DNA from: Clostridia bacterium | GTDB lineage: Bacteria; Bacillota; Clostridia; Christensenellales; Aristaeellaceae | DNA: 64,000 bases | Assembly (NCBI GenBank): GCA_017410455.1 | Contig: JAFQQT010000040.1 | Span: 22,773-86,772 of the forward strand | Direction of reading: 5' to 3' | Part shown: positions 1 through 64,000 of the stretch, in pieces | Numbering within the stretch: position 1 is the first letter of the stretch | Layout of the letters: every line of letters starts with the position of its first letter | Position numbers and translations under genes: made by a program | Notes under the pieces: model-generated | What the model was told of the DNA's origin: nothing | Database searches by the model: none | What the model saw: only the letters and a program-made list of their open reading frames with translations

Positions 1-119
1 TAGGGCAGCGCGTCCATGGCAGCAAAGCCCTCCGGGGTGCCCGCGCCGATATCGCAGTACGCCATGCGCCACACGCCGTTCAGGCTGATGTCCATCCGCA
101 TCGCAATCGCTCCGTTCAT
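1..119 (-). CDS. Partial glycoside hydrolase (probable GH2, N-terminal end only)
   Basis: The first 39 codons of a gene run off the left edge of the window. The start codon at 119 shares its A with the stop codon of the upstream isomerase gene (TGATG), so the two are translationally coupled. Internal ATGs at 101 and 95 are alternative starts. The peptide contains DISLNGVWRMAYCD, which resembles the N-terminal sugar-binding domain of GH2 beta-mannosidase and beta-galactosidase-type enzymes (a pattern near LNGxWxL). There is no signal peptide, so a cytoplasmic enzyme is likely. The assignment rests on one short motif and on the carbohydrate context; catalytic residues are outside the window. 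Confidence 0.5.
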   Translation of the reverse strand, partial: MNGAIAMRMDISLNGVWRMAYCDIGAGTPEGFAAMDALP

Positions 120-877
120 CACGCAAAGCCGCAGGCCGTCAGGTACTCATAGCTGCGGCGCAGGCAAGCGAAGGGGTCCTCGCCGTTGCAGTCGTCCTGC
201 TCGACCATCATGTACTGCGTGCCGGCGGCCTCCGCCTTCTCAAACACGCGGCCGAAGTTGATGTTGCCCTCGCCGATGACGGCCATCTTCCGCCCGTAGG
301 CGTAGTCCTTCAGGTGGATGACGGGCACGCGGCCGCTCAGCTTTTCGACCCACTGCGCCGGGTCGCCGCCGCCCGCCTGAATCCAGAAGGTGTCCAGCGT
401 GAAGCCCATGTCCTCTTCCGGGATGCTCTCCGCCAGGTATTCGAGGATGATCCGCTTCCCGTCGGGGGTGCGCTTGAACTCCTGATCGTGGTTGTGATAC
501 ATGAAGTAGCGGCCGCCCTCACGGATCTGTACCGCGATGGCCGGGTAGGTGGCCATGAAGTGCGCGAGATTCGCGTCCTCCTTGCTCTCGTCAAAGGCGT
601 ACCAGCCCAGGCCGATGTTCTCGCATCCAAAGACGTGGTGATCCGCGATGACCTGCGTCAATTCGCCCGTCAGGCGCGGCACGGGGATGTGGGTCAGCAC
701 GCAGCGAAGACCGTTTGCGTCCAGCTGCTCCTTCAGCCACTGCGCGTCGTAGGGGCAGGTGCCGGAGATTTGCACGGTCCTGTAGCCGATGTCCGCCACC
801 CTGCGCAGGGTCAGGGCGAAGTCATCGAGGGTCTGGCACTGGTTGCGGACGGTGTAGAGCTGTGCGCCGATTCGCAT
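119..877 (-). CDS. Sugar phosphate isomerase/epimerase family protein (xylose isomerase-like TIM barrel)
   Basis: This is a 252-residue cytoplasmic protein with the typical opening MRIGAQLYTVR followed by (beta/alpha)8 signatures of the AP endonuclease 2/xylose isomerase-like family. Visible are GYRTVQISG, YHNHDQEF with metal-type His residues (about 127-130), FTLDTFWIQAGG, VIHLKDY with the conserved H and D, and a C-terminal MMVEQDD. The family isomerises or epimerises sugars, keto-sugars and inositols with a divalent metal; the substrate cannot be read from sequence. A good RBS (AGGAGG) precedes the ATG. It lies 12 bases after the 890-2053 gene and overlaps the start of the GH2-like gene, so it probably belongs to a sugar-catabolic operon. 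Confidence 0.85.
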   Translation of the reverse strand: MRIGAQLYTVRNQCQTLDDFALTLRRVADIGYRTVQISGTCPYDAQWLKEQLDANGLRCVLTHIPVPRLTGELTQVIADHHVFGCENIGLGWYAFDESKEDANLAHFMATYPAIAVQIREGGRYFMYHNHDQEFKRTPDGKRIILEYLAESIPEEDMGFTLDTFWIQAGGGDPAQWVEKLSGRVPVIHLKDYAYGRKMAVIGEGNINFGRVFEKAEAAGTQYMMVEQDDCNGEDPFACLRRSYEYLTACGFA

Positions 878-889
878 GGGGATACCTCC

Positions 890-2053
890 TTATTCAGTCA
901 TAGCATCCACATCCACCCAGTACGGGACGAAGCGGATCTTCTGCCTTGGGCTGCTGTGATGGGTCGCGCCAGCCGGGTTTTCCATCGGGATGACCCAGAC
1001 ATGCGTGATCTCCGAGCGATTCAGCCCATCATCCTTGAACGTGCCGCCGATGAAAGTCAGGTTAAGCCGGAATTCATTGGCCTGGCTTATGTCATACGCC
1101 TTTTTGGTGCGTGCCAGCGGCGAATCCGGGTTGACGCCCCGGAAGATGGGCGCATCCGGGAATGCAACCTCCCAGCCCTTCCCGCCATCCCTGAACGTCA
1201 CCCGACGTGGGACAGCCTTTGCCTCATATTCCACCGGGGCGGGGTGGCCGCAGTTCCTGTTCAGCGTATTGTCCAGGTGCGCACAGGCACAGCGCCAGTC
1301 CTCCGCGTCATAGCCCTCAGCCTTCATCAGCACGCGGATCCCCTTTCCCGCGCCGCCGCAGGGCTTGACGCTCACACCGATGGAATTGCCATAGCCGCCG
1401 CATACCAGCGCGAACGCCGGCGGCGCGTCCTCCGGCATCATCAGCGGCACAGCTTCCTCCCCCGCCCGGTCGAACCCCAGCACCGCGAAGGGTTCCGCGT
1501 CCTCGTCGATAAACAGCGCTTCCGGCGTGTACCCAAAGAGCGCCGCCATCTCCTGCGCGGCTGACTCGGAGAAGACCCGATCCTCATCGTCCACGGCGAG
1601 AATGCGCCGGAACTCCGCCCGGGCCGCCTCATCCGGCAGCAGGGCGTCGAACACGGACAGGTCCTCGCTGTCGGTCATGGCCTCGTCGTCCTCGTCGATG
1701 AAGCCGACATGGACGTGCTGCACGGTTTTGCCATCCGTGGCGGCCACATAGAGGAAGTCGCTGTCAAAGTTCATGAAGTAGAGGATGGGCGTGTGCATTT
1801 CGGCGGAGAGCTGGCGCAGAAGCTCCGTCTGTGCGCCGAGATCCTCCGGCATATCCAGCGCGATGGTCAGCCATGCGCTCTTTTTGTCGTGATGCAGGGG
1901 CAGCACGAGGGCGGCGGAATCCGCATCAGCGGCTTTCGTGTAGCCCATGCGTTCAAAGCCCTCGCGGATGGCCTTGCGGGTCGCGGGGGCGGTGGGGGTC
2001 TTGCCCGGTGCGCCGGTCTTCTTCACCAGCGCGGCAGCGAATGTGTAGCCCAT
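890..2053 (-). CDS. Hypothetical protein, 387 residues
   Basis: I do not recognise this protein. It starts with MGYTFAAALVKKTG after a clear AGGAG site and has no signal peptide or membrane segment. Residues 1-110 look like a compact alpha/beta domain (HHDKKSAWLTIALD, ILYFMNFDSDFLYVAATDG). Residues about 110-190 are strongly acidic (FIDEDDEAMTDSEDLSVFD). The C-terminal half (about 215-387) is beta-rich, with FALVCGGYGNSIGVSVKPCGG and VPRRVTFRDGGKGWEVAFPD. Many DE-rich loops suggest a soluble cytoplasmic protein. It sits between a GH43 remnant and a sugar isomerase, but the context gives no firm role. Confidence 0.6.
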   Translation of the reverse strand: MGYTFAAALVKKTGAPGKTPTAPATRKAIREGFERMGYTKAADADSAALVLPLHHDKKSAWLTIALDMPEDLGAQTELLRQLSAEMHTPILYFMNFDSDFLYVAATDGKTVQHVHVGFIDEDDEAMTDSEDLSVFDALLPDEAARAEFRRILAVDDEDRVFSESAAQEMAALFGYTPEALFIDEDAEPFAVLGFDRAGEEAVPLMMPEDAPPAFALVCGGYGNSIGVSVKPCGGAGKGIRVLMKAEGYDAEDWRCACAHLDNTLNRNCGHPAPVEYEAKAVPRRVTFRDGGKGWEVAFPDAPIFRGVNPDSPLARTKKAYDISQANEFRLNLTFIGGTFKDDGLNRSEITHVWVIPMENPAGATHHSSPRQKIRFVPYWVDVDAMTE

Positions 2054-2066
2054 ATTTGCTCCTCCA

Positions 2067-2430
2067 TCAGTAGGTGTAGGTGATCAGCAGGTCGTCAAAT
2101 CGCGTCGAGCCCCGGCCCTGGGCGTACAAGCCCAGCACCACGCCGGTGAAGGGCGAGGAGACCTCGTTGGAGAGCCACTTCGACTGGGCGGAGCCGAGGT
2201 GCTGCTCGCCATCCGCCGTGCGCAGACAGAAATCGTAATGCAGGCTGTCCGCGCGGATGACCAGCTCCGCCGTGTCGCCCTCGATGGGCACGATGGCCTG
2301 ATCGTGGCGGATGCCGCCGATGTTCATCTTCAGCACGACAGCCTTGCCGCCGTCCGCCATTTCACGGATGGCAAGGTCGTAGTGCTCGGACTCGGTGGAA
2401 TAGAGGGACAGGCCGCCCCCCGTCCGGCGT
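2067..2430 (-). pseudogene. Remnant of a GH43 enzyme: C-terminal concanavalin A-like domain only
   Basis: An open frame of about 120 codons reads GGGLSLYSTESEHYDLAIRE, continues through VVLKMNIGG, and ends FTGVVLGLYAQGRGSTRFDD. This matches the C-terminal jelly-roll domain found in GH43 beta-xylosidases and arabinofuranosidases (AGLxxYxxExxHYDLxI followed by FTGxxxGLYAxGxG near the end). The catalytic five-bladed propeller of about 300 residues is absent. The recognisable sequence begins about codon 15 of the frame, immediately next to the stop of the 2434-3438 gene. I infer that a deletion removed the catalytic half. A separate beta-sandwich protein is possible but less likely, because no RBS or sensible start precedes the homologous part. 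Confidence 0.65.
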
Positions 2431-2433
2431 GAA

Positions 2434-3438
2434 TCATTCCTGTGCCTCACGGACATACGTCCACACATCCTCCCCGACGGTGCGGATCAGCTGGCCGTCG
2501 GTCAGGACAAATACATACTCCTTGCTGCCGATGGAGAGGATCACGCAGCCATCCACGAATGTCCAGCTGCCATCGTTCCAGGAGACGCCCACGCCACTGC
2601 GGGCGGAGCCGTCCGCATTCAGCTCGATGGTCATGGTCTTTGCCCACAGCCGGGGGTCGTTCATGATCGCGTCCCGGTCGAAATGCAGGCTCCCATTGGT
2701 CAGGCTGGCGGCCTGCCAGAGGCCGACACAGGCGGCAGGCGACTTCTCCACCGCGTCCCCCACGCGTTCCAACGTGAACACAGCGCCGCTGTACTCCACG
2801 CTCACCAGCAGGCCGTCCGTCAGATGGAAGGTCAGGGGCGCATCGCCGATGGTCACGATGATGCTGTCCCCTTCCACCGTCCAGCTGCCGACCAGCTGTT
2901 CGCGGCCGTTGTCGCCCCAGGCGCTGCCGTCTTCATACAGCTCGATGATCAGGTTCGCACCCGTCGCCTGAATCGCTTCCTTGTCCATCACCATGTCACC
3001 CATGGTCAGGCGGCAAAGTTCCCAGCGGCCCGTCAGGTCAGGAGCGGCGGACGCCTTCTCCACCGCGTCCCCCACGCGTTCCAACGTGAACACAGCGCCG
3101 CTGTACTCCACGCTCACCAGCAGGCCGTCCGTCAGATGGAAGGTCAGGGGCGCATCGTCGATGTTCACGATGACGCCGTCCCCTTCCACCGTCCAGCTGC
3201 CGTCCACCTGTTCGCGGCCGTTGTCGCCCCAGGCGCTGCCGTCTTCATACAGCTCGATGATCAGGTTCGCGCCCGTCGCCTGAATCGCTTCCTTGTCCAT
3301 CACCATGTCACCCATGGTCAGGCGGCAAAGTTCCCAGCGGCCCACGAGGGCAGAGGCGTCCACCGCCGGCGTTTCAGCCTGCGCGGCGGTCAGCATCAGG
3401 AGCATCAGCGTCAGAAGCATCAGCAGGAATCTCTTCAT
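2434..3438 (-). CDS. Secreted protein with three lipocalin-like repeat domains
   Basis: This 334-residue protein begins with a signal peptide (MKRFLLMLLTLMLLMLTAAQAET, cleavage near residue 22). Three repeats of about 104 residues follow. Each opens with VGRWELCRLTMGDM or an equivalent, then IELYEDGSAWGDNG, GSWTVEGD and a closing SGAVFTLERVGD. The pattern WELxxL...xxLxxDGTxxxxxxxxxGxW...YxLxxxxL is typical of small calycin or lipocalin-like beta barrels found in secreted Clostridia proteins. Repeats 1 and 2 are almost identical even in DNA, while repeat 3 is diverged (VGLWQAASLTNGSLHFD). The function is unknown; ligand or cell-surface binding is a guess. It starts 58 bases after the GH5 gene and may be co-transcribed with it. 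Confidence 0.75.
   Translation of the reverse strand: MKRFLLMLLTLMLLMLTAAQAETPAVDASALVGRWELCRLTMGDMVMDKEAIQATGANLIIELYEDGSAWGDNGREQVDGSWTVEGDGVIVNIDDAPLTFHLTDGLLVSVEYSGAVFTLERVGDAVEKASAAPDLTGRWELCRLTMGDMVMDKEAIQATGANLIIELYEDGSAWGDNGREQLVGSWTVEGDSIIVTIGDAPLTFHLTDGLLVSVEYSGAVFTLERVGDAVEKSPAACVGLWQAASLTNGSLHFDRDAIMNDPRLWAKTMTIELNADGSARSGVGVSWNDGSWTFVDGCVILSIGSKEYVFVLTDGQLIRTVGEDVWTYVREAQE
2743..3344. repeat. Near-identical direct repeat, 312-bp period, inside the lipocalin-like gene
   Basis: About 290 bp beginning CTTCTCCACCGCGTCCCCCA at 2743 recur from 3055 with only a few substitutions. They correspond to repeats 2 and 1 of the encoded protein. The near identity at the DNA level indicates a recent tandem duplication of one domain. 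Confidence 0.9.
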
Positions 3439-3496
3439 GTTCGGTTCCTCCGTATCTGGTCAGCAGGCTGCCCGCATACGCCGCGGCCTGCATATC

Positions 3497-5722
3497 TCAT
3501 TCGGCATACTGCCAGTTCGTAATGGTGAAGGTGATGGTGACAACCTTCGGCTCCATACCGTCGGGGAAGATGACGTTGTAGGTGGTCTTGTCCTCGACGA
3601 CCTCCTCGACATAGGAGCCGTCCCAGGCGTTGAGGGGATCGTTGGTATCGAGCTTGCCGTTGGCCTTCAGGGCACTCTTGGGTGCGTGCTCCTTGATGGT
3701 CATGGCCACGCCGTCGATGACGATCTCGTCCCAGTGGATGTCGCAGCTGGACAGCACGCCGGACTTGCTGCTGATGTCGTACAGATACAGCGCGCCGATG
3801 CCGTTGAGGCTCGTGACGCCCGCGTCCTTCGCCGCCTGGGAGAGGTGCTTCTCGCAGTCGAAGGTGATGGTGTAGGTGCCATCGCCCATCAGGGTCACAA
3901 TATCGGACACGTCGTTGCCGTAGTAGCCGTGCTCCTGATCGTTGTAGTACGCGCCCACGGCCACGTTCACGCCGCCCTTGGGGGCCGCGTCCTTTGCCTC
4001 CACCTTCACGGCGATGGTGGTCTTCTTGCCCGTGGAAGTGATGACGGTCACCTTGGCGGTGCCTTCGGCGATGCCCACCAGCTTGCCCAGCGGGTTGACC
4101 ATGGCGATGCGGTTATCGCTGGAAACGAAGTAGACCGCGTCGGTGTGGCTGGCGGGGGCGACGGTCACATCCAGCTGCAGGGAGGTACCGGCCTTCAGCG
4201 TCACCTCGGCGGGGGCGTTGATGGCGGTGACGGGGGTCTCCACCTTGGCATTGCGGACGATGACGATGATCTCCGCCTTCGCCGTACCGCTCTGGCTCAT
4301 GACCGTCACCTTGGAGGAGCCGGGGGCCTTGCCGCGCAGCACGCCCTGATTGACGCTCACGACCTCGGGATTGGAGGAGGTGTAGACCAGCACATCCTTT
4401 GCGTCGGCAGGTTCGGCGGTCACATTCAGCGTCAGCGTCTCGCCGGACGCGAGGAAGACCTGCTTCTGTGCCACGGTGATCTTCTCAAAGGAGGGGAAGC
4501 TGGGGGCGACGGCCTTGTCCTCGTACTGGGTCAGGCCCTTGAGGATGTTCTGGCGCAGATCGCCCTCGATGGGCAGGTGGTAGCCGCGCATCATCGCAGA
4601 AACCACGCCGGGGAAGGGCTGCTCGCAGGTCTTGCGGTCAAAGAAGCACATGCTGTAGTCAGCGGGCTTGGCGTTGAAGTTGTAGGTGCCGGCGGACCAG
4701 CAGATGGGCACCACGCCGCACATGACGCTCATGCGGGTCACGGCCTCGTAGTAATAGGCGCGGGCGCCGTCGTTGTTCTTGTGGGCCGCGCCGTACTCGC
4801 CCAGCACCACCGGGATGCCCTGGTCGGTGAACTTCTCCTTCAGGCCCAGGAAGTTCTGCATCAGGGTCAGTGCCTTGTCCTGGTTCCAGATGGTGGCGTT
4901 CATGTTGTCCTGCAGGCCGAAGACCCAGTCGTAGTCATGCACGGAGAGCATCAGGCGGGCCGGCTCGCAGGTATCGGTGGGCATGGTGAAGCCGTAGGAG
5001 GCGTTCAGCACGTTGACGATGTTGGTGTAGCGGGGCACCACCATCAGCCAGCGGCGGGCATTGTTGCCGCCGGTGGCGCGCACGGTGTCCACGAAGATCT
5101 GGTTGAGCTCCTCGATGTGGCGGAAGTCGCGCTTGATGCCGGCGGTGGAGTTGTCATCGCCGGTGACCTCGTTCATGCACTCGAAGATGATATGCTCGTC
5201 ATAATCGCGGAAGCGGAGGGCGATCTGCTGCCACACGGCGGCGAACTTCTCCTTCACGGCCTCCCACTTCTCGCCCTCGGCGGCCACGCGCAGCCAGCCG
5301 GTCTGCTCCGCGCCGTCGTGGTGGATGTTGATGATGACGTACATGTCATGCCGGACGGCGTAGTCCACCACGTCCTGCACGCGGCTGAGCCATTCCTCGT
5401 TGATGGCATAGCCGTTCTCGTCGTCGATCATGGTTCCCCAGGTCACGGGGATGCGCACGGTGGAGAAGCCCGCATCGTGCACGGCGGTGATCAGCGCAGG
5501 CGTGGTGTACACGGGCTGCCAGAGCACCTCGTCGGGGGTGAAGGCGGTGTGGGCGTCGAAGGTGTTGCCCAGGTTCCAGCCCAGGCCCATCTCGCGGGTG
5601 ATGGTGGCCGCGTCAATGTCGCGGAAGGGCATCACGGGGGCGGCCGTGTCTTCCGCCGCCGCAACAGGCAGGACGGACAGCGCCATCAGGATGCAGAGGA
5701 TGAGGGAGAGGATGCGCTTCAT
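3497..5722 (-). CDS. Secreted GH5 endo-beta-glucanase/mannanase with two Ig-like domains
   Basis: This 741-residue secreted enzyme has its ATG at 5722, preceded by AAGGAGG and followed by the signal peptide MKRILSLILCILMALSVLPVA; an in-frame upstream extension lacks an RBS and is rejected. Residues 40-370 form a GH5 barrel: GWNLGNTFDA, VRIPVTWG, INIHHDG, the acid/base Glu185 in FECMNE, VHDYDW, and the nucleophile Glu309 in VLGEYGA. Two Big_2-type Ig-like domains follow (about 420-500 and 505-585), then a beta-rich tail (about 590-741) that may bind carbohydrate. GH5 enzymes cleave beta-1,4-glucans or mannans by a retaining mechanism. It probably supplies oligosaccharides to the nearby beta-glycosidases and phosphorylase. 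Confidence 0.9.
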   Translation of the reverse strand: MKRILSLILCILMALSVLPVAAAEDTAAPVMPFRDIDAATITREMGLGWNLGNTFDAHTAFTPDEVLWQPVYTTPALITAVHDAGFSTVRIPVTWGTMIDDENGYAINEEWLSRVQDVVDYAVRHDMYVIINIHHDGAEQTGWLRVAAEGEKWEAVKEKFAAVWQQIALRFRDYDEHIIFECMNEVTGDDNSTAGIKRDFRHIEELNQIFVDTVRATGGNNARRWLMVVPRYTNIVNVLNASYGFTMPTDTCEPARLMLSVHDYDWVFGLQDNMNATIWNQDKALTLMQNFLGLKEKFTDQGIPVVLGEYGAAHKNNDGARAYYYEAVTRMSVMCGVVPICWSAGTYNFNAKPADYSMCFFDRKTCEQPFPGVVSAMMRGYHLPIEGDLRQNILKGLTQYEDKAVAPSFPSFEKITVAQKQVFLASGETLTLNVTAEPADAKDVLVYTSSNPEVVSVNQGVLRGKAPGSSKVTVMSQSGTAKAEIIVIVRNAKVETPVTAINAPAEVTLKAGTSLQLDVTVAPASHTDAVYFVSSDNRIAMVNPLGKLVGIAEGTAKVTVITSTGKKTTIAVKVEAKDAAPKGGVNVAVGAYYNDQEHGYYGNDVSDIVTLMGDGTYTITFDCEKHLSQAAKDAGVTSLNGIGALYLYDISSKSGVLSSCDIHWDEIVIDGVAMTIKEHAPKSALKANGKLDTNDPLNAWDGSYVEEVVEDKTTYNVIFPDGMEPKVVTITFTITNWQYAE

Positions 5723-5775
5723 GGGGGTACCTCCTTTGTTTTGGGGTGGGCAGAGCGGGGGGAGCGGGGGGACTT

Positions 5776-5882
5776 TAATGAATAATGAATAATGAATAGT
5801 GAATAATGAATAATTGGATGGTGGACCGTACTCCACTATTCATTATTCATTAGCGAAGCGACTTCATTATTCATTATTCATT
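5776..5882. repeat. AT-rich ATTCATTATTCATT dyad element
   Basis: Tandem AATGAATAATGAAT units at 5778-5813 face tandem TATTCATTATTCATT units at 5837-5882, with TAGCGAAGCGACTT in between. The two halves are reverse complements and can fold into a long imperfect hairpin. The composition (mostly A and T) contrasts sharply with the GC-rich genes on both sides. It lies between two GH genes and looks like a dispersed non-coding element. Confidence 0.7.
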
Positions 5883-5928
5883 TCCGGTTGGCTATGGCCT
5901 CCCGGCAGGGAAAGCGCCGCGCCAACCC

Positions 5929-7278
5929 TCACTTCTTAAAAACGAACTTCTCCAGCCGCGTCAGGCAGCGGTCGTGCAGCCCCCAGGACATCTGCGTGCG
6001 GTCGTCGTGGAAGACAAAATACACCGCGTGCCGCCCGGTGATGCAGGGCAGTTTGATCTTCAGCAGCTGGTCATCGCCGGTGAAGCAGCCCTCGCCGATG
6101 GGGGCGCTCTCCGCGTCATCGAGGTGGACGGTGACGCGCCCGGCCTCGCCCAGGCCGCGCAGCTCCATCAGCAGCTCGGTGTGGGTGGCGGAGAAGTCCT
6201 CGCCGAAGTCGAAGTACTTGTAGCCCACCACCGTGCCGGTACGCAGCTCGTCCAGGACGGTGTGGAACTCGTTGAGGTACTTGACCATGCCGCCGCCCCG
6301 CAGCACGCAGGCGCGGTGGGCGGGAGTCGCCTCGTAGGGGTTGAGGGCCTTCGAAAAGCCCAGGGAGGTCATCTCCACCGGGGGGATGGTGCCGTCGGGC
6401 AGGATCTCGATGCGCTCCACGCAGGCCTGGCGGGAGAAGCAGGTGCCGTTGGTCATCCGGTGGTAGAAGATGTACCACTGGTCGCCCACCTTCATGATGG
6501 AGCCGTGGTCGTTGCCGCCGGGGTAATCGTCGCCGTTATCCACGATGTAGCCCCGGTAGGTGAAGAGGCCGATGGGCTTGTCGCTGGTGGCGTAGGCCAG
6601 GCGGCTGCCCCGGCGGGGGGAGTAGATCAGGTAGTAGGTATCGCCGACCTTGCGGGGGGAGCTGGCCTCGAAGAAGCGCTGCTCCTGCGGCACCTCCTCC
6701 CGGTCGTCGATCACATGATGCAGCAGCGTGCCGGGCAGCACGCGGTTCATGGCCGTCGGGTCCAGCTCGTTCATGTGGGAGGCCTCGAAGCCGTAGTAGA
6801 TGTACACGCGGCCGTCATCGTCCACCAGCACGCCGGGGTCGTTGTAGACGCCGCCATCGCCCGCGTCCTCCGGGGCGTACTGGTAGGTGCCAATGACCCG
6901 GAAGGGGCCCTCGGGCCTGTCCGCCACGCTCACGCAGCCCTTGTCGAAGAAGATGTAGGTGAACAGGTAGTACCTGCCGTCCTTCTCCACGCAGTCCGGG
7001 GCGTACATCATGTGCCTGTCGCAGGGCATCATGTCGCACCAGGTCACGTCGGCGGGGTGATCCTCGTCGGCCTGGGCGTGGAAGACGTCGCCGTGGCAGG
7101 TCCAGTGGTCCAGGTCGTCGATGGGCGCAGACCAGACCTTCAGCCGGATATCGCAGAAGTCGCCGGCCAGCGGGCGGTCATGGGAGCCATAGAGGTACAC
7201 GCGGTCGCCGAACACGCGGGGCTCGCCGTCCGGGATGTGTTCCCACAGGGGGAGGATGGGGTTGGGCATGATTTTCAC
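5929..7278 (-). CDS. GH43 family glycoside hydrolase
   Basis: This is a 449-residue protein without a signal peptide, so probably cytoplasmic. The N-terminal part is a GH43 five-bladed propeller: NPILPLWEHIPDGEPRVFGD, YGSHD, VYNDPGVLVDDDG (the pKa-modulating Asp), RFFEASSPRKVGDTYYLIYS (the general-acid Glu), and GGNDHGSIMKVGDQWYIFYH. The C-terminal part (about 330-449) is a beta-sandwich resembling a carbohydrate-binding module (RTGTVVGYKYFDFG, TVHLDD). GH43 enzymes release arabinose, xylose or galactose from plant polysaccharide fragments by inversion. MKIMP starts at 7278, with a second ATG at 7269. A clear promoter lies upstream, back to back with that of nagB. Confidence 0.88.
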   Translation of the reverse strand: MKIMPNPILPLWEHIPDGEPRVFGDRVYLYGSHDRPLAGDFCDIRLKVWSAPIDDLDHWTCHGDVFHAQADEDHPADVTWCDMMPCDRHMMYAPDCVEKDGRYYLFTYIFFDKGCVSVADRPEGPFRVIGTYQYAPEDAGDGGVYNDPGVLVDDDGRVYIYYGFEASHMNELDPTAMNRVLPGTLLHHVIDDREEVPQEQRFFEASSPRKVGDTYYLIYSPRRGSRLAYATSDKPIGLFTYRGYIVDNGDDYPGGNDHGSIMKVGDQWYIFYHRMTNGTCFSRQACVERIEILPDGTIPPVEMTSLGFSKALNPYEATPAHRACVLRGGGMVKYLNEFHTVLDELRTGTVVGYKYFDFGEDFSATHTELLMELRGLGEAGRVTVHLDDAESAPIGEGCFTGDDQLLKIKLPCITGRHAVYFVFHDDRTQMSWGLHDRCLTRLEKFVFKK

Positions 7279-7310
7279 GGCCTCAATCGTTTTCGCTGGG
7301 ATATGCTTAC

Positions 7311-7339
7311 ATTATATCGCAATTTTCACACATTGCCAA
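7311..7339 (-). promoter_or_regulatory. Promoter of the GH43 gene
   Basis: On the minus strand the -35 is TTGGCA (7334-7339) and the -10 is TATAAT (7311-7316), with a 17-bp spacer, about 35 bases upstream of the GH43 start. Confidence 0.7.
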
Positions 7340-7441
7340 TAGGGTACAATCAAAAAACTGCCGCGTCCACCGCCCGGCCCCCTCCCGCCGCCCGCACTCC
7401 ATGTATTGCATACATTTCACGGCTTGTATCATGTCGTCTTC

Positions 7442-7470
7442 TTGCAATGCAGCCCGTTTTCGCGTATACT
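7442..7470 (+). promoter_or_regulatory. Promoter of nagB
   Basis: TTGCAA (7442-7447) and TATACT (7465-7470) are separated by 17 bp and lie 45 bases before the nagB start codon. Confidence 0.6.
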
Positions 7471-7515
7471 CGATATACCCGGTCAATAATACGTCTTAAC
7501 CTCAGGAGGCATCCT

Positions 7516-8250
7516 ATGCAGACGCATGTATTCCTAAACGCTCATCAGGTGGGTCAGGCCGCCGCAACCCTCATCGCCGCGCAGCTCCTGCGCAAGCCGG
7601 ACAGCGTCCTCGGTCTGGCCACCGGCTCCTCCCCCATCCCGACCTATGAGGCCCTCATCGCCATGCATGAGGCCGGCGTGCTGGACTTCTCCCGCGCGAC
7701 CTCCTTCAACCTGGATGAGTACGTCGGCCTCGCCCCCGATCACCCCTGCTCCTACCATGCCTTCATGCAGGAGCACCTGTTCAGCCGCGTCAACATCCGC
7801 CCCCAGAGCGTGCACATCCCCGATGGCGAAGCTGCCGACCTGTACGCCGCCGCCCGCGCCTACGACGACGCCATCCTCGCCGCCGGGGGCATCGACCTGC
7901 AGCTGCTGGGCATCGGCCACAACGGCCACATCGGCTTCAACGAGCCGGGCGAGCACTTCGTCTACGGCTGCCACCGGGTCGCCCTGAGCCAGAGCACCAT
8001 CCAGGCCAACAAGCGCTTCTTCGCCTCGGAGGCGGACGTCCCCCGCTATGCGGTGAGCCTGGGCATCGGCAGCATCATGCAGGCGCGGCAGGTGCTGCTC
8101 ATCGCCACGGGCGAGGACAAGGCCGAGGCTGTCCGCCAGGCGCTGGAGGGCGACGTGAGCCCCCTGTGGCAGGCCTCCATCCTCCGCACCCACCCCGACG
8201 CCATCTTCCTCCTGGACGAAGCCGCCGCCAGCCGCCTCAGCGGCCGGTGA
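7516..8250 (+). CDS. nagB: Glucosamine-6-phosphate deaminase
   Basis: NagB converts glucosamine 6-phosphate to fructose 6-phosphate and ammonia in the cytoplasm, feeding amino sugars into glycolysis. The 244-residue protein is of normal length and shows GLATGSSPIPTYEAL (phosphate loop), FNLDEYVGL with the catalytic Asp and Glu, and GIGHNGHIGFNEPG with the catalytic His. The ATG at 7516 follows CAGGAGG at a 6-base spacing; a far longer upstream in-frame extension has no RBS and reads through the antisense strand of the GH43 gene, so it is rejected. No nagA lies next to it. It is followed after 76 bases by an AraC-type regulator. Confidence 0.95.
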   Translation: MQTHVFLNAHQVGQAAATLIAAQLLRKPDSVLGLATGSSPIPTYEALIAMHEAGVLDFSRATSFNLDEYVGLAPDHPCSYHAFMQEHLFSRVNIRPQSVHIPDGEAADLYAAARAYDDAILAAGGIDLQLLGIGHNGHIGFNEPGEHFVYGCHRVALSQSTIQANKRFFASEADVPRYAVSLGIGSIMQARQVLLIATGEDKAEAVRQALEGDVSPLWQASILRTHPDAIFLLDEAAASRLSGR

Positions 8251-8326
8251 GTCAGCAGAAAAAGTCGGGCAAACCGCGCCAGACTGTGCTATGATGGTCT
8301 CAATCACCGAGCAGGGAGGCATCACC

Positions 8327-9175
8327 ATGCAGACCATCCGGGAGGGCGTGCAGGCCGCCATCGACTACATCGAGACCCACCTGACCGAAGAGATCGACGT
8401 GCACGACGTGGCAGCGCGCGCCTACGTCAGCGCGTATCACTTCCAGCGGATCTTCTCGGCCCTGTGCGGCATGCCCCTGGGGGAGTATGTCCGCTGCCGC
8501 CGCCTGACCCTCGCCGCGCAGGAGCTGGCCGCCGCAAAGCACAGCCGCTCCCCCGAGCGCGTGCGGGTCATCGACGCTGCCATCAGGTACGGCTACGACT
8601 CCCCCGACAGCTTCACCCGGGCCTTCCGCCGCTTCCACGGCGTGGTGCCCTCCCAGGCGGGGCTGCCGGGCGTGATGCTGCGCTCCTTCGCGCCGGTGAA
8701 AATCGAAGAAGCGACGGAGGCAAGACAACCAATGGACTACCGGATCGAAACGAAGGAGGCCTTCACCGTGGTGGGCTTCCAGCGCCACTTCCATAACGAA
8801 ACCAGCTACACGGAAATCCCCGCCTGGTGGGGCGAGATGATGCAGAAGGGCATGCCGCTGGACGGCGAGTTCGGCGTGTGCATCGACGCGGACGGGAGTG
8901 AATTCGACTACCTCATCGCCGACCGTTACCAGCCCGGGCAGGCCGTCCCGGAGGGCTGCATCACCCGCGACATCCCCGGCGGCATGTGGGCGGTGTTCCC
9001 CTGCACGCTGGGGACCCTGCAGGACGTCAACACGCAGATGTGGCGCGACTGGCTGCCCGCCTGCCGCGAGTACCGGCTGAGCCACAACTGCAACCTCGAG
9101 TTCTACTACCCGCTGAACGAGGCCGATCCCTCCTCCAGCAAGGCGGAGCTCTGGCTGCCCATTCAGCCCGCGTAA
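8327..9175 (+). CDS. AraC-family regulator with GyrI-like effector-binding domain
   Basis: The 282-residue protein has an N-terminal AraC double helix-turn-helix (residues 1-105): AIDYIETHLTEEIDVHDVAA, AYVSAYHFQRIFSALCGMPL, and YDSPDSFTRAFRRFHGVVPS. The C-terminal 150 residues match the GyrI-like/SOUL small-molecule-binding domain (YRIETKEAFTVVGFQRHF, IPAWWGEM, GGMWAVFPCTLG, LEFYYPL). Such proteins, like Rob and BmrR relatives, bind hydrophobic or cationic effectors and regulate efflux or metabolism. The ATG at 8327 follows GGAGG; an earlier ATG at 8291 lacks one. A TATGAT hexamer at 8290-8295 may be the -10. The regulated genes are not obvious here. Confidence 0.9.
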   Translation: MQTIREGVQAAIDYIETHLTEEIDVHDVAARAYVSAYHFQRIFSALCGMPLGEYVRCRRLTLAAQELAAAKHSRSPERVRVIDAAIRYGYDSPDSFTRAFRRFHGVVPSQAGLPGVMLRSFAPVKIEEATEARQPMDYRIETKEAFTVVGFQRHFHNETSYTEIPAWWGEMMQKGMPLDGEFGVCIDADGSEFDYLIADRYQPGQAVPEGCITRDIPGGMWAVFPCTLGTLQDVNTQMWRDWLPACREYRLSHNCNLEFYYPLNEADPSSSKAELWLPIQPA

Positions 9176-9188
9176 CCATATAAAAAAC

Positions 9189-9430
9189 AGGCAGGATGCA
9201 TCACGCGTCCTGCCTCAAAGCATCGACAAAGTCGATGGTTTACAGACCTTCAAAAAAGTCTGCAAGCCAAGGCGGCAAAGCTGCAAATTCGGGAGTTTAC
9301 TTCGCGGTAAATGACCGGATTTGCAGCTGCAGCCAACGCAGGAAGCATCCTTTCCGGCACCCTTGCCGGAAAGGATGCGGTTGCGGGCTTTTTTGATGGT
9401 CTGAGGCAGGATGCATCACGCGTCCTGCCT
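9189..9430. repeat. Array of hairpins bounded by identical 27-bp direct repeats
   Basis: The 27-bp sequence starting AGGCAGGATGCATCACGCG occurs identically at 9189-9215 and 9404-9430 and is itself a hairpin (8-bp AGGCAGGA/TCCTGCCT arms). Between them lie four more hairpins: 9221-9237 (perfect 7-bp stem, 3-base loop), about 9242-9262, an imperfect long one at about 9276-9333, and 9345-9378 (perfect 15-bp stem, 4-base loop). A T-run follows at 9390-9395. It fills the gap between two converging genes and probably includes terminators for both. Confidence 0.8.
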
Positions 9431-9439
9431 GCTGTGTAT

Positions 9440-10855
9440 TTACCTGCTTTCCGCCTCTTTCCGGGCCTTTTCAAGCACCTTCGTGTAGGGCATCAGCATC
9501 CCCTCGGTCATCTTGCCGCTGGCCTTCTTCTGCAGGGTCTTGCTGCGCATCATGCTGCCCACCAGGTACATGGCCAGCATGCGGCCGCGGCTCTTCTGGG
9601 GGAAGTCGTACTGCCCGTGGGCCTTGAAGAAGCGGTGATCCTCCCGCATCAGGCCCTGCATCAGCCAGATCAGGTCGCGGAAGATCTTCATGCCGCCCAC
9701 GCCCAGGAAGTTCTTCGGCTGGGTGTGGTGGTTGTCCATCGCCCAGGCCATTTTTGCCGCAAGCGCGTCGATGGCCGCGTCGGTATCGACCTCGTCGGTG
9801 GCCACACCGCAGAGGAAGTTGCCGCCCACCTCGGCCCGGCCCTCCAGGATCATGCGCAGGTTCTCCTCATGGCGGTAGTTGCCGCTGACGATGTAGCCGA
9901 TGGGCGTACCCATGCGCACGGTGCGGTGACCGTTGCAGAACTGGCGGTCGCTGTAGCGCTTGAAGGCGGCGCTCAGGCCGTGGTCGCTGATGGTGAAGGC
10001 CTGCACCTCCGCCTCCGCCGTCTGGATCTGTTCGCGCAGGAAGGTGTCGAACTCGTCCTTGTGGATGCACTTGCCGGTACTGGCGCACTGGAAGCAGCCG
10101 AGGCACCCGCCCCTGAAGGGGTACTCGCGGATGTTGATGACCCGCGTTTTCTTCGGGCAGACGGCCCGGAAGCGGGCGATCATCGCGGCCAGCTGGGTAT
10201 CCTCCGGCCTGCAGTCGGTGAGGATGACCACATCCCCCGTCTTCTCCCCGCCCAAAGGCTCCCTCCCCGAGGGAGCTGGCAGCGAGCCTGCTCGCTGACT
10301 GAGGGAGTCGGAGTCCCCCACCGGCGTGACAGCGACATGCGCCGGCTCCGGCTGCACGGGCAGGTCAGGCTCGCACAGACCCCGTTCGATGCACCACATC
10401 AGGTGATTGAAGAAGGAAACCGCCTCCTTCTGTCCGCGCTCGCAGGTCAGGTCATCCATGTCGGCAGACAGGCCGCGCACGAACTTCATGCCCATGTCCT
10501 GCGCATTCTCCATCACATAGCGGTGGGCCGTCACGTCGTAGAAATGCTTGGAGGTGCTGATCTGGCTGGCCCACTTGCCGCGCATGTCAACGGCGTGCTC
10601 CTTCATCAGCTCAATGAAGCGGTGCAGCTGCGCGGGCGCAATGAAGGTATACACGGGGTAGCTGAACAGCACCAGCTCCGCCCGGGCCAGCGCCTCCGCA
10701 GCGGGGGCGAAGTCCTTCTCCAGCGCGCGGATCTTCTGGCCGACGTGCAGCGTCTCCCACTCGTGGGCGGGATAGAGGATCTTGAGGTACTCGATGGTCT
10801 GCAGGGTGATACTGTTCTTGCCCTTGGGGCTGCCGTTGAGGACGAGAATGCGCAT
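9440..10855 (-). CDS. Tandem flavodoxin-like (NADPH-dependent FMN reductase-type) protein
   Basis: This is a 471-residue cytoplasmic protein. Residues 1-170 form a flavodoxin-like FMN fold (MRILVLNGSPKGKNSIT phosphate loop, LVLFSYPVYTFIAPAQLH). Residues about 210-380 form a second related module (VVILTDCRPEDTQLAAM, a cysteine cluster GCLGCFQCASTGKC, then FTISDHGLSAAFKRYSDR and IGYIVSG). The C-terminal part is helical. The family oxidises NAD(P)H through FMN, and the cysteine cluster could hold an Fe-S centre or metal, as in iron-sulfur flavoproteins. Residues about 173-204 (VAVTPVGDSDSLSQ and on) are encoded by an in-frame palindromic repeat and have no counterpart in the fold, so they form an inserted linker. 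Confidence 0.75.
   Translation of the reverse strand: MRILVLNGSPKGKNSITLQTIEYLKILYPAHEWETLHVGQKIRALEKDFAPAAEALARAELVLFSYPVYTFIAPAQLHRFIELMKEHAVDMRGKWASQISTSKHFYDVTAHRYVMENAQDMGMKFVRGLSADMDDLTCERGQKEAVSFFNHLMWCIERGLCEPDLPVQPEPAHVAVTPVGDSDSLSQRAGSLPAPSGREPLGGEKTGDVVILTDCRPEDTQLAAMIARFRAVCPKKTRVINIREYPFRGGCLGCFQCASTGKCIHKDEFDTFLREQIQTAEAEVQAFTISDHGLSAAFKRYSDRQFCNGHRTVRMGTPIGYIVSGNYRHEENLRMILEGRAEVGGNFLCGVATDEVDTDAAIDALAAKMAWAMDNHHTQPKNFLGVGGMKIFRDLIWLMQGLMREDHRFFKAHGQYDFPQKSRGRMLAMYLVGSMMRSKTLQKKASGKMTEGMLMPYTKVLEKARKEAESR
10253..10320. repeat. Dispersed palindromic repeat inserted in frame in a coding sequence
   Basis: The sequence has GGCTCCCTCCCCGAGGGAGC (hairpin) followed by TGGCAGCGAGCCTGCTCGCTGAC (second hairpin) and TGAGGGAG. 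The same architecture, with CTCCCTC or CTCCCCC arms and the TGTCAGCG..GCTGACTGAGG stem, occurs between genes at 39508-39562, so this is one member of a dispersed family. Confidence 0.75.
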
Positions 10856-10898
10856 GTTCGATCTCCTTCCGGATGTGGATTCAACGATTTATATAATC

Positions 10899-10927
10899 AT
10901 TATACACCCTGCGGCGCGCTTTGCCAA
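10899..10927 (-). promoter_or_regulatory. Promoter of the tandem flavodoxin-like gene
   Basis: On the minus strand TTGGCA (10922-10927) and TATAAT (10899-10904) are separated by 17 bp, 44 bases before the ATG. The upstream part, CTATTGGCA, is the same as in the GH43 promoter at 7334-7342. Confidence 0.75.
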
Positions 10928-10979
10928 TAGCAAAAACCGGAACCGCCGCAGCGATCCCGGTTGAGGATATCATCACAGA

Positions 10980-11927
10980 TCAGTTGAACACGGGCCGGTC
11001 GTTCTCGTCATACTCCACCGGCCAGACATGGCAGTGGCGGTTGGGGTCGGAGAGCGGGTCGGGGTCGAAGCCCGGATAGGGGCGGGCGTGGAACACCAGC
11101 AGGTCGCGGCCATCCTTGTCCTTGGTGAAGGAGTTGTGGCCGGGGCCAAAGATGCGGTGGGCGGGATCGGTGACCATCACCGGCACGGGGGACTTGCTCC
11201 AGCTGTCCTTGCAGAGCAGGTCGGCGTCCTCGTCAGCGGTCAGCATGCCCATGGCGTAGTTCTCGTCGGTGGCGGAGCCGGAGTAGGTCAGGTACAGCTT
11301 GCCGCTGTGCTTCAGGACGCTGGGGCCCTCGTTGACCAGGTAGCCGATGCACTCCCAGTCGTACTCGGGGATGGTCAGCAGCGTCGCCGGGAGCTTCAGC
11401 TCCGTGGGAGAGAGCATCTCGGCGATGTACAGGTTGCTGTTGCCGGGGATGGCGTAATCGCGCTGCGCCCAGACGAAGTAGCGCTTCCCGTTCGCCGTGA
11501 AGGTGGTGGAGTCAATGGTGAAGGACTCCCAGCCGGTGTTGATCTGGCCCATCTCCTCCCACTCATCCACCATGGGATCGCCATGGCACTGGATGCAGTA
11601 GGTGCGGTGGCTGAAGACGCCCTTGTCATCGGGCTCCTCGCCGGCGGCGGCGAAGTAGATGCACCAGACCTTGCCGTCGGTGTGCTGCTCCTCCACCTGG
11701 TGGATTTCCGGGGCCCAGATGTACTTGCTCATGGGGCCGTCATCATGCTTGTGCCAGACCACGCGGGTGGGCGCGTCAGGCAGCTCCTCGATGGTCTTCG
11801 CCCGGCGGATCTCGATCAGGTCAAAGTCCGGCACGGAAGCGGTGAAATAGTACCAGCCATCATCCGCCAGCAGGATGCAGGGATCAGCGCGCTGGGGGAT
11901 CAGCACGTCGCTGTACTTCTTGATCAT
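10980..11927 (-). CDS. GH43-type glycoside hydrolase (arabinofuranosidase/xylosidase-like)
   Basis: The 315-residue cytoplasmic protein is a single five-bladed propeller. It shows RADPCILLADDGWYYFTAS (the catalytic base Asp in the ADP motif), YIWAPEIHQVEE, a TIDSTTF segment with the pKa-modulating Asp, LVNEGPSVLKHSGKLYLTYSGS (the general-acid Glu in NEGP), and a C-terminal GPGHNSFTKDKDG. These are the standard GH43 positions, and the length fits a single-domain member. The ATG at 11927 follows AAAGGAG; the upstream extension to 11996 lacks an RBS and overlaps the promoter. It probably trims arabinose or xylose from imported oligosaccharides. Confidence 0.9.
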   Translation of the reverse strand: MIKKYSDVLIPQRADPCILLADDGWYYFTASVPDFDLIEIRRAKTIEELPDAPTRVVWHKHDDGPMSKYIWAPEIHQVEEQHTDGKVWCIYFAAAGEEPDDKGVFSHRTYCIQCHGDPMVDEWEEMGQINTGWESFTIDSTTFTANGKRYFVWAQRDYAIPGNSNLYIAEMLSPTELKLPATLLTIPEYDWECIGYLVNEGPSVLKHSGKLYLTYSGSATDENYAMGMLTADEDADLLCKDSWSKSPVPVMVTDPAHRIFGPGHNSFTKDKDGRDLLVFHARPYPGFDPDPLSDPNRHCHVWPVEYDENDRPVFN

Positions 11928-11967
11928 GGAGAAACACTCCTTTGAATTGTGTTTGATACCATTGCAC

Positions 11968-11996
11968 ATCATAGCACAGTTGGCTGCATTATGCAA
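11968..11996 (-). promoter_or_regulatory. Promoter of the 10980-11927 GH43 gene
   Basis: On the minus strand TTGCAT (11991-11996) and TATGAT (11968-11973) are spaced by 17 bp, about 40 bases upstream of the start. It directly follows the recQ stop codon, so the gene can be transcribed independently. Confidence 0.6.
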
Positions 11997-11997
11997 C

Positions 11998-13812
11998 TCA
12001 GAAAATCAGATCCATCTCCTGCAGACGGCGGCGGATTTCCGCCGGGGACACATCCAGCTCGTCCGCCATCGCCTGGATGGTGACGCCGGAGAGGTAGGCG
12101 TCGGCGATGGACTCATCGTCGTTTTCCAGGGGGAGCGGAGCAGGCGACGGGAGCGGCAGCTCCGGCTTCGGGAGCGGAAGGGGGCGGGGCGGCTCCGGGG
12201 ATGCCTGCCGCTTCTGAGCCATCCGGTGCGCGATGGACTGCGCCTGATCCGCCAGGGCGGCCATCTGCCCCCTGCTGCGGGCCCGCGCCACCTCATGCTG
12301 GCGGATGACCTGCATGAAGGCCTCGCCATAGCGTTCCGTCTTGATCTCGCCCATGCCGTTCACGCGCAGCATCATCTCCCGGGTGGTGGGCTTGATGCGG
12401 CACATGCTGGCCAGGGTGGTGTCCGCGCAGATGACATAGGGCGGCACCCGACCCGCTTTGGACAGGGTCATGCGCACCTGCCGGAGCTTCTGGTAGAGGT
12501 CATCGTTGGGTTCGATGGGGGCAATCTGCGCCGCGCTGCCCGCAGGCTTCTGCTTCCGGGAGGGCGTCTTCGCCAGGGCGGCTGCGCCGTAGCGTCCGCC
12601 GGTGCAGAACCCGCAGTCCCCGCAGGGCGCGGCGTTCCGCTCGCCGAAGTAGCGCAGGATGCCCGCCCGCAGGCAGCCATCCCCCTGGCAGTAGTCGGTC
12701 ATCTGCTTCAGGCGCTGCAGGTCCATGCGGCGAACTTCCGCCTGTTCCTCCGCCGTGAGCGCCTCGTTGGGCTCGGCGTGGTTGATCATCCACTTCGCGG
12801 TGACGATGTCCTGCTTCATGAACAGCAGCACGCACTCCGACGGCGCGCCATCGCGCCCGGCGCGGCCTGCCTCCTGGTAGTAGGCCTCCATCGACTTGGG
12901 CATGTTGTAGTGGATCACGAAGCGCACGTTGGACTTGTCGATGCCCATGCCGAAGGCGTTGGTGGCCACCATCACCTGCACGCGGTCATACTGGAAATCC
13001 TCCTGATTGCGCTTGCGTTCCTCGTCGCTGAGGCCGGCGTGGTAACGGCTGGCGGCGAATCCCGCCTTGATCAGCTTGTCGCACACATCCTCCACGGCCT
13101 TGCGCGTGGCGCAGTAGACGATGCCGCTCTCCCCCTGCTTCCCCGAGAGCACCTGCATCAGCGCCGGGTCGCGGTGCTCGGGGCGCACGACCTCGAAGTA
13201 CAGGTTCGGCCGGTCAAAGCCGGTGGTGACCCCGGCGGGGTCGTGCAGCTTCAGGTGGCGGATGATGTCCTGCCGCACGCGCTGGGTGGCCGTGGCGGTG
13301 AAGGCGCCCATCACCGGGCGGCGGGGCAGCTGGGCGATGAAGTCGGCAATGCGCAGGTACACGGGGCGGAAGTCCTGCCCCCACTGGCTGACGCAGTGCG
13401 CCTCGTCCACCGCCACAAGGGAGATCTCCGCCTGCTGGGCAAAGCGCAGGAAGGAGGCCGTCTCCAGCCGCTCCGGGGCAACGTAGATGATCTTGTACCA
13501 GCCCTGATACGCCCGCTCGAGGGCGAGATCCATCTGCCGGGCCGTGAGGGTCGAATTCAGGTACGCCGCCGCAACGCCTGCGGCCTTCAGCGCCGCCACC
13601 TGATCCGCCATGAGGGAGATCAGCGGGGAGATGACCAGCGTGATCCCCGGGAGCATCAGCGCCGGCACCTGATAGCACATCGACTTGCCTGCGCCGGTGG
13701 GCATCACGCCCAGCGCGTCCCGGCCGGAGAGCAGCGCGTCCACCATCGTCTCCTGCCCTGCGCGGAAGCTCTCGTGGCCGAAATAATGCCGCAGCGTTTC
13801 GAACTTGTCCAT
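11998..13812 (-). CDS. recQ: ATP-dependent DNA helicase RecQ
   Basis: RecQ is a 3'-5' DNA helicase acting in recombination and replication repair. From MDKFETLRHYFG at 13812 the protein has 604 residues: helicase domain 1 with MPTGAGKSMCYQ (Walker A) and VDEAHCVSQWG (DEAH box), domain 2 with GIVYCATRK and YYQEAGRAGRDG (motif VI), an RQC zinc segment with CLRAG..CGDCGFC, an HRDC domain (DDLYQKLRQVRMTLSKAG), a proline-rich linker, and a final helix-turn-helix (DAYLSGVTIQAMADELD). Other possible starts are GTG at 13821 and ATG at 13854, the latter behind AGGGG. The open frame upstream to 14139 crosses repeats and is not coding. Confidence 0.93.
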   Translation of the reverse strand: MDKFETLRHYFGHESFRAGQETMVDALLSGRDALGVMPTGAGKSMCYQVPALMLPGITLVISPLISLMADQVAALKAAGVAAAYLNSTLTARQMDLALERAYQGWYKIIYVAPERLETASFLRFAQQAEISLVAVDEAHCVSQWGQDFRPVYLRIADFIAQLPRRPVMGAFTATATQRVRQDIIRHLKLHDPAGVTTGFDRPNLYFEVVRPEHRDPALMQVLSGKQGESGIVYCATRKAVEDVCDKLIKAGFAASRYHAGLSDEERKRNQEDFQYDRVQVMVATNAFGMGIDKSNVRFVIHYNMPKSMEAYYQEAGRAGRDGAPSECVLLFMKQDIVTAKWMINHAEPNEALTAEEQAEVRRMDLQRLKQMTDYCQGDGCLRAGILRYFGERNAAPCGDCGFCTGGRYGAAALAKTPSRKQKPAGSAAQIAPIEPNDDLYQKLRQVRMTLSKAGRVPPYVICADTTLASMCRIKPTTREMMLRVNGMGEIKTERYGEAFMQVIRQHEVARARSRGQMAALADQAQSIAHRMAQKRQASPEPPRPLPLPKPELPLPSPAPLPLENDDESIADAYLSGVTIQAMADELDVSPAEIRRRLQEMDLIF

Positions 13813-14084
13813 TTTTTCCACAGTCCGCCCCCCTTCCGGATATTTCTCCCCCATTGTACATCCCCTGGATGGAAAAAGAAAGCGAACACGGCGAATTTCC
13901 TGCGGATTGCGGAGGCCCGCCCCACGGATACCGGTGACCGGGAGATGGTCATTCCCTGCCGCACATCCGCACCCGCTGCAAGGCACGCACCCCAAAAGGC
14001 TCCCCCTCGAGGGGGGCTCCGACTGTCGAACAACATCCGGGCATCGAATTAGAATTGGTTCTCGAGCACATGTGTGAGTAACCA

Positions 14085-14133
14085 CCTCATCCGTCTTCGC
14101 CTTTGGCGAATCCACCTTCCCCTCAAGGGCATT
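14085..14133. repeat. Dispersed palindromic repeat copy
   Basis: Read on the minus strand this is CCCTTGAGGGGAAG, GTGGATTCGCCAAAGGCGAA and GACGGATGAGGTG. It matches the layout of the copy at 39388-39432 (TTCCCCTTGAGGGGAAGCTG followed by a stem and GATGAGGTG). Confidence 0.65.
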
Positions 14134-14153
14134 CAACATAGGGATTCAATCAA

Positions 14154-14201
14154 CGCCTCCGACTCTGAAGGTCGCGGGTATCGAATCCAGTCGGGCGTAC
14201 A
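14154..14201 (+). pseudogene. Degenerate tRNA 3' half
   Basis: The sequence CTCCGACTCTGAAGGTCGCGG followed by GTATCGAATCCAGTCGGGCG and TACA resembles the anticodon-to-acceptor half of a bacterial tRNA (T-arm GCGGGTTCGAATCCCG and acceptor end GGGCGTACCA). One base is inserted in the T loop, part of the anticodon stem is missing and the 5' half is not recognisable. A terminator follows directly, as after real tRNA genes. It may be the leftover of a tRNA used as an attachment site. Confidence 0.4.
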
Positions 14202-14206
14202 TAGGA

Positions 14207-14243
14207 AACTCCCCGGAATCTCGCAAGGTTCCGGGGAGTTTTT
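14207..14243 (+). terminator. Rho-independent terminator
   Basis: A perfect 12-bp stem (AACTCCCCGGAA with TTCCGGGGAGTT, 14207-14218 and 14229-14240) is followed by TTTTTG in the plus direction. Confidence 0.85.
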
Positions 14244-14308
14244 GTGTTTGGGGAATAGGAGCGGGAAATGTATGCGGCACATGACGTACATACATTTGCT
14301 AAGGCAAC

Positions 14309-14884
14309 TTATTTCGCTTCCCCCTCCGGGAAGATGATCTTGTTGACGAAGAAGAAGACCACCATAGACACGCCACCGTTAAGCACTGTCGTGCCGATGT
14401 TGTACAGCCACGGCGCCACCCACTGGCCAGCCACATCCACCCAGATGCAGTTGATGCTGTTGACGATCACCGTCACAATGCAGAAGGCCACGACATACCA
14501 CGCGATCTGTGGGCGGACGGGGCGCTTGCTGCGGAAGACGAAGCTGCGCTGGATGGGGAAATTGATCGCTTCGCCGATGACCATGGCGATCATGAAGGCG
14601 ATGAAATAGCCCAGACCGCCCATGGATGCACCGCCATCCTTCACCGCATAGCCGAAGATATTCCATGTGAAGGGTTGCCCGAAGAGTTCTGCCTCAATAC
14701 CCGGCCAGCCAAAATCCACCGCCCACAGATCCTTGAAGGCCAGGGGCAGGAAGGTCAGGATCAGATACTTGAATACCGTCACCAGGTTGCTGACGATCAC
14801 GAACAGTCCGCCCTCACGGATCCACTTGGACGCCGCAGGGTGCTTATCCGCAAAGGATTTCCACCAGTTGATGATTGCTTGCAT
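14309..14884 (-). CDS. GtrA-like multi-pass membrane protein
   Basis: The 191-residue protein has four predicted membrane segments (about 29-52, 91-113, 130-150, 158-182). Between segments 2 and 3 it carries NFPIQRSFVFRSKRP, which matches the NFxxxRxxVF signature of GtrA/DPMS-type proteins; these help move lipid-linked sugars or assist polysaccharide glycosylation. The ATG at 14884 follows GGAGG at 8 bases; an upstream in-frame ATG at 14899 lies within that RBS region. It starts 17 bases after the cytoplasmic GH3 stop, so it is the last gene of the GH3-partner-permease operon. Its role there is unclear. Confidence 0.7.
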   Translation of the reverse strand: MQAIINWWKSFADKHPAASKWIREGGLFVIVSNLVTVFKYLILTFLPLAFKDLWAVDFGWPGIEAELFGQPFTWNIFGYAVKDGGASMGGLGYFIAFMIAMVIGEAINFPIQRSFVFRSKRPVRPQIAWYVVAFCIVTVIVNSINCIWVDVAGQWVAPWLYNIGTTVLNGGVSMVVFFFVNKIIFPEGEAK

Positions 14885-14900
14885 TTGCGATGCCTCCATA

Positions 14901-17297
14901 TTACTTGGCTTTAGTGAGATTGGGCCGCTTGAAGAAATGTTTTACCAGTCGCCCGACACCTCGGAAGAAATGTCCGTTGGCAATGAAACGGATGTCGTCC
15001 GCCATGTCCATGGTGATCATTCCGCCCATCATCTTCGCCATGCCTCTGAAGGGAATGTTGTAGATGAACAGCAGATTCAGATCGGGCTTGCCGTTAGCAA
15101 TGGCCTTGTCGATCATGCTGCTGAGCACCTTGGCAACCAAGCGGCAGATGGCATTTTTCGCGTAGGCCATCTGACGGATCGTGTCGTTCATCTCCAGCGG
15201 ACGCTCCCTATTCCACATGTGTTGCGGGATCGGACGGCCAAGCAGAACTGTGAAGACCTCATCTGATACTGTCAGCACGTCACCCGTGCAGTAGGCTGCA
15301 ATAGACAAACCGTCATACGGATTCGGCGCATCCGTTCCGGTGACATAGCATTTTCCGCGCAGACGGACGTCCTCGCTGGAGGCCGCAAGACAGATCTCAT
15401 ACTCTCCCGTTTCCACCTCAAACCTCCCCGTGGAAACGTTGAAGTAGCGGAAGGTATACTCATCAAAAAGCAGCTTCACCTGTACGGTTTCTCCTGCCCT
15501 GACTTGCACGCGGCGGAAGCCCTTCAGTTCCATCGCCGGCCGGAATACCTTCGCACCTGGCAAGCTGACATACAGCTGAACGATTTCGTCGCCGTCCACC
15601 TTGCCGGTGTTGGTCAGGTCGAATGTTACACTGCGGCTGTCGATCGTCAGGTTGTCATAGGCAAAGGTGGTATAGCTCAGGCCGTGGCCAAAGGGGAACC
15701 GCACAGGCTTGTTCGTCGTGGTGAAGTAGCGATATCCCACATACAGGCCCTCGCGGTATTCGCTGGTGGCCTCTGTTCCGGGATAGTACCGACTGACAGG
15801 CATATCGTCGTATGCCGCCGCGAAGGTTTCTGCCAGCTTACCGCCGGGGTTCACTTTGCCACTCAGGACATTCAGCATGGCCGATGCGCTGGCCTGTCCG
15901 CCAAGGCAGCCATAGACGATGGCCTGGCATTTTTCTGCCCACGGCATTTCCACCGCGCTGCCTGCGCTGAGCACAACGATCACATGCTGATTGACAGCAT
16001 GGATGCGTTCCATCAGCTCGAGCTGATTTTGGGGCAAATGCATGTGATTCCGGTCAAGACCTTCGGTTTCAAAGCCCTCCGGCAATCCAAGATACAGCAG
16101 GACACATTCCGCCTGTTTTGCGAGGGAAAGCGCCGCCTCAGAAAGCTCAGCGGAAGGCTTATCCAGACGCGTAAAGCCCTGGGCGTAGCCAATGCAATTG
16201 GGGAAGTACTCCGGAATGATTTCCGTGCTAACCTCGACCCGCTCCGCGTTTACCATGCTGCTGCCTGCGCCCTGATACCGGGGCTCGGCAGCAAATGCGC
16301 CGATCACCGCGACCTTAGCATCGCGACGCAGGGGCAGGATTTCGTCCTCATTCTTCAGAAGGACGATGCACTTCTCCGCAGCTTTGCGGACGGCCTCGTG
16401 CTGGGCATCCGGATCAGCGGTCACGCCGGTGGGACGCTTGGCCAGGGCGATGCTCAGCAGCTCGTCCACCCGCTGGTCAACCTCGGCCTCAGTGATGGTT
16501 CCTGTCTTGACGGCCTGCAGCAGCTGGCAGGCGCTGTCATCTCCTGCGGCGGGCATTTCAAGGTTCATGCCGGCATGGACGCCGTCCACAATGCTGTTGC
16601 TGCCGCCCCAGTCCGTCACCACCATGCCATCAAAGCCCCATTCACCGCGCAGAATGTCGCGCAGCAGCAACTCACTTTCATTGGTGTAGACACCATTAAG
16701 CCGGTTGTAGGAGGTCATGACCGCCTTGGGCTTTCCTTCCTTCACGGCAATCTCGAAGTTGGTCAGGTAGAGTTCTCGCAGCGTGCGCTCATCCACCACG
16801 GAATCACTGTGCATCCGCAGCAATTCCTGACTGTTGGCAGCAAAATGCTTGGCGCAGGCATTCACGCCCTGCTTCTGCACACCACGAATGAACCCGGCGG
16901 CCAGCTTACCTGCAAGATATGGATCTTCGGAATAGTATTCGAAGCTGCGGCCGCACAACGGGCTGCGCTTGGTGTTGAGTCCCGGCCCCAGCAGTACCTG
17001 CACATCCTGTGCCGCAGCATCTGCACCCACGACGGAGCCCATGGCTTCTGCGACTTCAACGCTCCAGCTGTTGGCAATGGTCGCCGCAGAAGGAATACAG
17101 GTCGCTTTGGTGGACGCATTCAGCCCCAGATGATCGCCCGTAGCGGCCTGTTTGCGCAGCCCGCTGGGGCCGTCAGAGAGGGTCATTGCCGGGATGTTCA
17201 ACCGGTCGATGGCATGGGTGTGCCATACGTCTGCGCCTGAAAGGAGAGCGCCTTTCTCCTGCAGGGTCAGCTTGGTGATGATTTCAGCATGCTTCAC
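14901..17297 (-). CDS. GH3 beta-glycosidase, canonical domain order, cytoplasmic
   Basis: GH3 enzymes hydrolyse terminal beta-linked glucose or related sugars by retention. The 798-residue protein has no signal peptide. The TIM barrel comes first: MTLSDGPSGLR, GPGLNTKRSPLCGRSFEYYSED, KHFAANSQE and the nucleophile Asp229 in VTDWGG. Then come the alpha/beta sandwich (CIVLLKNEDEILPL, VVLSAGSAVEMPW), a fibronectin-III-like domain (LTNTGKVDGDEIVQLYVSLP) and a C-terminal tail of about 130 residues ending in FFKRPNLTKAK. The GTG at 17297 sits 8 bases after AAAGGAG and is preferred to the ATG at 17315, which precedes that site. It follows the permease by 19 bases and probably cleaves an imported beta-glycoside. 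Confidence 0.9.
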   Translation of the reverse strand: MKHAEIITKLTLQEKGALLSGADVWHTHAIDRLNIPAMTLSDGPSGLRKQAATGDHLGLNASTKATCIPSAATIANSWSVEVAEAMGSVVGADAAAQDVQVLLGPGLNTKRSPLCGRSFEYYSEDPYLAGKLAAGFIRGVQKQGVNACAKHFAANSQELLRMHSDSVVDERTLRELYLTNFEIAVKEGKPKAVMTSYNRLNGVYTNESELLLRDILRGEWGFDGMVVTDWGGSNSIVDGVHAGMNLEMPAAGDDSACQLLQAVKTGTITEAEVDQRVDELLSIALAKRPTGVTADPDAQHEAVRKAAEKCIVLLKNEDEILPLRRDAKVAVIGAFAAEPRYQGAGSSMVNAERVEVSTEIIPEYFPNCIGYAQGFTRLDKPSAELSEAALSLAKQAECVLLYLGLPEGFETEGLDRNHMHLPQNQLELMERIHAVNQHVIVVLSAGSAVEMPWAEKCQAIVYGCLGGQASASAMLNVLSGKVNPGGKLAETFAAAYDDMPVSRYYPGTEATSEYREGLYVGYRYFTTTNKPVRFPFGHGLSYTTFAYDNLTIDSRSVTFDLTNTGKVDGDEIVQLYVSLPGAKVFRPAMELKGFRRVQVRAGETVQVKLLFDEYTFRYFNVSTGRFEVETGEYEICLAASSEDVRLRGKCYVTGTDAPNPYDGLSIAAYCTGDVLTVSDEVFTVLLGRPIPQHMWNRERPLEMNDTIRQMAYAKNAICRLVAKVLSSMIDKAIANGKPDLNLLFIYNIPFRGMAKMMGGMITMDMADDIRFIANGHFFRGVGRLVKHFFKRPNLTKAK

Positions 17298-17316
17298 AGG
17301 CACGTCTCCTTTCATA

Positions 17317-18990
17317 TCAGCACAGGGCCGTCAGTACCAGCTGCGCCGCGCCGATCACGCCGGCAATGATATTGCCAATGGTCAGCTCGCGTTCACGGTC
17401 GAAGATGTTGGTCAGCAGATGCGCCAGCATACCCGCAGCCATGCCGCAGGCCAGAGAGTTCAGGAAGAAAGCTGCGGCAACCGTCGCCAGCATCGGAGCT
17501 GCATGGCGGGTGTTTGTCCAGTCGTGACGCAGCGCGCGGTGGATCATCATCAAGCCAACCAGAGCCATCACCGCATCCGCCACGATGAAGCTGGAATCCG
17601 TCAGCAGCTGCAGCACCTTGCCGTAGTGACCATACATGTTGAACACAATGTCATAGCTGGTGGTGGTACAGAAGAGGAAGGGCACCAGCCACACAAAGGC
17701 AGAGACAAGGAAGCCAATAGCCGCCACGACACTGGCAAGGCCGGAGCGCGCGCCATCCCTGCGCCCGGCAACGGAGGCGATGGAGATGGCTGCCGGCGTC
17801 ATACCAAGCAGCGGGGAAACAACATTCATCACTGCGTTACACAAGTGGACGCGACCACCAGCAGCATCATCCAGATCGCCATCCTGCAGCATGGCCTCGG
17901 AAGACGCAATGGAGGCACACAGGAAGGTCAGCAGGCCAGTAGCAAAGAGCATGAGGACATTGCCGCCGGCTTCGGTATACGCGGTGAAATTGAAGCCTTC
18001 TTTGAAGAGTTCACCGATGGACAGGTTCTGAAGGATGAAACTCAGGTGCAGGTGCTGGGCGTCCTCGCTGCCCACCATCCACAGGCGGCCCCAAAGCACA
18101 TCCAGCTCATAGCGAAGCTGACCGGAGCGGGAGAAGTAGAACACCACCTGCGTCAGCAGGCCAATGAAGAACACCAGCGTGCCAATCAGCAGCGCATACA
18201 GCGTGGGATGCTTGGTCTTTCGCAGCAGCAGGAAAGCCGCAAAAGAGGCAACCGCGCCAAAGAGACTCCACTGGATCACCGGGAAGTAGGAATCCGCCTT
18301 GTAACCCAGCTCCTGATACCTGGCAAAGTCAAACAGCACGGGTGTCTGCACGGTCTGGGCAATGCCGTCCATGCGGGTGATGGAATTGCCAGTGCCATAG
18401 ATGATCATGTTGGAATCGCCAAAGGATACCAGGCCGGTCAGCTGCATGGCGATCATTACCAGCAGCACACCCAGCGCAATGGGCGCAGCACGACGGACGC
18501 TCAGCGGAATCGCACTTAGAACCGCCTTCCGCACAAGCGGCACGGCCATGATGACCGTATACACCGCAGAAGACACGAAGCATACAGCCAGCAGGTTCTG
18601 ATAACTCAAACCCGTGCCAATGCCCAGGGTGGAGATCATGACTGTGGACAACCCCAGACTGGTGGTCTGCACCAGCGGCAGCCGGGCAACAAGGCCCATC
18701 AGCAAACTGCCCACAAAGGCAAGCATCATCGACAGAAAGTAGAATTCCGCGTAGAATTCACCATTGGCAGCCAGCTGCTCCACGGTGGCGGCAATGGCAC
18801 TGCCGGACACATAATACTGCCCGATCAGCTGCATGTTGATGAACATCCCACATACACCCAGGATGCACATCAGCACACCCGCACCAATCTCCCGACCAGT
18901 GGTACTGCCCCGGTCGATATGGTGGAAATACTTGTTCAGAATGGAGGGGCGCTTGGCCCGCTTCTTCCCTTTGACTTGGATCTCAGACAT
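17317..18990 (-). CDS. NCS2-type (AzgA-like) permease
   Basis: The 557-residue protein has about 12 membrane segments. Its layout follows the NCS2/AzgA nucleobase permeases: an N-terminal RGSTTGREIGAGVLMCILG, a segment TTSLGLSTVMISTLGIGTG where AzgA proteins have the substrate-binding loop, IPLSVRRAAPIALGVLLVMIAMQLTG, then GMTPAAISIASVAGRRDGAR where purine permeases read AAPAAVYIESAAG. The usual Glu of that last motif is absent, so the substrate may not be a purine. The ATG at 18990 follows GGAGGG. It lies between a secreted partner protein and a cytoplasmic GH3, so it may import the product or aglycone of the operon's enzymes; that is inference. Confidence 0.75.
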   Translation of the reverse strand: MSEIQVKGKKRAKRPSILNKYFHHIDRGSTTGREIGAGVLMCILGVCGMFINMQLIGQYYVSGSAIAATVEQLAANGEFYAEFYFLSMMLAFVGSLLMGLVARLPLVQTTSLGLSTVMISTLGIGTGLSYQNLLAVCFVSSAVYTVIMAVPLVRKAVLSAIPLSVRRAAPIALGVLLVMIAMQLTGLVSFGDSNMIIYGTGNSITRMDGIAQTVQTPVLFDFARYQELGYKADSYFPVIQWSLFGAVASFAAFLLLRKTKHPTLYALLIGTLVFFIGLLTQVVFYFSRSGQLRYELDVLWGRLWMVGSEDAQHLHLSFILQNLSIGELFKEGFNFTAYTEAGGNVLMLFATGLLTFLCASIASSEAMLQDGDLDDAAGGRVHLCNAVMNVVSPLLGMTPAAISIASVAGRRDGARSGLASVVAAIGFLVSAFVWLVPFLFCTTTSYDIVFNMYGHYGKVLQLLTDSSFIVADAVMALVGLMMIHRALRHDWTNTRHAAPMLATVAAAFFLNSLACGMAAGMLAHLLTNIFDRERELTIGNIIAGVIGAAQLVLTALC

Positions 18991-19137
18991 TTGTACAGCC
19001 CTCCGTATCATCATCATAAAGATGCGTGCCGACAGATATTGCTACCTGCCGGCACGCACGGTCACGGTTTGAAGCAGGCGCTTCGGGTATGTACCCGGGC
19101 GAGATGAGGAGGAACTCACCCGGGCCGATGTCATGGA

Positions 19138-20085
19138 TTATTCAGCGTAGGAGGTAGTGGTCTGGATTGCGGCTTCGTCAACGCGTCCAGGGGCGCCGCC
19201 GGGCTTGGCTGTGGGAACGCCCATGACGCCGGGGTCCTGCCACAGCGTGGTTTTGACGGCAGTGTATTCACCAGAGGGTTCCGCATCGGTCAAGGTGAAG
19301 GCAACCACGTCGCTGACCTTGGAGGAAGCAATCACAGCCTCGTTATCGGAGATCGCCTGAACAGTGGCGTAGTAGGTGCCGGCAGGCAGAACATAGGGCC
19401 ACACAGTGTTGGCAAAGCCCATGCCATTCAGGTAGGGGTGGTTGGAGGTGGTGCTATAACCCCAGATGTAGCCGCCGGCGGGATGGGTGTCCATGGTCGC
19501 ACGCAGATCATTGAGGTCAATAGTGTCGGTCATGACCAGCGCCGTGCAAGCTTCGTCGCTGTACACATTGAAGGTCACATTGGGCATGAACTGATACTCG
19601 TAGTAGTCGGAAATGCTGTACCAGTCCACAATGAATTCAGCAGTGTTGCCATCGGCGATGACCATCATTTCAGGCTTCTCCAGCACACCGCCCACGCCGT
19701 AGTAGGCGTTGATGATGACAGGGGCAGGCGCCTGGTAGTTGGTACCGGAGGCTGCGAAGGTGATCAGCTTGATATGATAGGTGCCCCAGCCGATGGTGGA
19801 GACATCTACCTTGCCCTTCTTCTCACCCAGCTTGCCCGCATTGATGCGGCGGGAGGAGGCGACATATTCGGCGGCTTCCTCGCCGCCCACAACGGGATAC
19901 ACGCGAACGAAGTAGTAGCCCGCATTGTCGTCGGTGGTGGTGAAGGAAAATTCGCCGGTCTCGGTGTTGAAAGCGAAATCAGTCGGCGGGGTCAGAGGCG
20001 TTTTTTCTTCCGCAAAGGCTGCAGTTGCAAGGCATACCAGCAGCATCGCCGCAAGCAACAGGGTCCCAAACAGCTTTTTCTTCAT
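19138..20085 (-). CDS. Secreted protein of unrecognised family, paralogue of the 25587-26591 product
   Basis: The 315-residue product begins with a signal peptide (MKKKLFGTLLLAAMLLVCLATAAFAEE). The mature part is all-beta in appearance and may be two or three fibronectin-like domains: PPTDFAFNTETGEFSFTTTD, YYFVRVYPV, SSRRINAGKLGEKKG, WGTYHIKLITFAASG, then GVLEKPEMMVIADGN, FNVYSDEACTALV, PAGTYYATVQAISDNE. About a third of its residues align with the 25587-26591 protein throughout. No catalytic motif is visible. It follows the GH3 gene 20178-23039 by 92 bases, so a surface or enzyme-associated substrate-binding role is plausible but unproven. The ATG at 20085 precedes the hydrophobic signal; the upstream extension is not supported. 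Confidence 0.7.
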   Translation of the reverse strand: MKKKLFGTLLLAAMLLVCLATAAFAEEKTPLTPPTDFAFNTETGEFSFTTTDDNAGYYFVRVYPVVGGEEAAEYVASSRRINAGKLGEKKGKVDVSTIGWGTYHIKLITFAASGTNYQAPAPVIINAYYGVGGVLEKPEMMVIADGNTAEFIVDWYSISDYYEYQFMPNVTFNVYSDEACTALVMTDTIDLNDLRATMDTHPAGGYIWGYSTTSNHPYLNGMGFANTVWPYVLPAGTYYATVQAISDNEAVIASSKVSDVVAFTLTDAEPSGEYTAVKTTLWQDPGVMGVPTAKPGGAPGRVDEAAIQTTTSYAE

Positions 20086-20177
20086 AGTGCGCTCATTCTC
20101 CTTATTTTGATGGGGAGTCACCCGGCAGCAAACCGTACTGACAGCCGGCTGCCGGGCAGGACGGGATACCGTACCAG

Positions 20178-23039
20178 TCAGTTCACTGCGTTGATGGTGG
20201 AGCAGTACTGGTACAGGCAGTAGCGCATGATGTTATGCAGACAATAGCGGCCGTACACATACTCGGTGGGATCGCCATAGGCAGCCACAGCAGCACGGGA
20301 GTCCGCATACACACCGCGAGAGAGCATGGAGCCCTCGATGGACAGCATGGCCACAGGCGGGTTGTAGCAGTCGCCGTTGCCGCCGTCGCCGTCGGTGATC
20401 AGGTAGCCCTGCCAGCCCCACTCATCGCGCATCATGGTCTTGTACATGCCGTAGTGATACCAGGTCATGCCGATGCGGTTCAGGGAGCCCATGATACCAT
20501 TGGCGCCGTATTCCTTGCAGGAGATCTCGTAGGTCTTCATGTAGATCTCGCGGATGGCCTGCTCGTTGGCCCAAGTGGTGTTGCCGCCACGGTTGGTGTC
20601 GCCGTCGTTCAGGGCGCAGTGCTTGATGAACACGCCCGTGCCGGTGGACTGCATACCGGCAACCACGTTGCCGCCGATATGGCCGGAGACGAAGCCGTCC
20701 TCAGAGTAGTACTCGAAGTTGCGGCCGCCGAAGGGAGAACGATGCATGTTCATCGCAGGGGCATAAGCTGCACCAACGCCCGCCAGGATGGCCTGATGGC
20801 CGTAGGCAACACCCTCAGCATAGGCCAGATCGTTGTTCCATGTGGAGGCAATCAGCACTGCGCAGGGGAACCAGGTCGCACCAGCGAAGGTGCCGTTGGC
20901 AGGCTCACCGGGGCCGTCAACGGTCTTTTCCACGGGCTTGCCCACGGACTTGACCGCGCTGATCTGCCAGCCGGAGTTACCCTGGATTTCCATCGCTTCC
21001 TCAAGGGAAGTCATGTTGGCCAGCTTGTCGAACAGTTCCAGGCCTTCCTCGGTGTAGATATCCACGCCCGCCAGATCATTGACGGTCAGGATGTGGTAAT
21101 CACCCTTGGGTTTCTCATCCACAACAACAGGATTGCCCGCAGCGGTCTTTTCGCCCTCAACAACGTAGTAGGTCTGCTCCCACAGCGGATCCTCCAGCGT
21201 GGCGACCTCAATGCCGTCGTAGGTGTACTCGGCATAAGGCATCATGGTAGAACCGTGGGCGTAGAGGGTCTTTTCCAGGGTGGTCTTCACACCCTTGATG
21301 TAAGTCACGAAGGTGTAAACAGCGGATTCTTCATTGGACAGGTCCAGGATCTTCTGGATTTCCGCCGTCACGGATTCGTTGGCTTCCTCGTTGGAGGTGT
21401 GGGACATGATCTGCTTCATGCCGCCAGCGATATCGTTGCGGGACAGGTAGCCATCGACCATGTTGCCGTCGCCGGCGGTCACGTCGTCCATGGCGTTCTT
21501 TGCCACGACCTCGTCGGAGTCACGGGCACCGGCATAGATAGCTTCCGCAACGTCGCCCGCCTCGTCGTAGATGATGGAAGCAGCCAGCTCAGCCTTCACT
21601 GCCGCAGAGGCACGCTCGCCCCACTGATGGGCATCCTTCTGCACGTTGAAGGTATATTCGCCCTTCTCCAGCACATAGCATCCCTGACCGAAGTTGTCAA
21701 AGGAAGCCAGATCGTCGGTAGCAAAGGAGATGGTCACATCCTGGCTCTCGCCGGGCTGGAGGATCTCGGTCTTGGCATAGCCGATCAGCACGACCTTGGC
21801 CTTTTCCAGACCCACGCCCTTGATGCCGAAATTCTCGGTATCTACCTGATAAGGCGCATCCATGTACAGCTGGACGACGTTCTTGCCCGCGACGTCGCCG
21901 GTGTTGGTGACCTTCACAGTGACGGAGTTATCACCATGGGCCGCAAGCTTGATGTCAGAGGCGGTGATCTCCTCGGTGAAGGTGGTGTAGGACAGACCGT
22001 AGCCGAAGGGGAACTGCACGACCTGCTCGTAGCCCGCCGCGCTGCCGTTCTTAAAGGTCAGCGCCTTGAACTCGTCAGAGTCGAAGTAGCCCACAGCATC
22101 CGCCGTCTCGTAGTAGCGGTAGCCGACGTAGATGCCTTCCTCATACTGGTAGAAGGTTTGACCGGAGGTGTAGCGGTTATTGTCGGTGTTGTAGTAGGTG
22201 GGATTGGTAGTCATGTCGTAGGCATAGGTGTCCACCAGACGGCCGGAGGGATTCACACGGCCGGACAGGATGGTCGCCACGCCGGTTACGCCAGCCTCGC
22301 CGGGATGGCCGATCCACAGACATGCGTCAATGTTGTACTCTTCCTGCTCGATGAAGCCCAGCTCCATTGCAGCGGCGGAATTCACCAGCAGGATAGTGTG
22401 CTTGAAGTTCTTCGCAGCCCAGGCCAGCAGATTCTTCTCGTCCTGATCCAGCTCCAGGTAGGTGCTGCCACTCAGGGTGGAGCCGTCGCCGTCGTAATCC
22501 ATGGAGGGGGACGCACCCTCAGCGCCGGAGCGGCTGATGGTCACGATGGCGTAATCGGTGTAGCCCTCCGCCAGGATGGTAGAAGCGGCGTTCTCGTACA
22601 CGCTCACATCAAACTCGTGGATCTTGGAGTAGCTGGTCCAGCCCGCCCCATCGGGATCAGCGCTGTCCACGCCGCGCTCGCCGCCGCACTGCTCCTCCAG
22701 CCAGTACCAGGCGTCCTCATTGACGTCCAGACCCGCCTCCAGCAGCGCGTCGATCATCAGCACGGTGTTCTCGTCATCCGCGCCGCCGGCGGAACCGGTG
22801 CCGCCCTCGACGTAGTTATAGCTCATTGCGCCCAGCACAGTGACCTTAGTATCCTCGGCCAGGGGCAGGGTCTTTTCCTCATTGCGCAGCAGCACCGCGC
22901 CTTCGCCGGCAATCTGCACGCTCACGTCGTAACCTTCGGCGTAGCAGTAATCGCCATCGTAGTTGGCAGCCATCGCCGTGGAGCTGAGCAGCATTGCCAG
23001 CGCACACAGCAGGCTCAGGAGCTTCTTGCCATACTTCAT
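20178..23039 (-). CDS. Secreted GH3 beta-glycosidase with circularly permuted domains
   Basis: The 953-residue protein starts with a signal peptide (MKYGKKLLSLLCALAMLLSSTAMA). Unlike standard GH3 enzymes, the alpha/beta sandwich domain comes first (GEGAVLLRNEEKTLPLAED, VLGAMSYNYVEGG, ILLVNSAAAMELGF, GRVNPSGRLVDTY), followed by a fibronectin-like domain (KVTNTGDVAGKNVVQLYMD, about 390-480), an all-alpha/beta linker, and finally the TIM barrel (SPFGGRNFEYYSEDGF, KHCALNDGDTNRGG, nucleophile Asp883 in LITDGDGG). The same inverted order is known in beta-glucosidases of Ruminococcus albus and Butyrivibrio fibrisolvens. The strong AAGGAGG site, a good promoter and paired LytTR-type sites lie upstream. 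It is the first gene of a five-gene operon. Confidence 0.9.
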   Translation of the reverse strand: MKYGKKLLSLLCALAMLLSSTAMAANYDGDYCYAEGYDVSVQIAGEGAVLLRNEEKTLPLAEDTKVTVLGAMSYNYVEGGTGSAGGADDENTVLMIDALLEAGLDVNEDAWYWLEEQCGGERGVDSADPDGAGWTSYSKIHEFDVSVYENAASTILAEGYTDYAIVTISRSGAEGASPSMDYDGDGSTLSGSTYLELDQDEKNLLAWAAKNFKHTILLVNSAAAMELGFIEQEEYNIDACLWIGHPGEAGVTGVATILSGRVNPSGRLVDTYAYDMTTNPTYYNTDNNRYTSGQTFYQYEEGIYVGYRYYETADAVGYFDSDEFKALTFKNGSAAGYEQVVQFPFGYGLSYTTFTEEITASDIKLAAHGDNSVTVKVTNTGDVAGKNVVQLYMDAPYQVDTENFGIKGVGLEKAKVVLIGYAKTEILQPGESQDVTISFATDDLASFDNFGQGCYVLEKGEYTFNVQKDAHQWGERASAAVKAELAASIIYDEAGDVAEAIYAGARDSDEVVAKNAMDDVTAGDGNMVDGYLSRNDIAGGMKQIMSHTSNEEANESVTAEIQKILDLSNEESAVYTFVTYIKGVKTTLEKTLYAHGSTMMPYAEYTYDGIEVATLEDPLWEQTYYVVEGEKTAAGNPVVVDEKPKGDYHILTVNDLAGVDIYTEEGLELFDKLANMTSLEEAMEIQGNSGWQISAVKSVGKPVEKTVDGPGEPANGTFAGATWFPCAVLIASTWNNDLAYAEGVAYGHQAILAGVGAAYAPAMNMHRSPFGGRNFEYYSEDGFVSGHIGGNVVAGMQSTGTGVFIKHCALNDGDTNRGGNTTWANEQAIREIYMKTYEISCKEYGANGIMGSLNRIGMTWYHYGMYKTMMRDEWGWQGYLITDGDGGNGDCYNPPVAMLSIEGSMLSRGVYADSRAAVAAYGDPTEYVYGRYCLHNIMRYCLYQYCSTINAVN

Positions 23040-23139
23040 GTTGGATCCTCCTTGTTATTACGATCCACGGAATCACAACTACCACCGCAATGTGGGCAGC
23101 ATGCGGCAATATCTGCGCAGTCCTGAATCTTTTATGATA

Positions 23140-23168
23140 AGTATACCTGGGTGGAGATGGCAGTTCAA
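23140..23168 (-). promoter_or_regulatory. Promoter of the permuted GH3 operon
   Basis: On the minus strand the -35 is TTGAAC (23163-23168) and the -10 is TATACT (23140-23145), with a 17-bp spacer, about 100 bases upstream of the ATG. Confidence 0.65.
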
Positions 23169-23250
23169 CGCAAGTGGATTCAACGGTGTTTGACATGCTC
23201 AAACATTCCTGTCTGATCCGAAACCGGCGTGTTCGCGTTTTTCTTATAGA

Positions 23251-23280
23251 ATGAACGGTATTCTTTTCGGCACGAACGGT
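23251..23280 (-). promoter_or_regulatory. Paired LytTR-type binding sites
   Basis: Minus-strand repeats ACCGTTCGT (23272-23280) and ACCGTTCAT (23251-23259) both fit the published LytTR consensus [TA][AC][CA]GTTN[AG][TG] at every position. The 12-bp gap between them (21 bp start to start) is the usual spacing. They lie between the GH3 promoter and the kinase promoter and could control either or both. Confidence 0.7.
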
Positions 23281-23327
23281 TCGGATTTGCCTTTCATGCC
23301 CTCCCCGTTGAAACGCCACTCCTATGC

Positions 23328-23357
23328 TTGACGTTTCCAACGCAAAAATGGTAAAAT
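23328..23357 (+). promoter_or_regulatory. Promoter of the two-component system
   Basis: TTGACG (23328-23333) and TAAAAT (23352-23357) are separated by 18 bp and end 36 bases before the GTG start of the kinase gene. Confidence 0.6.
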
Positions 23358-23393
23358 TGACACAGCAAGGAGCAGAAGAGAGGCGTATACAGA

Positions 23394-24740
23394 GTGTTTG
23401 AATACATCAATCTGTTTTATATTCAGCGAGGATGGGGGATTTGCTACATCCTGACCAATGTCGTGCTGATCTTCGGCGGCGTTCTCCTTTTGAATGACAC
23501 CGTCAAAACCGTCAGGGGCATACTTCTCAAGGTGATGGAATGCCTGCTCTGTTTCGGCGTGTATACGCTGCTGGTCAGCATCTATTATGCGTTCTTCGGT
23601 ACAAACCAGATGGATCGCGTCAGCCTGGCTGTCTTTTTTCTTGGATATTCCACACTGCGCAGCAAATATAAACGCCGGGTATGCCTTGTGCGCGGCAGTG
23701 TCTACTATGCCAGCATCATTGTCATGCTGCCCCTGTCTGAACCGCTGGGCGAACTGTTCAAGAATATCAATGTCAGCTATTTCGCTTGGGCACAGTATCT
23801 GACACTTCTTGTTGTCATAATGCTCACCGGAGCAATGATATGGTTCCTGCGCCACTTTGCATTTGAGGCCAAGAGCGTGGTGCATCCTCAGTTCACGTTC
23901 CTGACCGTATCGATTTCCATGCTGACAGTCATCTGTCAGACAGCGGCAATGGCGTGGGATACACCGGGCAGTTACAACCGCTTCGTCTGTGCCGTGCTGT
24001 GGCTGATCAATCTGCTGGCGTATTATATGTTCTACGTCATCAGCCGCATCACAAAGGAGAACGTGTCCCTGCTGACAATGCGCCACAAAGCTGAGATGGA
24101 GCTGGAAAAGTATCAGGTCACCAAGATGAACTTCGATGAGCTCCGCCTGATCCGCCATGAGATCAAGAACCATCAGTTCTATATGAAGGCGCTGCTGGAA
24201 GAAGGCAAGATCGATCAACTGGCGGAATACCTGGAGCGCACATCCATGGCCGAGAGTGGCTTCCTGAAGGAATTCGACTGCGGCAACTACACGCTGAACG
24301 TTATTCTGAACCATTCCATCGGAGCCGCACGCATCAGTGGCGTGGAAATGCAGACCGAGGTGCTCGTCCCCAACCAGCTGCCTTTCCCTGAGGAGGAACT
24401 GTGCAGCCTGCTTTGCAACCTGCTGGATAACGCCATCGAGGCGGCTGCCTCCTCCAATGCTTCCAAGCCAGAGGTATTCATCCGCATCCAGCCCCGTCAG
24501 GATTACCTATTCATCAAACTCGTCAACAGCGTGAATGATCGCGTTACACCCCAGCGCCGTTTGTCGCTGCGCACAACAAAGGCCAATCGCGAACTGCATG
24601 GCTTTGGTACGCAGATCATCAAGCGCATCGTGGATAGCCACAACGGATCAATCAAATACAGCATGGACAAGACCAGCACCGGAGAACATTCCTTTGTCAC
24701 TGACGTGATGCTCGAGCTGCCGAAGGAGGATGAAACATGA
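23394..24740 (+). CDS. GHKL-type sensor histidine kinase (AgrC-like)
   Basis: The 448-residue protein has six or seven membrane segments in residues 10-220, without a large external domain. Then come a coiled-coil linker (EMELEKYQVTKMNFDELR) and the phosphoacceptor region RLIRHEIKNHQFYMKALLEEG. The ATP-binding GHKL domain shows LLCNLLDNAIEAA (N box) and a degenerate G box in HGFGTQIIKRIVDSHNGSIKY. This layout is that of AgrC/ComD-type kinases that sense ligands in their membrane domain. The gene starts with GTG after a GAGAGG site and overlaps the response regulator by ATGA. The signal is unknown; no AgrD-like peptide gene is visible. Confidence 0.88.
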   Translation: MFEYINLFYIQRGWGICYILTNVVLIFGGVLLLNDTVKTVRGILLKVMECLLCFGVYTLLVSIYYAFFGTNQMDRVSLAVFFLGYSTLRSKYKRRVCLVRGSVYYASIIVMLPLSEPLGELFKNINVSYFAWAQYLTLLVVIMLTGAMIWFLRHFAFEAKSVVHPQFTFLTVSISMLTVICQTAAMAWDTPGSYNRFVCAVLWLINLLAYYMFYVISRITKENVSLLTMRHKAEMELEKYQVTKMNFDELRLIRHEIKNHQFYMKALLEEGKIDQLAEYLERTSMAESGFLKEFDCGNYTLNVILNHSIGAARISGVEMQTEVLVPNQLPFPEEELCSLLCNLLDNAIEAAASSNASKPEVFIRIQPRQDYLFIKLVNSVNDRVTPQRRLSLRTTKANRELHGFGTQIIKRIVDSHNGSIKYSMDKTSTGEHSFVTDVMLELPKEDET

Positions 24741-25474
24741 TCCATTGGAACATCGCTGTCTGCGACGACGAAAGGGCTGCCTTGTCAGTGCTGTCCGGCG
24801 CATTGGTGAATGCCTTCCGTCAGCATGATGTGGAGGCGACGGTCGAGATGTTCGTGACCGCCCGCGATCTGGTTCGTCGGATGAAGGAATGTACCTTCGA
24901 CCTGCTCTTTCTGGATATCGAAATGCCGAGCATTGACGGCCTGACCCTCGCCCGCCAGCTCCGTAAGGAGGGCAACCTGATCGACATCATCTTCATCTCT
25001 AACCGGGAGGATCTGGTCTTTGATGCCCTGCGCACCAACCCCAAGGGCTTCATCCGCAAGAGTCGGTTCATTCAAGATGTACCATCTGTCATCAACGCCT
25101 ATTTTGCTGCCCGGCAGGACAACAAATCCAAGGTGCTGATCGTTCATACCCGGGGACAGGTACTCTATATCCCGATCGACAAGCTCACCTACATTGAAGG
25201 CAGCGGGAAGGCACAGCTCGCCCACATCGTTGGACGGAGCGAGCCGCTGGAACTCCGCAAGCTGATGCAGCAGTTGGAGGAAGATCTGAAGCCCTATGGC
25301 TTCCTGCGCATTCACAAGGGCTTTCTGGTCAATTACCGCTTCATCCGCAGGATCAGCGACAATGAGGTCATTCTCACCAACGACCAGAGGCTGCCCATCA
25401 GCCGCCGCAAGGAACAAGAGAGCCGGGATGCTTATTTGGATTTGATGCAGGGCGAGGGATCTCTGATTCTATAA
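24737..25474 (+). CDS. LytTR-family response regulator
   Basis: The 245-residue protein has a receiver domain (residues 1-120: acidic pair Asp10-Asp11, phosphoacceptor Asp60 in LLFLDIEMP, and FISNREDLVFDALRTNPKGFIRK). A LytTR DNA-binding domain follows (about 140-238: YIPIDKLTYIEGSGKAQ, GFLRIHKGFLVNYRFI, DQRLPISRRKEQE). LytTR regulators bind paired 9-bp direct repeats and usually activate virulence, competence or surface genes. The start overlaps the kinase stop (ATGA). Consensus-fitting sites occur upstream of the three GH3 operons on both sides, which makes this the likely activator of those operons. Confidence 0.92.
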   Translation: MIHWNIAVCDDERAALSVLSGALVNAFRQHDVEATVEMFVTARDLVRRMKECTFDLLFLDIEMPSIDGLTLARQLRKEGNLIDIIFISNREDLVFDALRTNPKGFIRKSRFIQDVPSVINAYFAARQDNKSKVLIVHTRGQVLYIPIDKLTYIEGSGKAQLAHIVGRSEPLELRKLMQQLEEDLKPYGFLRIHKGFLVNYRFIRRISDNEVILTNDQRLPISRRKEQESRDAYLDLMQGEGSLIL

Positions 25475-25503
25475 ACCCATATTACAACGCCATTTTCATT
25501 TGA

Positions 25504-25530
25504 CACGGAGTCGCATTGTCTCCGTGCTTT
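25504..25530 (+). terminator. Terminator of the two-component operon
   Basis: A 7-bp stem CACGGAG/CTCCGTG (25504-25510, 25520-25526) is followed by CTTTTTG, 30 bases after the regulator stop. Confidence 0.8.
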
Positions 25531-25536
25531 TTGTTG

Positions 25537-25570
25537 AAAAAGGAGACCGTGCGCATGATGCACGGTCTCC
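25537..25570 (-). terminator. Terminator of the 26679-25587 operon
   Basis: A perfect 11-bp stem GGAGACCGTGC/GCACGGTCTCC (25542-25552, 25560-25570) is followed by TTTTT on the minus strand, just after the stop of the secreted partner gene. Confidence 0.85.
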
Positions 25571-25586
25571 AGCTATTTACTTAAGA

Positions 25587-26591
25587 TCAATCAATCAGGA
25601 CGCCCACAGTGGGCTGATTCAGCGCAAAGTCCACACGATCCGTCTGCAGACCGGGATTGACGCCGGGCATATCCATCTGGCCGGGCTCCTTCCACAGCTC
25701 GGTTGTCGCCATGCCGTATTCCGCCACAGGCGCATCATCCGTCAGGGTGATGGCAATAGCGGGCGTGATCTGGGAGTTGAGGATGTACTCGTCGCGGGAG
25801 ATCGCCTGCAGGGTCACATAGTAGGTACCTGCGGGGATGCCCATGGACTCGGTGGTGTAGGAATACAGGTCATAGCAGAAGTACAGCTCCGTACGCAGAG
25901 AACCAACGGGGCCGCCGCTGACTTCCGTACCGACCGGCACATAGAGATGATCGCCCTTGGTCAGATTGTAGCCCCAGATCTCGATGATGCCGGGAGGATT
26001 CTTGCGCAGGGTATCCTTGAGCAGCTCCAGGTCAACGGTATCGCTGTACACTTCCTGCGTACAGGCCTCATCTGCATAGAAGGTGAACTTGGCATAGGGC
26101 AGGTACTCATAGTACAGGTAGTTGTCCAGCGTCCACCAGTCGATGACAAACTGCACGCGGTTGCCGGAGTACATCGCCAGCATTTCAGGGCGCTCCAACG
26201 GAAGACCCACTCCGAAGACGGTGTAGATGTTGATGGGCTCGGGGCTGACGAAGCTGCTGCCTGCCGCCGCAAAGCTGTTCAGGGATACTGCGTAGTGACC
26301 CCACGCCACATCGCTCAGGTCGATAGTGCCGGAGATTTCGCCGGTCTTACCGCCGCGGATGCGCTTGGAGGAGGAAATGTATTCGCCGCTGATTTCCCCA
26401 TCCTTCACCTCAAAGAAGCGGATGAAGTAATAGCTGACATTCTCGTCCACAGCGTTAAAAGAGTAATTGCCAGTTGCAGGATCAAAAACGAAATCCGTCG
26501 GCGGAATAAGAACGTTTTCTTCTGCCGAAGCCATGGCACACATGCCCAGTGCCAGAAGCACTGTAATCAATGCGATAAAGATCTTTTTCAT
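25587..26591 (-). CDS. Secreted protein of unrecognised family, paralogue of the 19138-20085 product
   Basis: The 334-residue protein has a signal peptide (MKKIFIALITVLLALGMCAMASAEEN). The mature sequence parallels the other family member: PPTDFVFDPATGNYSFNAVD, YYFIRFFEV, SSSKRIRGGKTGEISG, WGHYAVSLNSFAAAG, GLPLERPEMLAMYSGN, KFTFYADEACTQEVYSDTVD, PAGTYYVTLQAISRDE and TELWKEPGQMDMPG near the end. It looks like several small beta domains with no catalytic residues. The gene follows the GH3 gene 26679-29579 by 87 bases, the same arrangement as the paralogue, and ends before a strong terminator. A role in binding substrate or anchoring the partner GH3 is a hypothesis only. Confidence 0.72.
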   Translation of the reverse strand: MKKIFIALITVLLALGMCAMASAEENVLIPPTDFVFDPATGNYSFNAVDENVSYYFIRFFEVKDGEISGEYISSSKRIRGGKTGEISGTIDLSDVAWGHYAVSLNSFAAAGSSFVSPEPINIYTVFGVGLPLERPEMLAMYSGNRVQFVIDWWTLDNYLYYEYLPYAKFTFYADEACTQEVYSDTVDLELLKDTLRKNPPGIIEIWGYNLTKGDHLYVPVGTEVSGGPVGSLRTELYFCYDLYSYTTESMGIPAGTYYVTLQAISRDEYILNSQITPAIAITLTDDAPVAEYGMATTELWKEPGQMDMPGVNPGLQTDRVDFALNQPTVGVLID

Positions 26592-26678
26592 GAGGGTGCT
26601 CCTTTCGTTTGATGCATCGGAACGGGTTTTGAGCGGCAGCACAGCATCATACCATGCTGCCGCTTGAGCCCGCTGTGA

Positions 26679-29579
26679 TTACTTATCCAGGGTGGAGCAG
26701 TACTGGTACAGGGCGTTGCGCATGATGTTATGCAGCATATAACGCCCGTACACGTAATCCGTCGCATCGCCGTAGACTGCGATGGTCTGGCGGGAGTTGA
26801 TGTACTGGGAGATGCTCAGCATGTTGCCCTGGATGGACAGCATCGCCTGAGGAGAGTTATACACATCGCCGGCGCCGCCGTCACCGTCGGTGATCAGCAT
26901 ACCCTGCCATCCCCATTCATCGCGCATCATGGTCTTGTACATGCCATAGTGGAACCAGGACATGCCAATGCGGTTCAGGCTGCCCATCACTCCGTTGGCG
27001 CCATATTCCTTGATGCTGATCTCGTAGGGAATCATGTAGATCTCGCGGATGGCCTGCTCGTTGGCCCAGGTGGTGTTGCCGCCGCGGTTGGTGTCGCCGT
27101 CATTCAGCGCAGCGTGCTTGATGAACACGTTGGTGCCGGTGGACTGGATGCCTGCCACGGTGCTGCCGCCGATCTGTCCGGAGATGAAGCCGTCCTCAGA
27201 GTAGTACTCGAAGTTACGGCCGCCAAAGGGAGAACGATGGATGTTCATTGCGGGCGCATACGCGCAGCCGATGCCGAATAGATTGGTCTGATGGCCGTAG
27301 GAAACACCCTCGGCGTAGGCCAGATCACGGTTCCAGGTGGCAGCGATGGTAACCGCACAGGTGAACCAGGTGCCGCCGTTGTACTGGCCGTTACCGGGCT
27401 CGCCGGGGCCGTCCACAGCGATCTGCTGGGGCTTGCCGACGGATTCCACCGCAGGCACCTTCCAGCCCGCATTGCCCTGAACCTCAATGGCTTCGTCGAT
27501 GGAGGTCATGTTGGCCAGTTTGTCGAACAATTCCAGACCTTCCTCGGTGTAGATATCCACGCCGATCAGATCATTGACGGACAGAATGTGGTAATCGCCC
27601 TTGGGCTTCTCATCAACCACAACAGGGTTGCCTGCAGCGGTCTTTTCGCCCTCGACAACGTAATAGGTCTGCTCCCACAGCGGATCCTCAAAGCTGGAAG
27701 CCCGCACGCCGTCCGGGGTATACTGGGCGAAGGGCATCATGTTATTGCCATTGGCATAGATGGTCGAAGTCAGGGTAGTCTTCACACCCTTGATGTAGGT
27801 TTCAAAGGTATACTCGTAATGATCTTCCTCGCGCACGCTCATAGCCTCTACGAGGGCTTCGCTGGCCATTTCATTGGCCGCCTCATTGGACTGATGCGCC
27901 ATGATGGCCTTCATGCCGCCAGCGATATCACTGCGGGACAGGTAACCCTCCAGCATGCAGCCGTCACCGGCAGTCACGTCGTCCATCGCATTCCTGGCGA
28001 TGGCCACATCGGATGCACGGGCGCCGGCGTAAATCGCACCGGGCACATCGCCCTGTGCATCATAAATGATCGCAGCGGGCAGCTCCACCTGCACGGACGC
28101 AGCAGCACGCTCCCCCCACTGGTGAGTATCCTTCTGCACGTTGAAGGAATACAGGCCGTTCTCCAGCACGTAGCAGCCCTGGCCAAAGTTGTCGAAGGAA
28201 GCCAGGTTGTCGGTCTCGAAGGTAATGGTCAGTTCCTGGCTCTCACCGGGCTGCAGGATGTCCGTCTTGTCAAAGCCGATCAGCACGACCTTGGCTTTTT
28301 CCAGACCCACGCCCTTGATGCCGAAGTTCTCCACGTCGGACTGCCAGGGTGCATCCATGTACAGCTGCACAACGTTCTTGCCAGCCACAGAACCGGTATT
28401 GGTCACCTTCACGGTGATGCTGTTGGTGCCATGGGGCTCCAGCTTCACATCGGAGGCAACGATTTCCTCAGTGAAGGTCGTGTAGCTCAGGCCGTAACCA
28501 AAGGGGAACTGCACAACCTGCTCATAACCTGCAACGGAGCCGTTTTTGAAGGTCAGGGTCTTGAATTCCTCAGAATCGAAGTAACCCATCGCATCAGCGG
28601 TCTCAAAGTAACGGTAGCCAACGTAAATGCCTTCCTCGTACTGATAGAAGGTCTGACGGCCGCCGCCGGAACCATTCATAGAAGCGGTGGACAGGTTGGC
28701 GTACTTGTTATCATCGGTGTTGTAGTAAGTCGGATTGGTGGTCATGTCATAGGCATAGGTATCCACCAGACGGCCGGAGGGATTCATGCGGCCAGTCAGC
28801 AGAGTACCAACGCCCACAACGCCCGCCTCACCGGGATGACCAATCCACAGACATGCGTCCACATTGTATTCCGCGCTGTCGATGAAGCCCAGCTCCATCG
28901 GGGCTGCAGAGTTGACCAGCACGATGGTATGGGCAAAGTTCGCCTTACACCAGGCCAGCAGGTCCTTTTCATTCTGATCCAGCTCCAGGTAGGTGGTGCC
29001 GGTCAGGGTGGAGCCGTCGCCGTCGTAGTCCATGGAGGGAGATGCGCCCTCAGCACCGGAACGGCTGATGGTCACGATGGCGTAATCAGTGTAGCCATCC
29101 TTCAGGATGTCCGCCGCGCCAGCCTCGTAGGTACCAATGGGGAATTCGTGGATCCCGCGATAGCTGGTCCAGTCACCCACACCTGAAGGGTCTGCACTGC
29201 CGACGCCACGTTCGCCGCCGCACTGCTCCTCCAGCCAGTACCAGGCGTCTTCATTGACGTCCATACCGGCCTCAAAGAAAGCGTCCGCCAGCAGAACGGT
29301 ATTCAAGTCGTCCTTACCGCCGGCAGAGCCGGTGCCGCCCTCAACGTAGTTGTAGCTCATTGCACCCAGGATGGTCACCTTCGTGCCCTCCGCCAGGGGC
29401 AGAACGCCCGTATTCTTCAGCAATACCGCACCTTCGGATTCCAGCTGCACATTGACGCTGTAGCCCTCAGCGTAGCATTCATTCGCATCGAAGGTTTCCG
29501 CAAATGCAGAACCCGAAACACAGCTGAGCAGCATGGCCAGCGCGCATACTGCACTGATGATCTTCTTACTCAGTTTCAT
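26679..29579 (-). CDS. Secreted GH3 beta-glycosidase with circularly permuted domains
   Basis: This 966-residue protein is a close paralogue of the 20178-23039 product. A signal peptide (MKLSKKIISAVCALAMLLSCVSGSAFAE) precedes the sandwich domain (SEGAVLLKNTGVLPLAEG, ILGAMSYNYVEGGTGSAGG), the fibronectin-like domain (KVTNTGSVAGKNVVQLYMD), a long linker, and the C-terminal barrel (SPFGGRNFEYYSEDGFISG, KHAALNDGDTNRGGNTTW, nucleophile Asp898 in LITDGDGG). Compared with its paralogue it has an extra short Gly/Ser-rich loop (NLSTASMNGSGGGRQ). The ATG at 29579 follows AGGAGG. The gene has its own promoter with a LytTR-type site just upstream of the -35 position and leads a two-gene operon. Confidence 0.9.
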   Translation of the reverse strand: MKLSKKIISAVCALAMLLSCVSGSAFAETFDANECYAEGYSVNVQLESEGAVLLKNTGVLPLAEGTKVTILGAMSYNYVEGGTGSAGGKDDLNTVLLADAFFEAGMDVNEDAWYWLEEQCGGERGVGSADPSGVGDWTSYRGIHEFPIGTYEAGAADILKDGYTDYAIVTISRSGAEGASPSMDYDGDGSTLTGTTYLELDQNEKDLLAWCKANFAHTIVLVNSAAPMELGFIDSAEYNVDACLWIGHPGEAGVVGVGTLLTGRMNPSGRLVDTYAYDMTTNPTYYNTDDNKYANLSTASMNGSGGGRQTFYQYEEGIYVGYRYFETADAMGYFDSEEFKTLTFKNGSVAGYEQVVQFPFGYGLSYTTFTEEIVASDVKLEPHGTNSITVKVTNTGSVAGKNVVQLYMDAPWQSDVENFGIKGVGLEKAKVVLIGFDKTDILQPGESQELTITFETDNLASFDNFGQGCYVLENGLYSFNVQKDTHQWGERAAASVQVELPAAIIYDAQGDVPGAIYAGARASDVAIARNAMDDVTAGDGCMLEGYLSRSDIAGGMKAIMAHQSNEAANEMASEALVEAMSVREEDHYEYTFETYIKGVKTTLTSTIYANGNNMMPFAQYTPDGVRASSFEDPLWEQTYYVVEGEKTAAGNPVVVDEKPKGDYHILSVNDLIGVDIYTEEGLELFDKLANMTSIDEAIEVQGNAGWKVPAVESVGKPQQIAVDGPGEPGNGQYNGGTWFTCAVTIAATWNRDLAYAEGVSYGHQTNLFGIGCAYAPAMNIHRSPFGGRNFEYYSEDGFISGQIGGSTVAGIQSTGTNVFIKHAALNDGDTNRGGNTTWANEQAIREIYMIPYEISIKEYGANGVMGSLNRIGMSWFHYGMYKTMMRDEWGWQGMLITDGDGGAGDVYNSPQAMLSIQGNMLSISQYINSRQTIAVYGDATDYVYGRYMLHNIMRNALYQYCSTLDK

Positions 29580-29681
29580 GGTATTCCTCCTCTTCACATT
29601 TCGCAATCATTGGGACACGCCGGGTAGTTTCTGCCCTCCCTTCTCCATTGTTGCATACATAACAGCTATACCGCTACTGAT

Positions 29682-29729
29682 ATTATAGCATCGATACGGA
29701 GCCAGATGTGCCGACTGCGCTCAAACGGT
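29682..29729 (-). promoter_or_regulatory. Promoter and LytTR-type site of the second GH3 operon
   Basis: A perfect -10 TATAAT (29682-29687) has no good -35 (CACATC at the 17-bp position). About 34 bases upstream of the -10 is ACCGTTTGA (29721-29729), which fits the LytTR consensus at eight of nine positions. A weak -35 with an activator site next to it is the usual design of an activated promoter. Confidence 0.5.
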
Positions 29730-29841
29730 GCTTATGCATCCCGATTTCCCATCCTTTGGTACAAGCGTCTGTTTCTCCGGCATAAGCGGAATTGCATGCG
29801 TGTGAATTTGGACGCAACCGTGTTTTCCCCTTGACCGCACG

Positions 29842-29867
29842 TAAAACTCCCGGAGAGATTCCAGGAG
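29842..29867 (-). terminator. Terminator after the membrane-anchored GH3
   Basis: On the minus strand an 8-bp stem CTCCTGGA/TCCGGGAG (29847-29867) is followed by TTTT, 12 bases after the stop at 29879. It separates this operon from the next GH3 gene. Confidence 0.6.
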
Positions 29868-29878
29868 CCGTATGATGC

Positions 29879-32833
29879 TTAACAGGTTTGAACAGAACGA
29901 CGTTTCCGTTCCTGTGCCAAGGTAAGAAGGAGTATGGCCGTTGACACTGCACCCAGCGCAAAAGAAGAAGCCTGTGCCGCCATGAGCATCATCTGCCACC
30001 AGGGCGTCACGGGTACAATTTCACTGGCGGAGGAGAAGCCGTTCATCGCCGCACTGTAATTGGCAATCACATACAGGTAACGGTGAACTGCCTCCCGGAT
30101 GGCGCTGCGGAAAGTGACGCTGGATGCGTAGCTGTCAAACTGACTCTGTGCACCAGTGGGATCCAGGAACAGATCCGTCCCCTGAACAAAGGAGTCGTAG
30201 GACATATAGGCATTCTGCCCCAGTGCCATGTCCGTCAGCACCACGCCATCGAAGCCGAATTCACCGCGCAGGATGTCCTCCATCAGCTCGCTGCTGGCGC
30301 TTGTCCAGATGCAGCCAGCCCGGTTGAAGGAGCTCATCACGCCATGGGCATTGCCCCTGGAGGGTGCAACAGCATACTCAAAGGGTCGCAGGTAAATTTC
30401 ACGAGCGCTCTGCTCGTTGAGCCAGATGCCGATGCCAATGCGGCTGTCCTCCTGATCGTTGAAAGCATAATGCTTCACATAGGGGATCACGCCCTTGGAC
30501 TGCACGCCCTTGATCTCCGCTGCCACAGCCACGCCGGACAGATATGGATCCTCCGAGAAATACTCATGCGCACGTCCACCAAAGGGTGTACGGTGGATAT
30601 TCACGCCGGGAACGTACATGCCCGTCACACCAACGTTCAGCGCATCCTCGCCCAGCGCGCCGCCGACCTTTTCGATCAGCTCCAGATTGAAGGACGCTGC
30701 CCATATGCTTTCGCTGGGGAAGGATACATCCTCTGCGCTGTCCACCACGCCGGTGGGACCGTCCTGCGCTTTGATTTCCGGCAGTGTAACAGAGGTTACG
30801 CCCTTGCTGCCATAGCCTGCCAGCATGACCAGATCCCGCTGTTCCTCCCAGGTCATCTGATCCAGCAGATCATCCCAGGTTTCCGCGTCATAACTTTCGC
30901 TGCGCAGCATAATGAGGCTCAGTCCATTAGAAGCGCCATAGACAGGCATTTCCGCTTCAGGATCCTCAGTAATAGCCTTCATCGTTTTCAGATCCTCGGC
31001 CATCTGCGCTGTCACGGTGAGTGTAATGGCCTCTTTGGGGAAGGTTCCTTCCCAATCGCTGCGGGATACATAGGTTACAGCATTGTCGCCGCGGCCTTCA
31101 TACTTGTTGACGTCGGCAAAATCCAAGCGGTTGGTGATTTCCTCGCCGGTCTCGGAAGACACGGCATAGGTCGTGGTATCCAGGGTGATATCCTGCCCCA
31201 CCAGCGATGCCAAGGCAGCATTGCCATCCTGATCCATGCCGTCTGCAACAGTTTTGCCCTTCAGGGCAAGGATGTTGTTGAGCGCATCATGGGAGGATGT
31301 ACCGGTGGCCAGATAGTACTCGCCAGCTTCGAGAATGTAAGTCTTGTATCCGTTTGCGTCGTAGGTTTTGAACTGCTCTCTGTCTACCGTGATGGTCAGA
31401 GTTTGACTTTCGCCGGGCGCAAGCATTCGGGTCTTGTCAAAGCCACAAAGCTCAACTGAGGCCTTTTCCACGCCATGGGCCTTATCATACTCCGTATAGG
31501 GCTTTTGCAGATAGATCTGCACAACTTCCTTACCGGATACATCACCCGTGTTTGTAACTTTCACGGAGACCGCATAGCTGCCATCCGCCGTTTCAGCGAC
31601 GGAATAGTCGCTGTACTCAAAGGCTGTGTAGCTCAAGCCATAGCCGAAGGGCCGGGAAACGACGCTTTGGTAATCGTAATGCCCTGCGCCGGGACGGCCC
31701 AGCACAATATCCTCATAGCGGGTCTCATAGTAGCGATACCCGACATAGATGCCCTCTGTATACACGCCATACCGGGTCTGCGCGTCAGAGGACAGCAGTT
31801 CACTGTTCTGATACTTTGCGGCGTAGGTGCCAGTGGTATTTTGCAGCACCCAGGCTGCCATCGCCGGAGAGGAGAAATTGTCCTTGACATAGGTATCAGG
31901 CAGCTTGCCGGAGGGATTCACCTCGCCAACCAGTGTCTTGGCAACCGCTGTGACGCCGCCCATGCCCACGTTGCCGACCCATAGGCAAGCATCCACATCC
32001 ACCGTATAGGTCGCACCGTTGACCTCCACCATCCAGTCATCCTGCAGGAAGGCGGTTTCAAAGACAAGCGCTGTGTTGATGAGCACCACAATTCCATCCA
32101 GCTCACCAGCCTTTTTCATGCTGGTCAGTTCGGCAAGGATCTCAATCTCCTCCGCCGTGAGGGAAAGATAGCTCCCGTCGTAGCCATCGCTCTTCTTGGT
32201 GGACAAGTCTGCGCCCTCACCGCCCAGTCGGCTGACGACGACGATGGCAGTACCGCCGGTGGTATGAATGGACGACCGTGCTTCTTCAGAGTAATCAGCC
32301 CAAGCCAATGCATTCACCTTGTAGACCGGATCGCCCTTGCGGCTGTAGGTTACAGCCTGCCGGGAGGGATTCGCAGCGTAAAAATCCCACAGGGTGGTAT
32401 TGACTGCCAGTCCTGCTGTCTCCAGCGCTGTTTTCAGGTTGGTGTACTTGGTTGCATCGATCGCACCGGAGCCAGAGGAGCCATAGCTAAAGCTATATGC
32501 AGACTGCAAAACAGTGCTCACGCTGTCGCCCTTGGAAAGCGGCAGCGCGGAGTTCTTGTTTTTGAGCAGCACCATGCCCTCGGCCTCGGCCTCTTCACTG
32601 ACGGCCTTGCCATAAGCTGTGACCGCTTCGGTGCCCTGATGCCCCGCTTCAAAGTAAACCGCATCATCCTGCTCGTCATCGCTTTTGACGACCTTGTAAG
32701 AGCTGGTCTTCAGGGCGAAGTTCAGGGCAGGGGCATAGGCATTTGCCACCTCGCCCACCATGGACACGACGATTGCCAGCGTCAGGAATGAGACTGCTAA
32801 AGTTCGCCACGTTCTCTTGTTCAGCCACTTCAT
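29879..32833 (-). CDS. Membrane-anchored GH3 beta-glycosidase with circularly permuted domains
   Basis: The 984-residue protein has an N-terminal hydrophobic segment (residues 9-33, WRTLAVSFLTLAIVVSMVGEV) and a second near the C-terminus (about 945-975), so it is probably tethered at both ends with the catalytic part outside. The sandwich domain comes first (AEGMVLLKNKNSALPLSKGD, VLQSAYSFSYGSSG, IVVLINTALVFETAF), then the fibronectin-like domain (KVTNTGDVSGKEVVQIYLQ), then the barrel (IKAQDGPTGVVDS, RTPFGGRAHEYFSEDPYLSG, KHYAFNDQEDSR, nucleophile Asp868 in VVLTDMALG). It starts four bases after the stop of the 32837-33289 gene. Its barrel is closer to the 34145-38344 enzyme type than to the two paired GH3 enzymes. 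Confidence 0.88.
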   Translation of the reverse strand: MKWLNKRTWRTLAVSFLTLAIVVSMVGEVANAYAPALNFALKTSSYKVVKSDDEQDDAVYFEAGHQGTEAVTAYGKAVSEEAEAEGMVLLKNKNSALPLSKGDSVSTVLQSAYSFSYGSSGSGAIDATKYTNLKTALETAGLAVNTTLWDFYAANPSRQAVTYSRKGDPVYKVNALAWADYSEEARSSIHTTGGTAIVVVSRLGGEGADLSTKKSDGYDGSYLSLTAEEIEILAELTSMKKAGELDGIVVLINTALVFETAFLQDDWMVEVNGATYTVDVDACLWVGNVGMGGVTAVAKTLVGEVNPSGKLPDTYVKDNFSSPAMAAWVLQNTTGTYAAKYQNSELLSSDAQTRYGVYTEGIYVGYRYYETRYEDIVLGRPGAGHYDYQSVVSRPFGYGLSYTAFEYSDYSVAETADGSYAVSVKVTNTGDVSGKEVVQIYLQKPYTEYDKAHGVEKASVELCGFDKTRMLAPGESQTLTITVDREQFKTYDANGYKTYILEAGEYYLATGTSSHDALNNILALKGKTVADGMDQDGNAALASLVGQDITLDTTTYAVSSETGEEITNRLDFADVNKYEGRGDNAVTYVSRSDWEGTFPKEAITLTVTAQMAEDLKTMKAITEDPEAEMPVYGASNGLSLIMLRSESYDAETWDDLLDQMTWEEQRDLVMLAGYGSKGVTSVTLPEIKAQDGPTGVVDSAEDVSFPSESIWAASFNLELIEKVGGALGEDALNVGVTGMYVPGVNIHRTPFGGRAHEYFSEDPYLSGVAVAAEIKGVQSKGVIPYVKHYAFNDQEDSRIGIGIWLNEQSAREIYLRPFEYAVAPSRGNAHGVMSSFNRAGCIWTSASSELMEDILRGEFGFDGVVLTDMALGQNAYMSYDSFVQGTDLFLDPTGAQSQFDSYASSVTFRSAIREAVHRYLYVIANYSAAMNGFSSASEIVPVTPWWQMMLMAAQASSFALGAVSTAILLLTLAQERKRRSVQTC

Positions 32834-32836
32834 TGC

Positions 32837-33289
32837 TTACGCCTCCTTCCCGGTCGGATCGGTGTGCCAGCCCAATTCCTGCTTCTGCAGGATGGCAGAA
32901 ATCAGTGTGCACACCCATGCCAGCAGCCCGAAAATGACCGTCAGGATGAAGCCGATGCTGAATTGGTTGCCGTCGATCCCCACCAGCACATTGGAGATGT
33001 AGGAGGCCTCATAGAAGAGGAATTCCAACCATGTCCACAGGCTGAGGAGGTACAGTCCATACTTGCCATTCTTGACCTCAAAGAGTACAAGCAGAACACC
33101 GATATCGATGCATATGCTCTCCATCACGATCACCTTGGTGGACAGAACAGGGGTGAACGTGGAGATCCCGGTCAGAGCGTAAGCGATCAGCATCGCAGCT
33201 GAAAAAGCTACACCCAGTGCAATGAATAAAAACGGAATGCTTCTCTTGTGCCGGATCATGTGCCCGATCCGCTCCATGAAAGCGTGCAT
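32837..33289 (-). CDS. Small four-helix membrane protein, unknown function
   Basis: The 150-residue protein has four hydrophobic segments (about 20-40, 50-70, 77-97 and 110-132), short loops and a basic N-terminus (HMIRHKRS). I recognise no family. The ATG at 33289 follows GGAGG by 10 bases; a TTG at 33298 is too close to that site. The stop lies four bases before the anchored GH3 gene, so the two are probably translated together and may interact in the membrane. Confidence 0.65.
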   Translation of the reverse strand: MHAFMERIGHMIRHKRSIPFLFIALGVAFSAAMLIAYALTGISTFTPVLSTKVIVMESICIDIGVLLVLFEVKNGKYGLYLLSLWTWLEFLFYEASYISNVLVGIDGNQFSIGFILTVIFGLLAWVCTLISAILQKQELGWHTDPTGKEA

Positions 33290-33349
33290 TATGGTCAATC
33301 CTCCTTACATGATCCGGCCTGAAAAAACAACATTCAGGTCAGAAGCGCA

Positions 33350-34018
33350 TCAGTTGACATACGCCGGGTTGTAGGTGATGGGCGTGATCACACCGTCGGT
33401 ATACAGGATCAGGCAGTCTACCAGAGGCGCTGCAGCCTTCATCGTGCCGCCCACACCCTTGATGTCGTTGTTGATCAGCAGCTCCACGGCATTGTAGCCC
33501 TTTTTGATGGAAACATTCTCCACCACGAGGTAGTCCTGAAAGTCCATGACCCGGCTGGAAAATTCACTATAGGACTCAATGGTCAGCGGGAAGTCGAACT
33601 GCTGCTCATATGCCTCGGCATCCTCGTCGTAATTGATGCCCACGATCAGCTGGTCGCCCTTGACGTTGATGCTGTTATACTGGGCAGACAGACGCAGCAC
33701 GATGGTCAGATCATCGATGTCCTCAGCGGCTTCAAATTCAAAGCTCAGGTATGCGCCGGGATAGTACAGCCAGCTGACATAATAGCCGTTGGAGGCCGTC
33801 TTTGAGTCGGTGTCGTCGCCGGTGATCATACCCGTACCCGTCGTCGAACCGGAATAGCCGCTGCCATACTTGTTCTCCAGGTTGGTCAGTTCCGCTTCCA
33901 GCACGTAGACATTGGGCTGGGCTTCTTCAGCCGGTGCAGCTGCTTCACCCTCCGCAAGTGCAGCGCTGCCGAGCAGCAGCAGGGCACAGAATAAGGACAG
34001 AATCCACTTGCATTTCAT
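33350..34018 (-). CDS. Secreted CBM6/CBM35-like carbohydrate-binding protein
   Basis: The 222-residue protein has a signal peptide (MKCKWILSLFCALLLLGSAALAEGE) and a single beta-sandwich. The order YVLEAELTNLENKYGSGYSG, NGYYVSWLYYPGAYLSFEFE, LTIVLRLSAQYN and YNAVELLINN, ending in LVDCLILYTDG, follows CBM6/CBM35 modules (AExA near the start, GYVxxxxxxGxxLxFxV, then a C-terminal xxxxLDxxxL). It carries no enzyme domain, so it is a free-standing binding protein. The ATG at 34018 is 8 bases after AAGGTGG; the longer frame to 34132 has no RBS. It follows the 1399-residue GH3 by 126 bases that include a long hairpin. Confidence 0.68.
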   Translation of the reverse strand: MKCKWILSLFCALLLLGSAALAEGEAAAPAEEAQPNVYVLEAELTNLENKYGSGYSGSTTGTGMITGDDTDSKTASNGYYVSWLYYPGAYLSFEFEAAEDIDDLTIVLRLSAQYNSINVKGDQLIVGINYDEDAEAYEQQFDFPLTIESYSEFSSRVMDFQDYLVVENVSIKKGYNAVELLINNDIKGVGGTMKAAAPLVDCLILYTDGVITPITYNPAYVN

Positions 34019-34046
34019 ACTCATTTCCACCTTCCGGAAAAATTCA

Positions 34047-34102
34047 GCTTGCCGTTGGACGCTGCGAAGCATCTCAGCCTCAGCAGCGCCCAACGGCGTG
34101 AT
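34047..34102. other. Intercistronic hairpin in the large GH3 operon
   Basis: GCCGTTGG-ACGCTGC pairs with GCAGCGC-CCAACGGC between the large GH3 stop and the CBM-like gene. No T-run follows on the minus strand, so an RNA-processing or attenuation element is more likely than a full terminator. Confidence 0.5.
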
Positions 34103-34144
34103 TAAGTCATCTGGGTCAAGTCCCGATGTCAAGTCAATTTGGAC

Positions 34145-37100
34145 TTATTTGCCCCAGGTCACGGAGATCTGGCCATCCGCAGCGGTCCACACACCGGTCT
34201 CGTTCGCGCCAGCGATGGGGCCGGCAGCGCCAACGACCAGCTGAGTGGTGCCGTCAGCCTTCAGGTGCAGAGTCATCTCCACGCTGAAGGGAGCATTAGG
34301 ATCGCCCATGGCAAGGGAGTAAGTGTACTGGTCGCCCTCCTGAGCCTCCGCCTTGGAAGCGGTGGTCTTGAAGAGCTGGTGCTCGCCGATGGACCAGGAG
34401 AAGGTCTCTGCGCCCTCTGCGAAGGTCACATCCTCAGGCACGACCTCGAAGCCGGCCATGCCGCCGCCACCAGGCATACCGCCGCCCATGCCGCCGCTGG
34501 AGACCTCGATCTCCTTATTCTCCTCCAGCTCTTCGTTCATGTCGGGGGTAGGCACGCCGTCCTCGTTGACGAGCAGCTTGTAGGTCCAGGTCAGGAAGCG
34601 GTTGAAGGGCTGCTTGTCATCGTTGACCAGGTCGGAGCAGACCCAGCCGTCGATCAGCACATGGATGGTCATCTTGTACTGGCCGTTCTCGGTGGGCACG
34701 CCGGAAAGGGTCGCCGTGGCAGGATCGAAGGTCATGCCCGCAGGAACGTCGCCCTCGATGGTGTATTCAGCGGTGTACAGGGGCGTCTTCACGCCGTTCT
34801 CGTCCACGGTGTAAGTGCTCTTGGCCTCGCCGGAGAGGTCGAAGACCAGCTTGGCTTCGCTGCCCTTGACGAAGGTACGCTCCTCAGCGGTGAACTCGGG
34901 CAGCTTGGTCAGGGAGTGACCATTCAGGTTGGTCAGGGCATTGGACTCGATGTAGAGGATGCGGGCCGCGAGCATGCGCAGGTAGTACCACTGGCTGTAG
35001 CTCTCGACCTCTTCGCCGCGGTAACCGCCCTTGACGTTCTCGTCCGCCACAGAGCCGCGGTCGTTGTACATCACGGTTGTGGTGGCAAAGTCGTCGCCGT
35101 AGAAGTCATACTCGGTGTCCCACGCGCCGGTGTAGGCGTAGAACTTGCCGGTCTCCGCGTCATAGCGGCCGGAGATGGCAGGAATACGGCCATTCAGAGG
35201 CAGCGGCACGACGAAGGAGCGCATCATGCTGGCCATGGTGGTGCAGCGGGAGAAGCCAGAGTAGCCGTCGGTGATGAAGAAGCCGTTCCAGCCCCACTGA
35301 TCCACGACCATGCCTTCCATCAGGCGGTTGTTGGAGGAGGTGGGCACGCCGCAGAAGCGAGCAAAGCCAGTCATGGAGGAGGAAGAACCGCCCTCCTGCA
35401 TGCACATCTGGAAGACCTTGAAGTAGATCTGACGGGCAGCCTGCTCAGAGAGCCAGACCATGTTCTCCATGCCGTCGCGGCAGGTTTCCTGATCATTCAG
35501 GGCAAAGTGCTTGATGTAGCAGGTCACGCCCATGGCTTCCATGCCGCCGGTCAGGCCAGCGGCCATGTAGCCGCCTACCAGGCCGTCCTGGGACATGTAC
35601 TCGTAGTTACGGCCGGAGAAGGGGCTGCGGTGGGTATCCATTTCGGGGCCGCCCCAGGCAGACCAGCCATTGTACAGGCTCAGATTGCCGCGAACCTGAC
35701 CGATCTCGTAGGCCAGATCGGTATTCCAGGTGGCGGTGATGGTAGGCGCATCCACCCACAGGAAGGTATCGCCGTTGTTGTTGTAGCTGTCCTTCTGCTG
35801 GTTGGCAGCCTTGCCGATATTGGGCAGGCCGGTAGAGCGCCACATATTGGTGTTCTTGCGGATGAGGGTGGTCATTTCCTCCACGGTGAGCTGGTTCATG
35901 AACTCGTTCCACTCATCGGTGAGGGTGCCGTCCTCATCAAACAGCTCCTTGCCGGACATGTCGGACAGCACGATGGCATAGGTGCCAGTCTCCTCGTCCA
36001 CCACGCCGGTTCCCTGAGCCCAGCCCTCAGCGATGGCTTCGTCAGCGGTGTGGTAGGTCTCGTCGCCCTCAATGTCGGCAGCGGAGAACTGGTTCCAGTA
36101 ATCCAGGTGCGCAACGTAGCTCTCGGAGAGCACCAGATCGCCCTCGGTGGGAGTCTCGGGGAAGTAGGTCAGGAAGGTGTCGCGGGTCAGGAGGATTTCC
36201 TTGCTCTCGCCGTCCGCCATCAGATTTTCGGTACGGAGGGAATTGAAGATCTGGTAGTGATCCTCGTCGGTGTCCGCAGCCCAGACGTTGCCGTTCACGT
36301 TTTCGCTGTCCTCGTAGGACTCGGAGAAGATGGCTTCGCTGTTCTTGCCGGAGAAGTCGTCCAGCACCAGGCGGGCAGCGCCCTTGGAGCCAGTCTCAGC
36401 AGTCTCGGCCAGCGTAAAGCGAACCTCGGCGTATTCATCGGTGGTGTCAGCCAGGTCGGTAGCCATGTCATAGTGAGAGGTGTTCATCGCGCGGATGATC
36501 CACTCGCCGGTTTCCATGGTGTAGCCGGTCACGCCCTCGCTGTAAGCGTCGGCGTAATCAAAGGGCACCATGTCCTGCACGTTGACGCTGACCAGAACGG
36601 TCTCACTCTCGCCGGGCTGGATGACGCCGGACTTGCCGAAGCCTGCCAGCGCCACGAAGGACTTCTGCAGCTTCGCAGTTTCGGTGTTATAGGGAGCGGT
36701 AACGTAGATCTGCACGACTTCCTTGCCAGCCATGTCGCCGGTGTTGGTGACAGTCACGGGAATGACGATGGTCTTGACCTTGGCGGGCTTGCCATCGGAG
36801 GAGGACAGGTTCTCCGCCGTCATATCGGTGGCGATGTTGAAGCCCTCTACCAGGGTATCGTCAGCAGATTCCAGCGCGCCGCCGTAAGCGGTGATGGCGT
36901 CCGCATCAATGTTCAGGCTGAAGGTAGTGTAAGAGAGGCCGGAGCCGAACGCGAAGGTCACGTTCTTCTTCCACCATTCACCGGCAGCGTAGGCAGCTTT
37001 CTCCTCGACGGTCTCGCCGGGAGCGTCTGCACGAGACACGGTGTGCACCACGCCGTTGCCCTGATACTGGACGGTCTCATTTTCCAGCAGAGCCTCGTAC

Positions 37101-38344
37101 AGGGAAGCGTAGAGGGTCTCCCAGTAGGCATAGCCGAGGTAGATGTCTTCCTCGTAGTCAGTGCCATAGTAGGCGTTCTGGTTGTGCGAGCCGTAGGTGA
37201 TGGTGGTCTCGCCGCGCTCGAGGTAATCGTCGTAGTTGCCGTTGCCTTCGTAGGCGGTGACCGTCGTGCCGTATTCGCCGACATAGTAGATGTTCTGGCT
37301 GCCGGTCTGGGCGTTCCAGGCAAAGTTGTTCCAGGTGGGATCTGCAGTGAAGTCGGTGTTCCACTCATCGACCAGACGGCCGGAGGGATTGGTCAGACCC
37401 GCCAGGATCGTGCCCACGACAAAGTGGCCGGTTTCGCCGCCGCGGCCCATCAGCAGGATGCCGTTGATGCGCTCATCCTCGCGCAGGTCGTAGCATTCCA
37501 TGGCGTTGGAGGTATTCAGTACCACGATGACCTTCTCGCAGCTCTTGGCCACATAGTCGATCAGAGCCTCCTCCGCATCGGTCAGCTGGAGGTAGTGCTT
37601 GTACTCCGTCCCGTTCTCGTCGTAGTTGGCGCTGGTGCCAGCAACCTGATAGGAGGCGGAAGAGCCCATGGGGCCGCCACCGCGTCCGCTGCTCTGCGCT
37701 GCCGCCACGACTTCGCCGGTGTACAGCGCATCATGCTCGTACTTAGAGGGCTGCTCGCCGTACATGCCGTCGTTGATTTCAGGAGTGACCATGTCCAGGT
37801 CTGCACCTTCGCCGCCGTAGCGAGCCAGGACGATCACGCCAACCTCGCTGTATTCAGCGATGGAGGCTGCGGCTTCCGCAGAAAACTCCAGCGTCTCCTT
37901 GCCGCAGTCGCCGGTGGAGAAGCCCTTGGCAGCGTAGAAATCTGCCATGGTAGGATTGACGTTAAAGCCAGCCGCAGTCAGGCCGTCATAGATCGGGCCG
38001 CGCTCGCTGACAGTGAAGTCGGTATGCTGCTTGTACGCGCTGTTGCTGGTGGGGCCCGCAACAGTCGTAGAAGAAGCGATACCGAATACACTGACCCTCT
38101 CCGAACCGGTCAGGGGCAGCGTGCCATCGTTCTTCAGCAGTACCTGTCCTTCCTCTGCAGTCTGCGTATTCACTTCGCCGACATGCTCCAGAAGCTCTGC
38201 GTAGCTGTCAAAGCGGGAATAATACTTGCCTTCTGCTTCAAGCACAGCGGCAGAAGCAGGACTCACAGCCGTCAGACACATGATCAGCGCCAGCACAGCT
38301 GCTGTAATGGTTCTTCTCAGGTGGTTTCCAGTATACTTGCTCAT
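34145..38344 (-). CDS. Very large secreted GH3 enzyme, permuted, with Ig-like and Gly/Met-rich C-terminal parts
   Basis: The 1399-residue protein has a signal peptide (residues 1-32, ITAAVLALIMCLTAVSPASA). The sandwich domain (QVLLKNDGTLPLTGSERVSVFG, KVIVVLNTSNAMECYD) precedes a fibronectin-like domain (TVTNTGDMAGKEVVQIYVT), a long insert, and the barrel with HRSPFSGRNYEYMSQDG, KHFALNDQETCRDG and the nucleophile Asp1026 in FFITDGYSG. The barrel is followed by a putative Ig domain (MTFDPATATLSGVPTENGQY), a Gly/Met-rich linker and a last beta domain. The ATG at 38344 follows AAGGAGG. It leads a four-gene operon and is about 450 residues longer than its paralogues. Confidence 0.87.
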   Translation of the reverse strand: MSKYTGNHLRRTITAAVLALIMCLTAVSPASAAVLEAEGKYYSRFDSYAELLEHVGEVNTQTAEEGQVLLKNDGTLPLTGSERVSVFGIASSTTVAGPTSNSAYKQHTDFTVSERGPIYDGLTAAGFNVNPTMADFYAAKGFSTGDCGKETLEFSAEAAASIAEYSEVGVIVLARYGGEGADLDMVTPEINDGMYGEQPSKYEHDALYTGEVVAAAQSSGRGGGPMGSSASYQVAGTSANYDENGTEYKHYLQLTDAEEALIDYVAKSCEKVIVVLNTSNAMECYDLREDERINGILLMGRGGETGHFVVGTILAGLTNPSGRLVDEWNTDFTADPTWNNFAWNAQTGSQNIYYVGEYGTTVTAYEGNGNYDDYLERGETTITYGSHNQNAYYGTDYEEDIYLGYAYWETLYASLYEALLENETVQYQGNGVVHTVSRADAPGETVEEKAAYAAGEWWKKNVTFAFGSGLSYTTFSLNIDADAITAYGGALESADDTLVEGFNIATDMTAENLSSSDGKPAKVKTIVIPVTVTNTGDMAGKEVVQIYVTAPYNTETAKLQKSFVALAGFGKSGVIQPGESETVLVSVNVQDMVPFDYADAYSEGVTGYTMETGEWIIRAMNTSHYDMATDLADTTDEYAEVRFTLAETAETGSKGAARLVLDDFSGKNSEAIFSESYEDSENVNGNVWAADTDEDHYQIFNSLRTENLMADGESKEILLTRDTFLTYFPETPTEGDLVLSESYVAHLDYWNQFSAADIEGDETYHTADEAIAEGWAQGTGVVDEETGTYAIVLSDMSGKELFDEDGTLTDEWNEFMNQLTVEEMTTLIRKNTNMWRSTGLPNIGKAANQQKDSYNNNGDTFLWVDAPTITATWNTDLAYEIGQVRGNLSLYNGWSAWGGPEMDTHRSPFSGRNYEYMSQDGLVGGYMAAGLTGGMEAMGVTCYIKHFALNDQETCRDGMENMVWLSEQAARQIYFKVFQMCMQEGGSSSSMTGFARFCGVPTSSNNRLMEGMVVDQWGWNGFFITDGYSGFSRCTTMASMMRSFVVPLPLNGRIPAISGRYDAETGKFYAYTGAWDTEYDFYGDDFATTTVMYNDRGSVADENVKGGYRGEEVESYSQWYYLRMLAARILYIESNALTNLNGHSLTKLPEFTAEERTFVKGSEAKLVFDLSGEAKSTYTVDENGVKTPLYTAEYTIEGDVPAGMTFDPATATLSGVPTENGQYKMTIHVLIDGWVCSDLVNDDKQPFNRFLTWTYKLLVNEDGVPTPDMNEELEENKEIEVSSGGMGGGMPGGGGMAGFEVVPEDVTFAEGAETFSWSIGEHQLFKTTASKAEAQEGDQYTYSLAMGDPNAPFSVEMTLHLKADGTTQLVVGAAGPIAGANETGVWTAADGQISVTWGK

Positions 38345-38450
38345 ATTTACCTCCTTACTCATATCAAACGGATCCATCTGGAAAACTGGGGGCAGTTGCA
38401 GCACCTCCCTTTCTTTATAAGCTCCCATTTCCAGACTATATGCTAATTTG

Positions 38451-38479
38451 ATTTTATCGGAGAAGATAACCACGGGCAA
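38451..38479 (-). promoter_or_regulatory. Promoter of the large GH3 operon
   Basis: On the minus strand TTGCCC (38474-38479) and TAAAAT (38451-38456) are separated by 17 bp, about 107 bases before the ATG, similar to the leader length of the 23039 operon. Confidence 0.5.
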
Positions 38480-38529
38480 GCGACCAGGAATGAACAGCTC
38501 TTCCCCGGAACAAGAAACGAAAATGTAGA

Positions 38530-38538
38530 ACGAACGGT
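38530..38538 (-). promoter_or_regulatory. LytTR-type site upstream of the large GH3 operon
   Basis: Minus-strand ACCGTTCGT fits the LytTR consensus at all positions. A weaker partner, TTTGCTTGT, lies 11 bp further upstream. The surrounding bases (GTGCC then AAA before the site, TTCTA after it) also align with those around 23251-23280. Confidence 0.55.
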
Positions 38539-38597
38539 CCATTTATGGCACAAGCAAAAGTATCATTCGTCTGCAAGCAGCATAAACGGTACTCCAT

Positions 38598-38821
38598 TTC
38601 CTCGAGGCCCTCAACCGGCAGAAGCCTGACACACTCGAGTCCTTCACGGCCATCTGGTACAGGCACAACTCAGAGGCCGGGTACTACTGGGAGATGCTGG
38701 CTCGCCACCACTACGACCACAGCCGCTACCACCTGCTGAACCTGCATGCGGCCTTTTCCCTCGAGCGGCCTGCGCGAACCATCGAGTTCCGGGCTTTCAA
38801 CGGCACACTCCACGCCGGGAA
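38598..38821 (+). pseudogene. Amidoligase fragment
   Basis: An open stretch without a start codon reads FLEALNRQKPDTLESFTAIW, RHHYDHSRYHLLNLHAAF and TIEFRAFNGTLHAGK. The last two pieces match the conserved C-terminal core of amidoligase enzymes carried by Firmicutes conjugative or mobilizable elements. The N-terminal half is missing and the frame runs directly into a recombinase fragment, reaching a stop at 38841-38843. Confidence 0.7.
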
Positions 38822-39268
38822 GATGAATTCGTCCGCCTGGTGATGAAGAAAAGCCGGGCCGAGTCCGATCGCAGCCTGCGCGAGCATCGAAGGGCGCTGG
38901 AGCAGGCACTCAACCGCATTGCAAGGCTGGACGGCATTATCCAGCGGCTTTATGAGGACAATCTGGAAGGCCGCATGTCTGATGAACGCTTCGCCCGCAT
39001 GTCTGCCAGCTACAAAACGGAGCAGCATACCCTGGAGGCCCGCGTTGCCGAGCTGCGGACACTCCTTACAGATGCGCAGGATAAGCAGGTGAATATAGAC
39101 CGGTTCCTGACGTTGGTTCGCAAGTATACCGACATTCAGGAGCTGACAGCCGAGGTGCTACGAGAGTTCGTGGAGAAGGTGCATGTGCACCAGACGCAGC
39201 GGATTGATGGGCAGAAAGTACAAAGGCTGCAAGTCGTTTACAACTGCATTGGGGAGTTTCAAGCATAA
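38822..39268 (+). pseudogene. Serine site-specific recombinase, C-terminal remnant
   Basis: From DEFVRLVMKKSRAESDRS the frame continues for 148 residues (HRRALEQALNRIARLDGIIQ, LYEDNLEGRMSDERFARMSA, LTAEVLREFVEKVHVHQ) to a stop. This is the coiled-coil and C-terminal region of large TnpX/Tn4451-type serine recombinases. The resolvase catalytic domain and the recombinase domain are absent. Joined to the amidoligase fragment at about 38821, it marks a deletion inside a former mobile element. Confidence 0.8.
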
Positions 39269-39370
39269 TCAGGGAAAAACAAAAACGGCATAGCCGCAGT
39301 GAAAAGTGCGACTATGCCGATTATTGTTGGGATGGGGAATCCCTAAGGGGAACTCTCACAAGGGGACGGC

Positions 39371-39437
39371 TTATGGCAGCTTGTCCCTGGCTTCCCCTTG
39401 AGGGGAAGCTGTCGCCGCAGCGACTGATGAGGTGATT
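39371..39437. repeat. Dispersed palindromic repeat copy
   Basis: TTCCCCTTGAGGGGAAGC, a CGCCGCAGCG stem and GATGAGGTG: the same subfamily as 14085-14133 on the other strand. Confidence 0.7.
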
Positions 39438-39507
39438 ACTTCTGTACGCGACAGCCGGGTAAATCTATCCTTCACATTCCTGATGCTGGTCAAGCTGCTT
39501 TTTTGAC

Positions 39508-39562
39508 AGGCCGGGCTCCCCCTTGGGGGGAGCTGTCAGCGCAAGCTGACTGAGGGCGTTCC
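39508..39562. repeat. Dispersed palindromic repeat copy
   Basis: GGCTCCCCCTTGGGGGGAGC followed by TGTCAGCGCAAGCTGACTGA and GGG: the same subfamily as the copy inside the coding sequence at 10253-10320. Confidence 0.8.
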
Positions 39563-39640
39563 CCCGCACACAGGAAAGCCCCGCACAACCCCTATTCAGA
39601 GCCATGCGGGGCCATATTCAATCCATCGGAAGCGCGAGGA

Positions 39641-42514
39641 TTACTCGGCGATGACGAGGTTCTCCGCATCGCAGGCTTTGAGCGCCTCCTCGTGAGCCAC
39701 GACGCAGACCGCGCCAGTCTTCGCCATGTGCTCCAGGGCGTCGCACCAGTAGAGCAGGGCGTTGCCGTCGGTGACAAGGATTTCGGCACGCTCGCGGCGC
39801 AGGTCCGCCTCGGTCTTGCCGGCGAACCAGTGGCCGTCCGCCACAGCACCCTCGTCGCGGGGGCTCATAAGGGGCTCGGTGTCCGAGACGGTGGAGATGA
39901 CGAACTTGTCGATGCGCTCGCCGGATTCCACGAAGGAGCGCAGGAAGTCCGCCGCCTCGCGGTACATCGTCAGCGAGCGGGCGGGGGTAGGATCGCGGAA
40001 GGAGTAGGCCATCGCGACCGCGCGGCCGATACGCAGGCCGCAGCCGTAAGCGCCGCCCTGCACGCGGATGACGTTCCACAGGTAGCCCAGGCTCAGGATG
40101 TTGGCCGCCACCAGCGCGGAGCCGTTCCACTCGCAGCCCAGGTCGGAGGCCAGGATGCCGTAGCCGATCTGCGCGGGGATGCGGATGCCCTGTGCCCTGG
40201 GCAGGTCGATGGCATAGGCTGCCTCGGGAGCGCAGCCCTCACCGGCAGGCAGCGCCGCGATCAGCGCGGACACGTCCGTCTCCGCGTTGGCCGTGACGGA
40301 CAGGGTCAGGCGGGCACGGCACACCGCCGCAGCCAGCTTCGCCTGCAGCAGCGCCACATGCGCGCCGATCTTCGCGTCAAAGTCCGCCACAAAGCCCTGC
40401 AGCCACTGAACGCCCGTGTAGCCCTTGAGCACCTCGCCCACCGCGCCGGACGCGCTGTAATGGGACTGTGCCGCCGTCAGAGCCAGCACATGGCCGCCCA
40501 TGATGCACATCTGCTTGGCCTGCTCGTTGGCCTGCAGCGCGATCTCGCGGATGCGGTCGGTCTGGGTGAAGTCGGTGGCAGTGAGGATCTCACAGATCAG
40601 CTCGCGGGCAATGTCGAGCTTGTCGGCCATGACGGAGCAGTTCACGCGCAGCACGGGGGTGCACGTTGCGGTCACGCCCATCTTCTCCTTGGTTTCCAGG
40701 GAGAAGTTCAGGCGGCCCAGGTGGGTCTTGACGGCCTGCTGCAGCGCCGCCGCGCTGTACTTCGCCGTGGGCAGCTTGCCCAGCAGGCGGGTCAGGGAGT
40801 CCAGCTCACACAGCTCGTTCAGCGTGCAGTCAGACAGGTTGAAATACAGGTTCAGGTGGACGATGCCGTTGGTGGCAGCCCTGTGGTAGAGCACCTTCAC
40901 GCCGTCCACATCAGACTCCTCCGTGTGCAGCAGCACCGGGTCGGGGCTGACTTCGCTCAGGTCCAGCACGGGCAGGGTCGCCAGCTGCTCGGGGCTGTCG
41001 GGGGTCTGCTGCCAGGCGTGGAGCTTCTCGTTGAGTTCGAGGATGGCGGCCTTCTCCTCCGCCGTCCAGGCGGCAGCCGCCGCAGCCAGCTTCGCGGCCT
41101 CCTCGGCGCGCAGCTCCTCGCCCAGCGTCGTGGAGGGCAGCGTGTGCATCACGACCATGTCGTCTTCCTTCAGCAGCAGGTCGGAGAGCAGCGCCTCGAA
41201 GCCGCCGTTTTCGGCCATCTGGCGGATCTCGGCCATCAGCTCGTCATAGACCAGGCAGGTCAGCGGGTCGCCATCGTGCAGCCAGGTGTTCAGCGCCATG
41301 ATGCAGCGCATCAGGCCGGCGGGCTCGTTGGGCTCGCGGACGCGGAACTCGTAGCGGTTGATGGAGGCGGCCAGCATGTCGCGGTCGATGCCCTGCTCCA
41401 CCAGCTCGCGGCAGGTCTTGCGGATGATGTCGCGGATGGCGGGGGCGTTCTCGTCCTCGATGTTCTTGACGGTGAACATCATCGCCGGCTGGGCGATGGA
41501 GCCCTCCGCTTCCATCCTCACATCCTGGCACAGGCCGGAGGACAGCAGCGCGCGCTTGAGCGGCGCCTCGTTGGAGCCCACCAGCACGTCAGAGAGGATG
41601 TCCGCCGCCGTCACACGGGTCACGTCCTGCCAGGTGCCGATGATCTTGCCCAGGGACAGCATCGCGCGATTGGCCGTGCCGTCCGCGGCAGAAACCTCGT
41701 AGTACTGGGTCTTTTCCACCGCACGGGGAGTCTGCATGGCGATGACGTGCTTCTCGTCGCTGCGCTCCCAGCGGCTGAGGTAGGAGTCAATCAGCGGCAG
41801 CACCCGGTCCAGCGGCACCGCGCCATCCAGGAAAATGCGGCTGTTGGAGGGGTGGTAGTAGCGGTTGTACATGGCCATGTACTGCTCATAGGTCAGCTCG
41901 GGGATCACGCGGGGATCGCCGCCGGAGTTGAAGCCGTAGCAGGTGTCCGGGAAGCCGGCAGCCAGCATGCCCTCCATGATCACCTCGTCCACCGAGGACA
42001 TGGCGCCCTTCATCTCGTTGAACACCACGCCCTTGTAGGTGGGGGTGCTGTCCGGGCCGTCCATCTCCACATGCCAGCCCTCCTGGTAGAAGATGTTCGG
42101 GTTGGTGCGGATGGCGGGGGCAAACACCGCATCCAGGTACACTTCCGTCAGGTTCAGGAAGTCCTGCTCATTGCGGCTGGACACGGGATAGATGGTCTTG
42201 TCCGGGAAGGTCATGGCGTTGAGGAAGGTGTTCATGGAGGACTTCAGCAGCTCCACAAAGGGCTCCTTCACGGGGAACTTGTCGCTGCCGCAGAGCACCG
42301 AATGCTCCAGGATGTGGAACACGCCGGTGGAATCCTCCGGCAGGGTCTTGAAGCCAATGCAGAACAGCTTGTTGCTCTCGCCATTGTCCACCCAGACCAG
42401 GGATGCGCCGGTCTTGTCGTGGGTCATTTCCACCAGGTTCGCGTTCAGCTCCGCAACGGCGCGCACGCGGGTGACAGTGAAGCCATACAGCTTCTGGCCG
42501 ACAGTCAGGGACAT
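39641..42514 (-). CDS. M16C zinc metallopeptidase (insulinase/presequence protease family)
   Basis: The 957-residue protein has no signal peptide and resembles PreP/falcilysin-type single-chain M16C peptidases, which degrade peptides in an enclosed chamber. Near the N-terminus are NLVEMTHDKTGASLVWVDN, the inverted zinc motif HxxEH in HILEHSVLCG, and further on NEMKGAMSSVDEVI with the third zinc-ligand Glu. The four roughly 230-residue halves and the linker near the middle (EELRAEEAAKLAAAAAAW, helical) fit the family, as does the length. The ATG at 42514 follows AAAGGAAG; the upstream frame to 42685 has no RBS. It is probably a cytoplasmic housekeeping peptidase. Confidence 0.92.
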   Translation of the reverse strand: MSLTVGQKLYGFTVTRVRAVAELNANLVEMTHDKTGASLVWVDNGESNKLFCIGFKTLPEDSTGVFHILEHSVLCGSDKFPVKEPFVELLKSSMNTFLNAMTFPDKTIYPVSSRNEQDFLNLTEVYLDAVFAPAIRTNPNIFYQEGWHVEMDGPDSTPTYKGVVFNEMKGAMSSVDEVIMEGMLAAGFPDTCYGFNSGGDPRVIPELTYEQYMAMYNRYYHPSNSRIFLDGAVPLDRVLPLIDSYLSRWERSDEKHVIAMQTPRAVEKTQYYEVSAADGTANRAMLSLGKIIGTWQDVTRVTAADILSDVLVGSNEAPLKRALLSSGLCQDVRMEAEGSIAQPAMMFTVKNIEDENAPAIRDIIRKTCRELVEQGIDRDMLAASINRYEFRVREPNEPAGLMRCIMALNTWLHDGDPLTCLVYDELMAEIRQMAENGGFEALLSDLLLKEDDMVVMHTLPSTTLGEELRAEEAAKLAAAAAAWTAEEKAAILELNEKLHAWQQTPDSPEQLATLPVLDLSEVSPDPVLLHTEESDVDGVKVLYHRAATNGIVHLNLYFNLSDCTLNELCELDSLTRLLGKLPTAKYSAAALQQAVKTHLGRLNFSLETKEKMGVTATCTPVLRVNCSVMADKLDIARELICEILTATDFTQTDRIREIALQANEQAKQMCIMGGHVLALTAAQSHYSASGAVGEVLKGYTGVQWLQGFVADFDAKIGAHVALLQAKLAAAVCRARLTLSVTANAETDVSALIAALPAGEGCAPEAAYAIDLPRAQGIRIPAQIGYGILASDLGCEWNGSALVAANILSLGYLWNVIRVQGGAYGCGLRIGRAVAMAYSFRDPTPARSLTMYREAADFLRSFVESGERIDKFVISTVSDTEPLMSPRDEGAVADGHWFAGKTEADLRRERAEILVTDGNALLYWCDALEHMAKTGAVCVVAHEEALKACDAENLVIAE

Positions 42515-42681
42515 CAGGGCACTTCCTTTCTTATTCACCGCGGGGGGTGTTGTCGAACAATATGTCGCCGGGTCTCCGGCAATGATTCGACATGGTGCGG
42601 CGTTTTTCCTGCCACACGCCGCGCATCCGTCTACATTCCCCCGGCTGCCCACCTGCGGGAAGCTCCGCCGGCCCCGCTTCA

Positions 42682-42897
42682 TCACCCCGGCTCAGACGCA
42701 GCCTCCACCACCCCGCGCAGCAGGCAGCGTGCCTCCTGCACCGCGTCCATCACGCCGGTGATGACGTGGCAGGCAGACCCGTCCGGCAGCTTGCGGAGCT
42801 CCGGCACGACCTTCGGCGCGTACTCCTCCAGCAGGTAGGCTGCACCGCACAGCAGCAGATAGGCCTGCGAGATCTCGCAGCAGTGGTCTTCCAGCAT
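42682..42897 (-). CDS. Small conserved-looking helical protein, 71 residues
   Basis: The gene starts MLEDHCCEISQAYLLLCGAA behind a good GGAGG at 7 bases (the earlier ATG at 42921 precedes that site) and has its own promoter. The product appears mostly helical, with two Cys near the N-terminus, no signal peptide and no known motif. The function is unknown. Confidence 0.55.
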   Translation of the reverse strand: MLEDHCCEISQAYLLLCGAAYLLEEYAPKVVPELRKLPDGSACHVITGVMDAVQEARCLLRGVVEAASEPG

Positions 42898-42940
42898 CAC
42901 AATCCCTCCAAAATTCAGCATTCGCTTATCACGCTTACCA

Positions 42941-42968
42941 AGGATACCACCATCCGGTTGTTTGTCAA
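42941..42968 (-). promoter_or_regulatory. Promoter of the 42682-42897 gene
   Basis: On the minus strand TTGACA (42963-42968) and TATCCT (42941-42946) are spaced by 16 bp. Confidence 0.55.
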
Positions 42969-43010
42969 TTTATATTTGACACGCGGCATTGTACAGTAAA
43001 CATCCGTGCT

Positions 43011-43039
43011 TTGACAAGCACATCCGAAATCCCTACAAT
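43011..43039 (+). promoter_or_regulatory. Promoter of the small HTH gene
   Basis: TTGACA (43011-43016) and TACAAT (43034-43039) are spaced by 17 bp, 24 bases before the ATG. Confidence 0.75.
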
Positions 43040-43063
43040 AACAACTGTATCGGAGGTGTTCGG

Positions 43064-43282
43064 ATGTCCTACACGATCGGCGAAAAGCTGCAAGTCATCA
43101 TGAAGCGCAAGGGTCTGACCGTCACAGAGCTGGCCAGGCTCACCCACCAATCCCGGCAGAACCTGTCGCGGAAGCTGAACCTCAACCTGATGACGGTGCA
43201 GGAGCTCAGCGAATACGCCGAAATCCTCGGCTGCCGCGTCGACATTCTGCTGACCATGAACGATACCAACGAGCAATTCTGA
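43064..43282 (+). CDS. Small XRE/Cro-type helix-turn-helix protein
   Basis: The 72-residue protein is almost entirely one HTH domain: IGEKLQVIMKRKGLTVTELA, then LTHQSRQNLSRKLNLNLMT and ELSEYAEILGCRVDILLTM. It is a single-domain Cro/CI-type DNA-binding protein. The ATG at 43064 follows CGGAGG; the earlier frame to 42989 lies in the promoter. It converges on the toxin gene with a shared terminator. Its targets are unknown. Confidence 0.85.
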   Translation: MSYTIGEKLQVIMKRKGLTVTELARLTHQSRQNLSRKLNLNLMTVQELSEYAEILGCRVDILLTMNDTNEQF

Positions 43283-43283
43283 C

Positions 43284-43328
43284 AAAAACGGCGGCACAGA
43301 CCTGTTGAGGGCCCGTGCCGCCGTTTTT
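43284..43328. terminator. Bidirectional terminator
   Basis: AAAAACGGCGGCAC (43284-43297) pairs with GTGCCGCCGTTTTT (43315-43328), giving a stem with A-run and T-run on both sides. It serves the HTH gene and the converging toxin gene. Confidence 0.9.
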
Positions 43329-43645
43329 TATTTCAGATACTCGCGCGTGTCGCGCCGGTTATACATGATGCTCTGTACCTCCATCACATTGCCCATGACA
43401 GAGTAGAAAATCGTATAGTTCCTGACGTATATCCGGTAAAACACATACCTGCGCCTGAACCTGGACACAATCGGCTCGAAAGCCTCTGCACAGGATGAAC
43501 GTTCCACAATGGCATCGTAGACGGCTCTCTCCAGCTGGTCTGCCGCCTGTGGATTATGCAGCTTCAGCGAAATATAGTCAAGGATATCCTGCAGCTCTGT
43601 TATGAACAGAGGAAGAACACGTACTTCATACTGCCTGTTTTCCAT
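43328..43645 (-). CDS. RelE/ParE-type toxin
   Basis: The 105-residue protein shows the family pattern: VRVLPLFITELQDILDYISL, the internal helix QAADQLERAVYDAI, then FRRRYVFYRIYVRNYTIFYS and VQSIMYNRRD. The RelE/ParE fold either cleaves ribosome-bound mRNA or blocks gyrase; the sequence does not settle which. The start overlaps the antitoxin gene by 20 bases, so translation is coupled. Confidence 0.88.
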   Translation of the reverse strand: MENRQYEVRVLPLFITELQDILDYISLKLHNPQAADQLERAVYDAIVERSSCAEAFEPIVSRFRRRYVFYRIYVRNYTIFYSVMGNVMEVQSIMYNRRDTREYLK

Positions 43646-43895
43646 TTCTGCGTCCCCTCACCATCGCAAAAGCTTCATCCAGCGTATATCGGACATCCGT
43701 GGACGCAGCTGCCATCTCGATTTCATCCAGCTTCATCTCCACCTCATCCGTCAGCGCCGCATACTGCTCAATGCTCATCACGACCATGGAGCCATAGCCG
43801 TTCTTGGTCAGGAACACAGGGCCATCCCGCCGGACCTGCTCTTCCACTTCCCTGAAGTTGTTCCGCAGGTCGGACACCGGTCGAATGTTGATCAT
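43626..43895 (-). CDS. Phd/YefM-type antitoxin
   Basis: The 89-residue protein begins MINIRPVSDLRNNFREVEEQ, the typical DNA-binding N-terminus of Phd/YefM antitoxins, followed by FLTKNGYGSMVVMSIEQYAA. The C-terminal 40 residues (VEMKLDEIEM and on) would wrap the toxin. The ATG at 43895 follows AAAGGAGG; the earlier frame to 43919 is not used. The promoter upstream lies between arms of a perfect inverted repeat that is the likely autoregulatory operator. Confidence 0.92.
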   Translation of the reverse strand: MINIRPVSDLRNNFREVEEQVRRDGPVFLTKNGYGSMVVMSIEQYAALTDEVEMKLDEIEMAAASTDVRYTLDEAFAMVRGRRNGKQAV

Positions 43896-43908
43896 TCGAT
43901 CCACCTCC

Positions 43909-43967
43909 TTTGCTATCATTATTTTATCCGTATTTTATCATCCTGTCAATAAGAAAATGATAGCAAA
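43909..43967 (-). promoter_or_regulatory. Toxin-antitoxin promoter with inverted-repeat operator
   Basis: TTGACA (43944-43949) and TAAAAT (43921-43926) on the minus strand are spaced by 17 bp. A perfect 12-bp inverted repeat, TTTGCTATCATT (43909-43920) and AATGATAGCAAA (43956-43967), frames the promoter on both sides. Confidence 0.8.
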
Positions 43968-43968
43968 A

Positions 43969-44240
43969 GAGCCTCCCCTTACGAGGAGGCCCGGCTGTCA
44001 AAAAACACAGTCCACGCATTCGCCGTCGGCAGACTGAAATCGTATCCGCCGGGTTTCCCGGCGGGGCGGGGCGGTTTCGGCTTCAGCCGAAACCTTTCCT
44101 TACATTTTTCACGGCCGTCAGCCCTGGCTGACAGTGAAAAATGCCCGCTTCCGCAGAAGCGGAATCCCTACCCTTCTTCGAAAAAGTGGCCGCAGCCACT
44201 TTTTCGACATGCAAGAGCCTCCCCTTGCGAGGAGGCCCGG
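43969..44240. repeat. Array of hairpins bounded by 26-bp direct repeats
   Basis: GAGCCTCCCCTTACGAGGAGG plus CCCGG at 43969-43994 recurs with one change at 44215-44240. Each copy is a hairpin (GCCTCC/GGAGGC). Between them are several others: CCGCCGGG/CCCGGCGG (about 44047-44065), GGTTTCGGCT/AGCCGAAACC (about 44073-44096), GTCAGCC/GGCTGAC (44117-44132) with TTTTCAC/GTGAAAA outside it, CGCTTC/GAAGCG (about 44146-44161) and a perfect 13-bp stem at 44178-44207. The second boundary copy lies 10 bases after the GH94 stop. Confidence 0.8.
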
Positions 44241-44250
44241 AAATATCGGA

Positions 44251-46644
44251 TTACATGATCACCGTGATCTGGCAGCCGTCGGTCAGCACGTCGTCGGTCA
44301 GCACGCCCTGGACTTCCACGCCGTTGACCAGCACCTTGCTGGGGTTGCCTTCCTTGTGGGCGGCGTTGTCCACGGTGATGTGGAGGCGCTTGCCGCGGAA
44401 GGTCTTGTCCATGGTGAAGCCGTCCCACCCGGCGGGGATGGCGGGGCTGATGACCAGTCCCTCGGGGGTGGGGCGCAGGCCCAGGATACCCTCGACGCAG
44501 CCCACCATCACAGTAGAGGCCGTGCCGGTCAGCCAATGCACATGGCTGCGGCCGGGCTGGGGAGACTCGTGACCCTCGATGAACTGGCCGTGGACGTAGG
44601 GCTCGATCTCGCGCAGCTCCGCGCGGTCATTGTAGGCCGCGGGGCAGGACTCGGTGAAGTACTCAAACGCGCGGCCGCCGTGGCCCAGCAGGGACTCGGC
44701 CAGGATCGCCCAGCCCTGGGGCTGGCAGAAGATGCCGCCGTTCTCCTTGGTGGTGGGGTTGAACAGCTTCATCAGCGCGCCGTCGAAGTAATGCTCCTTG
44801 TAGCAGGGGGCCATGACCTCAATGCCCCAGGGGGTGTTGAGCTTTTCGTACACGGTCTGCATGGAGATGTCCGCCTGCTCGGGGGTGGCCAGGCGGGAGA
44901 TGACCGCCCAGCACTGGGGATTCATCCACATCGCGCCCTCAATGTTGTCCTTGGAGCCGATGATCAGGCCCTCCTCGGAGTAGCCGCGGCGGAAGCGGTC
45001 GTCCTCCCAGAAGTGCTCGTTGATCAGCTTCTTCTGGTTCTCGCCCGCCGCGCGCAGCCAGGTGCGGTATTCGGCGTTCTCCTCGGTATCGGGCAGGAGC
45101 TCATCCAGCACGCGGGTGGCGTAGTACAGCTGCATCGCCACGAAGGAGGATTCGCCCGCAGCGCCCAGGCGCAGGCAGTCGTTCCAGTCCGCATGCAGGC
45201 CCGCAGGCATGCCGTGGGCGCCCAGGTGGTTCATGGAGAAGTCGATGGCGCGCTTGAGGTGGTCCAGCACGGTGCCCTCGTCGAAGTCGGCATAGGGGAT
45301 GACTTCGTTCAGGAAGTCCGTGTTGCCGGTCTCGGCGACGTACTTGTACACCGTAGGGAAGAGCCACAGCGCGTCGTCGGCACGGTAATGGGGATGGCCG
45401 GTGGCGCGGACGTAGCTCTCGTCCTCGGGCTTATCCTCGTGGCCGGCGTTGTGGTTGAACTTCACCAGGGGCAGGCCGCCGCCGTGGTGCACCTGGGCGG
45501 AGAGCATGAACACCAGGCGCTCCTTTGCCATCTCGGGATCCAGGTGGATGATGCCCTGGATGTCCTGCACGGTATCGCGGTAGCCCAGGCCGTTGCGCTG
45601 GCCGCAGTAGATGAGGGACGCCGCGCGGCTCCACACGAAGGTGGTGAAGCACTGGAAGGCGTTCCAGGTGTTGATCATGGTGTTGAAGTTCGCGTCGGGG
45701 GTGTTGACCACCAGACCCTCCAGCTTGCCGTGCCAGTAGGCGATCAGCTCGGCCAGCTCGGCGTTGACCACGGCCTCGGTATCGGCGTAGCGGTCAATGA
45801 TGGGGCGGGCCACGGAGGGGGCCTTCTGCATCAGCAGGAACGCGATGGTCTTCGTTTCGCCGGGCTGCAGCACCATCTGGGTATGCAGCGCGCCGCAGGG
45901 GTTGCCGTTGAAGTTGAGCACATTGCCCAGGTCGCCATTTATGACCGCCTGGGGATTGCGGAAGCGGTTGACGCCCACGAACTTCTCGCGGCGGCCGCAG
46001 TAGCTCTTCACGGGCGCGCCGGCCAGGGCGAAGACGCGCTCGCGCCAGTTCTCGCCCTGCTCGTTCACGCCGCAGAAGCGGTTGATGTGCTGCACAATGC
46101 AGTCGCCGTGGAAGGTGGTGTTGGTGATGAACTGGGTGTACTGGAGGTTCACCAGATCCTGCTCGTAGTTGGATTCGGTGGTCAGCTCACAGTAGGACAT
46201 GGCGGAGATGGTGCGCACCTTGTCGGAGGTATTGGTCACCTTCACGCGCCAGACCTCGTGGGTGGCGTTCATGGGCACATAGTACAGCACCTGGGACCTG
46301 ATGCCCCTGTACTCGCTCTCGATCTCGGTGTAGGAGGTGCCGTGGCGGGTGATGGTCCTGTACTCATCCAGTGGCTTCTCCACCGGGCGCCAGGAGGCAG
46401 ACCAGTAATCGCCGTCCTCATCGTCGCGCAGGTAGATATAGCGGCCCGGCTCGTCAAACTGGTTGAAGGAGTAGCGCAGGATGCGGCCGTGCGCGCCGGA
46501 CTTGACGAAGGAGTAGCCGCCGGCATTCTGGGTCACGATCGCGCCGTACTCGGGGCTGCCCAGGTAATTCGCCCAGGCCATGGGGGTACGCGGGTCGGTG
46601 ATGACGTACTCACGAGCCGCGTCGTTGAAATAGCCATACTGCAT
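44251..46644 (-). CDS. GH94 disaccharide phosphorylase (cellobiose/chitobiose phosphorylase family)
   Basis: GH94 enzymes split beta-linked disaccharides with phosphate, giving a sugar 1-phosphate and saving ATP. The 797-residue cytoplasmic protein has the full layout: an N-terminal beta sandwich (YGYFNDAAREYVITDPRTP, NAGGYSFVKSGAHGRILRYS, RYIYLRDDEDGDYWSASW), a helical barrel with RADWNDCLRLG-type residues (HADWNDCL, general-acid Asp), and VKENGGIFCQPQGWAILAES near the phosphate site. Length and the RDDxDGDYWSxSWxPV motif resemble N,N'-diacetylchitobiose phosphorylase as well as cellobiose phosphorylase, so the exact disaccharide is open. Many beta-glycosidases and nagB in the window fit either. 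Confidence 0.88.
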   Translation of the reverse strand: MQYGYFNDAAREYVITDPRTPMAWANYLGSPEYGAIVTQNAGGYSFVKSGAHGRILRYSFNQFDEPGRYIYLRDDEDGDYWSASWRPVEKPLDEYRTITRHGTSYTEIESEYRGIRSQVLYYVPMNATHEVWRVKVTNTSDKVRTISAMSYCELTTESNYEQDLVNLQYTQFITNTTFHGDCIVQHINRFCGVNEQGENWRERVFALAGAPVKSYCGRREKFVGVNRFRNPQAVINGDLGNVLNFNGNPCGALHTQMVLQPGETKTIAFLLMQKAPSVARPIIDRYADTEAVVNAELAELIAYWHGKLEGLVVNTPDANFNTMINTWNAFQCFTTFVWSRAASLIYCGQRNGLGYRDTVQDIQGIIHLDPEMAKERLVFMLSAQVHHGGGLPLVKFNHNAGHEDKPEDESYVRATGHPHYRADDALWLFPTVYKYVAETGNTDFLNEVIPYADFDEGTVLDHLKRAIDFSMNHLGAHGMPAGLHADWNDCLRLGAAGESSFVAMQLYYATRVLDELLPDTEENAEYRTWLRAAGENQKKLINEHFWEDDRFRRGYSEEGLIIGSKDNIEGAMWMNPQCWAVISRLATPEQADISMQTVYEKLNTPWGIEVMAPCYKEHYFDGALMKLFNPTTKENGGIFCQPQGWAILAESLLGHGGRAFEYFTESCPAAYNDRAELREIEPYVHGQFIEGHESPQPGRSHVHWLTGTASTVMVGCVEGILGLRPTPEGLVISPAIPAGWDGFTMDKTFRGKRLHITVDNAAHKEGNPSKVLVNGVEVQGVLTDDVLTDGCQITVIM

Positions 46645-46733
46645 GATGGTTCTTCCTCCTGTGCTTCCATGGTTTGCTAAATCGTTTTCGGTAACAGACG
46701 GAGATTACGCCTTACAACGCATCTCCTGTTTGC

Positions 46734-46762
46734 ATTCTATCATAACTCACCGCAGATATCAA
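46734..46762 (-). promoter_or_regulatory. Promoter of the GH94 gene
   Basis: On the minus strand TTGATA (46757-46762) and TAGAAT (46734-46739) are spaced by 17 bp, about 90 bases before the start. Confidence 0.6.
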
Positions 46763-46886
46763 TAAGTTAACAAAGGGTTACAGCGTACAAATTTCGCAGG
46801 CAGGAATTCCGCCCCCGGACAGGGAATCCTGTATGCAGGAAAATCCCCACCGACCCATGCACACTTCAGCGCAAGGAGGCTTCCCC

Positions 46887-47741
46887 ATGGCCATCATCAC
46901 CCTGCCCCACAACCCCACCCTGACCGGCCTGCTGGATCAGCGGGCCAACATCCCCTACCTCACCGTGGACGGCGAGACCCTCTGCCTGCAGCTGGTGAAA
47001 CCCCAGTGGGAATCGCCGGAAAAGAAGGGCTTTCCGCTGGTGCTGTTCATCCAGGGCAGCGGCTGGACCCAGCCCAACCAGTTCTGGGAGCTGCCGCAGC
47101 TGAGCCTGCTGGCGGCACAGGGCTATGTCATCGCCAGCGTGACCCACCGCAGCTGTTACACCGCGCCCGCCCCGGCGTTCCTCCGGGATGTGAAGGCCGC
47201 GCTGCGCTTCCTGCGCAAAAACGCCGCCGAATACGACATCGACCCGGCCCGCGTGTGCGCCTTCGGCACCTCCTCGGGCGGCAACACCGCGCTGCTGCTG
47301 GGCGTCACGGCGGATGACCCCGCCTTTGAAACCGACGATTATGCAGGCGAGAGCACCCGCGTGCAGTGTGTGGTGGACTGTTTCGGCCCCACGGACATGG
47401 ACGCCATGGTGGACGCCTGGGATTCCGCCGACCCGGAAGAGGACAACCTGCTCTTCAACCTGGGCGGCAAGGACCGCGCCAGCTTCCGCCGCAACCTGGC
47501 CGCCATCGACCCCATGCGGTATGTGGAACCCGGCATGACCCTGCCGCCCTTCCTGATCCTGCACGGCGACGCAGACACCCTCGTTTCCTTCGACCACAGC
47601 CAGCGCATGTACGACCGGCTGACCGGATGCGGCTGCGAGGCCGACCTCGTCCGCGTGGAGGGCGCGCCCCACGAAGGCAGCTTCTGGAGCCTGCCCCTGC
47701 TGCAGATCACCTTCGACTTCATCCGCAAACACCTCGGCTGA
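46887..47741 (+). CDS. Alpha/beta hydrolase (esterase-like)
   Basis: The 284-residue protein has an alpha/beta-hydrolase fold of the dipeptidyl-peptidase IV-like/BD-FAE esterase type: FPLVLFIQGSGWTQPNQF (oxyanion region), the nucleophile Ser in FGTSSGGNTALLLG, the acidic residue in LILHGDADTLVSFDHS, and the catalytic His in EGAPHEGSFW. It has no signal peptide. The ATG at 46887 follows AAGGAGG by 7 bases; an earlier ATG at 46833 lacks an RBS. It may deacylate plant-derived or sugar esters inside the cell, but the substrate is not shown. It is divergent from the GH94 gene. Confidence 0.88.
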   Translation: MAIITLPHNPTLTGLLDQRANIPYLTVDGETLCLQLVKPQWESPEKKGFPLVLFIQGSGWTQPNQFWELPQLSLLAAQGYVIASVTHRSCYTAPAPAFLRDVKAALRFLRKNAAEYDIDPARVCAFGTSSGGNTALLLGVTADDPAFETDDYAGESTRVQCVVDCFGPTDMDAMVDAWDSADPEEDNLLFNLGGKDRASFRRNLAAIDPMRYVEPGMTLPPFLILHGDADTLVSFDHSQRMYDRLTGCGCEADLVRVEGAPHEGSFWSLPLLQITFDFIRKHLG

Positions 47742-47748
47742 CAAAGCG

Positions 47749-47778
47749 CCTCCCGCTGCAGACGGCGGGAGGTCTTTC
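47749..47778 (+). terminator. Terminator after the alpha/beta hydrolase gene
   Basis: An 8-bp stem CCTCCCGC/GCGGGAGG (47749-47756, 47765-47772) is followed by TCTTTCT. Confidence 0.7.
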
Positions 47779-47844
47779 TATCGGCACGCGGCGGATGGGC
47801 AGGTTCGTCCAGCCCGGTCCGCCAACCCCTTCCACGAAAAAAAC

Positions 47845-47873
47845 TTGACCGCCTGCAACCCCTGCGGTACAAT
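47845..47873 (+). promoter_or_regulatory. Promoter of the FMN reductase-HAD-GH26 operon
   Basis: TTGACC (47845-47850) and TACAAT (47868-47873) are spaced by 17 bp and lie 36 bases before the first start codon. Confidence 0.7.
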
Positions 47874-47908
47874 GGGCATATCAGACGATGAAACGAGGAG
47901 GCATATTA

Positions 47909-48526
47909 ATGATGGTACTTTTGCTCAACGGCAGCCCCCGCCAGCGCGGCAACACCGCCCTCGCCCTTGCGGAGATGGCGAAGATCTTCGGCGAGGCCGG
48001 CGTGGAGACCGAGATCATCCAGGTGGGCAGCCAGGCCATCCGCGGCTGCGTGGCCTGCGGACGCTGCCGCGAGCTGGGCAGGTGCGTCTTTGACGATCTG
48101 GTGAATGAAACGGCGGAGAAGTTCCGTGAGGCGGACGGCATCGTCGCGGCCAGCCCGGTGTATTACGCCTCCGCCAACGCGACGCTGGTGGCGTACCTGC
48201 AGCGGATGTTCTACTCCACCCGCTTCCCCAAAGCGATGAAGGTGGGCGCGTCCGTCGCCGTTGCCCGGCGCGGCGGGTGCTCCTCCACCTTCGATGAGCT
48301 GAACAAATTCTTCACCATCTCCGGCATGCCCGTGGCCTCCAGCCAGTACTGGAACTCCGTCCACGGCGGCGCGCCCGGCGAGGCAGCCCGCGACGCCGAG
48401 GGCCTGCAGACCATGCGCACCCTGGCGCGGAACATGGTGTTCCTGATGAAGTCCATCCAGCTGGGCAAGGAGGCCTTCGGGCTGCCGGAAGCCGAGCCCC
48501 ACGCCTGGACGAACTTCATCCGCTGA
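47909..48526 (+). CDS. NADPH-dependent FMN reductase-family flavoprotein
   Basis: The 205-residue protein has a flavodoxin-like fold: VLLLNGSPRQRGNTALALAE (phosphate loop), a cysteine pattern RGCVACGRCRELGRC after strand 2, and DGIVAASPVYYASANATLVA near the isoalloxazine site. The CxxCxxxxxC pattern is that of iron-sulfur flavoproteins and related multimeric flavodoxins. It probably moves electrons from NAD(P)H to an unknown acceptor. The ATG at 47909 follows GAGGAGG. The gene is 10 bases from the HAD gene and heads the operon with GH26; the metabolic link between them is not obvious. Confidence 0.88.
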   Translation: MMVLLLNGSPRQRGNTALALAEMAKIFGEAGVETEIIQVGSQAIRGCVACGRCRELGRCVFDDLVNETAEKFREADGIVAASPVYYASANATLVAYLQRMFYSTRFPKAMKVGASVAVARRGGCSSTFDELNKFFTISGMPVASSQYWNSVHGGAPGEAARDAEGLQTMRTLARNMVFLMKSIQLGKEAFGLPEAEPHAWTNFIR

Positions 48527-48536
48527 GGCCGCCGCC

Positions 48537-49370
48537 ATGATCAAAGCGTTGTTCTTCGACCTGGACGGCACGCTCCTCACCAGCGGCAAAACCATCGCGC
48601 CCTCCACCCGCGCAGCCCTGCTGGCCTGCCGGGAGCGGGGTCTGCGCATTTACATCGCCACGGGCCGCTCCCCCCGTCTGGACAGGACGCTCAGCTGGAC
48701 GCCGGCGGATCTGGCCCTCTTTGACGGCGGCGTATACTCCAACGGCGCATGCGTGGCGATGGACGGCGCCGTCCGCTGGGCCCGCATCGACCCCGCCGCC
48801 GTGGCGGAGTGCGTCCGCCTGACTGCGACCCACGGCGCGCACATCTCATTGCACATGGACGATGGCGGCCACGCCTTCAACTTCACCCTGCCCCGCAGCA
48901 TCTGGGGGCCCTGGGGCGTGGACGAGAGCAACATCCTCCCCCTGGATGATGATGCCATCAGCCGCACGGTGAAGCTGCTGATCTTCCACGAGTACCTGAT
49001 CGACCCCGTCACGCCCCTGCCGCCTGCCCTGCTGACCGACCTGCAATCCGCCGTGGGCGAGCAGGTCAGCCTGTACCTGACCGACGGCGGCTGCACCATC
49101 CAGGCTGCCGCAAAGCAGGTCAGCAAGCTCACGGGCATCGAGGTCATCCGCGCATCCCTGGGCCTTGCGGAGGACGAGATCGCCGTATTCGGCGACGACC
49201 TGAACGACCTGCCCATGCTGGCCCGTTACCCCCACAGCATCGCCATGGGCAACGCCGTGCCGGAAGCCATAGCTGCCGCGAAGCACATCACCCGCTCCTG
49301 CGATGACAACGGAATCGCCCATGCGCTGTTGCACATCCTGTCCATCATACCGGAGGTACACGAATCATGA
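48537..49370 (+). CDS. HAD-superfamily hydrolase (Cof type)
   Basis: The 277-residue protein has the HAD motifs: FFDLDGTLLTS with the catalytic Asp pair near residue 8, IATGRSP (motif II), QVSKLTGIEVI with the motif III Lys, and FGDDLNDLPMLARYPHSIAM (motif IV). The large C2B-type cap places it in the Cof subfamily, whose members dephosphorylate sugar phosphates and flavin precursors. The last four bases overlap the start of the GH26 gene (ATGA), so translation is coupled. Confidence 0.92.
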   Translation: MIKALFFDLDGTLLTSGKTIAPSTRAALLACRERGLRIYIATGRSPRLDRTLSWTPADLALFDGGVYSNGACVAMDGAVRWARIDPAAVAECVRLTATHGAHISLHMDDGGHAFNFTLPRSIWGPWGVDESNILPLDDDAISRTVKLLIFHEYLIDPVTPLPPALLTDLQSAVGEQVSLYLTDGGCTIQAAAKQVSKLTGIEVIRASLGLAEDEIAVFGDDLNDLPMLARYPHSIAMGNAVPEAIAAAKHITRSCDDNGIAHALLHILSIIPEVHES

Positions 49371-50836
49371 AGCGCACCCTTGCCCTGATCCTCTCCCTGC
49401 TCATGCTCCTGTCCGCCCTGCCCGCTTCCGCTGAAGACGTCTGGACGCCCCGGGAGGCCCCCGTCATCCGCAACGGCATGAGCGAGGCGGACGCCCGCGC
49501 CGCCCAGGACGCCATTCTCGCCCGGGGGACGCTGCTCTTCTCCGGCAAGGCCAACAAGGGCTGGTACCCCTCCGACATCCGCTGGCTCAAAAGCACCTCG
49601 CCCGAGGACGCCGTCGCCCTCCTCTGGGCCTGCGACGACGTGACCCATGGCGGCTGGGGCGTGCTGGGCCTGAACGTGGGCGGCAGGCAGAAGGACATCG
49701 CCGCCCTCTCCGATCAGCCCGACAAGGAGCGCCTGCTGGTCTTCACCGTGGCGGAGCTGATGGAGATGGCCGGGATCACCGACCCGGCGAAGTTCACCAG
49801 ATTCAACCTCGGCGCGTGGAACGGCGGCCGCATCGCCGGGCTGTACTTCCTGCCTGCGGAGGTCGCGGCAGAGCTGGACGCCCATCTGGCTGCCGTGGAG
49901 GCCTCCCAGGCCATCATCCACACTTACGACGGCAACCTTTCCAACAGCAACGCCATCCCCGCCGCCCGCGCTGTGTATGCCTACATGCAGCAGATCCACG
50001 GCACAGCCTGCCTCACCGGGCAGATGGAGTCCACCTGGATGTCCTCCCCGGATTACGAGGTCAACTTCATCCAGAAGCACACCGGCGAACTGCCCGCCAT
50101 CCGTGGCCTGGACTTCATGCACAACGACTTCCAGGGCGTGGTGAACCGCGCCATCTCCTGGTGGGAGCAGGGCGGCATCCCCCACATCTGCTGGCACACC
50201 GGCAGCGACTTCGCCTCCGGCTACAATGAAAGCCTGTCCCACAACCTGGACTGGGAGAACGCCCTCACCCCCGGCACGGCGGAATACGCCGCCCTCCTTT
50301 CCGCCATGGACCGCGCGGTGCCCTACCTGCAGCAGCTGGAGGACGCGGGCGTGCCCGTGCTGTGGCGCCCCTTCCACGAGCTGGACGGCGGCTGGTTCTG
50401 GTGGAGCAAGGGCGGCAGCGAAGCCTTCGTGAAGCTCTGGCAGCTGATGTACAGCCGCTACACCGATTACTGGGGCCTGGACAACCTCATCTGGGTACTG
50501 GGCTACTCCCAGAACGGCGGCGACATGGCCGCCTGGTACCCCGGCGACGCCTATGTGGACGTCATCGGCGCGGACAGCTACCACGGCGGCGCCGAGGGCC
50601 GCCTGTACGCCGAGGTCGCCGCCATCGCCCCCGAAGGCATGCCCATCGTGTTCCACGAGTGCGGCAGCATCCCCACGCAGCAGCAGATGGAGGCCGATAA
50701 CGCCCCCTGGGTGATGTTCATGGTCTGGCACACCAGCCACCTGACCGACGGCAAGTCGAACACCCCTGCGTCCCTGAAGGAAATCTACGAGGGCGAATGG
50801 TTCATCACCCTGGATGAACTGCCCGATTTCCACTGA
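49367..50836 (+). CDS. Secreted GH26 beta-mannanase-type enzyme
   Basis: The 489-residue protein has a signal peptide (MKRTLALILSLLMLLSALPASAED). Residues about 30-170 form an N-terminal beta-rich domain that may bind carbohydrate (LLFSGKANKGWYPSDIRWL). The GH26 barrel follows: GLDFMHND, GGIPHICWHTGSD, acid/base Glu338 in LWRPFHELDGGWFWW and nucleophile Glu431 in VFHECGS. GH26 enzymes cleave beta-mannans, or in a few cases mixed-linkage glucans or xylans, by a retaining mechanism. It is an unusual partner for a HAD phosphatase and a flavoprotein, but the ATGA overlap leaves little doubt about co-expression. Confidence 0.92.
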   Translation: MKRTLALILSLLMLLSALPASAEDVWTPREAPVIRNGMSEADARAAQDAILARGTLLFSGKANKGWYPSDIRWLKSTSPEDAVALLWACDDVTHGGWGVLGLNVGGRQKDIAALSDQPDKERLLVFTVAELMEMAGITDPAKFTRFNLGAWNGGRIAGLYFLPAEVAAELDAHLAAVEASQAIIHTYDGNLSNSNAIPAARAVYAYMQQIHGTACLTGQMESTWMSSPDYEVNFIQKHTGELPAIRGLDFMHNDFQGVVNRAISWWEQGGIPHICWHTGSDFASGYNESLSHNLDWENALTPGTAEYAALLSAMDRAVPYLQQLEDAGVPVLWRPFHELDGGWFWWSKGGSEAFVKLWQLMYSRYTDYWGLDNLIWVLGYSQNGGDMAAWYPGDAYVDVIGADSYHGGAEGRLYAEVAAIAPEGMPIVFHECGSIPTQQQMEADNAPWVMFMVWHTSHLTDGKSNTPASLKEIYEGEWFITLDELPDFH

Positions 50837-50908
50837 TCCCCGGCGGGAATTCGCCCCGCCGCATCCGTTGATGCCTGTGATATACCATCCCGAAGGGAGT
50901 GCTGAACC

Positions 50909-51337
50909 ATGTACAAGACCGAGATCCGCGTCAACCCCGACAATCCCGACGCCGGCATGTACACCGTCGCCTTTTACGACGAAGGCGCGGTCATCCTCAG
51001 CTGCACAAAGAATGTCACCCATGTGAACATCCCTGCGGCAATCAACGGCAAGTCCGTCATCCGCATCGGCTCCGAGGCCTTCATGCTGCACCCGCACCTG
51101 CTCTCCGTGACCCTGCCGGATACGGTGCGCACCATCGGCGACGCCGCCTTCATGGGGTGCTTCGCGCTGATGAGCGTGCACGCGGGCAAGGGGCTGGAAG
51201 CCGTGGAGGCCGGCGCCTTCGGCGACTGCGTCAACCTGCAGGAGGTGGATTTCCCCAGCCGCCCCCGCGCATCCCTGAGCGCCTTTGCCGGATGCTATCA
51301 GCTCGAAGCCGCCCGCGAACCCGTCCTCTACCCCTGA
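50909..51337 (+). CDS. Leucine-rich-repeat (BspA-like) protein
   Basis: The 142-residue protein contains about three BspA/TpLRR-type repeats: SVIRIGSEAFMLHPHLLSVT, LPDTVRTIGDAAFMGCFALM and LEAVEAGAFGDCVNLQEVDF. It has no signal peptide, so unlike most BspA proteins it is probably cytoplasmic; it may bind protein partners. The start follows GAAGGGAG. It lies 28 bases before the 51366 gene and may be co-transcribed with it. Confidence 0.8.
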   Translation: MYKTEIRVNPDNPDAGMYTVAFYDEGAVILSCTKNVTHVNIPAAINGKSVIRIGSEAFMLHPHLLSVTLPDTVRTIGDAAFMGCFALMSVHAGKGLEAVEAGAFGDCVNLQEVDFPSRPRASLSAFAGCYQLEAAREPVLYP

Positions 51338-51365
51338 CGGATGCTGAAGACAGGAGGAATCCACC

Positions 51366-53351
51366 ATGGCCCTTGCCACCACCAACCCCGTCCGCCTGCG
51401 CGATGCACACCTGATGTGCACCTGCGAGTTCCTCATCAGCCCCGCCGAAAGGACCGTCAACGGCTTCGGCCCGGAGAAGACCCTGTGCTGGCTGACGCAG
51501 CTGCCCGGCTTCCTGCAGCAAGTCAACACCGTCGCGCCGGAAACGGATCTGGCCGTTTCCCTGGTGATCGCCAGCGTCCCCGGCGGCGTGCGCACGGGGC
51601 TGGTGCTGCGCATGCGCATGCTGGATGACCACGCCACCCCCGCCCAGTGCCAGGCCGCCCTGGAGGCGCGCCTGCCCGATTATGAAAGGCTCATCGCCAG
51701 GGAAGGCCTGGCTCCGGTGCGCCCCCTGGCCGCAGAGGGCGTGTATTGCCTGCTGCCCCGCGAGGGCCTGCGCTTCCTGTGCCGCGAGCGCAACGGGAAG
51801 AGCCAGCCCCTCAGGCACAACACCCCCCTCCACGTTTCCCTCACCCAGCTGGAGAAGATCGTCGCCAGCTACCCCGGCAGCGGCCTGTGCATCACCCTCT
51901 TCCCCAACAGCCTGACCGAGGATATGAGCGACCGGGACTTCCTCATCACATCCTGGGGCTTCCCCGATATCACCCGGGACATGATGGAGCTCATGCACCT
52001 CCCGCTGGAGGTCTGCAAGGAGATCGACGCCGCCCACCTGCTGACGGGCTTTGCCTTCCTCTACGACCCCTGGACGCTGCGCGACCACATCCGCCGCAAC
52101 GCCTCCTGGGGCGAGGAGCTGGTGCGCACCACCGAGGAGGAGCTGACCGCATACCTGGGGCTCTACTATCCCCCCACCGCAGAGCCGACCCCCACGCCCG
52201 ACCCCGAAGTGCTTGCGAAGCTCACGCCCGCGCAGATCACCGATATCCTCCGCCAGCTCTCCGAGGGCCCGACCGTGGTCCTGCCGGAGATTCAGAAGGA
52301 CAGCAGCGCGGCACCCGCGTCCGACCCTGCGGCGCTCGCCGGACTCCTCCGCCAGGCCGCCGGCAGCATGGCCGCCAACACCCCCGACCTCCGCGGGCAG
52401 ATGCGCAGCGTCGTCCAGCGCTTCCGCACCAGCCTGCAGGATCAGGTGCAGCAGTCCGTGAGCAACGCCGTCAGCGGCGTGCAGCAGGGCATCGCCCAGA
52501 CCATGCAGCAGCTGCAGGACCTGCCCGGCGCGCAGCAGAAGACCCTTGAAGGCGCGCTGGAGCGCGTGCAGCGCCTGGCCGCCACGCTGCCTCCGCCGCA
52601 GATGGCCGCCGAAGCCCGCGCCGCCGGGCTGGATCAGCCCCTGGACAGCCTGACGCTGATGAAGATGGGCTTCTCCAGCGAGCAGGCGCTGCTGGACGCC
52701 GGCCTCAGCCAGGACCTGCTGTGCCTGCTGCGCTCCACCGTGCAGCTGCGCCGGCAGTGCCCCGAGATCCCCGCCGAGGGCGAGAACTGCATCACCTACG
52801 CCTTCATGGTCGGCTATCTGTACGAGGCGCTGGTCAGCAAGTACTTCGTGCCCTTCTTCAGGCTCACCGGCGGCAACCCCAAGGCGCATTATCTGAGCGA
52901 TTACACCCGCGTGGACGCAAGGCATATGCAGCGCATGTGCAACTATGCCCGCACCCGGGAAAGCTCCATGCGCACCTGGTCGCCCGAAGACTGGACCGTG
53001 TGGATGACGCTGTGCAACATGCTGCGCAGCCTGCGCAACCGCCAGCACTCCGACACAGCTACGGGCTTCATCAGCCACGGGGAGATGGCCGCCGCCTACG
53101 ACGTCTTCCTCCTCCCCAACGCCACGGCCAAGCGCACCCTCATGCGCCTGCAGGCCTTCTCCGATGCGCCCCCCGCCTGGGCCCGCGAGTTCCAGCCCAC
53201 CCTGCCCAAAGCCTGGGGCAGCACCCACGGCGAGCAGCGCAAAGCCGTGGCCGACCACGTCCTCCGCCATGCCACCGCCTTCCAGCCCAGCGTGCTGCAG
53301 TTCCTGCTGCGCTGCGGCAAGATCGCCAGCGGGGAGGGTGCAGCATGCTGA
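51366..53351 (+). CDS. Unrecognised 661-residue cytoplasmic protein
   Basis: I do not recognise this protein. It has no signal peptide or membrane helix. Residues 1-260 look like alpha/beta (TCEFLISPAERTVNGFGPEK, LVIASVPGGVRTGLVLRMRM, LCITLFPNSLTEDMSDRDFL). Residues about 270-290 are Pro/Thr-rich, and 340-430 are a long Gln-rich helical or coiled-coil segment (MRSVVQRFRTSLQDQVQQSV). The C-terminal 200 residues are helical with an RSLRNRQH motif, resembling the RxxRNxxxH element of HEPN-type domains, though this is weak. The stop overlaps the next gene by seven bases, so the two products probably act together. Confidence 0.65.
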   Translation: MALATTNPVRLRDAHLMCTCEFLISPAERTVNGFGPEKTLCWLTQLPGFLQQVNTVAPETDLAVSLVIASVPGGVRTGLVLRMRMLDDHATPAQCQAALEARLPDYERLIAREGLAPVRPLAAEGVYCLLPREGLRFLCRERNGKSQPLRHNTPLHVSLTQLEKIVASYPGSGLCITLFPNSLTEDMSDRDFLITSWGFPDITRDMMELMHLPLEVCKEIDAAHLLTGFAFLYDPWTLRDHIRRNASWGEELVRTTEEELTAYLGLYYPPTAEPTPTPDPEVLAKLTPAQITDILRQLSEGPTVVLPEIQKDSSAAPASDPAALAGLLRQAAGSMAANTPDLRGQMRSVVQRFRTSLQDQVQQSVSNAVSGVQQGIAQTMQQLQDLPGAQQKTLEGALERVQRLAATLPPPQMAAEARAAGLDQPLDSLTLMKMGFSSEQALLDAGLSQDLLCLLRSTVQLRRQCPEIPAEGENCITYAFMVGYLYEALVSKYFVPFFRLTGGNPKAHYLSDYTRVDARHMQRMCNYARTRESSMRTWSPEDWTVWMTLCNMLRSLRNRQHSDTATGFISHGEMAAAYDVFLLPNATAKRTLMRLQAFSDAPPAWAREFQPTLPKAWGSTHGEQRKAVADHVLRHATAFQPSVLQFLLRCGKIASGEGAAC

Positions 53352-54625
53352 CCCACGCGCAGCTTTTCACCTTCACCCCGCAGGAGAATGAGCAGTACAA
53401 CCTGCAGCTGACGCTCCAGAACAGCCGTCTGCTGGGCGCGGCGGACGCGCTGGACAACTACTCCTGCCACTCCCAGCCCCATGTGCTGGAGGTGATGGAG
53501 CAGTGCGACATGCTGCTGAGGAACTTTGCCCGCTGGCTGCGGCAGAAGCTGCCGGGCGTTGCGCCAGCATGGATGCGGGATCACCTGCTGCTGGCCGCCA
53601 AGCTGCACGACATTGGCATGTGCGGCACGGACAGCCTGCGCCAGCTGCTGGAGGCCACGGACAAGCTCCACAGCCTGCTCTCCGCCCCGGGCGAGCCCCC
53701 GGCCGCGCTGTGCCAGCCCTTCGTGGACACGCTGCGCACCCAGGCCCGTCAGGCGAGCATGACCAACGACACGTGGATGACCTTCCTCCGCCTGAGCGGC
53801 GACCTCACCGGCAACCGCAAGCTCCTGCTGACCACCCTGGCGGAGTATCATGAGCAGATCAAGCAGGCCATCCGCAAGCAGCACGCCGCCAACAGCGGCC
53901 GCTATATCCTCGCCCATGCCGATGAACTCTCCGCCTGCTACGGCGCGGACATCGACATCCCCACCGTGGCTGCCCTGGCCGCGCTGCACTCCAGCTCCTC
54001 CATGGATCAGACCGACGTCGTCCCCGACGGGGCAGATTACGACTTCATCCGCGACCACATCCACTGCATGGTGCGCGAGGAGCTCTCCGCCGCCCAGGCC
54101 GACCGCGTCACCCGGGACGAGCACTTCCGCCACATCGTCCACCTGGCTGCCCTGCTGCGCCTGAGCGACACCCGCCGTTCCGGCAGCCGCCTGACCAACA
54201 TGGATCAGTCCCGCCTTGTCTGCGAGGTCACCGGCGGGCAGGTCCGCCTGTACAAGGAGAAGGACGGCCTGCGGGAGGCCATCCCCCACCGCACCGCCTT
54301 TGACATCCTGGCCAGCGAGGCCCTGACCGAGTTCGGCCCCGTCACCGCCCACCCCGTTTCCGATGGCACGTGGCACATCCGCCACGAGATGACCCTGCGC
54401 CACGCCGACCTCCCCGACATGCAGCGCATCTTCGCCAGCTCCCGCCTGAAGTCCTACGCCGAGGAGATCGACACCGGCGCCCTGGTCTATCGCCTGGGTT
54501 ACAGCCACGAGATCTTCCTCCACCTGGAGGGCCTGAGCCTCCTCACCGGCGACAAGGCCGTGGAGAAGCTCCGCGCCGAGGTGGACTGGCTGCGCGAGAG
54601 CCCGCTGCAGATCGTGACGCTGTGA
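53345..54625 (+). CDS. HD-domain (phosphohydrolase-like) protein
   Basis: The 426-residue protein has a large HD domain: HSQPHVLEVMEQCDMLLRNF, LLAAKLHDIGMCG (the HD pair near residue 90), AALAALHSSSSMDQT with a further His, and HLAALLRLSDTRRSG with the final Asp. Such domains bind metal and hydrolyse nucleotides or cyclic nucleotides; the C-terminal 150 residues have a beta-rich accessory part (SRLVCEVTGGQVRLYKEKD). The ATG at 53345 follows GGAGGG at six bases. It overlaps the 661-residue gene by seven bases. A longer upstream frame is the shadow of that gene. Confidence 0.82.
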   Translation: MLTHAQLFTFTPQENEQYNLQLTLQNSRLLGAADALDNYSCHSQPHVLEVMEQCDMLLRNFARWLRQKLPGVAPAWMRDHLLLAAKLHDIGMCGTDSLRQLLEATDKLHSLLSAPGEPPAALCQPFVDTLRTQARQASMTNDTWMTFLRLSGDLTGNRKLLLTTLAEYHEQIKQAIRKQHAANSGRYILAHADELSACYGADIDIPTVAALAALHSSSSMDQTDVVPDGADYDFIRDHIHCMVREELSAAQADRVTRDEHFRHIVHLAALLRLSDTRRSGSRLTNMDQSRLVCEVTGGQVRLYKEKDGLREAIPHRTAFDILASEALTEFGPVTAHPVSDGTWHIRHEMTLRHADLPDMQRIFASSRLKSYAEEIDTGALVYRLGYSHEIFLHLEGLSLLTGDKAVEKLRAEVDWLRESPLQIVTL

Positions 54626-54672
54626 ACCGCTCCGGCGCACCGGTCTGCCTCTCCGCTTATCAGCATTCCACC

Positions 54673-54705
54673 GGCCGCTTCCCCGCTGACGGGAGGCGGC
54701 CTTTT
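54673..54705 (+). terminator. Terminator after the HD-domain gene
   Basis: GGCCGCTTCCC pairs with GGGAGGCGGCC (54673-54701) and is followed by TTTT. Confidence 0.75.
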
Positions 54706-54742
54706 CCCATGCGATTCCAGCCGAAAAAATATCGTGAAGCCC

Positions 54743-54770
54743 TTGATTTTGGCGAAAAAGAGAGTATAAT
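54743..54770 (+). promoter_or_regulatory. Promoter of the permease gene
   Basis: TTGATT (54743-54748) and TATAAT (54765-54770) are spaced by 16 bp. The leader to the start codon is about 90 bases. Confidence 0.65.
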
Positions 54771-54864
54771 GAGGACTGTTTTGCGCCTTCCCTGCCCTGC
54801 AGGGCGCGCAGCCCGCATGCAGCGACGGCGGCATGCCCCATTCATCGCAAGAGAGGGTACCATC

Positions 54865-56049
54865 ATGATCGGACAGCATCGCGCGCAGCACGCGCATTGG
54901 CTGAATCTTCGCTTCCTGTATCAGCTGGAAAGGCTCCTGGAGCGGCTCATCGCGTTCTTCAGGGCGAATGTGGTGATGACCGTGGCGCTGTGCGCGGCGC
55001 TGGTCACCAGCATCGCCGTGCCGGTGGACGCCATGTACCTGGGCTACTTCGACGTGAAGACCCTGGCGTGCCTGTTCTGCGTGCTGGCGGTGGTCTGCGC
55101 GCTGAAGAACATCCGCTTCTTCTACATCCTCGCCGGGCGCATCGTCCGCCTGTGCCGCAACGCCCGCATGAGCGTGCTGGCCCTGGTGTACATCACATTC
55201 ATCGGCTCGATGCTCATCGCCAACGACATGGCGCTGCTGACCTTCCTCCCCCTGGGCTTCTTCGTCCTCAGCTCCACGGGGAAGGAGAAGTACATGGCCT
55301 TCACCTTCATCATGCAGAACATCGCCGCCAACCTGGGCGGCATGCTGACCCCCTTCGGCAACCCGCAGAACCTGTACCTGTACACGAAGTTCTCCATCCC
55401 CACGATGGAGTTCATGCAGATCATGGCCCTGCCCTTTGCGGTGTCCATCGCGCTGATCACCCTGTGCTGCCTGATCTTCGTCAAGGCCGAGCCTCTGGAG
55501 GTGCAGGAGGAGGAAGTGCAGCTCCCCGTGAAGCGGACGGTCCTGTACCTGCTGCTGTTCGCGCTGTCCATCGCCATCGTGTTCCGCGGCGTGCCCTACT
55601 GGCTCGGCCTGGTGGTGATCCCCCTGGTGCTGTTCTTCGCCGACCGCGACGCTTTGTCGGCCGTGGACTACCCGCTGCTGCTGACCTTCGTGTTCTTCTT
55701 CATCTTCGCGGGGAACATGGCCCGCATCGAGCCGGTGCGCGCGCTCTTTTCCTGGCTGATGGAGCGCAGCACCCTCCTGTTCAGCGTCCTTTCCTGCCAG
55801 GTGATCAGCAATGTCCCCTCGGCCATCCTCCTCAGCCAGTTCACCGGCAACTACGCAGAGCTCCTGGTGGGCGTGAACATCGGCGGCGCGGGGACGCTCA
55901 TCGCCTCCCTGGCCAGCCTGATCACCTTCCGCCAGTACACCAGCCACAACCCCGGCAAAACGGGGCACTATGTGAAGCTCTTCTCCGCGTTCAACTTCGG
56001 CTTCCTCTTCCTGCTCACGGGCATCATGATGCTCGGCGGGATGATGTGA
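54865..56049 (+). CDS. Ion-transporter superfamily permease (SLC13/ArsB/CitM-like)
   Basis: The 394-residue protein has about ten membrane segments. Motifs typical of the ion transporter superfamily include SMLIANDMALLTFLPLGFFV and, in the first half, NIAANLGGMLTPFGNPQNLY, which matches the SNxGGxxxPxGxPxN signature of the NhaD/ArsB/SLC13 relatives. The second half repeats this with VISNVPSAILLSQFTGNYAE and VGVNIGGAGTLIASLASLIT. The substrate is probably an inorganic or organic anion, or Na+/H+ exchange. The ATG at 54865 follows AGAGAGGG. It is a single-gene unit. Confidence 0.88.
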   Translation: MIGQHRAQHAHWLNLRFLYQLERLLERLIAFFRANVVMTVALCAALVTSIAVPVDAMYLGYFDVKTLACLFCVLAVVCALKNIRFFYILAGRIVRLCRNARMSVLALVYITFIGSMLIANDMALLTFLPLGFFVLSSTGKEKYMAFTFIMQNIAANLGGMLTPFGNPQNLYLYTKFSIPTMEFMQIMALPFAVSIALITLCCLIFVKAEPLEVQEEEVQLPVKRTVLYLLLFALSIAIVFRGVPYWLGLVVIPLVLFFADRDALSAVDYPLLLTFVFFFIFAGNMARIEPVRALFSWLMERSTLLFSVLSCQVISNVPSAILLSQFTGNYAELLVGVNIGGAGTLIASLASLITFRQYTSHNPGKTGHYVKLFSAFNFGFLFLLTGIMMLGGMM

Positions 56050-56057
56050 GCCCCGCA

Positions 56058-56095
56058 CGCCCCCTGCTGCAGCTCCGGTTGCGGCGGGGGCGTTT
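56058..56095 (+). terminator. Terminator after the permease gene
   Basis: CGCCCCC (56058-56064) pairs with GGGGGCG (56086-56092), followed by TTTT. Confidence 0.65.
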
Positions 56096-56179
56096 TGCAT
56101 TGATGGTCCCCCTGATTCACCCCGCCCTCATCCGGGTACAATATCCACAGAAAGTCCCCCACAAATCCGCGTGTTCGCC

Positions 56180-56208
56180 TTGTGTCACGGGAACAAACGT
56201 GCTATAAT
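56180..56208 (+). promoter_or_regulatory. uvrA promoter with possible LexA box
   Basis: A perfect -10 TATAAT (56203-56208) pairs with a weak -35 TTGTGT (56180-56185) at 17 bp. In the spacer lies GAACAAACGTGC (56191-56202), one base from the Gram-positive LexA pattern GAACNNNNGTTC. SOS control of uvrA is usual in Firmicutes. Confidence 0.5.
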
Positions 56209-56253
56209 GGTTCCCGTACGCGAAACGACCGATCCACCGCGAGGTAACCGCTT

Positions 56254-59085
56254 ATGAACGATTTCATCCGCATCCACGGCGCAAGGGAAAACAACCTGCG
56301 CAATATCGACCTGACCATCCCCCGCGACAAGCTGGTGGTGATGACCGGCCTGTCCGGCTCGGGCAAGTCCTCCCTGGCCTTTGACACCCTCTACGCCGAG
56401 GGCCAGCGGCGCTATGTGGAGAGCCTGAGCAGCTACGCCCGGCAGTTCCTGGGCCAGATGGAAAAGCCGGACGTGGACGCCATTGAGGGCCTTTCCCCCG
56501 CCATCTCCATCGACCAGAAGACCACCAGCCGCAACCCCCGCTCCACCGTGGGCACGGTGACGGAGATCCACGATTATCTGCGCCTCCTCTGGGCGCGCAC
56601 CGGCCACCCCCACTGTCCCTCCTGCGGGAAGGAGATCCGCCAGCAGACCGTGGACCAGATGGTGGACGCCATGTGCGCCTACCCGGAGCGGACGCGCTTC
56701 CAGGTGCTGTCCCCCGTCATCCGCGCCAAGAAGGGCGAGCATGCCAAGGTCTTCGAGGAGGCCCGCAAGGCCGGCTTTGTCCGCGTGCGCGTGGACGGGG
56801 AGATGTACGAGATCGACGACGTGCCCCAGCTGGACAAGAAGAAGCGCCACTCCATCGAGATCGTCGTTGACCGCCTGATCGTCCGCCCGGGCAAGGAGTT
56901 CCAGTCTCGCCTGGCCGACTCCATCGAGACGGCTACGACCCGCTCCGGTGGCCTGGTCATCATGGATATGATGGACGGCAACGAGCTGCTGTTCTCCATG
57001 AATTACGCCTGCCCGGACTGCAACATCTCCATCGAGGAGCTGGCCCCGCGCATGTTCTCCTTCAACAGCCCCTTCGGCGCATGCCCGGTCTGCTCGGGCC
57101 TGGGCAGCCGCATGGTCATCAGCGAGGAGATCCTCTTCCCCGACCGCAGCCTCTCCCTGCGCCAGGGCGGCCTGAACGCCATGGGCTTCAACTCGGCGGA
57201 CACGGGCGGCGTCACCGCGCAGTACTTCGCCGCGCTGGCGGACAAGTACGGCTTCACCATGGACACCCCGGTGAAGGATATCCCCGAGAAGGGCATGAAA
57301 GCCCTGCTCTACGGCACCGGCGCGGAAAAGCTGACCCTCGTCTACGACACGCCCACCGGCCAGGGCAAGTACACCACCACCTTCGAGGGCGTCATCCCCG
57401 CGATGGAGCGCCGCTATCAGGAGACCTCGTCGGAAACGATGAAGATCGCCTACGAGGAGTACATGGCCGAGGAGCCCTGCCCCGCCTGCCAGGGCCTGCG
57501 CCTGAAGCCCGAGGCACTGGGCGTGACGGTGGGCGGGCGGAACATCGCCGAGGTATCGAACCTGTCCATCGAGAAGGCCCGGTGCTTCTTCCAGCAGCTG
57601 GAGCTGAGCGAGACGGAAACCATGATCGCCGCGCCCATCCTGCGGGAGATCGACGCCCGCATGGGATTCCTGATCGACGTGGGTCTGAGCTACCTGACCC
57701 TCTCCCGCGCGGCAGGCAGCCTCTCCGGCGGCGAGGCGCAGCGCATCCGCCTGGCGACGCAGATCGGCTCGGCCCTCATGGGTGTGCTGTACATCCTGGA
57801 CGAACCCTCCATCGGCCTGCATCAGCGCGATAATCAGAAGCTGATCGCCACCCTGCAGCGCATGCGCGACCTGGGCAATACCCTCATCGTCGTCGAGCAT
57901 GACGAGGACACCATGCGCGCCGCCGACTGGATCGTCGATATCGGCCCCGGCGCAGGCATCCACGGCGGACACATCGTCGCCGAAGGCACGTTTGACGACA
58001 TCTGCGCAAATGAAAACAGCATCACCGGCGCATTCCTCTCCGGCAGGCGGAAGATCGCCGTACCCGAGACCCGCCGCCAGCCCCAGGGCTTCCTGACCGT
58101 GCGCGGCGCGAAGGAGCACAACCTGCGCAACATCGACGCGTCCTTCCCGCTGGGCTGCCTGTGCTGCGTCACCGGCGTTTCTGGCTCGGGCAAGTCGAGT
58201 CTGGTCAACGGCATCCTGCACCCCCATCTGGCGAAGGTGCTCAACCGGGCCAAGACCCGCGTGGGCAAGTTCGATGCCATCGAGGGCGTGGAGCAGCTGG
58301 ACAAGATCATCTGCATCGACCAGAGCCCCATCGGCCGCACGCCGCGTTCCAACCCGGCAACGTACACCGGCCTGTTCGACCAGATCCGCAAGCTCTTCGC
58401 CGCCACGCCGGAGGCGAAGGCGCGCGGCTACAAGGAGAACCGTTTCTCCTTCAACGTCAAGGGCGGACGGTGCGAAAGCTGCTCCGGCGACGGTCTGGTC
58501 AAAATTGAGATGCACTTCCTGCCGGATATCTACGTCCCCTGCGAGGTCTGCAAGGGCCGCCGCTACAACCGCGAGACCCTGGAGGTCACCTTCAAGGGCA
58601 AGTCCATCTACGACGTGCTGGAAATGAACGTGGAGGAGGCCATGGCCTTCTTCGAGAACCACCCCAGCATCCTGCGCAAGCTGGAGACCCTCTACGACGT
58701 GGGCCTGGGCTACATGAAGCTGGGCCAGGCCTCCACGACCCTCTCCGGCGGCGAGGCCCAGCGCGTGAAGCTGGCCACCGAGCTTTCCCGCCGCGCCACG
58801 GGCCGCACCGTGTACCTCCTGGACGAGCCCACCACGGGCCTGCACACCGCCGACGTGGAGAAGCTCATCAGCGTCCTGCAGCAGCTGACGGACACGGGCA
58901 ACACGGTCATCGTCATCGAGCACAACCTGGACGTGATCAAGGTGGCGGACTGGCTGATCGACCTGGGCCCCGAGGGCGGCGACGGCGGCGGCACGATTGT
59001 CTGCGCCGGTACGCCGGAGACGGTGGCGGCGTGCGAGGGGTCGTATACGGGCATGTTCCTTAAGCCGCTGCTGACATATAAGTAA
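56254..59085 (+). CDS. uvrA: UvrABC excinuclease subunit A
   Basis: UvrA is the damage-recognition ATPase of nucleotide excision repair, acting with UvrB. The 943-residue protein is of normal length. It has Walker [21 protein letters not shown], a first zinc finger (CPSCGKEI and CPDC..CPVC), signature [32 protein letters not shown], then the second Walker [15 protein letters not shown], the zinc finger [14 protein letters not shown] and the second signature [16 protein letters not shown] with [10 protein letters not shown]. The ATG at 56254 follows GCGAGGTAA. uvrB and uvrC are not in the window. Confidence 0.97.
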
Positions 59086-59089
59086 TACG

Positions 59090-59120
59090 ATAGGCCTCGC
59101 GGATTTCCCGCGAGGCCTAT
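59090..59120. terminator. Bidirectional terminator between uvrA and the DUF6273-like gene
   Basis: A perfect 13-bp stem ATAGGCCTCGCGG/CCGCGAGGCCTAT (59090-59102, 59108-59120), followed by a T-rich stretch in the plus direction. Confidence 0.85.
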
Positions 59121-59134
59121 CTCTGTTTATCAGA

Positions 59135-60076
59135 TCAATCAACATTCACCCACACCGCCGGGCGTACGACTGCCTTGTAATCATCAATCGTACTGGCATA
59201 AACATTGCCCTGCGAGTTAACCATAAGCACGCGCTTGCGGCTACCATCCGAATAGGAACGCAGCCACCAGTAGCTGTTCTGGCTGTAGTTCGTGCCAGCA
59301 CCGCGCATCAGAGCATAACTCGTCGCCTTCACCATCCGACTTTCCTTCGTGGTGAGATACTTCGTTGCCTCCGTGGAGCTCAGGAAGAACACCGTATCGT
59401 AAGTATCCGGGCCAGGGCTTCCCGCATTATTGGAGTTGATGGGCGTGGAGTTGTGCGTCGTGGCAATCATCACTTGCTCATCAGCAGTGAACGCTTCGTT
59501 GAAAAAATCGCTCTGCAACCACTTTCGAACCGAAGAATTGCTCCAATTGATCGCCATCGGCATATGATGGTAGGGCTGCACATCAAGGCCGTAGCGGCTC
59601 AACAGGAGCACCTGCGAACCACGACGATCAAGCACGATCCACTCAATGGGTTCTGCACCGTTGTTGTACACGCCATCCTGCTCGTAGCTGCCAAAGGTCA
59701 CAACGCTGCCAACGGTCGCATTGCGCAGAGCCGAGTAGGACGAGTTATCATACATCGTTGCCGTTCCAAGACGCCAATAGCCACACAGGACGCATCCATA
59801 TCCATACTCATCCCACACATGCGCCTCGTAACCACTCAGAGGGATGTCAGAACCATGGCCAACCTGTTCTCCACAACCGCAACAGAAGACAAGCTCCTTC
59901 TCCAGCAGGATATGCGTATCCTCGCCCAGCGACATGTAGTATGTCGGATAGGTATTGTAGGTGTCTGTTCCTTCCGGACAACCACAGTCAGCTATCTCAC
60001 CGTGTTCCGCGAACACTATTTGAGCAACCAGCAATAGTATCAGCAGCGCGAGGCTCGTAACAGCAACCTTTTTCAT
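59135..60076 (-). CDS. Secreted DUF6273-like protein
   Basis: The 313-residue protein has a signal peptide (MKKVAVTSLALLILLLVAQIVFAEHG). Residues 27-105 hold paired cysteines (DCGCPEG, VFCCGCGE, GCVLCGY) that could bind zinc. From about 120 the DUF6273 pattern follows: VGSVVTFGSYEQDG, PIEWIVLDRRGSQVLLLSRY, WSNSSVRKWLQSDFFNEAF, DTVFFLSSTEATKYL, NSYWWLRSYSDG and ending VVRPAVWVNVD. DUF6273 domains occur in secreted Firmicutes proteins of unknown role. It is divergent from a small XRE regulator, and its promoter overlaps a palindromic operator, so it is probably repressed by that regulator. Confidence 0.85.
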   Translation of the reverse strand: MKKVAVTSLALLILLLVAQIVFAEHGEIADCGCPEGTDTYNTYPTYYMSLGEDTHILLEKELVFCCGCGEQVGHGSDIPLSGYEAHVWDEYGYGCVLCGYWRLGTATMYDNSSYSALRNATVGSVVTFGSYEQDGVYNNGAEPIEWIVLDRRGSQVLLLSRYGLDVQPYHHMPMAINWSNSSVRKWLQSDFFNEAFTADEQVMIATTHNSTPINSNNAGSPGPDTYDTVFFLSSTEATKYLTTKESRMVKATSYALMRGAGTNYSQNSYWWLRSYSDGSRKRVLMVNSQGNVYASTIDDYKAVVRPAVWVNVD

Positions 60077-60121
60077 TATCCCAACCTCCTTATTTTCGGC
60101 AATTCATTGCCATTTGACCGT

Positions 60122-60170
60122 ATTATACACCACTTCTGGTGTATTTGTCAATACACCAAATCAGATGTGT
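60122..60170 (-). promoter_or_regulatory. Promoter with two palindromic operators
   Basis: For the minus-strand gene, consensus -35 TTGACA (60146-60151) and -10 TATAAT (60122-60127) are spaced by 18 bp. The perfect palindrome ATACACCA-CTTC-TGGTGTAT (60125-60144) fills the spacer. A weaker copy (60151-60170, ATACACCA..GATGTGT) starts 26 bp away towards the XRE gene. A protein bound here would block the promoter. Confidence 0.8.
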
Positions 60171-60196
60171 CATAATTTATGCAGAGGTGATTCTGC

Positions 60197-60406
60197 ATGA
60201 AAGAATACTGGGAGATCCTCCGCGAGCTGCGGGAAGATCACGACCTGCGTCAGGCTGACGTGGCCGCCGTCCTCCACACCACCCAGCAGGTCTATTCCCG
60301 CTATGAAAAGGGCGTGAACGAAATGCCCATCCGCCATCTGCGCACACTCTGCCAGTTCTACCACGTGAGCGCCGATTATGTGCTCAGCCTCCCCTGCAAA
60401 GAGTGA
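60197..60406 (+). CDS. XRE-family helix-turn-helix regulator
   Basis: The 69-residue protein is one HTH domain: YWEILRELREDHDLRQADVA, then VLHTTQQVYSRYEKGVNEMP (recognition helix) and LCQFYHVSADYVLSL. It is a small phage-repressor-like regulator. The ATG at 60197 follows GAGGTGA. Palindromic operators lie between it and the divergent secreted gene, so it probably controls that gene and itself. Confidence 0.9.
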   Translation: MKEYWEILRELREDHDLRQADVAAVLHTTQQVYSRYEKGVNEMPIRHLRTLCQFYHVSADYVLSLPCKE

Positions 60407-60412
60407 TTCCTT

Positions 60413-60464
60413 CCCGAAACATACCCTATCTATCATTCAAGGTATGTTTCGGGAGTTTTCTTTT
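60413..60464 (+). terminator. Terminator of the XRE gene
   Basis: CCCGAAACATACC (60413-60425) pairs perfectly with GGTATGTTTCGGG (60441-60453), followed by AGTTTTCTTTT. Confidence 0.9.
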
Positions 60465-60619
60465 CCTCTCCGCTGGACAAAACCGCCCCATCGCTGCGTT
60501 GTATAGCCATGGGAGAAACAACTTCCTGCCGGCGACAAAGGAAAACGCTGCCGGCGTGTCGAATCTCTGCCGTATACGAATGCAACATCTGATCAACCAA
60601 TGCCAAAGGCGGTGACCCC

Positions 60620-63262
60620 ATGTCCCTGATTTCCGTCATCATCCCCACCCGCAACCGGCGGGAGCTGCTGCTGCGCGCCATCGACAGCGTCCTCAGCCAG
60701 ACCCACGAGGAGCTCGAAATCATCGTCATCGACGACGCCTCCGACGACGGCACGCAGGCCGCCGTGCTGGACCTGCACGAGGAGCGGGTGCAGTATGTCC
60801 GCCTGCCGGAGCAGCAAGGAGCCTGCGCCGCCCGCAACCGGGGCATTGACATGGCCCGGGGCGAGTTCATCGCCTTCCAGGACAGCGATGACGTGTTCCA
60901 CGAGGACAAGCTGGAAAAGCAGCTGGCTTATCTGACCGAAACCGGCGCGGACGTGGTGGCCTGCGCGATGAACCGCATCAGCTGGGACGGCGAGGGCGAG
61001 GTTTTCCCGCCGGAAGCCGCCGACCGCCCGCTGGAATACCGCGAACTCCTGCTGGAGAACCTCTGCAGCACCCAGTGCCTGCTGGGCCGTGCGGAGGTCT
61101 TCCGCGCGGTGCGCTTTGACGAGCAGCTGCCGAGATTGCAGGACTGGGATCTGATGCTGCGCGTCGCCCGGGAATACAGCGTCCGGCTGGACGCCCGCCC
61201 GCTGGTGGACGTGCACATCCAGCCCGACAGCCTCTCCCGTCAGCCGCAGAAGCTGCTGGCGGCGCTGCGGCGGCTCTACGCCCGCTATCACGCGGATATC
61301 TGCCAGCCGGACGCGCCGCTGGTGAACGGCGAGCGGGTGGACATGCGCTGGCTGCGCGCGCTGGTGGATGCGGCGGAGCAATGCGGCGAGGAGCCCTGGA
61401 CGCAGGAGCTGCTCGAGCACGCCCCCGACTGGGTCTACCGCCGGGGCGAGGCGGCGGATTACGCCCGCACGCTCATCCATGTGGGCGTGGACAGGGGGCA
61501 GCCGTCGCTGCTGCCGGACACCCTCGTGCTCCACATGAACCTGCGCTATTTCGCGCCTGCGCCGGGGCTGCGCTTCCTGCCCCTGCCGCTGCTGCGGGAT
61601 GCGCTGCGCGCCAACCCCGAGGGCGCATCCTTCGACGGCAAATGGGCGGCGGAGGGCCACGATCCCCTGCCGGAGGCCATCCGCCAGCTGACCACGCGCT
61701 TTGACCGCCGCACCGTGTGGGAGATCCTCGCCGGCGCTTACGGCGGGGCGCGGGTCGCGGCTGCCCTGGCCAACACCGATCTGCTGATGATGCCCGAATG
61801 GGCCCGCGCCCTGCAGGGGCTCGACCTCCACCTGCGCAACGCCCCGGTCAGGCGCATCGCCGTGTACTACCACAGCCTGCGCTTTGGCGGCGTGCAGCAG
61901 ACCGCCGCGGCCCTCATCCGCCTCTGGGTGCAGATGGGGTATGAGGTGACGCTCATCACCGCCCAGGATCCTACGGAGGAGGATTACCCCATCCCCGACC
62001 GGGTAAAGCGCCGGGTGATCCCCGCCTTCGACCCGGCGGATGGCGCGGCCCGCAGCGCCCATGTGCTGGAGCTGGTGCGCGCGGCGAAGGCCTCCGACCT
62101 GCTGGTTTACCACGCCTGGGCTGACCCCATGATCCTCTTTGACCTGCTGGCCGTGCGCAGCATGGGCGTGCGCTTCCTCGTCCACACCCACAGCGTGTTC
62201 ACCATGCCCCTGCTGGAAAACGGCATGGCGGACCGCTTCCAGTGCCTGCCGGATGTGTATGCCCTGGCCGACGGCGTGGTGACGCTCTCGGATGTGGATC
62301 AGAAATACTGGAAGCAGGTCAACGCCCGGGTGTACACCACCGTCAACCCGCTGACCTACGACCCCGCCGTCACCCCCGTGAACGCCCTGCGGGGCAGAAC
62401 CGTGCTCTGGGCGGGGCGCATATCGCCCGAGAAGCGCCCCATGGACGCCATCGCCGCCATGCAGCATGTGATCAACCATGTCCCCGACGCGAAGCTGATC
62501 ATGCTGGGCAGCGGCGACGATGCGCTGATGGGCAGCCTCCGGGGCAGCATCATCTCCGGCGGGCTGGCCGGCAAGGTGGAGCTGGTGGGCTTCACCCCCG
62601 ATACGGCCGAGTACTTCCGCCAGGCGGATGTGTTCCTGTGCACCAGCGCCTATGAGGGCTTCAGCCTCACCATGGCCGAGGCCATGACCCACGGCGTGCC
62701 CGTGGTGACCTACGACATGCCCTACCTGACCGTACTGTCCGGCGGAGGGCACATCTCCGTCCCCCAGGGGGATGCCTATGCCGCCGGCAACGCGCTGATC
62801 CGCCTGCTGACCGATTCGGGCCTCCTGCAGGCCATGGGCGCCCAGGCCCGCCAGCACGCCGAGACCCGCCTGAACATCGACCAGGCCGCCATGTGGCAGC
62901 GCATCCTGGATGACCAGTTCCACAGCCTGTCGCCCATGGTGCTCACCGGGGCGGAGGCCACCATGCTGGCCACCATCCGCCAGCACATCGCCATGATGCA
63001 TCGCCCCGCCACCGCTGAGAATGGGATGTACCAGACGGTCTTCGTGCCCATGCCTGAATCCGGCCCGGCGAAGACGCTGCGCAAGAAGACCGCCACCTTC
63101 CTGCAGGTGCTGCTCATCGAGGGCCCCAAAGGCGTGGCCCGGGTGATGAAGGAGAAGCGCAAGGCCCGCAAAGCCGCCCCTGCCGGCATGGGCTGGACAG
63201 GCCGCAACCCCACCGCCGCGCCCGCCGGGGACGCATCCAGGAAAGGAGACGAAGCCGAATGA
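60620..63262 (+). CDS. Bifunctional glycosyltransferase (GT2-GT4 fusion)
   Basis: The 880-residue protein has two glycosyltransferase modules. Residues 1-240 are GT2 (GT-A fold): SVIIPTRNRRELLLRAIDSV, VIDDASDDGT, ARNRGIDMARG and the DxD-type FQDSDDVF. After a central helical part (about 250-400) comes a GT4 (GT-B fold): RIAVYYHSLRFGGVQQTAAA, VLWAGRISPEKRPMDAIAA, KLIMLGSGDD and the EX7E region YEGFSLTMAEAMTHGVPVV. It probably extends a surface polysaccharide or teichoic-acid-type glycan with two sugars. The ATG follows AAAGGCGG. The last four bases overlap the nitroreductase gene; no other polysaccharide genes are adjacent. Confidence 0.9.
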   Translation: MSLISVIIPTRNRRELLLRAIDSVLSQTHEELEIIVIDDASDDGTQAAVLDLHEERVQYVRLPEQQGACAARNRGIDMARGEFIAFQDSDDVFHEDKLEKQLAYLTETGADVVACAMNRISWDGEGEVFPPEAADRPLEYRELLLENLCSTQCLLGRAEVFRAVRFDEQLPRLQDWDLMLRVAREYSVRLDARPLVDVHIQPDSLSRQPQKLLAALRRLYARYHADICQPDAPLVNGERVDMRWLRALVDAAEQCGEEPWTQELLEHAPDWVYRRGEAADYARTLIHVGVDRGQPSLLPDTLVLHMNLRYFAPAPGLRFLPLPLLRDALRANPEGASFDGKWAAEGHDPLPEAIRQLTTRFDRRTVWEILAGAYGGARVAAALANTDLLMMPEWARALQGLDLHLRNAPVRRIAVYYHSLRFGGVQQTAAALIRLWVQMGYEVTLITAQDPTEEDYPIPDRVKRRVIPAFDPADGAARSAHVLELVRAAKASDLLVYHAWADPMILFDLLAVRSMGVRFLVHTHSVFTMPLLENGMADRFQCLPDVYALADGVVTLSDVDQKYWKQVNARVYTTVNPLTYDPAVTPVNALRGRTVLWAGRISPEKRPMDAIAAMQHVINHVPDAKLIMLGSGDDALMGSLRGSIISGGLAGKVELVGFTPDTAEYFRQADVFLCTSAYEGFSLTMAEAMTHGVPVVTYDMPYLTVLSGGGHISVPQGDAYAAGNALIRLLTDSGLLQAMGAQARQHAETRLNIDQAAMWQRILDDQFHSLSPMVLTGAEATMLATIRQHIAMMHRPATAENGMYQTVFVPMPESGPAKTLRKKTATFLQVLLIEGPKGVARVMKEKRKARKAAPAGMGWTGRNPTAAPAGDASRKGDEAE

Positions 63263-63786
63263 ACACCCTGGACGCCATCCGCACCCGCCGCAGCTACCGC
63301 GGCAGGTTCCTGCCCACGCCCGTGCCCCACGAGCACCTGATGGCCATCATGGAGGCCGGCCTGCAGGCGCCTTCGGGCTGCAACAAACAGACCACCTCCC
63401 TCATCGCCGTGGATGACCCGGAGGCGCTGGCCCGGCTGCATGCCGTCATCGATCCGCCGGTGGGCGAAACCGCCCCGGCCATGATCTGCGTGCTGACCCG
63501 GCCCATCATCGCCTACCGCGACCGCACCTTCTTCGTGCAGGACTACGCCGCCGCCATCCAGAACATGCTCCTGGCCATTGCCGACCTGGGCTACGCGAGC
63601 TGCTGGTACGAGGGCCACATCACCGATGCGGACCGCATCGGCGACCAGATGGCCCGCATCCTCGGCGTGCCGGAGGAATACCAGCTGGTGTGCTTCCTGC
63701 CCGTGGGTGTGCCTGCGGAGGAGGCAAAGACGCCGCCCAAACAGCCCCTGGAAAGCCGCTGCTGCTTCAACCGCTTCAGCCTGTGA
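63259..63786 (+). CDS. Nitroreductase-family flavoprotein
   Basis: The 175-residue protein shows the FMN-binding N-terminus MNTLDAIRTRRSYRGRFLPT, the PSGCNKQTT segment (after AGLQAPS), DYAAAIQNMLLAIADLGYAS and the C-terminal GVPEEYQLVCFLPVG. This is a single-domain nitroreductase with the typical fold, using NAD(P)H and FMN to reduce nitro compounds or quinones. It overlaps the GT gene by four bases (ATGA), which suggests co-expression though no functional link is obvious. Confidence 0.92.
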   Translation: MNTLDAIRTRRSYRGRFLPTPVPHEHLMAIMEAGLQAPSGCNKQTTSLIAVDDPEALARLHAVIDPPVGETAPAMICVLTRPIIAYRDRTFFVQDYAAAIQNMLLAIADLGYASCWYEGHITDADRIGDQMARILGVPEEYQLVCFLPVGVPAEEAKTPPKQPLESRCCFNRFSL

Positions 63787-63835
63787 CGCCTGCCGCGCCT
63801 CCACTGCCGTGGCGCGGCTTTTCTGTCGCCTTGAA

Positions 63836-64000
63836 TTTACAATGTAAGTGCAACAGGGAAAAGAAATAGTGACTCAAAGAGGAAACTCCTTTAGAATAGT
63901 GTTTGCGGACAACTACGAAAGGAGTAACCCAATGAGTCACTACCGACATCTTAGCATAAAAGAGCGGGAAAGTATACTGAAACTTTCAGCAGAAGGGAAA
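63836..64000 (+). mobile_element. Left end of an IS30-family insertion sequence
   Basis: The AT-rich stretch from about 63836 (TTACAATGTAAGTGCAACAG) begins where GC-rich sequence stops and probably includes the terminal inverted repeat; the exact end is uncertain. A transposase gene starts at 63932 after AAAGGAG. Confidence 0.75.
63932..64000 (+). CDS. IS30-family transposase, N-terminal fragment at window edge
   Basis: The first 23 codons read MSHYRHLSIKERESILKLSA followed by EGK, the helix-turn-helix start of IS30-type transposases (YxHLTxxERxxI). The start follows AAAGGAGT. The DDE catalytic domain lies outside the window. The base composition is clearly lower in GC than that of neighbouring genes, as expected of mobile DNA. 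Confidence 0.85.
   Translation, partial: MSHYRHLSIKERESILKLSAEGK

What the first reader, a model, noticed from the sequence alone, without database searches (positions are those of the whole stretch)
23251..38538. LytTR two-component system with consensus sites at all three flanking GH3 operons
The window's LytTR regulator (24737-25474) sits among three minus-strand GH3 operons. Minus-strand sites fitting the LytTR consensus occur at 23251-23280 (two perfect 9-mers with a 12-bp gap), 29721-29729 (8 of 9) and 38530-38538 (perfect, with a weak partner). The context around the first and third also aligns (GTGCC upstream, TTCTA downstream). At 29721 the site is directly upstream of a perfect -10 that lacks a -35. 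I infer one local regulon in which a membrane-sensing GHKL kinase switches on secreted beta-glycosidases. LytTR control of this kind of gene is not something I know as described.
Basis: partly seen in the sequence, partly recalled or inferred. Interest (0 to 1): 0.82.

Follow-up and report, generated by a model that had tools for sequence, protein, structure and literature searches.

The report
LytTR switch controlling beta-glycosidase genes
A bacterium appears to use a two-protein sensor switch to turn on a neighbouring set of secreted sugar-cutting enzymes, because the switch's probable DNA landing sites sit at one fixed spot in front of the start signals of these genes and recur in several related bacteria.

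Summary
The 9-mer pair at 23251-23280 is the only perfect 21-bp-spaced LytTR pair in the 3.3 Mb genome held. Single 9-mers are at chance level, but comparison rescues sites 2 and 3. All three GH3 promoters carry a half-site (about RCCGTTYRTKCC) ending exactly 30 bp upstream of the -10, plus half-sites further up. GHKL kinase/LytTR pairs lie beside domain-swapped GH3 genes in 16 of 24 stretches. Spaced repeats precede 12 of 14 linked GH3a/b/d/e genes but 0 of 11 GH3c-type genes (leave-one-locus-out). Best explanation: the regulator binds these half-sites directly and activates three GH3 promoters (about 10 genes). Binding, activation, signal and substrate are untested. LytTR regulators close to GH3 genes were reported in Butyrivibrio in 2010 (PMC2914790, passage), so the association is not new; nine paper searches showed me no description of such promoters. 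New variant of a known kind.

The parts
23394..24740 (+). GHKL sensor histidine kinase: six TM-like segments, RHEIKNH phospho-His region (named from recall), HATPase_c_5
   Evidence: Pfam PF14501 63.6 bits; hydropathy; residues
24737..25474 (+). LytTR response regulator (receiver plus LytTR DNA-binding domain), overlapping the kinase gene by 4 bp
   Evidence: Pfam PF00072 54.8 and PF04397 54.0 bits; best solved relative by sequence ComE 4cbv, E 8e-8
23248..23280 (-).
   Evidence: only perfect 9-mer pair in the genome; leave-one-locus-out p 0.003; coordinates
23140..23187 (-). GH3a promoter: proximal half-site ACCGTTGAATCC (23187-23176), 7 bp, -35 TTGAAC (23168-23163), 17 bp, -10 TATACT (23145-23140)
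20178..23039 (-). GH3a: secreted domain-swapped GH3 (GH3_C - Fn3-like - GH3_N)
   Evidence: Pfam; signal-peptide-like N terminus; nucleophile Asp kept as TDG
19138..20121 (-). secreted protein without family hit, 39% identical to 25587-26642; follows GH3a
17317..19017 (-). protein with 12 TM-like segments and no family hit; operon membership inferred from spacing
14901..17315 (-). GH3e: GH3 of ordinary domain order, no TM-like segment; 1 bp after the previous gene
   Evidence: Pfam
29758..29790 (-).
   Evidence: leave-one-locus-out p 0.007 / 0.005; coordinates
29682..29729 (-).
26679..29579 (-). GH3b: secreted domain-swapped GH3, 75% identical to GH3a; start ATG 29579
   Evidence: Pfam for the ORF 26679-29606
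25587..26642 (-). secreted protein without family hit, follows GH3b
38487..38590 (-).
   Evidence: pair 38558-38527 p 0.007 / 0.008 but carried by its right half
38451..38479 (-). GH3d promoter: -35 TTGCCC (38479-38474), 17 bp, -10 TAAAAT (38456-38451), 7 bp after the proximal half-site
34145..38344 (-). GH3d: secreted domain-swapped GH3, 1399 aa, first gene of its group
   Evidence: Pfam for the ORF 34145-38542; start chosen from AAGGAGG and N terminus
33350..34132 (-). secreted protein without Pfam hit; relatives beside GH3c/GH3d-type genes in 5 other stretches, 4 of which I scanned and which carry Flg_new repeats
32837..33298 (-). small membrane protein, co-transcription likely
29879..32833 (-). 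GH3c: domain-swapped GH3 with N- and C-terminal TM-like segments
   Evidence: Pfam

Best explanation
A GHKL kinase and its LytTR response regulator control the surrounding secreted or membrane-tethered GH3 operons directly. The phosphorylated regulator binds 12-bp half-sites (about RCCGTTYRTKCC). In the window one half-site ends 30 bp upstream of the -10 at all three GH3 promoters, just behind the -35. Further, mostly stronger half-sites lie about four helical turns or more upstream (ending 70 and 91 bp from the -10 at GH3b, 70 and 122 bp at GH3d, 102 and 123 bp at GH3a). From there the regulator helps RNA polymerase at promoters with poor or middling -35 boxes. Shown: the proteins, the half-sites, their place relative to the promoter, and their recurrence in relatives. 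Inferred: that this regulator does the binding, activation rather than repression, phosphorylation, the stimulus (a glycan, its product, or a peptide), and the enzymes' substrate.
For: Unique perfect pair in the genome, next to the LytTR genes. In 300 family genomes a near-perfect pattern occurs in 3: this one and two others, each within 80 bp of a kinase/LytTR operon or a LytTR-DUF3021 gene pair, so the motif is LytTR-like in this family. Regulator homologues lie beside GH3a-d-type genes in 16 of 24 stretches, window included. Leave-one-locus-out matrix: 12 of 25 linked GH3 upstream regions at p<0.05 against shuffles (11 of 25 against tiles), and 3 of 15 kinase/regulator regions. Spacing test with the 9-mer consensus only: spacing 21 in 8 of 25 GH3 regions at score 16 or more, against a mean of 0.94 and a maximum of 3 at other spacings; at score 15 it is 12 against a mean of 5.5 and maximum of 10. 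Offset test: half-site ending 30 bp from the -10 in 8 of 17 promoters against a mean of 0.79 at other offsets; 0 of 400 column-permuted matrices reach it. Columns aligned on the -10 without a motif model: T at 37, 57 and 78 bp. The GH3d of G528, not used in training, has a pair about 140 bp upstream.
Against: No binding or expression data. 2 of 14 linked non-GH3c genes lack a significant pair, and 0 of 11 GH3c-type genes have one; some GH3c genes are internal to operons, others are not shown to be. 9 of 17 promoters have no half-site of score 3 or more at 30 bp (one kinase promoter has it at 31). 8 of 24 regulator stretches, and 2 class-level ones, have no GH3a-d-type gene. RCCGTTYRTNCY is not enriched genome-wide: 19 matches against 47 for the reversed pattern. 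Sites of similar score occur elsewhere: 13.4 about 0.9 kb upstream of a C42 GH3 gene (GH3b's pair is 13.7) and 19.4 on contig C62. A second GHKL-LytTR pair (contig C47) has the same type of half-site upstream. In G247 only a C-terminal fragment of the regulator is present beside the site. I picked training half-sites and saw the 30-bp spacing by eye before testing it; p-values are uncorrected; several gene starts are my guesses; in L042 the -10 fits 4 of 6; in two of the eight promoters (L091, L104) the half-site belongs to the pair that selected them. In one search I chose the -10 anchors and left out 6 of the 17 promoters.
Confidence: 0.77

Rival explanations
1. Site 1 serves autoregulation of the kinase-regulator operon only, and the matches at the other two GH3 promoters are chance.
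For: Site 1 lies in the divergent intergenic region, 113 bp upstream of the kinase start. Many LytTR systems regulate themselves (recalled). Kinase promoters in L096, L101 and L104 carry such pairs.
Against: The half-sites point at GH3a and a further half-site lies 30 bp from the GH3a -10, while the kinase's own promoter (TTGACG-18-TAAAAT) has none at 22-39 bp (best score -3.6). In G247 the site is in front of GH3 and downstream of the regulator remnant. GH3b and GH3d score at p<=0.008 without window training data.
Confidence: 0.09
2. The sites are used by another LytTR regulator of the same genome (for example the one on contig C47), not by the neighbour.
For: The C47 regulator has ACCGTTCGTACC and a second half-site 20 bp on, just upstream of its own gene, and lies near a GH30 glycosidase.
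Against: Sites, GH3 genes and homologues of the window's regulator occur together in G008 (65% identity) and G168 (57%), and beside a 68% identical regulator fragment in G247.
Confidence: 0.07
3. The system is a peptide-pheromone (Agr-like) quorum switch whose output happens to be glycosidases, not a glycan sensor.
For: The kinase has six TM-like segments and a HATPase_c_5 domain as AgrC-type kinases have (class recalled).
Against: No AgrB-like hit among the window proteins scanned; short peptides were not searched. The recurring partners are GH3 enzymes and secreted proteins. This rival concerns the signal only and is compatible with the regulon.
Confidence: 0.2
4. Chance: degenerate motif matches in upstream regions.
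For: Single 9-mers are below expectation, and 3-mismatch pairs are noise in this genome (85 against 118 control).
Against: Spacing, offset and leave-one-locus-out tests, and the recurrence across genera.
Confidence: 0.05

Closest known systems
LytTR regulators beside GH3 genes in Butyrivibrio proteoclasticus B316 (PMC2914790, passages read)
   Same: LytTR response regulators each close to a secreted GH3 enzyme with a C-terminal TM helix; window GH3c also has a C-terminal TM-like segment
   Different: The passage gives gene neighbourhood only; no binding sites or promoter geometry in what I read
VirR/VirS of Clostridium perfringens (PMC2838878, passages read)
   Same: Direct repeats in a fixed, helically phased position just upstream of the -35 at its targets; activator
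   Different: Targets include toxin genes; two boxes in a core of about 50 bp, whereas here half-sites reach 122-123 bp upstream of the -10
AgrA/ComE-type LytTR activators (recalled; ComE structure 4cbv is the best PDB hit by sequence)
   Same: GHKL kinase plus LytTR regulator; 9-bp direct repeats with a 12-bp gap
   Different: Those control quorum-sensing, virulence or competence genes; no pheromone gene seen here
LytTR gene Crum_2623 in Cellulosilyticum ruminicola (PMC5733062, passage read)
   Same: LytTR gene linked to glycosidase (cellulase) genes, transcript raised on filter paper and xylan
   Different: Other enzyme types; no binding site or mutant in the passage
CoxC of Afipia carboxidovorans (PMC11347149, passages read)
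   Same: more than two direct repeats at two-turn spacing bound by a LytTR domain
   Different: One-component repressor overlapping the -35; CO sensing
Hybrid two-component systems of Bacteroides polysaccharide loci (mentioned in PMC5320581, passages read)
   Same: Local sensor-regulator next to the glycosidase genes it would control
   Different: AraC-type output in one fused protein (recalled); here separate GHKL kinase and LytTR regulator

Membership tests
LytTR response regulator (AgrA/AlgR/LytR type) | Receiver domain followed by LytTR DNA-binding domain | tested here: met
   PF00072 54.8 bits and PF04397 54.0 bits, both over cut-off
LytTR response regulator (AgrA/AlgR/LytR type) | 9-bp direct repeats spaced about 10-13 bp at targets | tested here: met
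   Site 1 perfect; spacing 21 peak over 25 GH3 regions. Repeat definition from PMC11347149. At GH3d only a weak partner
LytTR response regulator (AgrA/AlgR/LytR type) | Binds DNA at these repeats | not testable with these tools
   needs a binding assay
AgrC/ComD-like GHKL kinase | Multi-TM sensor with HATPase_c_5 | tested here: met
Agr quorum-sensing system | AgrB and AgrD genes beside the kinase | tested here: inconclusive
   None among the window proteins scanned; small peptides and the rest of the genome were not searched
Agr quorum-sensing system | Regulator belongs to AgrA by curated model | tested here: not met
   NF046049 25.4 bits against a cut-off of 400
GH3 glycosidase | GH3_N and GH3_C domains with catalytic Asp | tested here: met
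   Pfam; Asp kept as TDG/TDM in place of TDW in the four swapped ones. Activity untested
VirR-like activator promoter | Boxes in fixed position just upstream of the -35 at all targets | tested here: inconclusive
   Met at all 3 window GH3 promoters: half-site ends 7 bp before the -35 position. Among all 17 promoters tested 8 have it 30 bp from the -10

The most novel reading that the evidence does not exclude
A regulatory module patchily spread over several genera and families of one bacterial order: GHKL-LytTR switch, membrane-tethered or secreted domain-swapped GH3 enzymes and a secreted accessory protein. Its promoter code (half-sites near 30, 50, 70 and 91 bp from the -10) differs from the two-repeat LytTR rule, and it would serve as a counterpart of the Bacteroides hybrid two-component glycan switches.
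Probability: 0.4. Interest if true: 0.65.

Novelty: new variant of a known kind. Interest (0 to 1): 0.52.

Why it matters
LytTR switches are best known from virulence, competence and bacteriocin control (recalled; also stated in PMC10222030, passage). If they run glycan-enzyme clusters across several lineages, the regulator of a recurrent secreted GH3 type becomes testable, and the fixed half-site position allows regulons to be predicted from sequence in uncultured bacteria.

Tried and rejected
Counting single 9-mers or loosely matched pairs in the window or genome gives noise. The idea that GH3a, GH3b and GH3d lost their catalytic Asp (no SDW/TDW at that place) was rejected after alignment: the Asp is kept as TDG. 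A carbohydrate-binding module in the accessory protein 33350-34132 was suspected by eye, but Pfam gives nothing for it and Flg_new repeats in the 4 relatives scanned (one with a weak CBM-like hit below cut-off); a similar-looking protein in L103 has no hit. A five-member array at GH3d was my first reading; two of the five score below zero and are now called weak. Naming the organism failed: the one named relative of the regulator found was 25% identical.

Literature limits: nine searches were run. My statement that I saw no published promoter description for such genes rests on their listings and on passages of PMC5320581, PMC2914790, PMC11347149, PMC2838878, PMC5733062 and PMC10222030; no paper was read whole. 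The original LytTR consensus paper (PMC117183) is not held, so WMMGTTNRK is recalled and matches what the finding used.
Full report
What is there. The window is part of contig C27 of a 3.3 Mb genome in 93 contigs, 92% complete. A kinase gene (23394-24740 +; HATPase_c_5, six TM-like segments) overlaps a response-regulator gene (24737-25474 +; receiver plus LytTR). Around it on the minus strand lie four GH3 genes with swapped domain order, GH3_C - Fn3-like - GH3_N (20178-23039, 26679-29579, 29879-32833, 34145-38344), and one GH3 of ordinary order, 14901-17315. From gene spacing they form three groups: GH3a with two unknown genes and GH3e; GH3b with one unknown gene; GH3d with a secreted protein, a small membrane protein and GH3c. 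The grouping is my inference. All five GH3 keep the catalytic Asp, as TDG or TDM in the swapped ones.

The observation. All three reported sites exist where stated. Only site 1 stands on its own statistics: it is the sole perfect 21-bp-spaced consensus pair in the genome, where 0.10-0.25 would be expected. Single consensus 9-mers number 16 against 24.8 expected in the window, so sites 2 and 3 meant nothing alone.

Relatives. I searched the regulator in 300 genomes of the family (38 with a match at E<=1e-20), in the 18 held of the genus at E<=1e-30 (1, its own genome), in two other genera (3 of 29 and 3 of 9), in 396 genomes of the order (7 at E<=1e-33) and 391 of the class (3 at E<=1e-38); the own genome is counted. 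The system is patchy. Long stretches were fetched only for the best matches (to about E 1e-34): 24 with the window and its own C42 paralogue. Of these, 16 carry genes whose best match is one of the window's swapped GH3 (a-d) and 8 do not. Two class-level stretches fetched later do not either. The class is by best tblastn match; I did not check domain order in every relative.

Sites in relatives. In G008 the same layout recurs: a pair between a divergent GH3 (of ordinary type, 59% identical to GH3e) and the kinase gene, pointing at the GH3, and another pair in front of a GH3d relative. In G247 the pair lies in front of a GH3a relative 80% identical over 455 residues; upstream on the same strand is only the C-terminal part (residues 145-245) of a regulator, so that copy looks broken or incomplete. 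In G168 the GH3b relative directly follows the regulator gene and has a pair in between. In G432, another family of the order, the GH3a relative has two identical 9-mers 21 bp apart. In 300 family genomes the stricter pattern occurs only in this genome and in two others: one in front of a histidine kinase/LytTR operon (pointing at the divergent gene), one in front of a LytTR-DUF3021 gene pair. That supports reading it as a LytTR site.

Tests. With the 9-mer consensus alone, spacing 21 occurs in 8 of 25 GH3 upstream regions at score 16 or more, against a mean of 0.94 and a maximum of 3 at other spacings; at score 15 it is 12 against a mean of 5.5 and a maximum of 10, at score 17 it is 4 against 0.12. 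For 15 kinase/regulator regions it is 2 against 0.33, maximum 2, at score 16. With a 12-bp matrix trained without the tested locus, 12 of 25 GH3 regions and 3 of 15 kinase/regulator regions reach p<0.05 against shuffles; against tiles of the same stretch 11 and 3. Split by type this is 12 of 14 GH3a/b/d/e and 0 of 11 GH3c. The three window promoters give p 0.003, 0.007 and 0.007; at GH3d the right half scores 14.7 and the left -0.5. The one other window gene tested there (25587-26642) has no pair (p 0.53). The GH3d of G528, not used in training, has a pair scoring 19.4 about 140 bp upstream of its start; a 19.4 match also occurs on contig C62 downstream of a GH3 gene.

Promoter geometry. I noticed the 30-bp spacing by eye (note) and then tested it on 17 promoters: 16 flagged plus the G528 one. 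A half-site of score 3 or more ends 30 bp from a -10 candidate in 8 of 17, against a mean of 0.79 at other offsets; the next offset, 70 (5 of 17), reflects the distal pairs by which the promoters were chosen. 0 of 400 column-permuted matrices reach the value at offset 30. Of the eight, six are half-sites other than the selecting pair; L042 uses a 4-of-6 -10. In the window the geometry is exact three times: half-site, 7 bp, -35 position, 17 bp, -10. Aligning 11 of the 17 promoters on a -10 chosen by me, without a motif model, gives T at 37, 57 and 78 bp and C at 41 bp among the best columns outside the -10; the six left out are L041 GH3d, L099, L150 and the three kinase promoters.

Specificity inside the genome. 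Around 16 GH3_C hits only the three window genes have such a site directly in front (score 13 or more); one more match of 13.4 lies about 0.9 kb upstream of a C42 GH3 gene, and for two hits (L120, L121) I did not locate the gene start. The half-site RCCGTTYRTNCY occurs 19 times in the genome (reversed control 47): 4 in the window, all in front of GH3a or GH3d, and 1 just upstream of another LytTR regulator on contig C47. That regulator could cross-talk.

Mechanism. LytTR regulators mostly bind upstream of the -35 and activate (PMC11347149, passage), and VirR boxes sit in fixed helical phase there (PMC2838878, passage). The geometry here, with a weak -35 at GH3b, fits activation. The window's kinase promoter has no half-site at the matching place. 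The signal is unknown; the recurring partners suggest a glycan or its product, while the kinase type also fits a peptide.

Known or new. LytTR regulators close to secreted GH3 enzymes were noted in Butyrivibrio in 2010 (PMC2914790, passage), a LytTR gene beside cellulase genes in 2017 (PMC5733062, passage), and a LytTR regulator with kinase in a Roseburia arabinoxylan locus (PMC5320581, passage). What I did not find in nine searches is a binding-site or promoter description for such clusters. I file it as a new variant of LytTR control, not a new kind of system.

Noticed in passing
L146:3636-3667 (own genome, contig C47): A second GHKL-LytTR pair (3750-5776) has the same type of half-sites directly upstream (ACCGTTCGTACC and a partner 20 bp on) and a GH30-type glycosidase at 5988-7775; possible cross-talk or a second glycan-linked LytTR system.
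   Followed up: partly
L046:491-520 and L047:9371-9400: The same LytTR pair stands in front of a histidine kinase/LytTR operon opposite a transporter-like gene (G261), and in front of a LytTR-DUF3021 gene pair (G201).
   Followed up: partly
L043:1862-2167 (G247): Only the C-terminal 101 residues of a regulator 68% identical to the window's remain beside a GH3 gene that still has the site pair in front.
   Followed up: partly
window 17317-19017 (-): 566-aa protein with 12 TM-like segments and no Pfam or NCBIfam hit, 1 bp upstream of the GH3e gene.
   Followed up: partly
window 19138-20121 and 25587-26642 (-): Two secreted proteins, 39% identical to each other, no family hit, each directly following a GH3 gene (GH3a, GH3b).
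   Followed up: partly
window 33350-34132 (-) and its relatives in L050, L097, L099, L105: Secreted protein that recurs beside GH3c/GH3d-type genes; these four relatives carry Flg_new (Listeria-Bacteroides) repeats, the window copy has no Pfam hit.
   Followed up: partly
window 38700-39620: About 1 kb between the GH3d promoter and the M16 peptidase gene with GC-rich palindrome-like stretches and no clear long gene; may be a mobile-element remnant.
   Followed up: no
window 43328-43645 (-): ParE-like toxin hit (26.5 bits, cut-off 23).
   Followed up: no
L096, L097, L098, L099 (G432): One genome of about 1.8 Mb carries at least four separate kinase/LytTR pairs, each with GH3 genes of the swapped type nearby.
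   Followed up: partly
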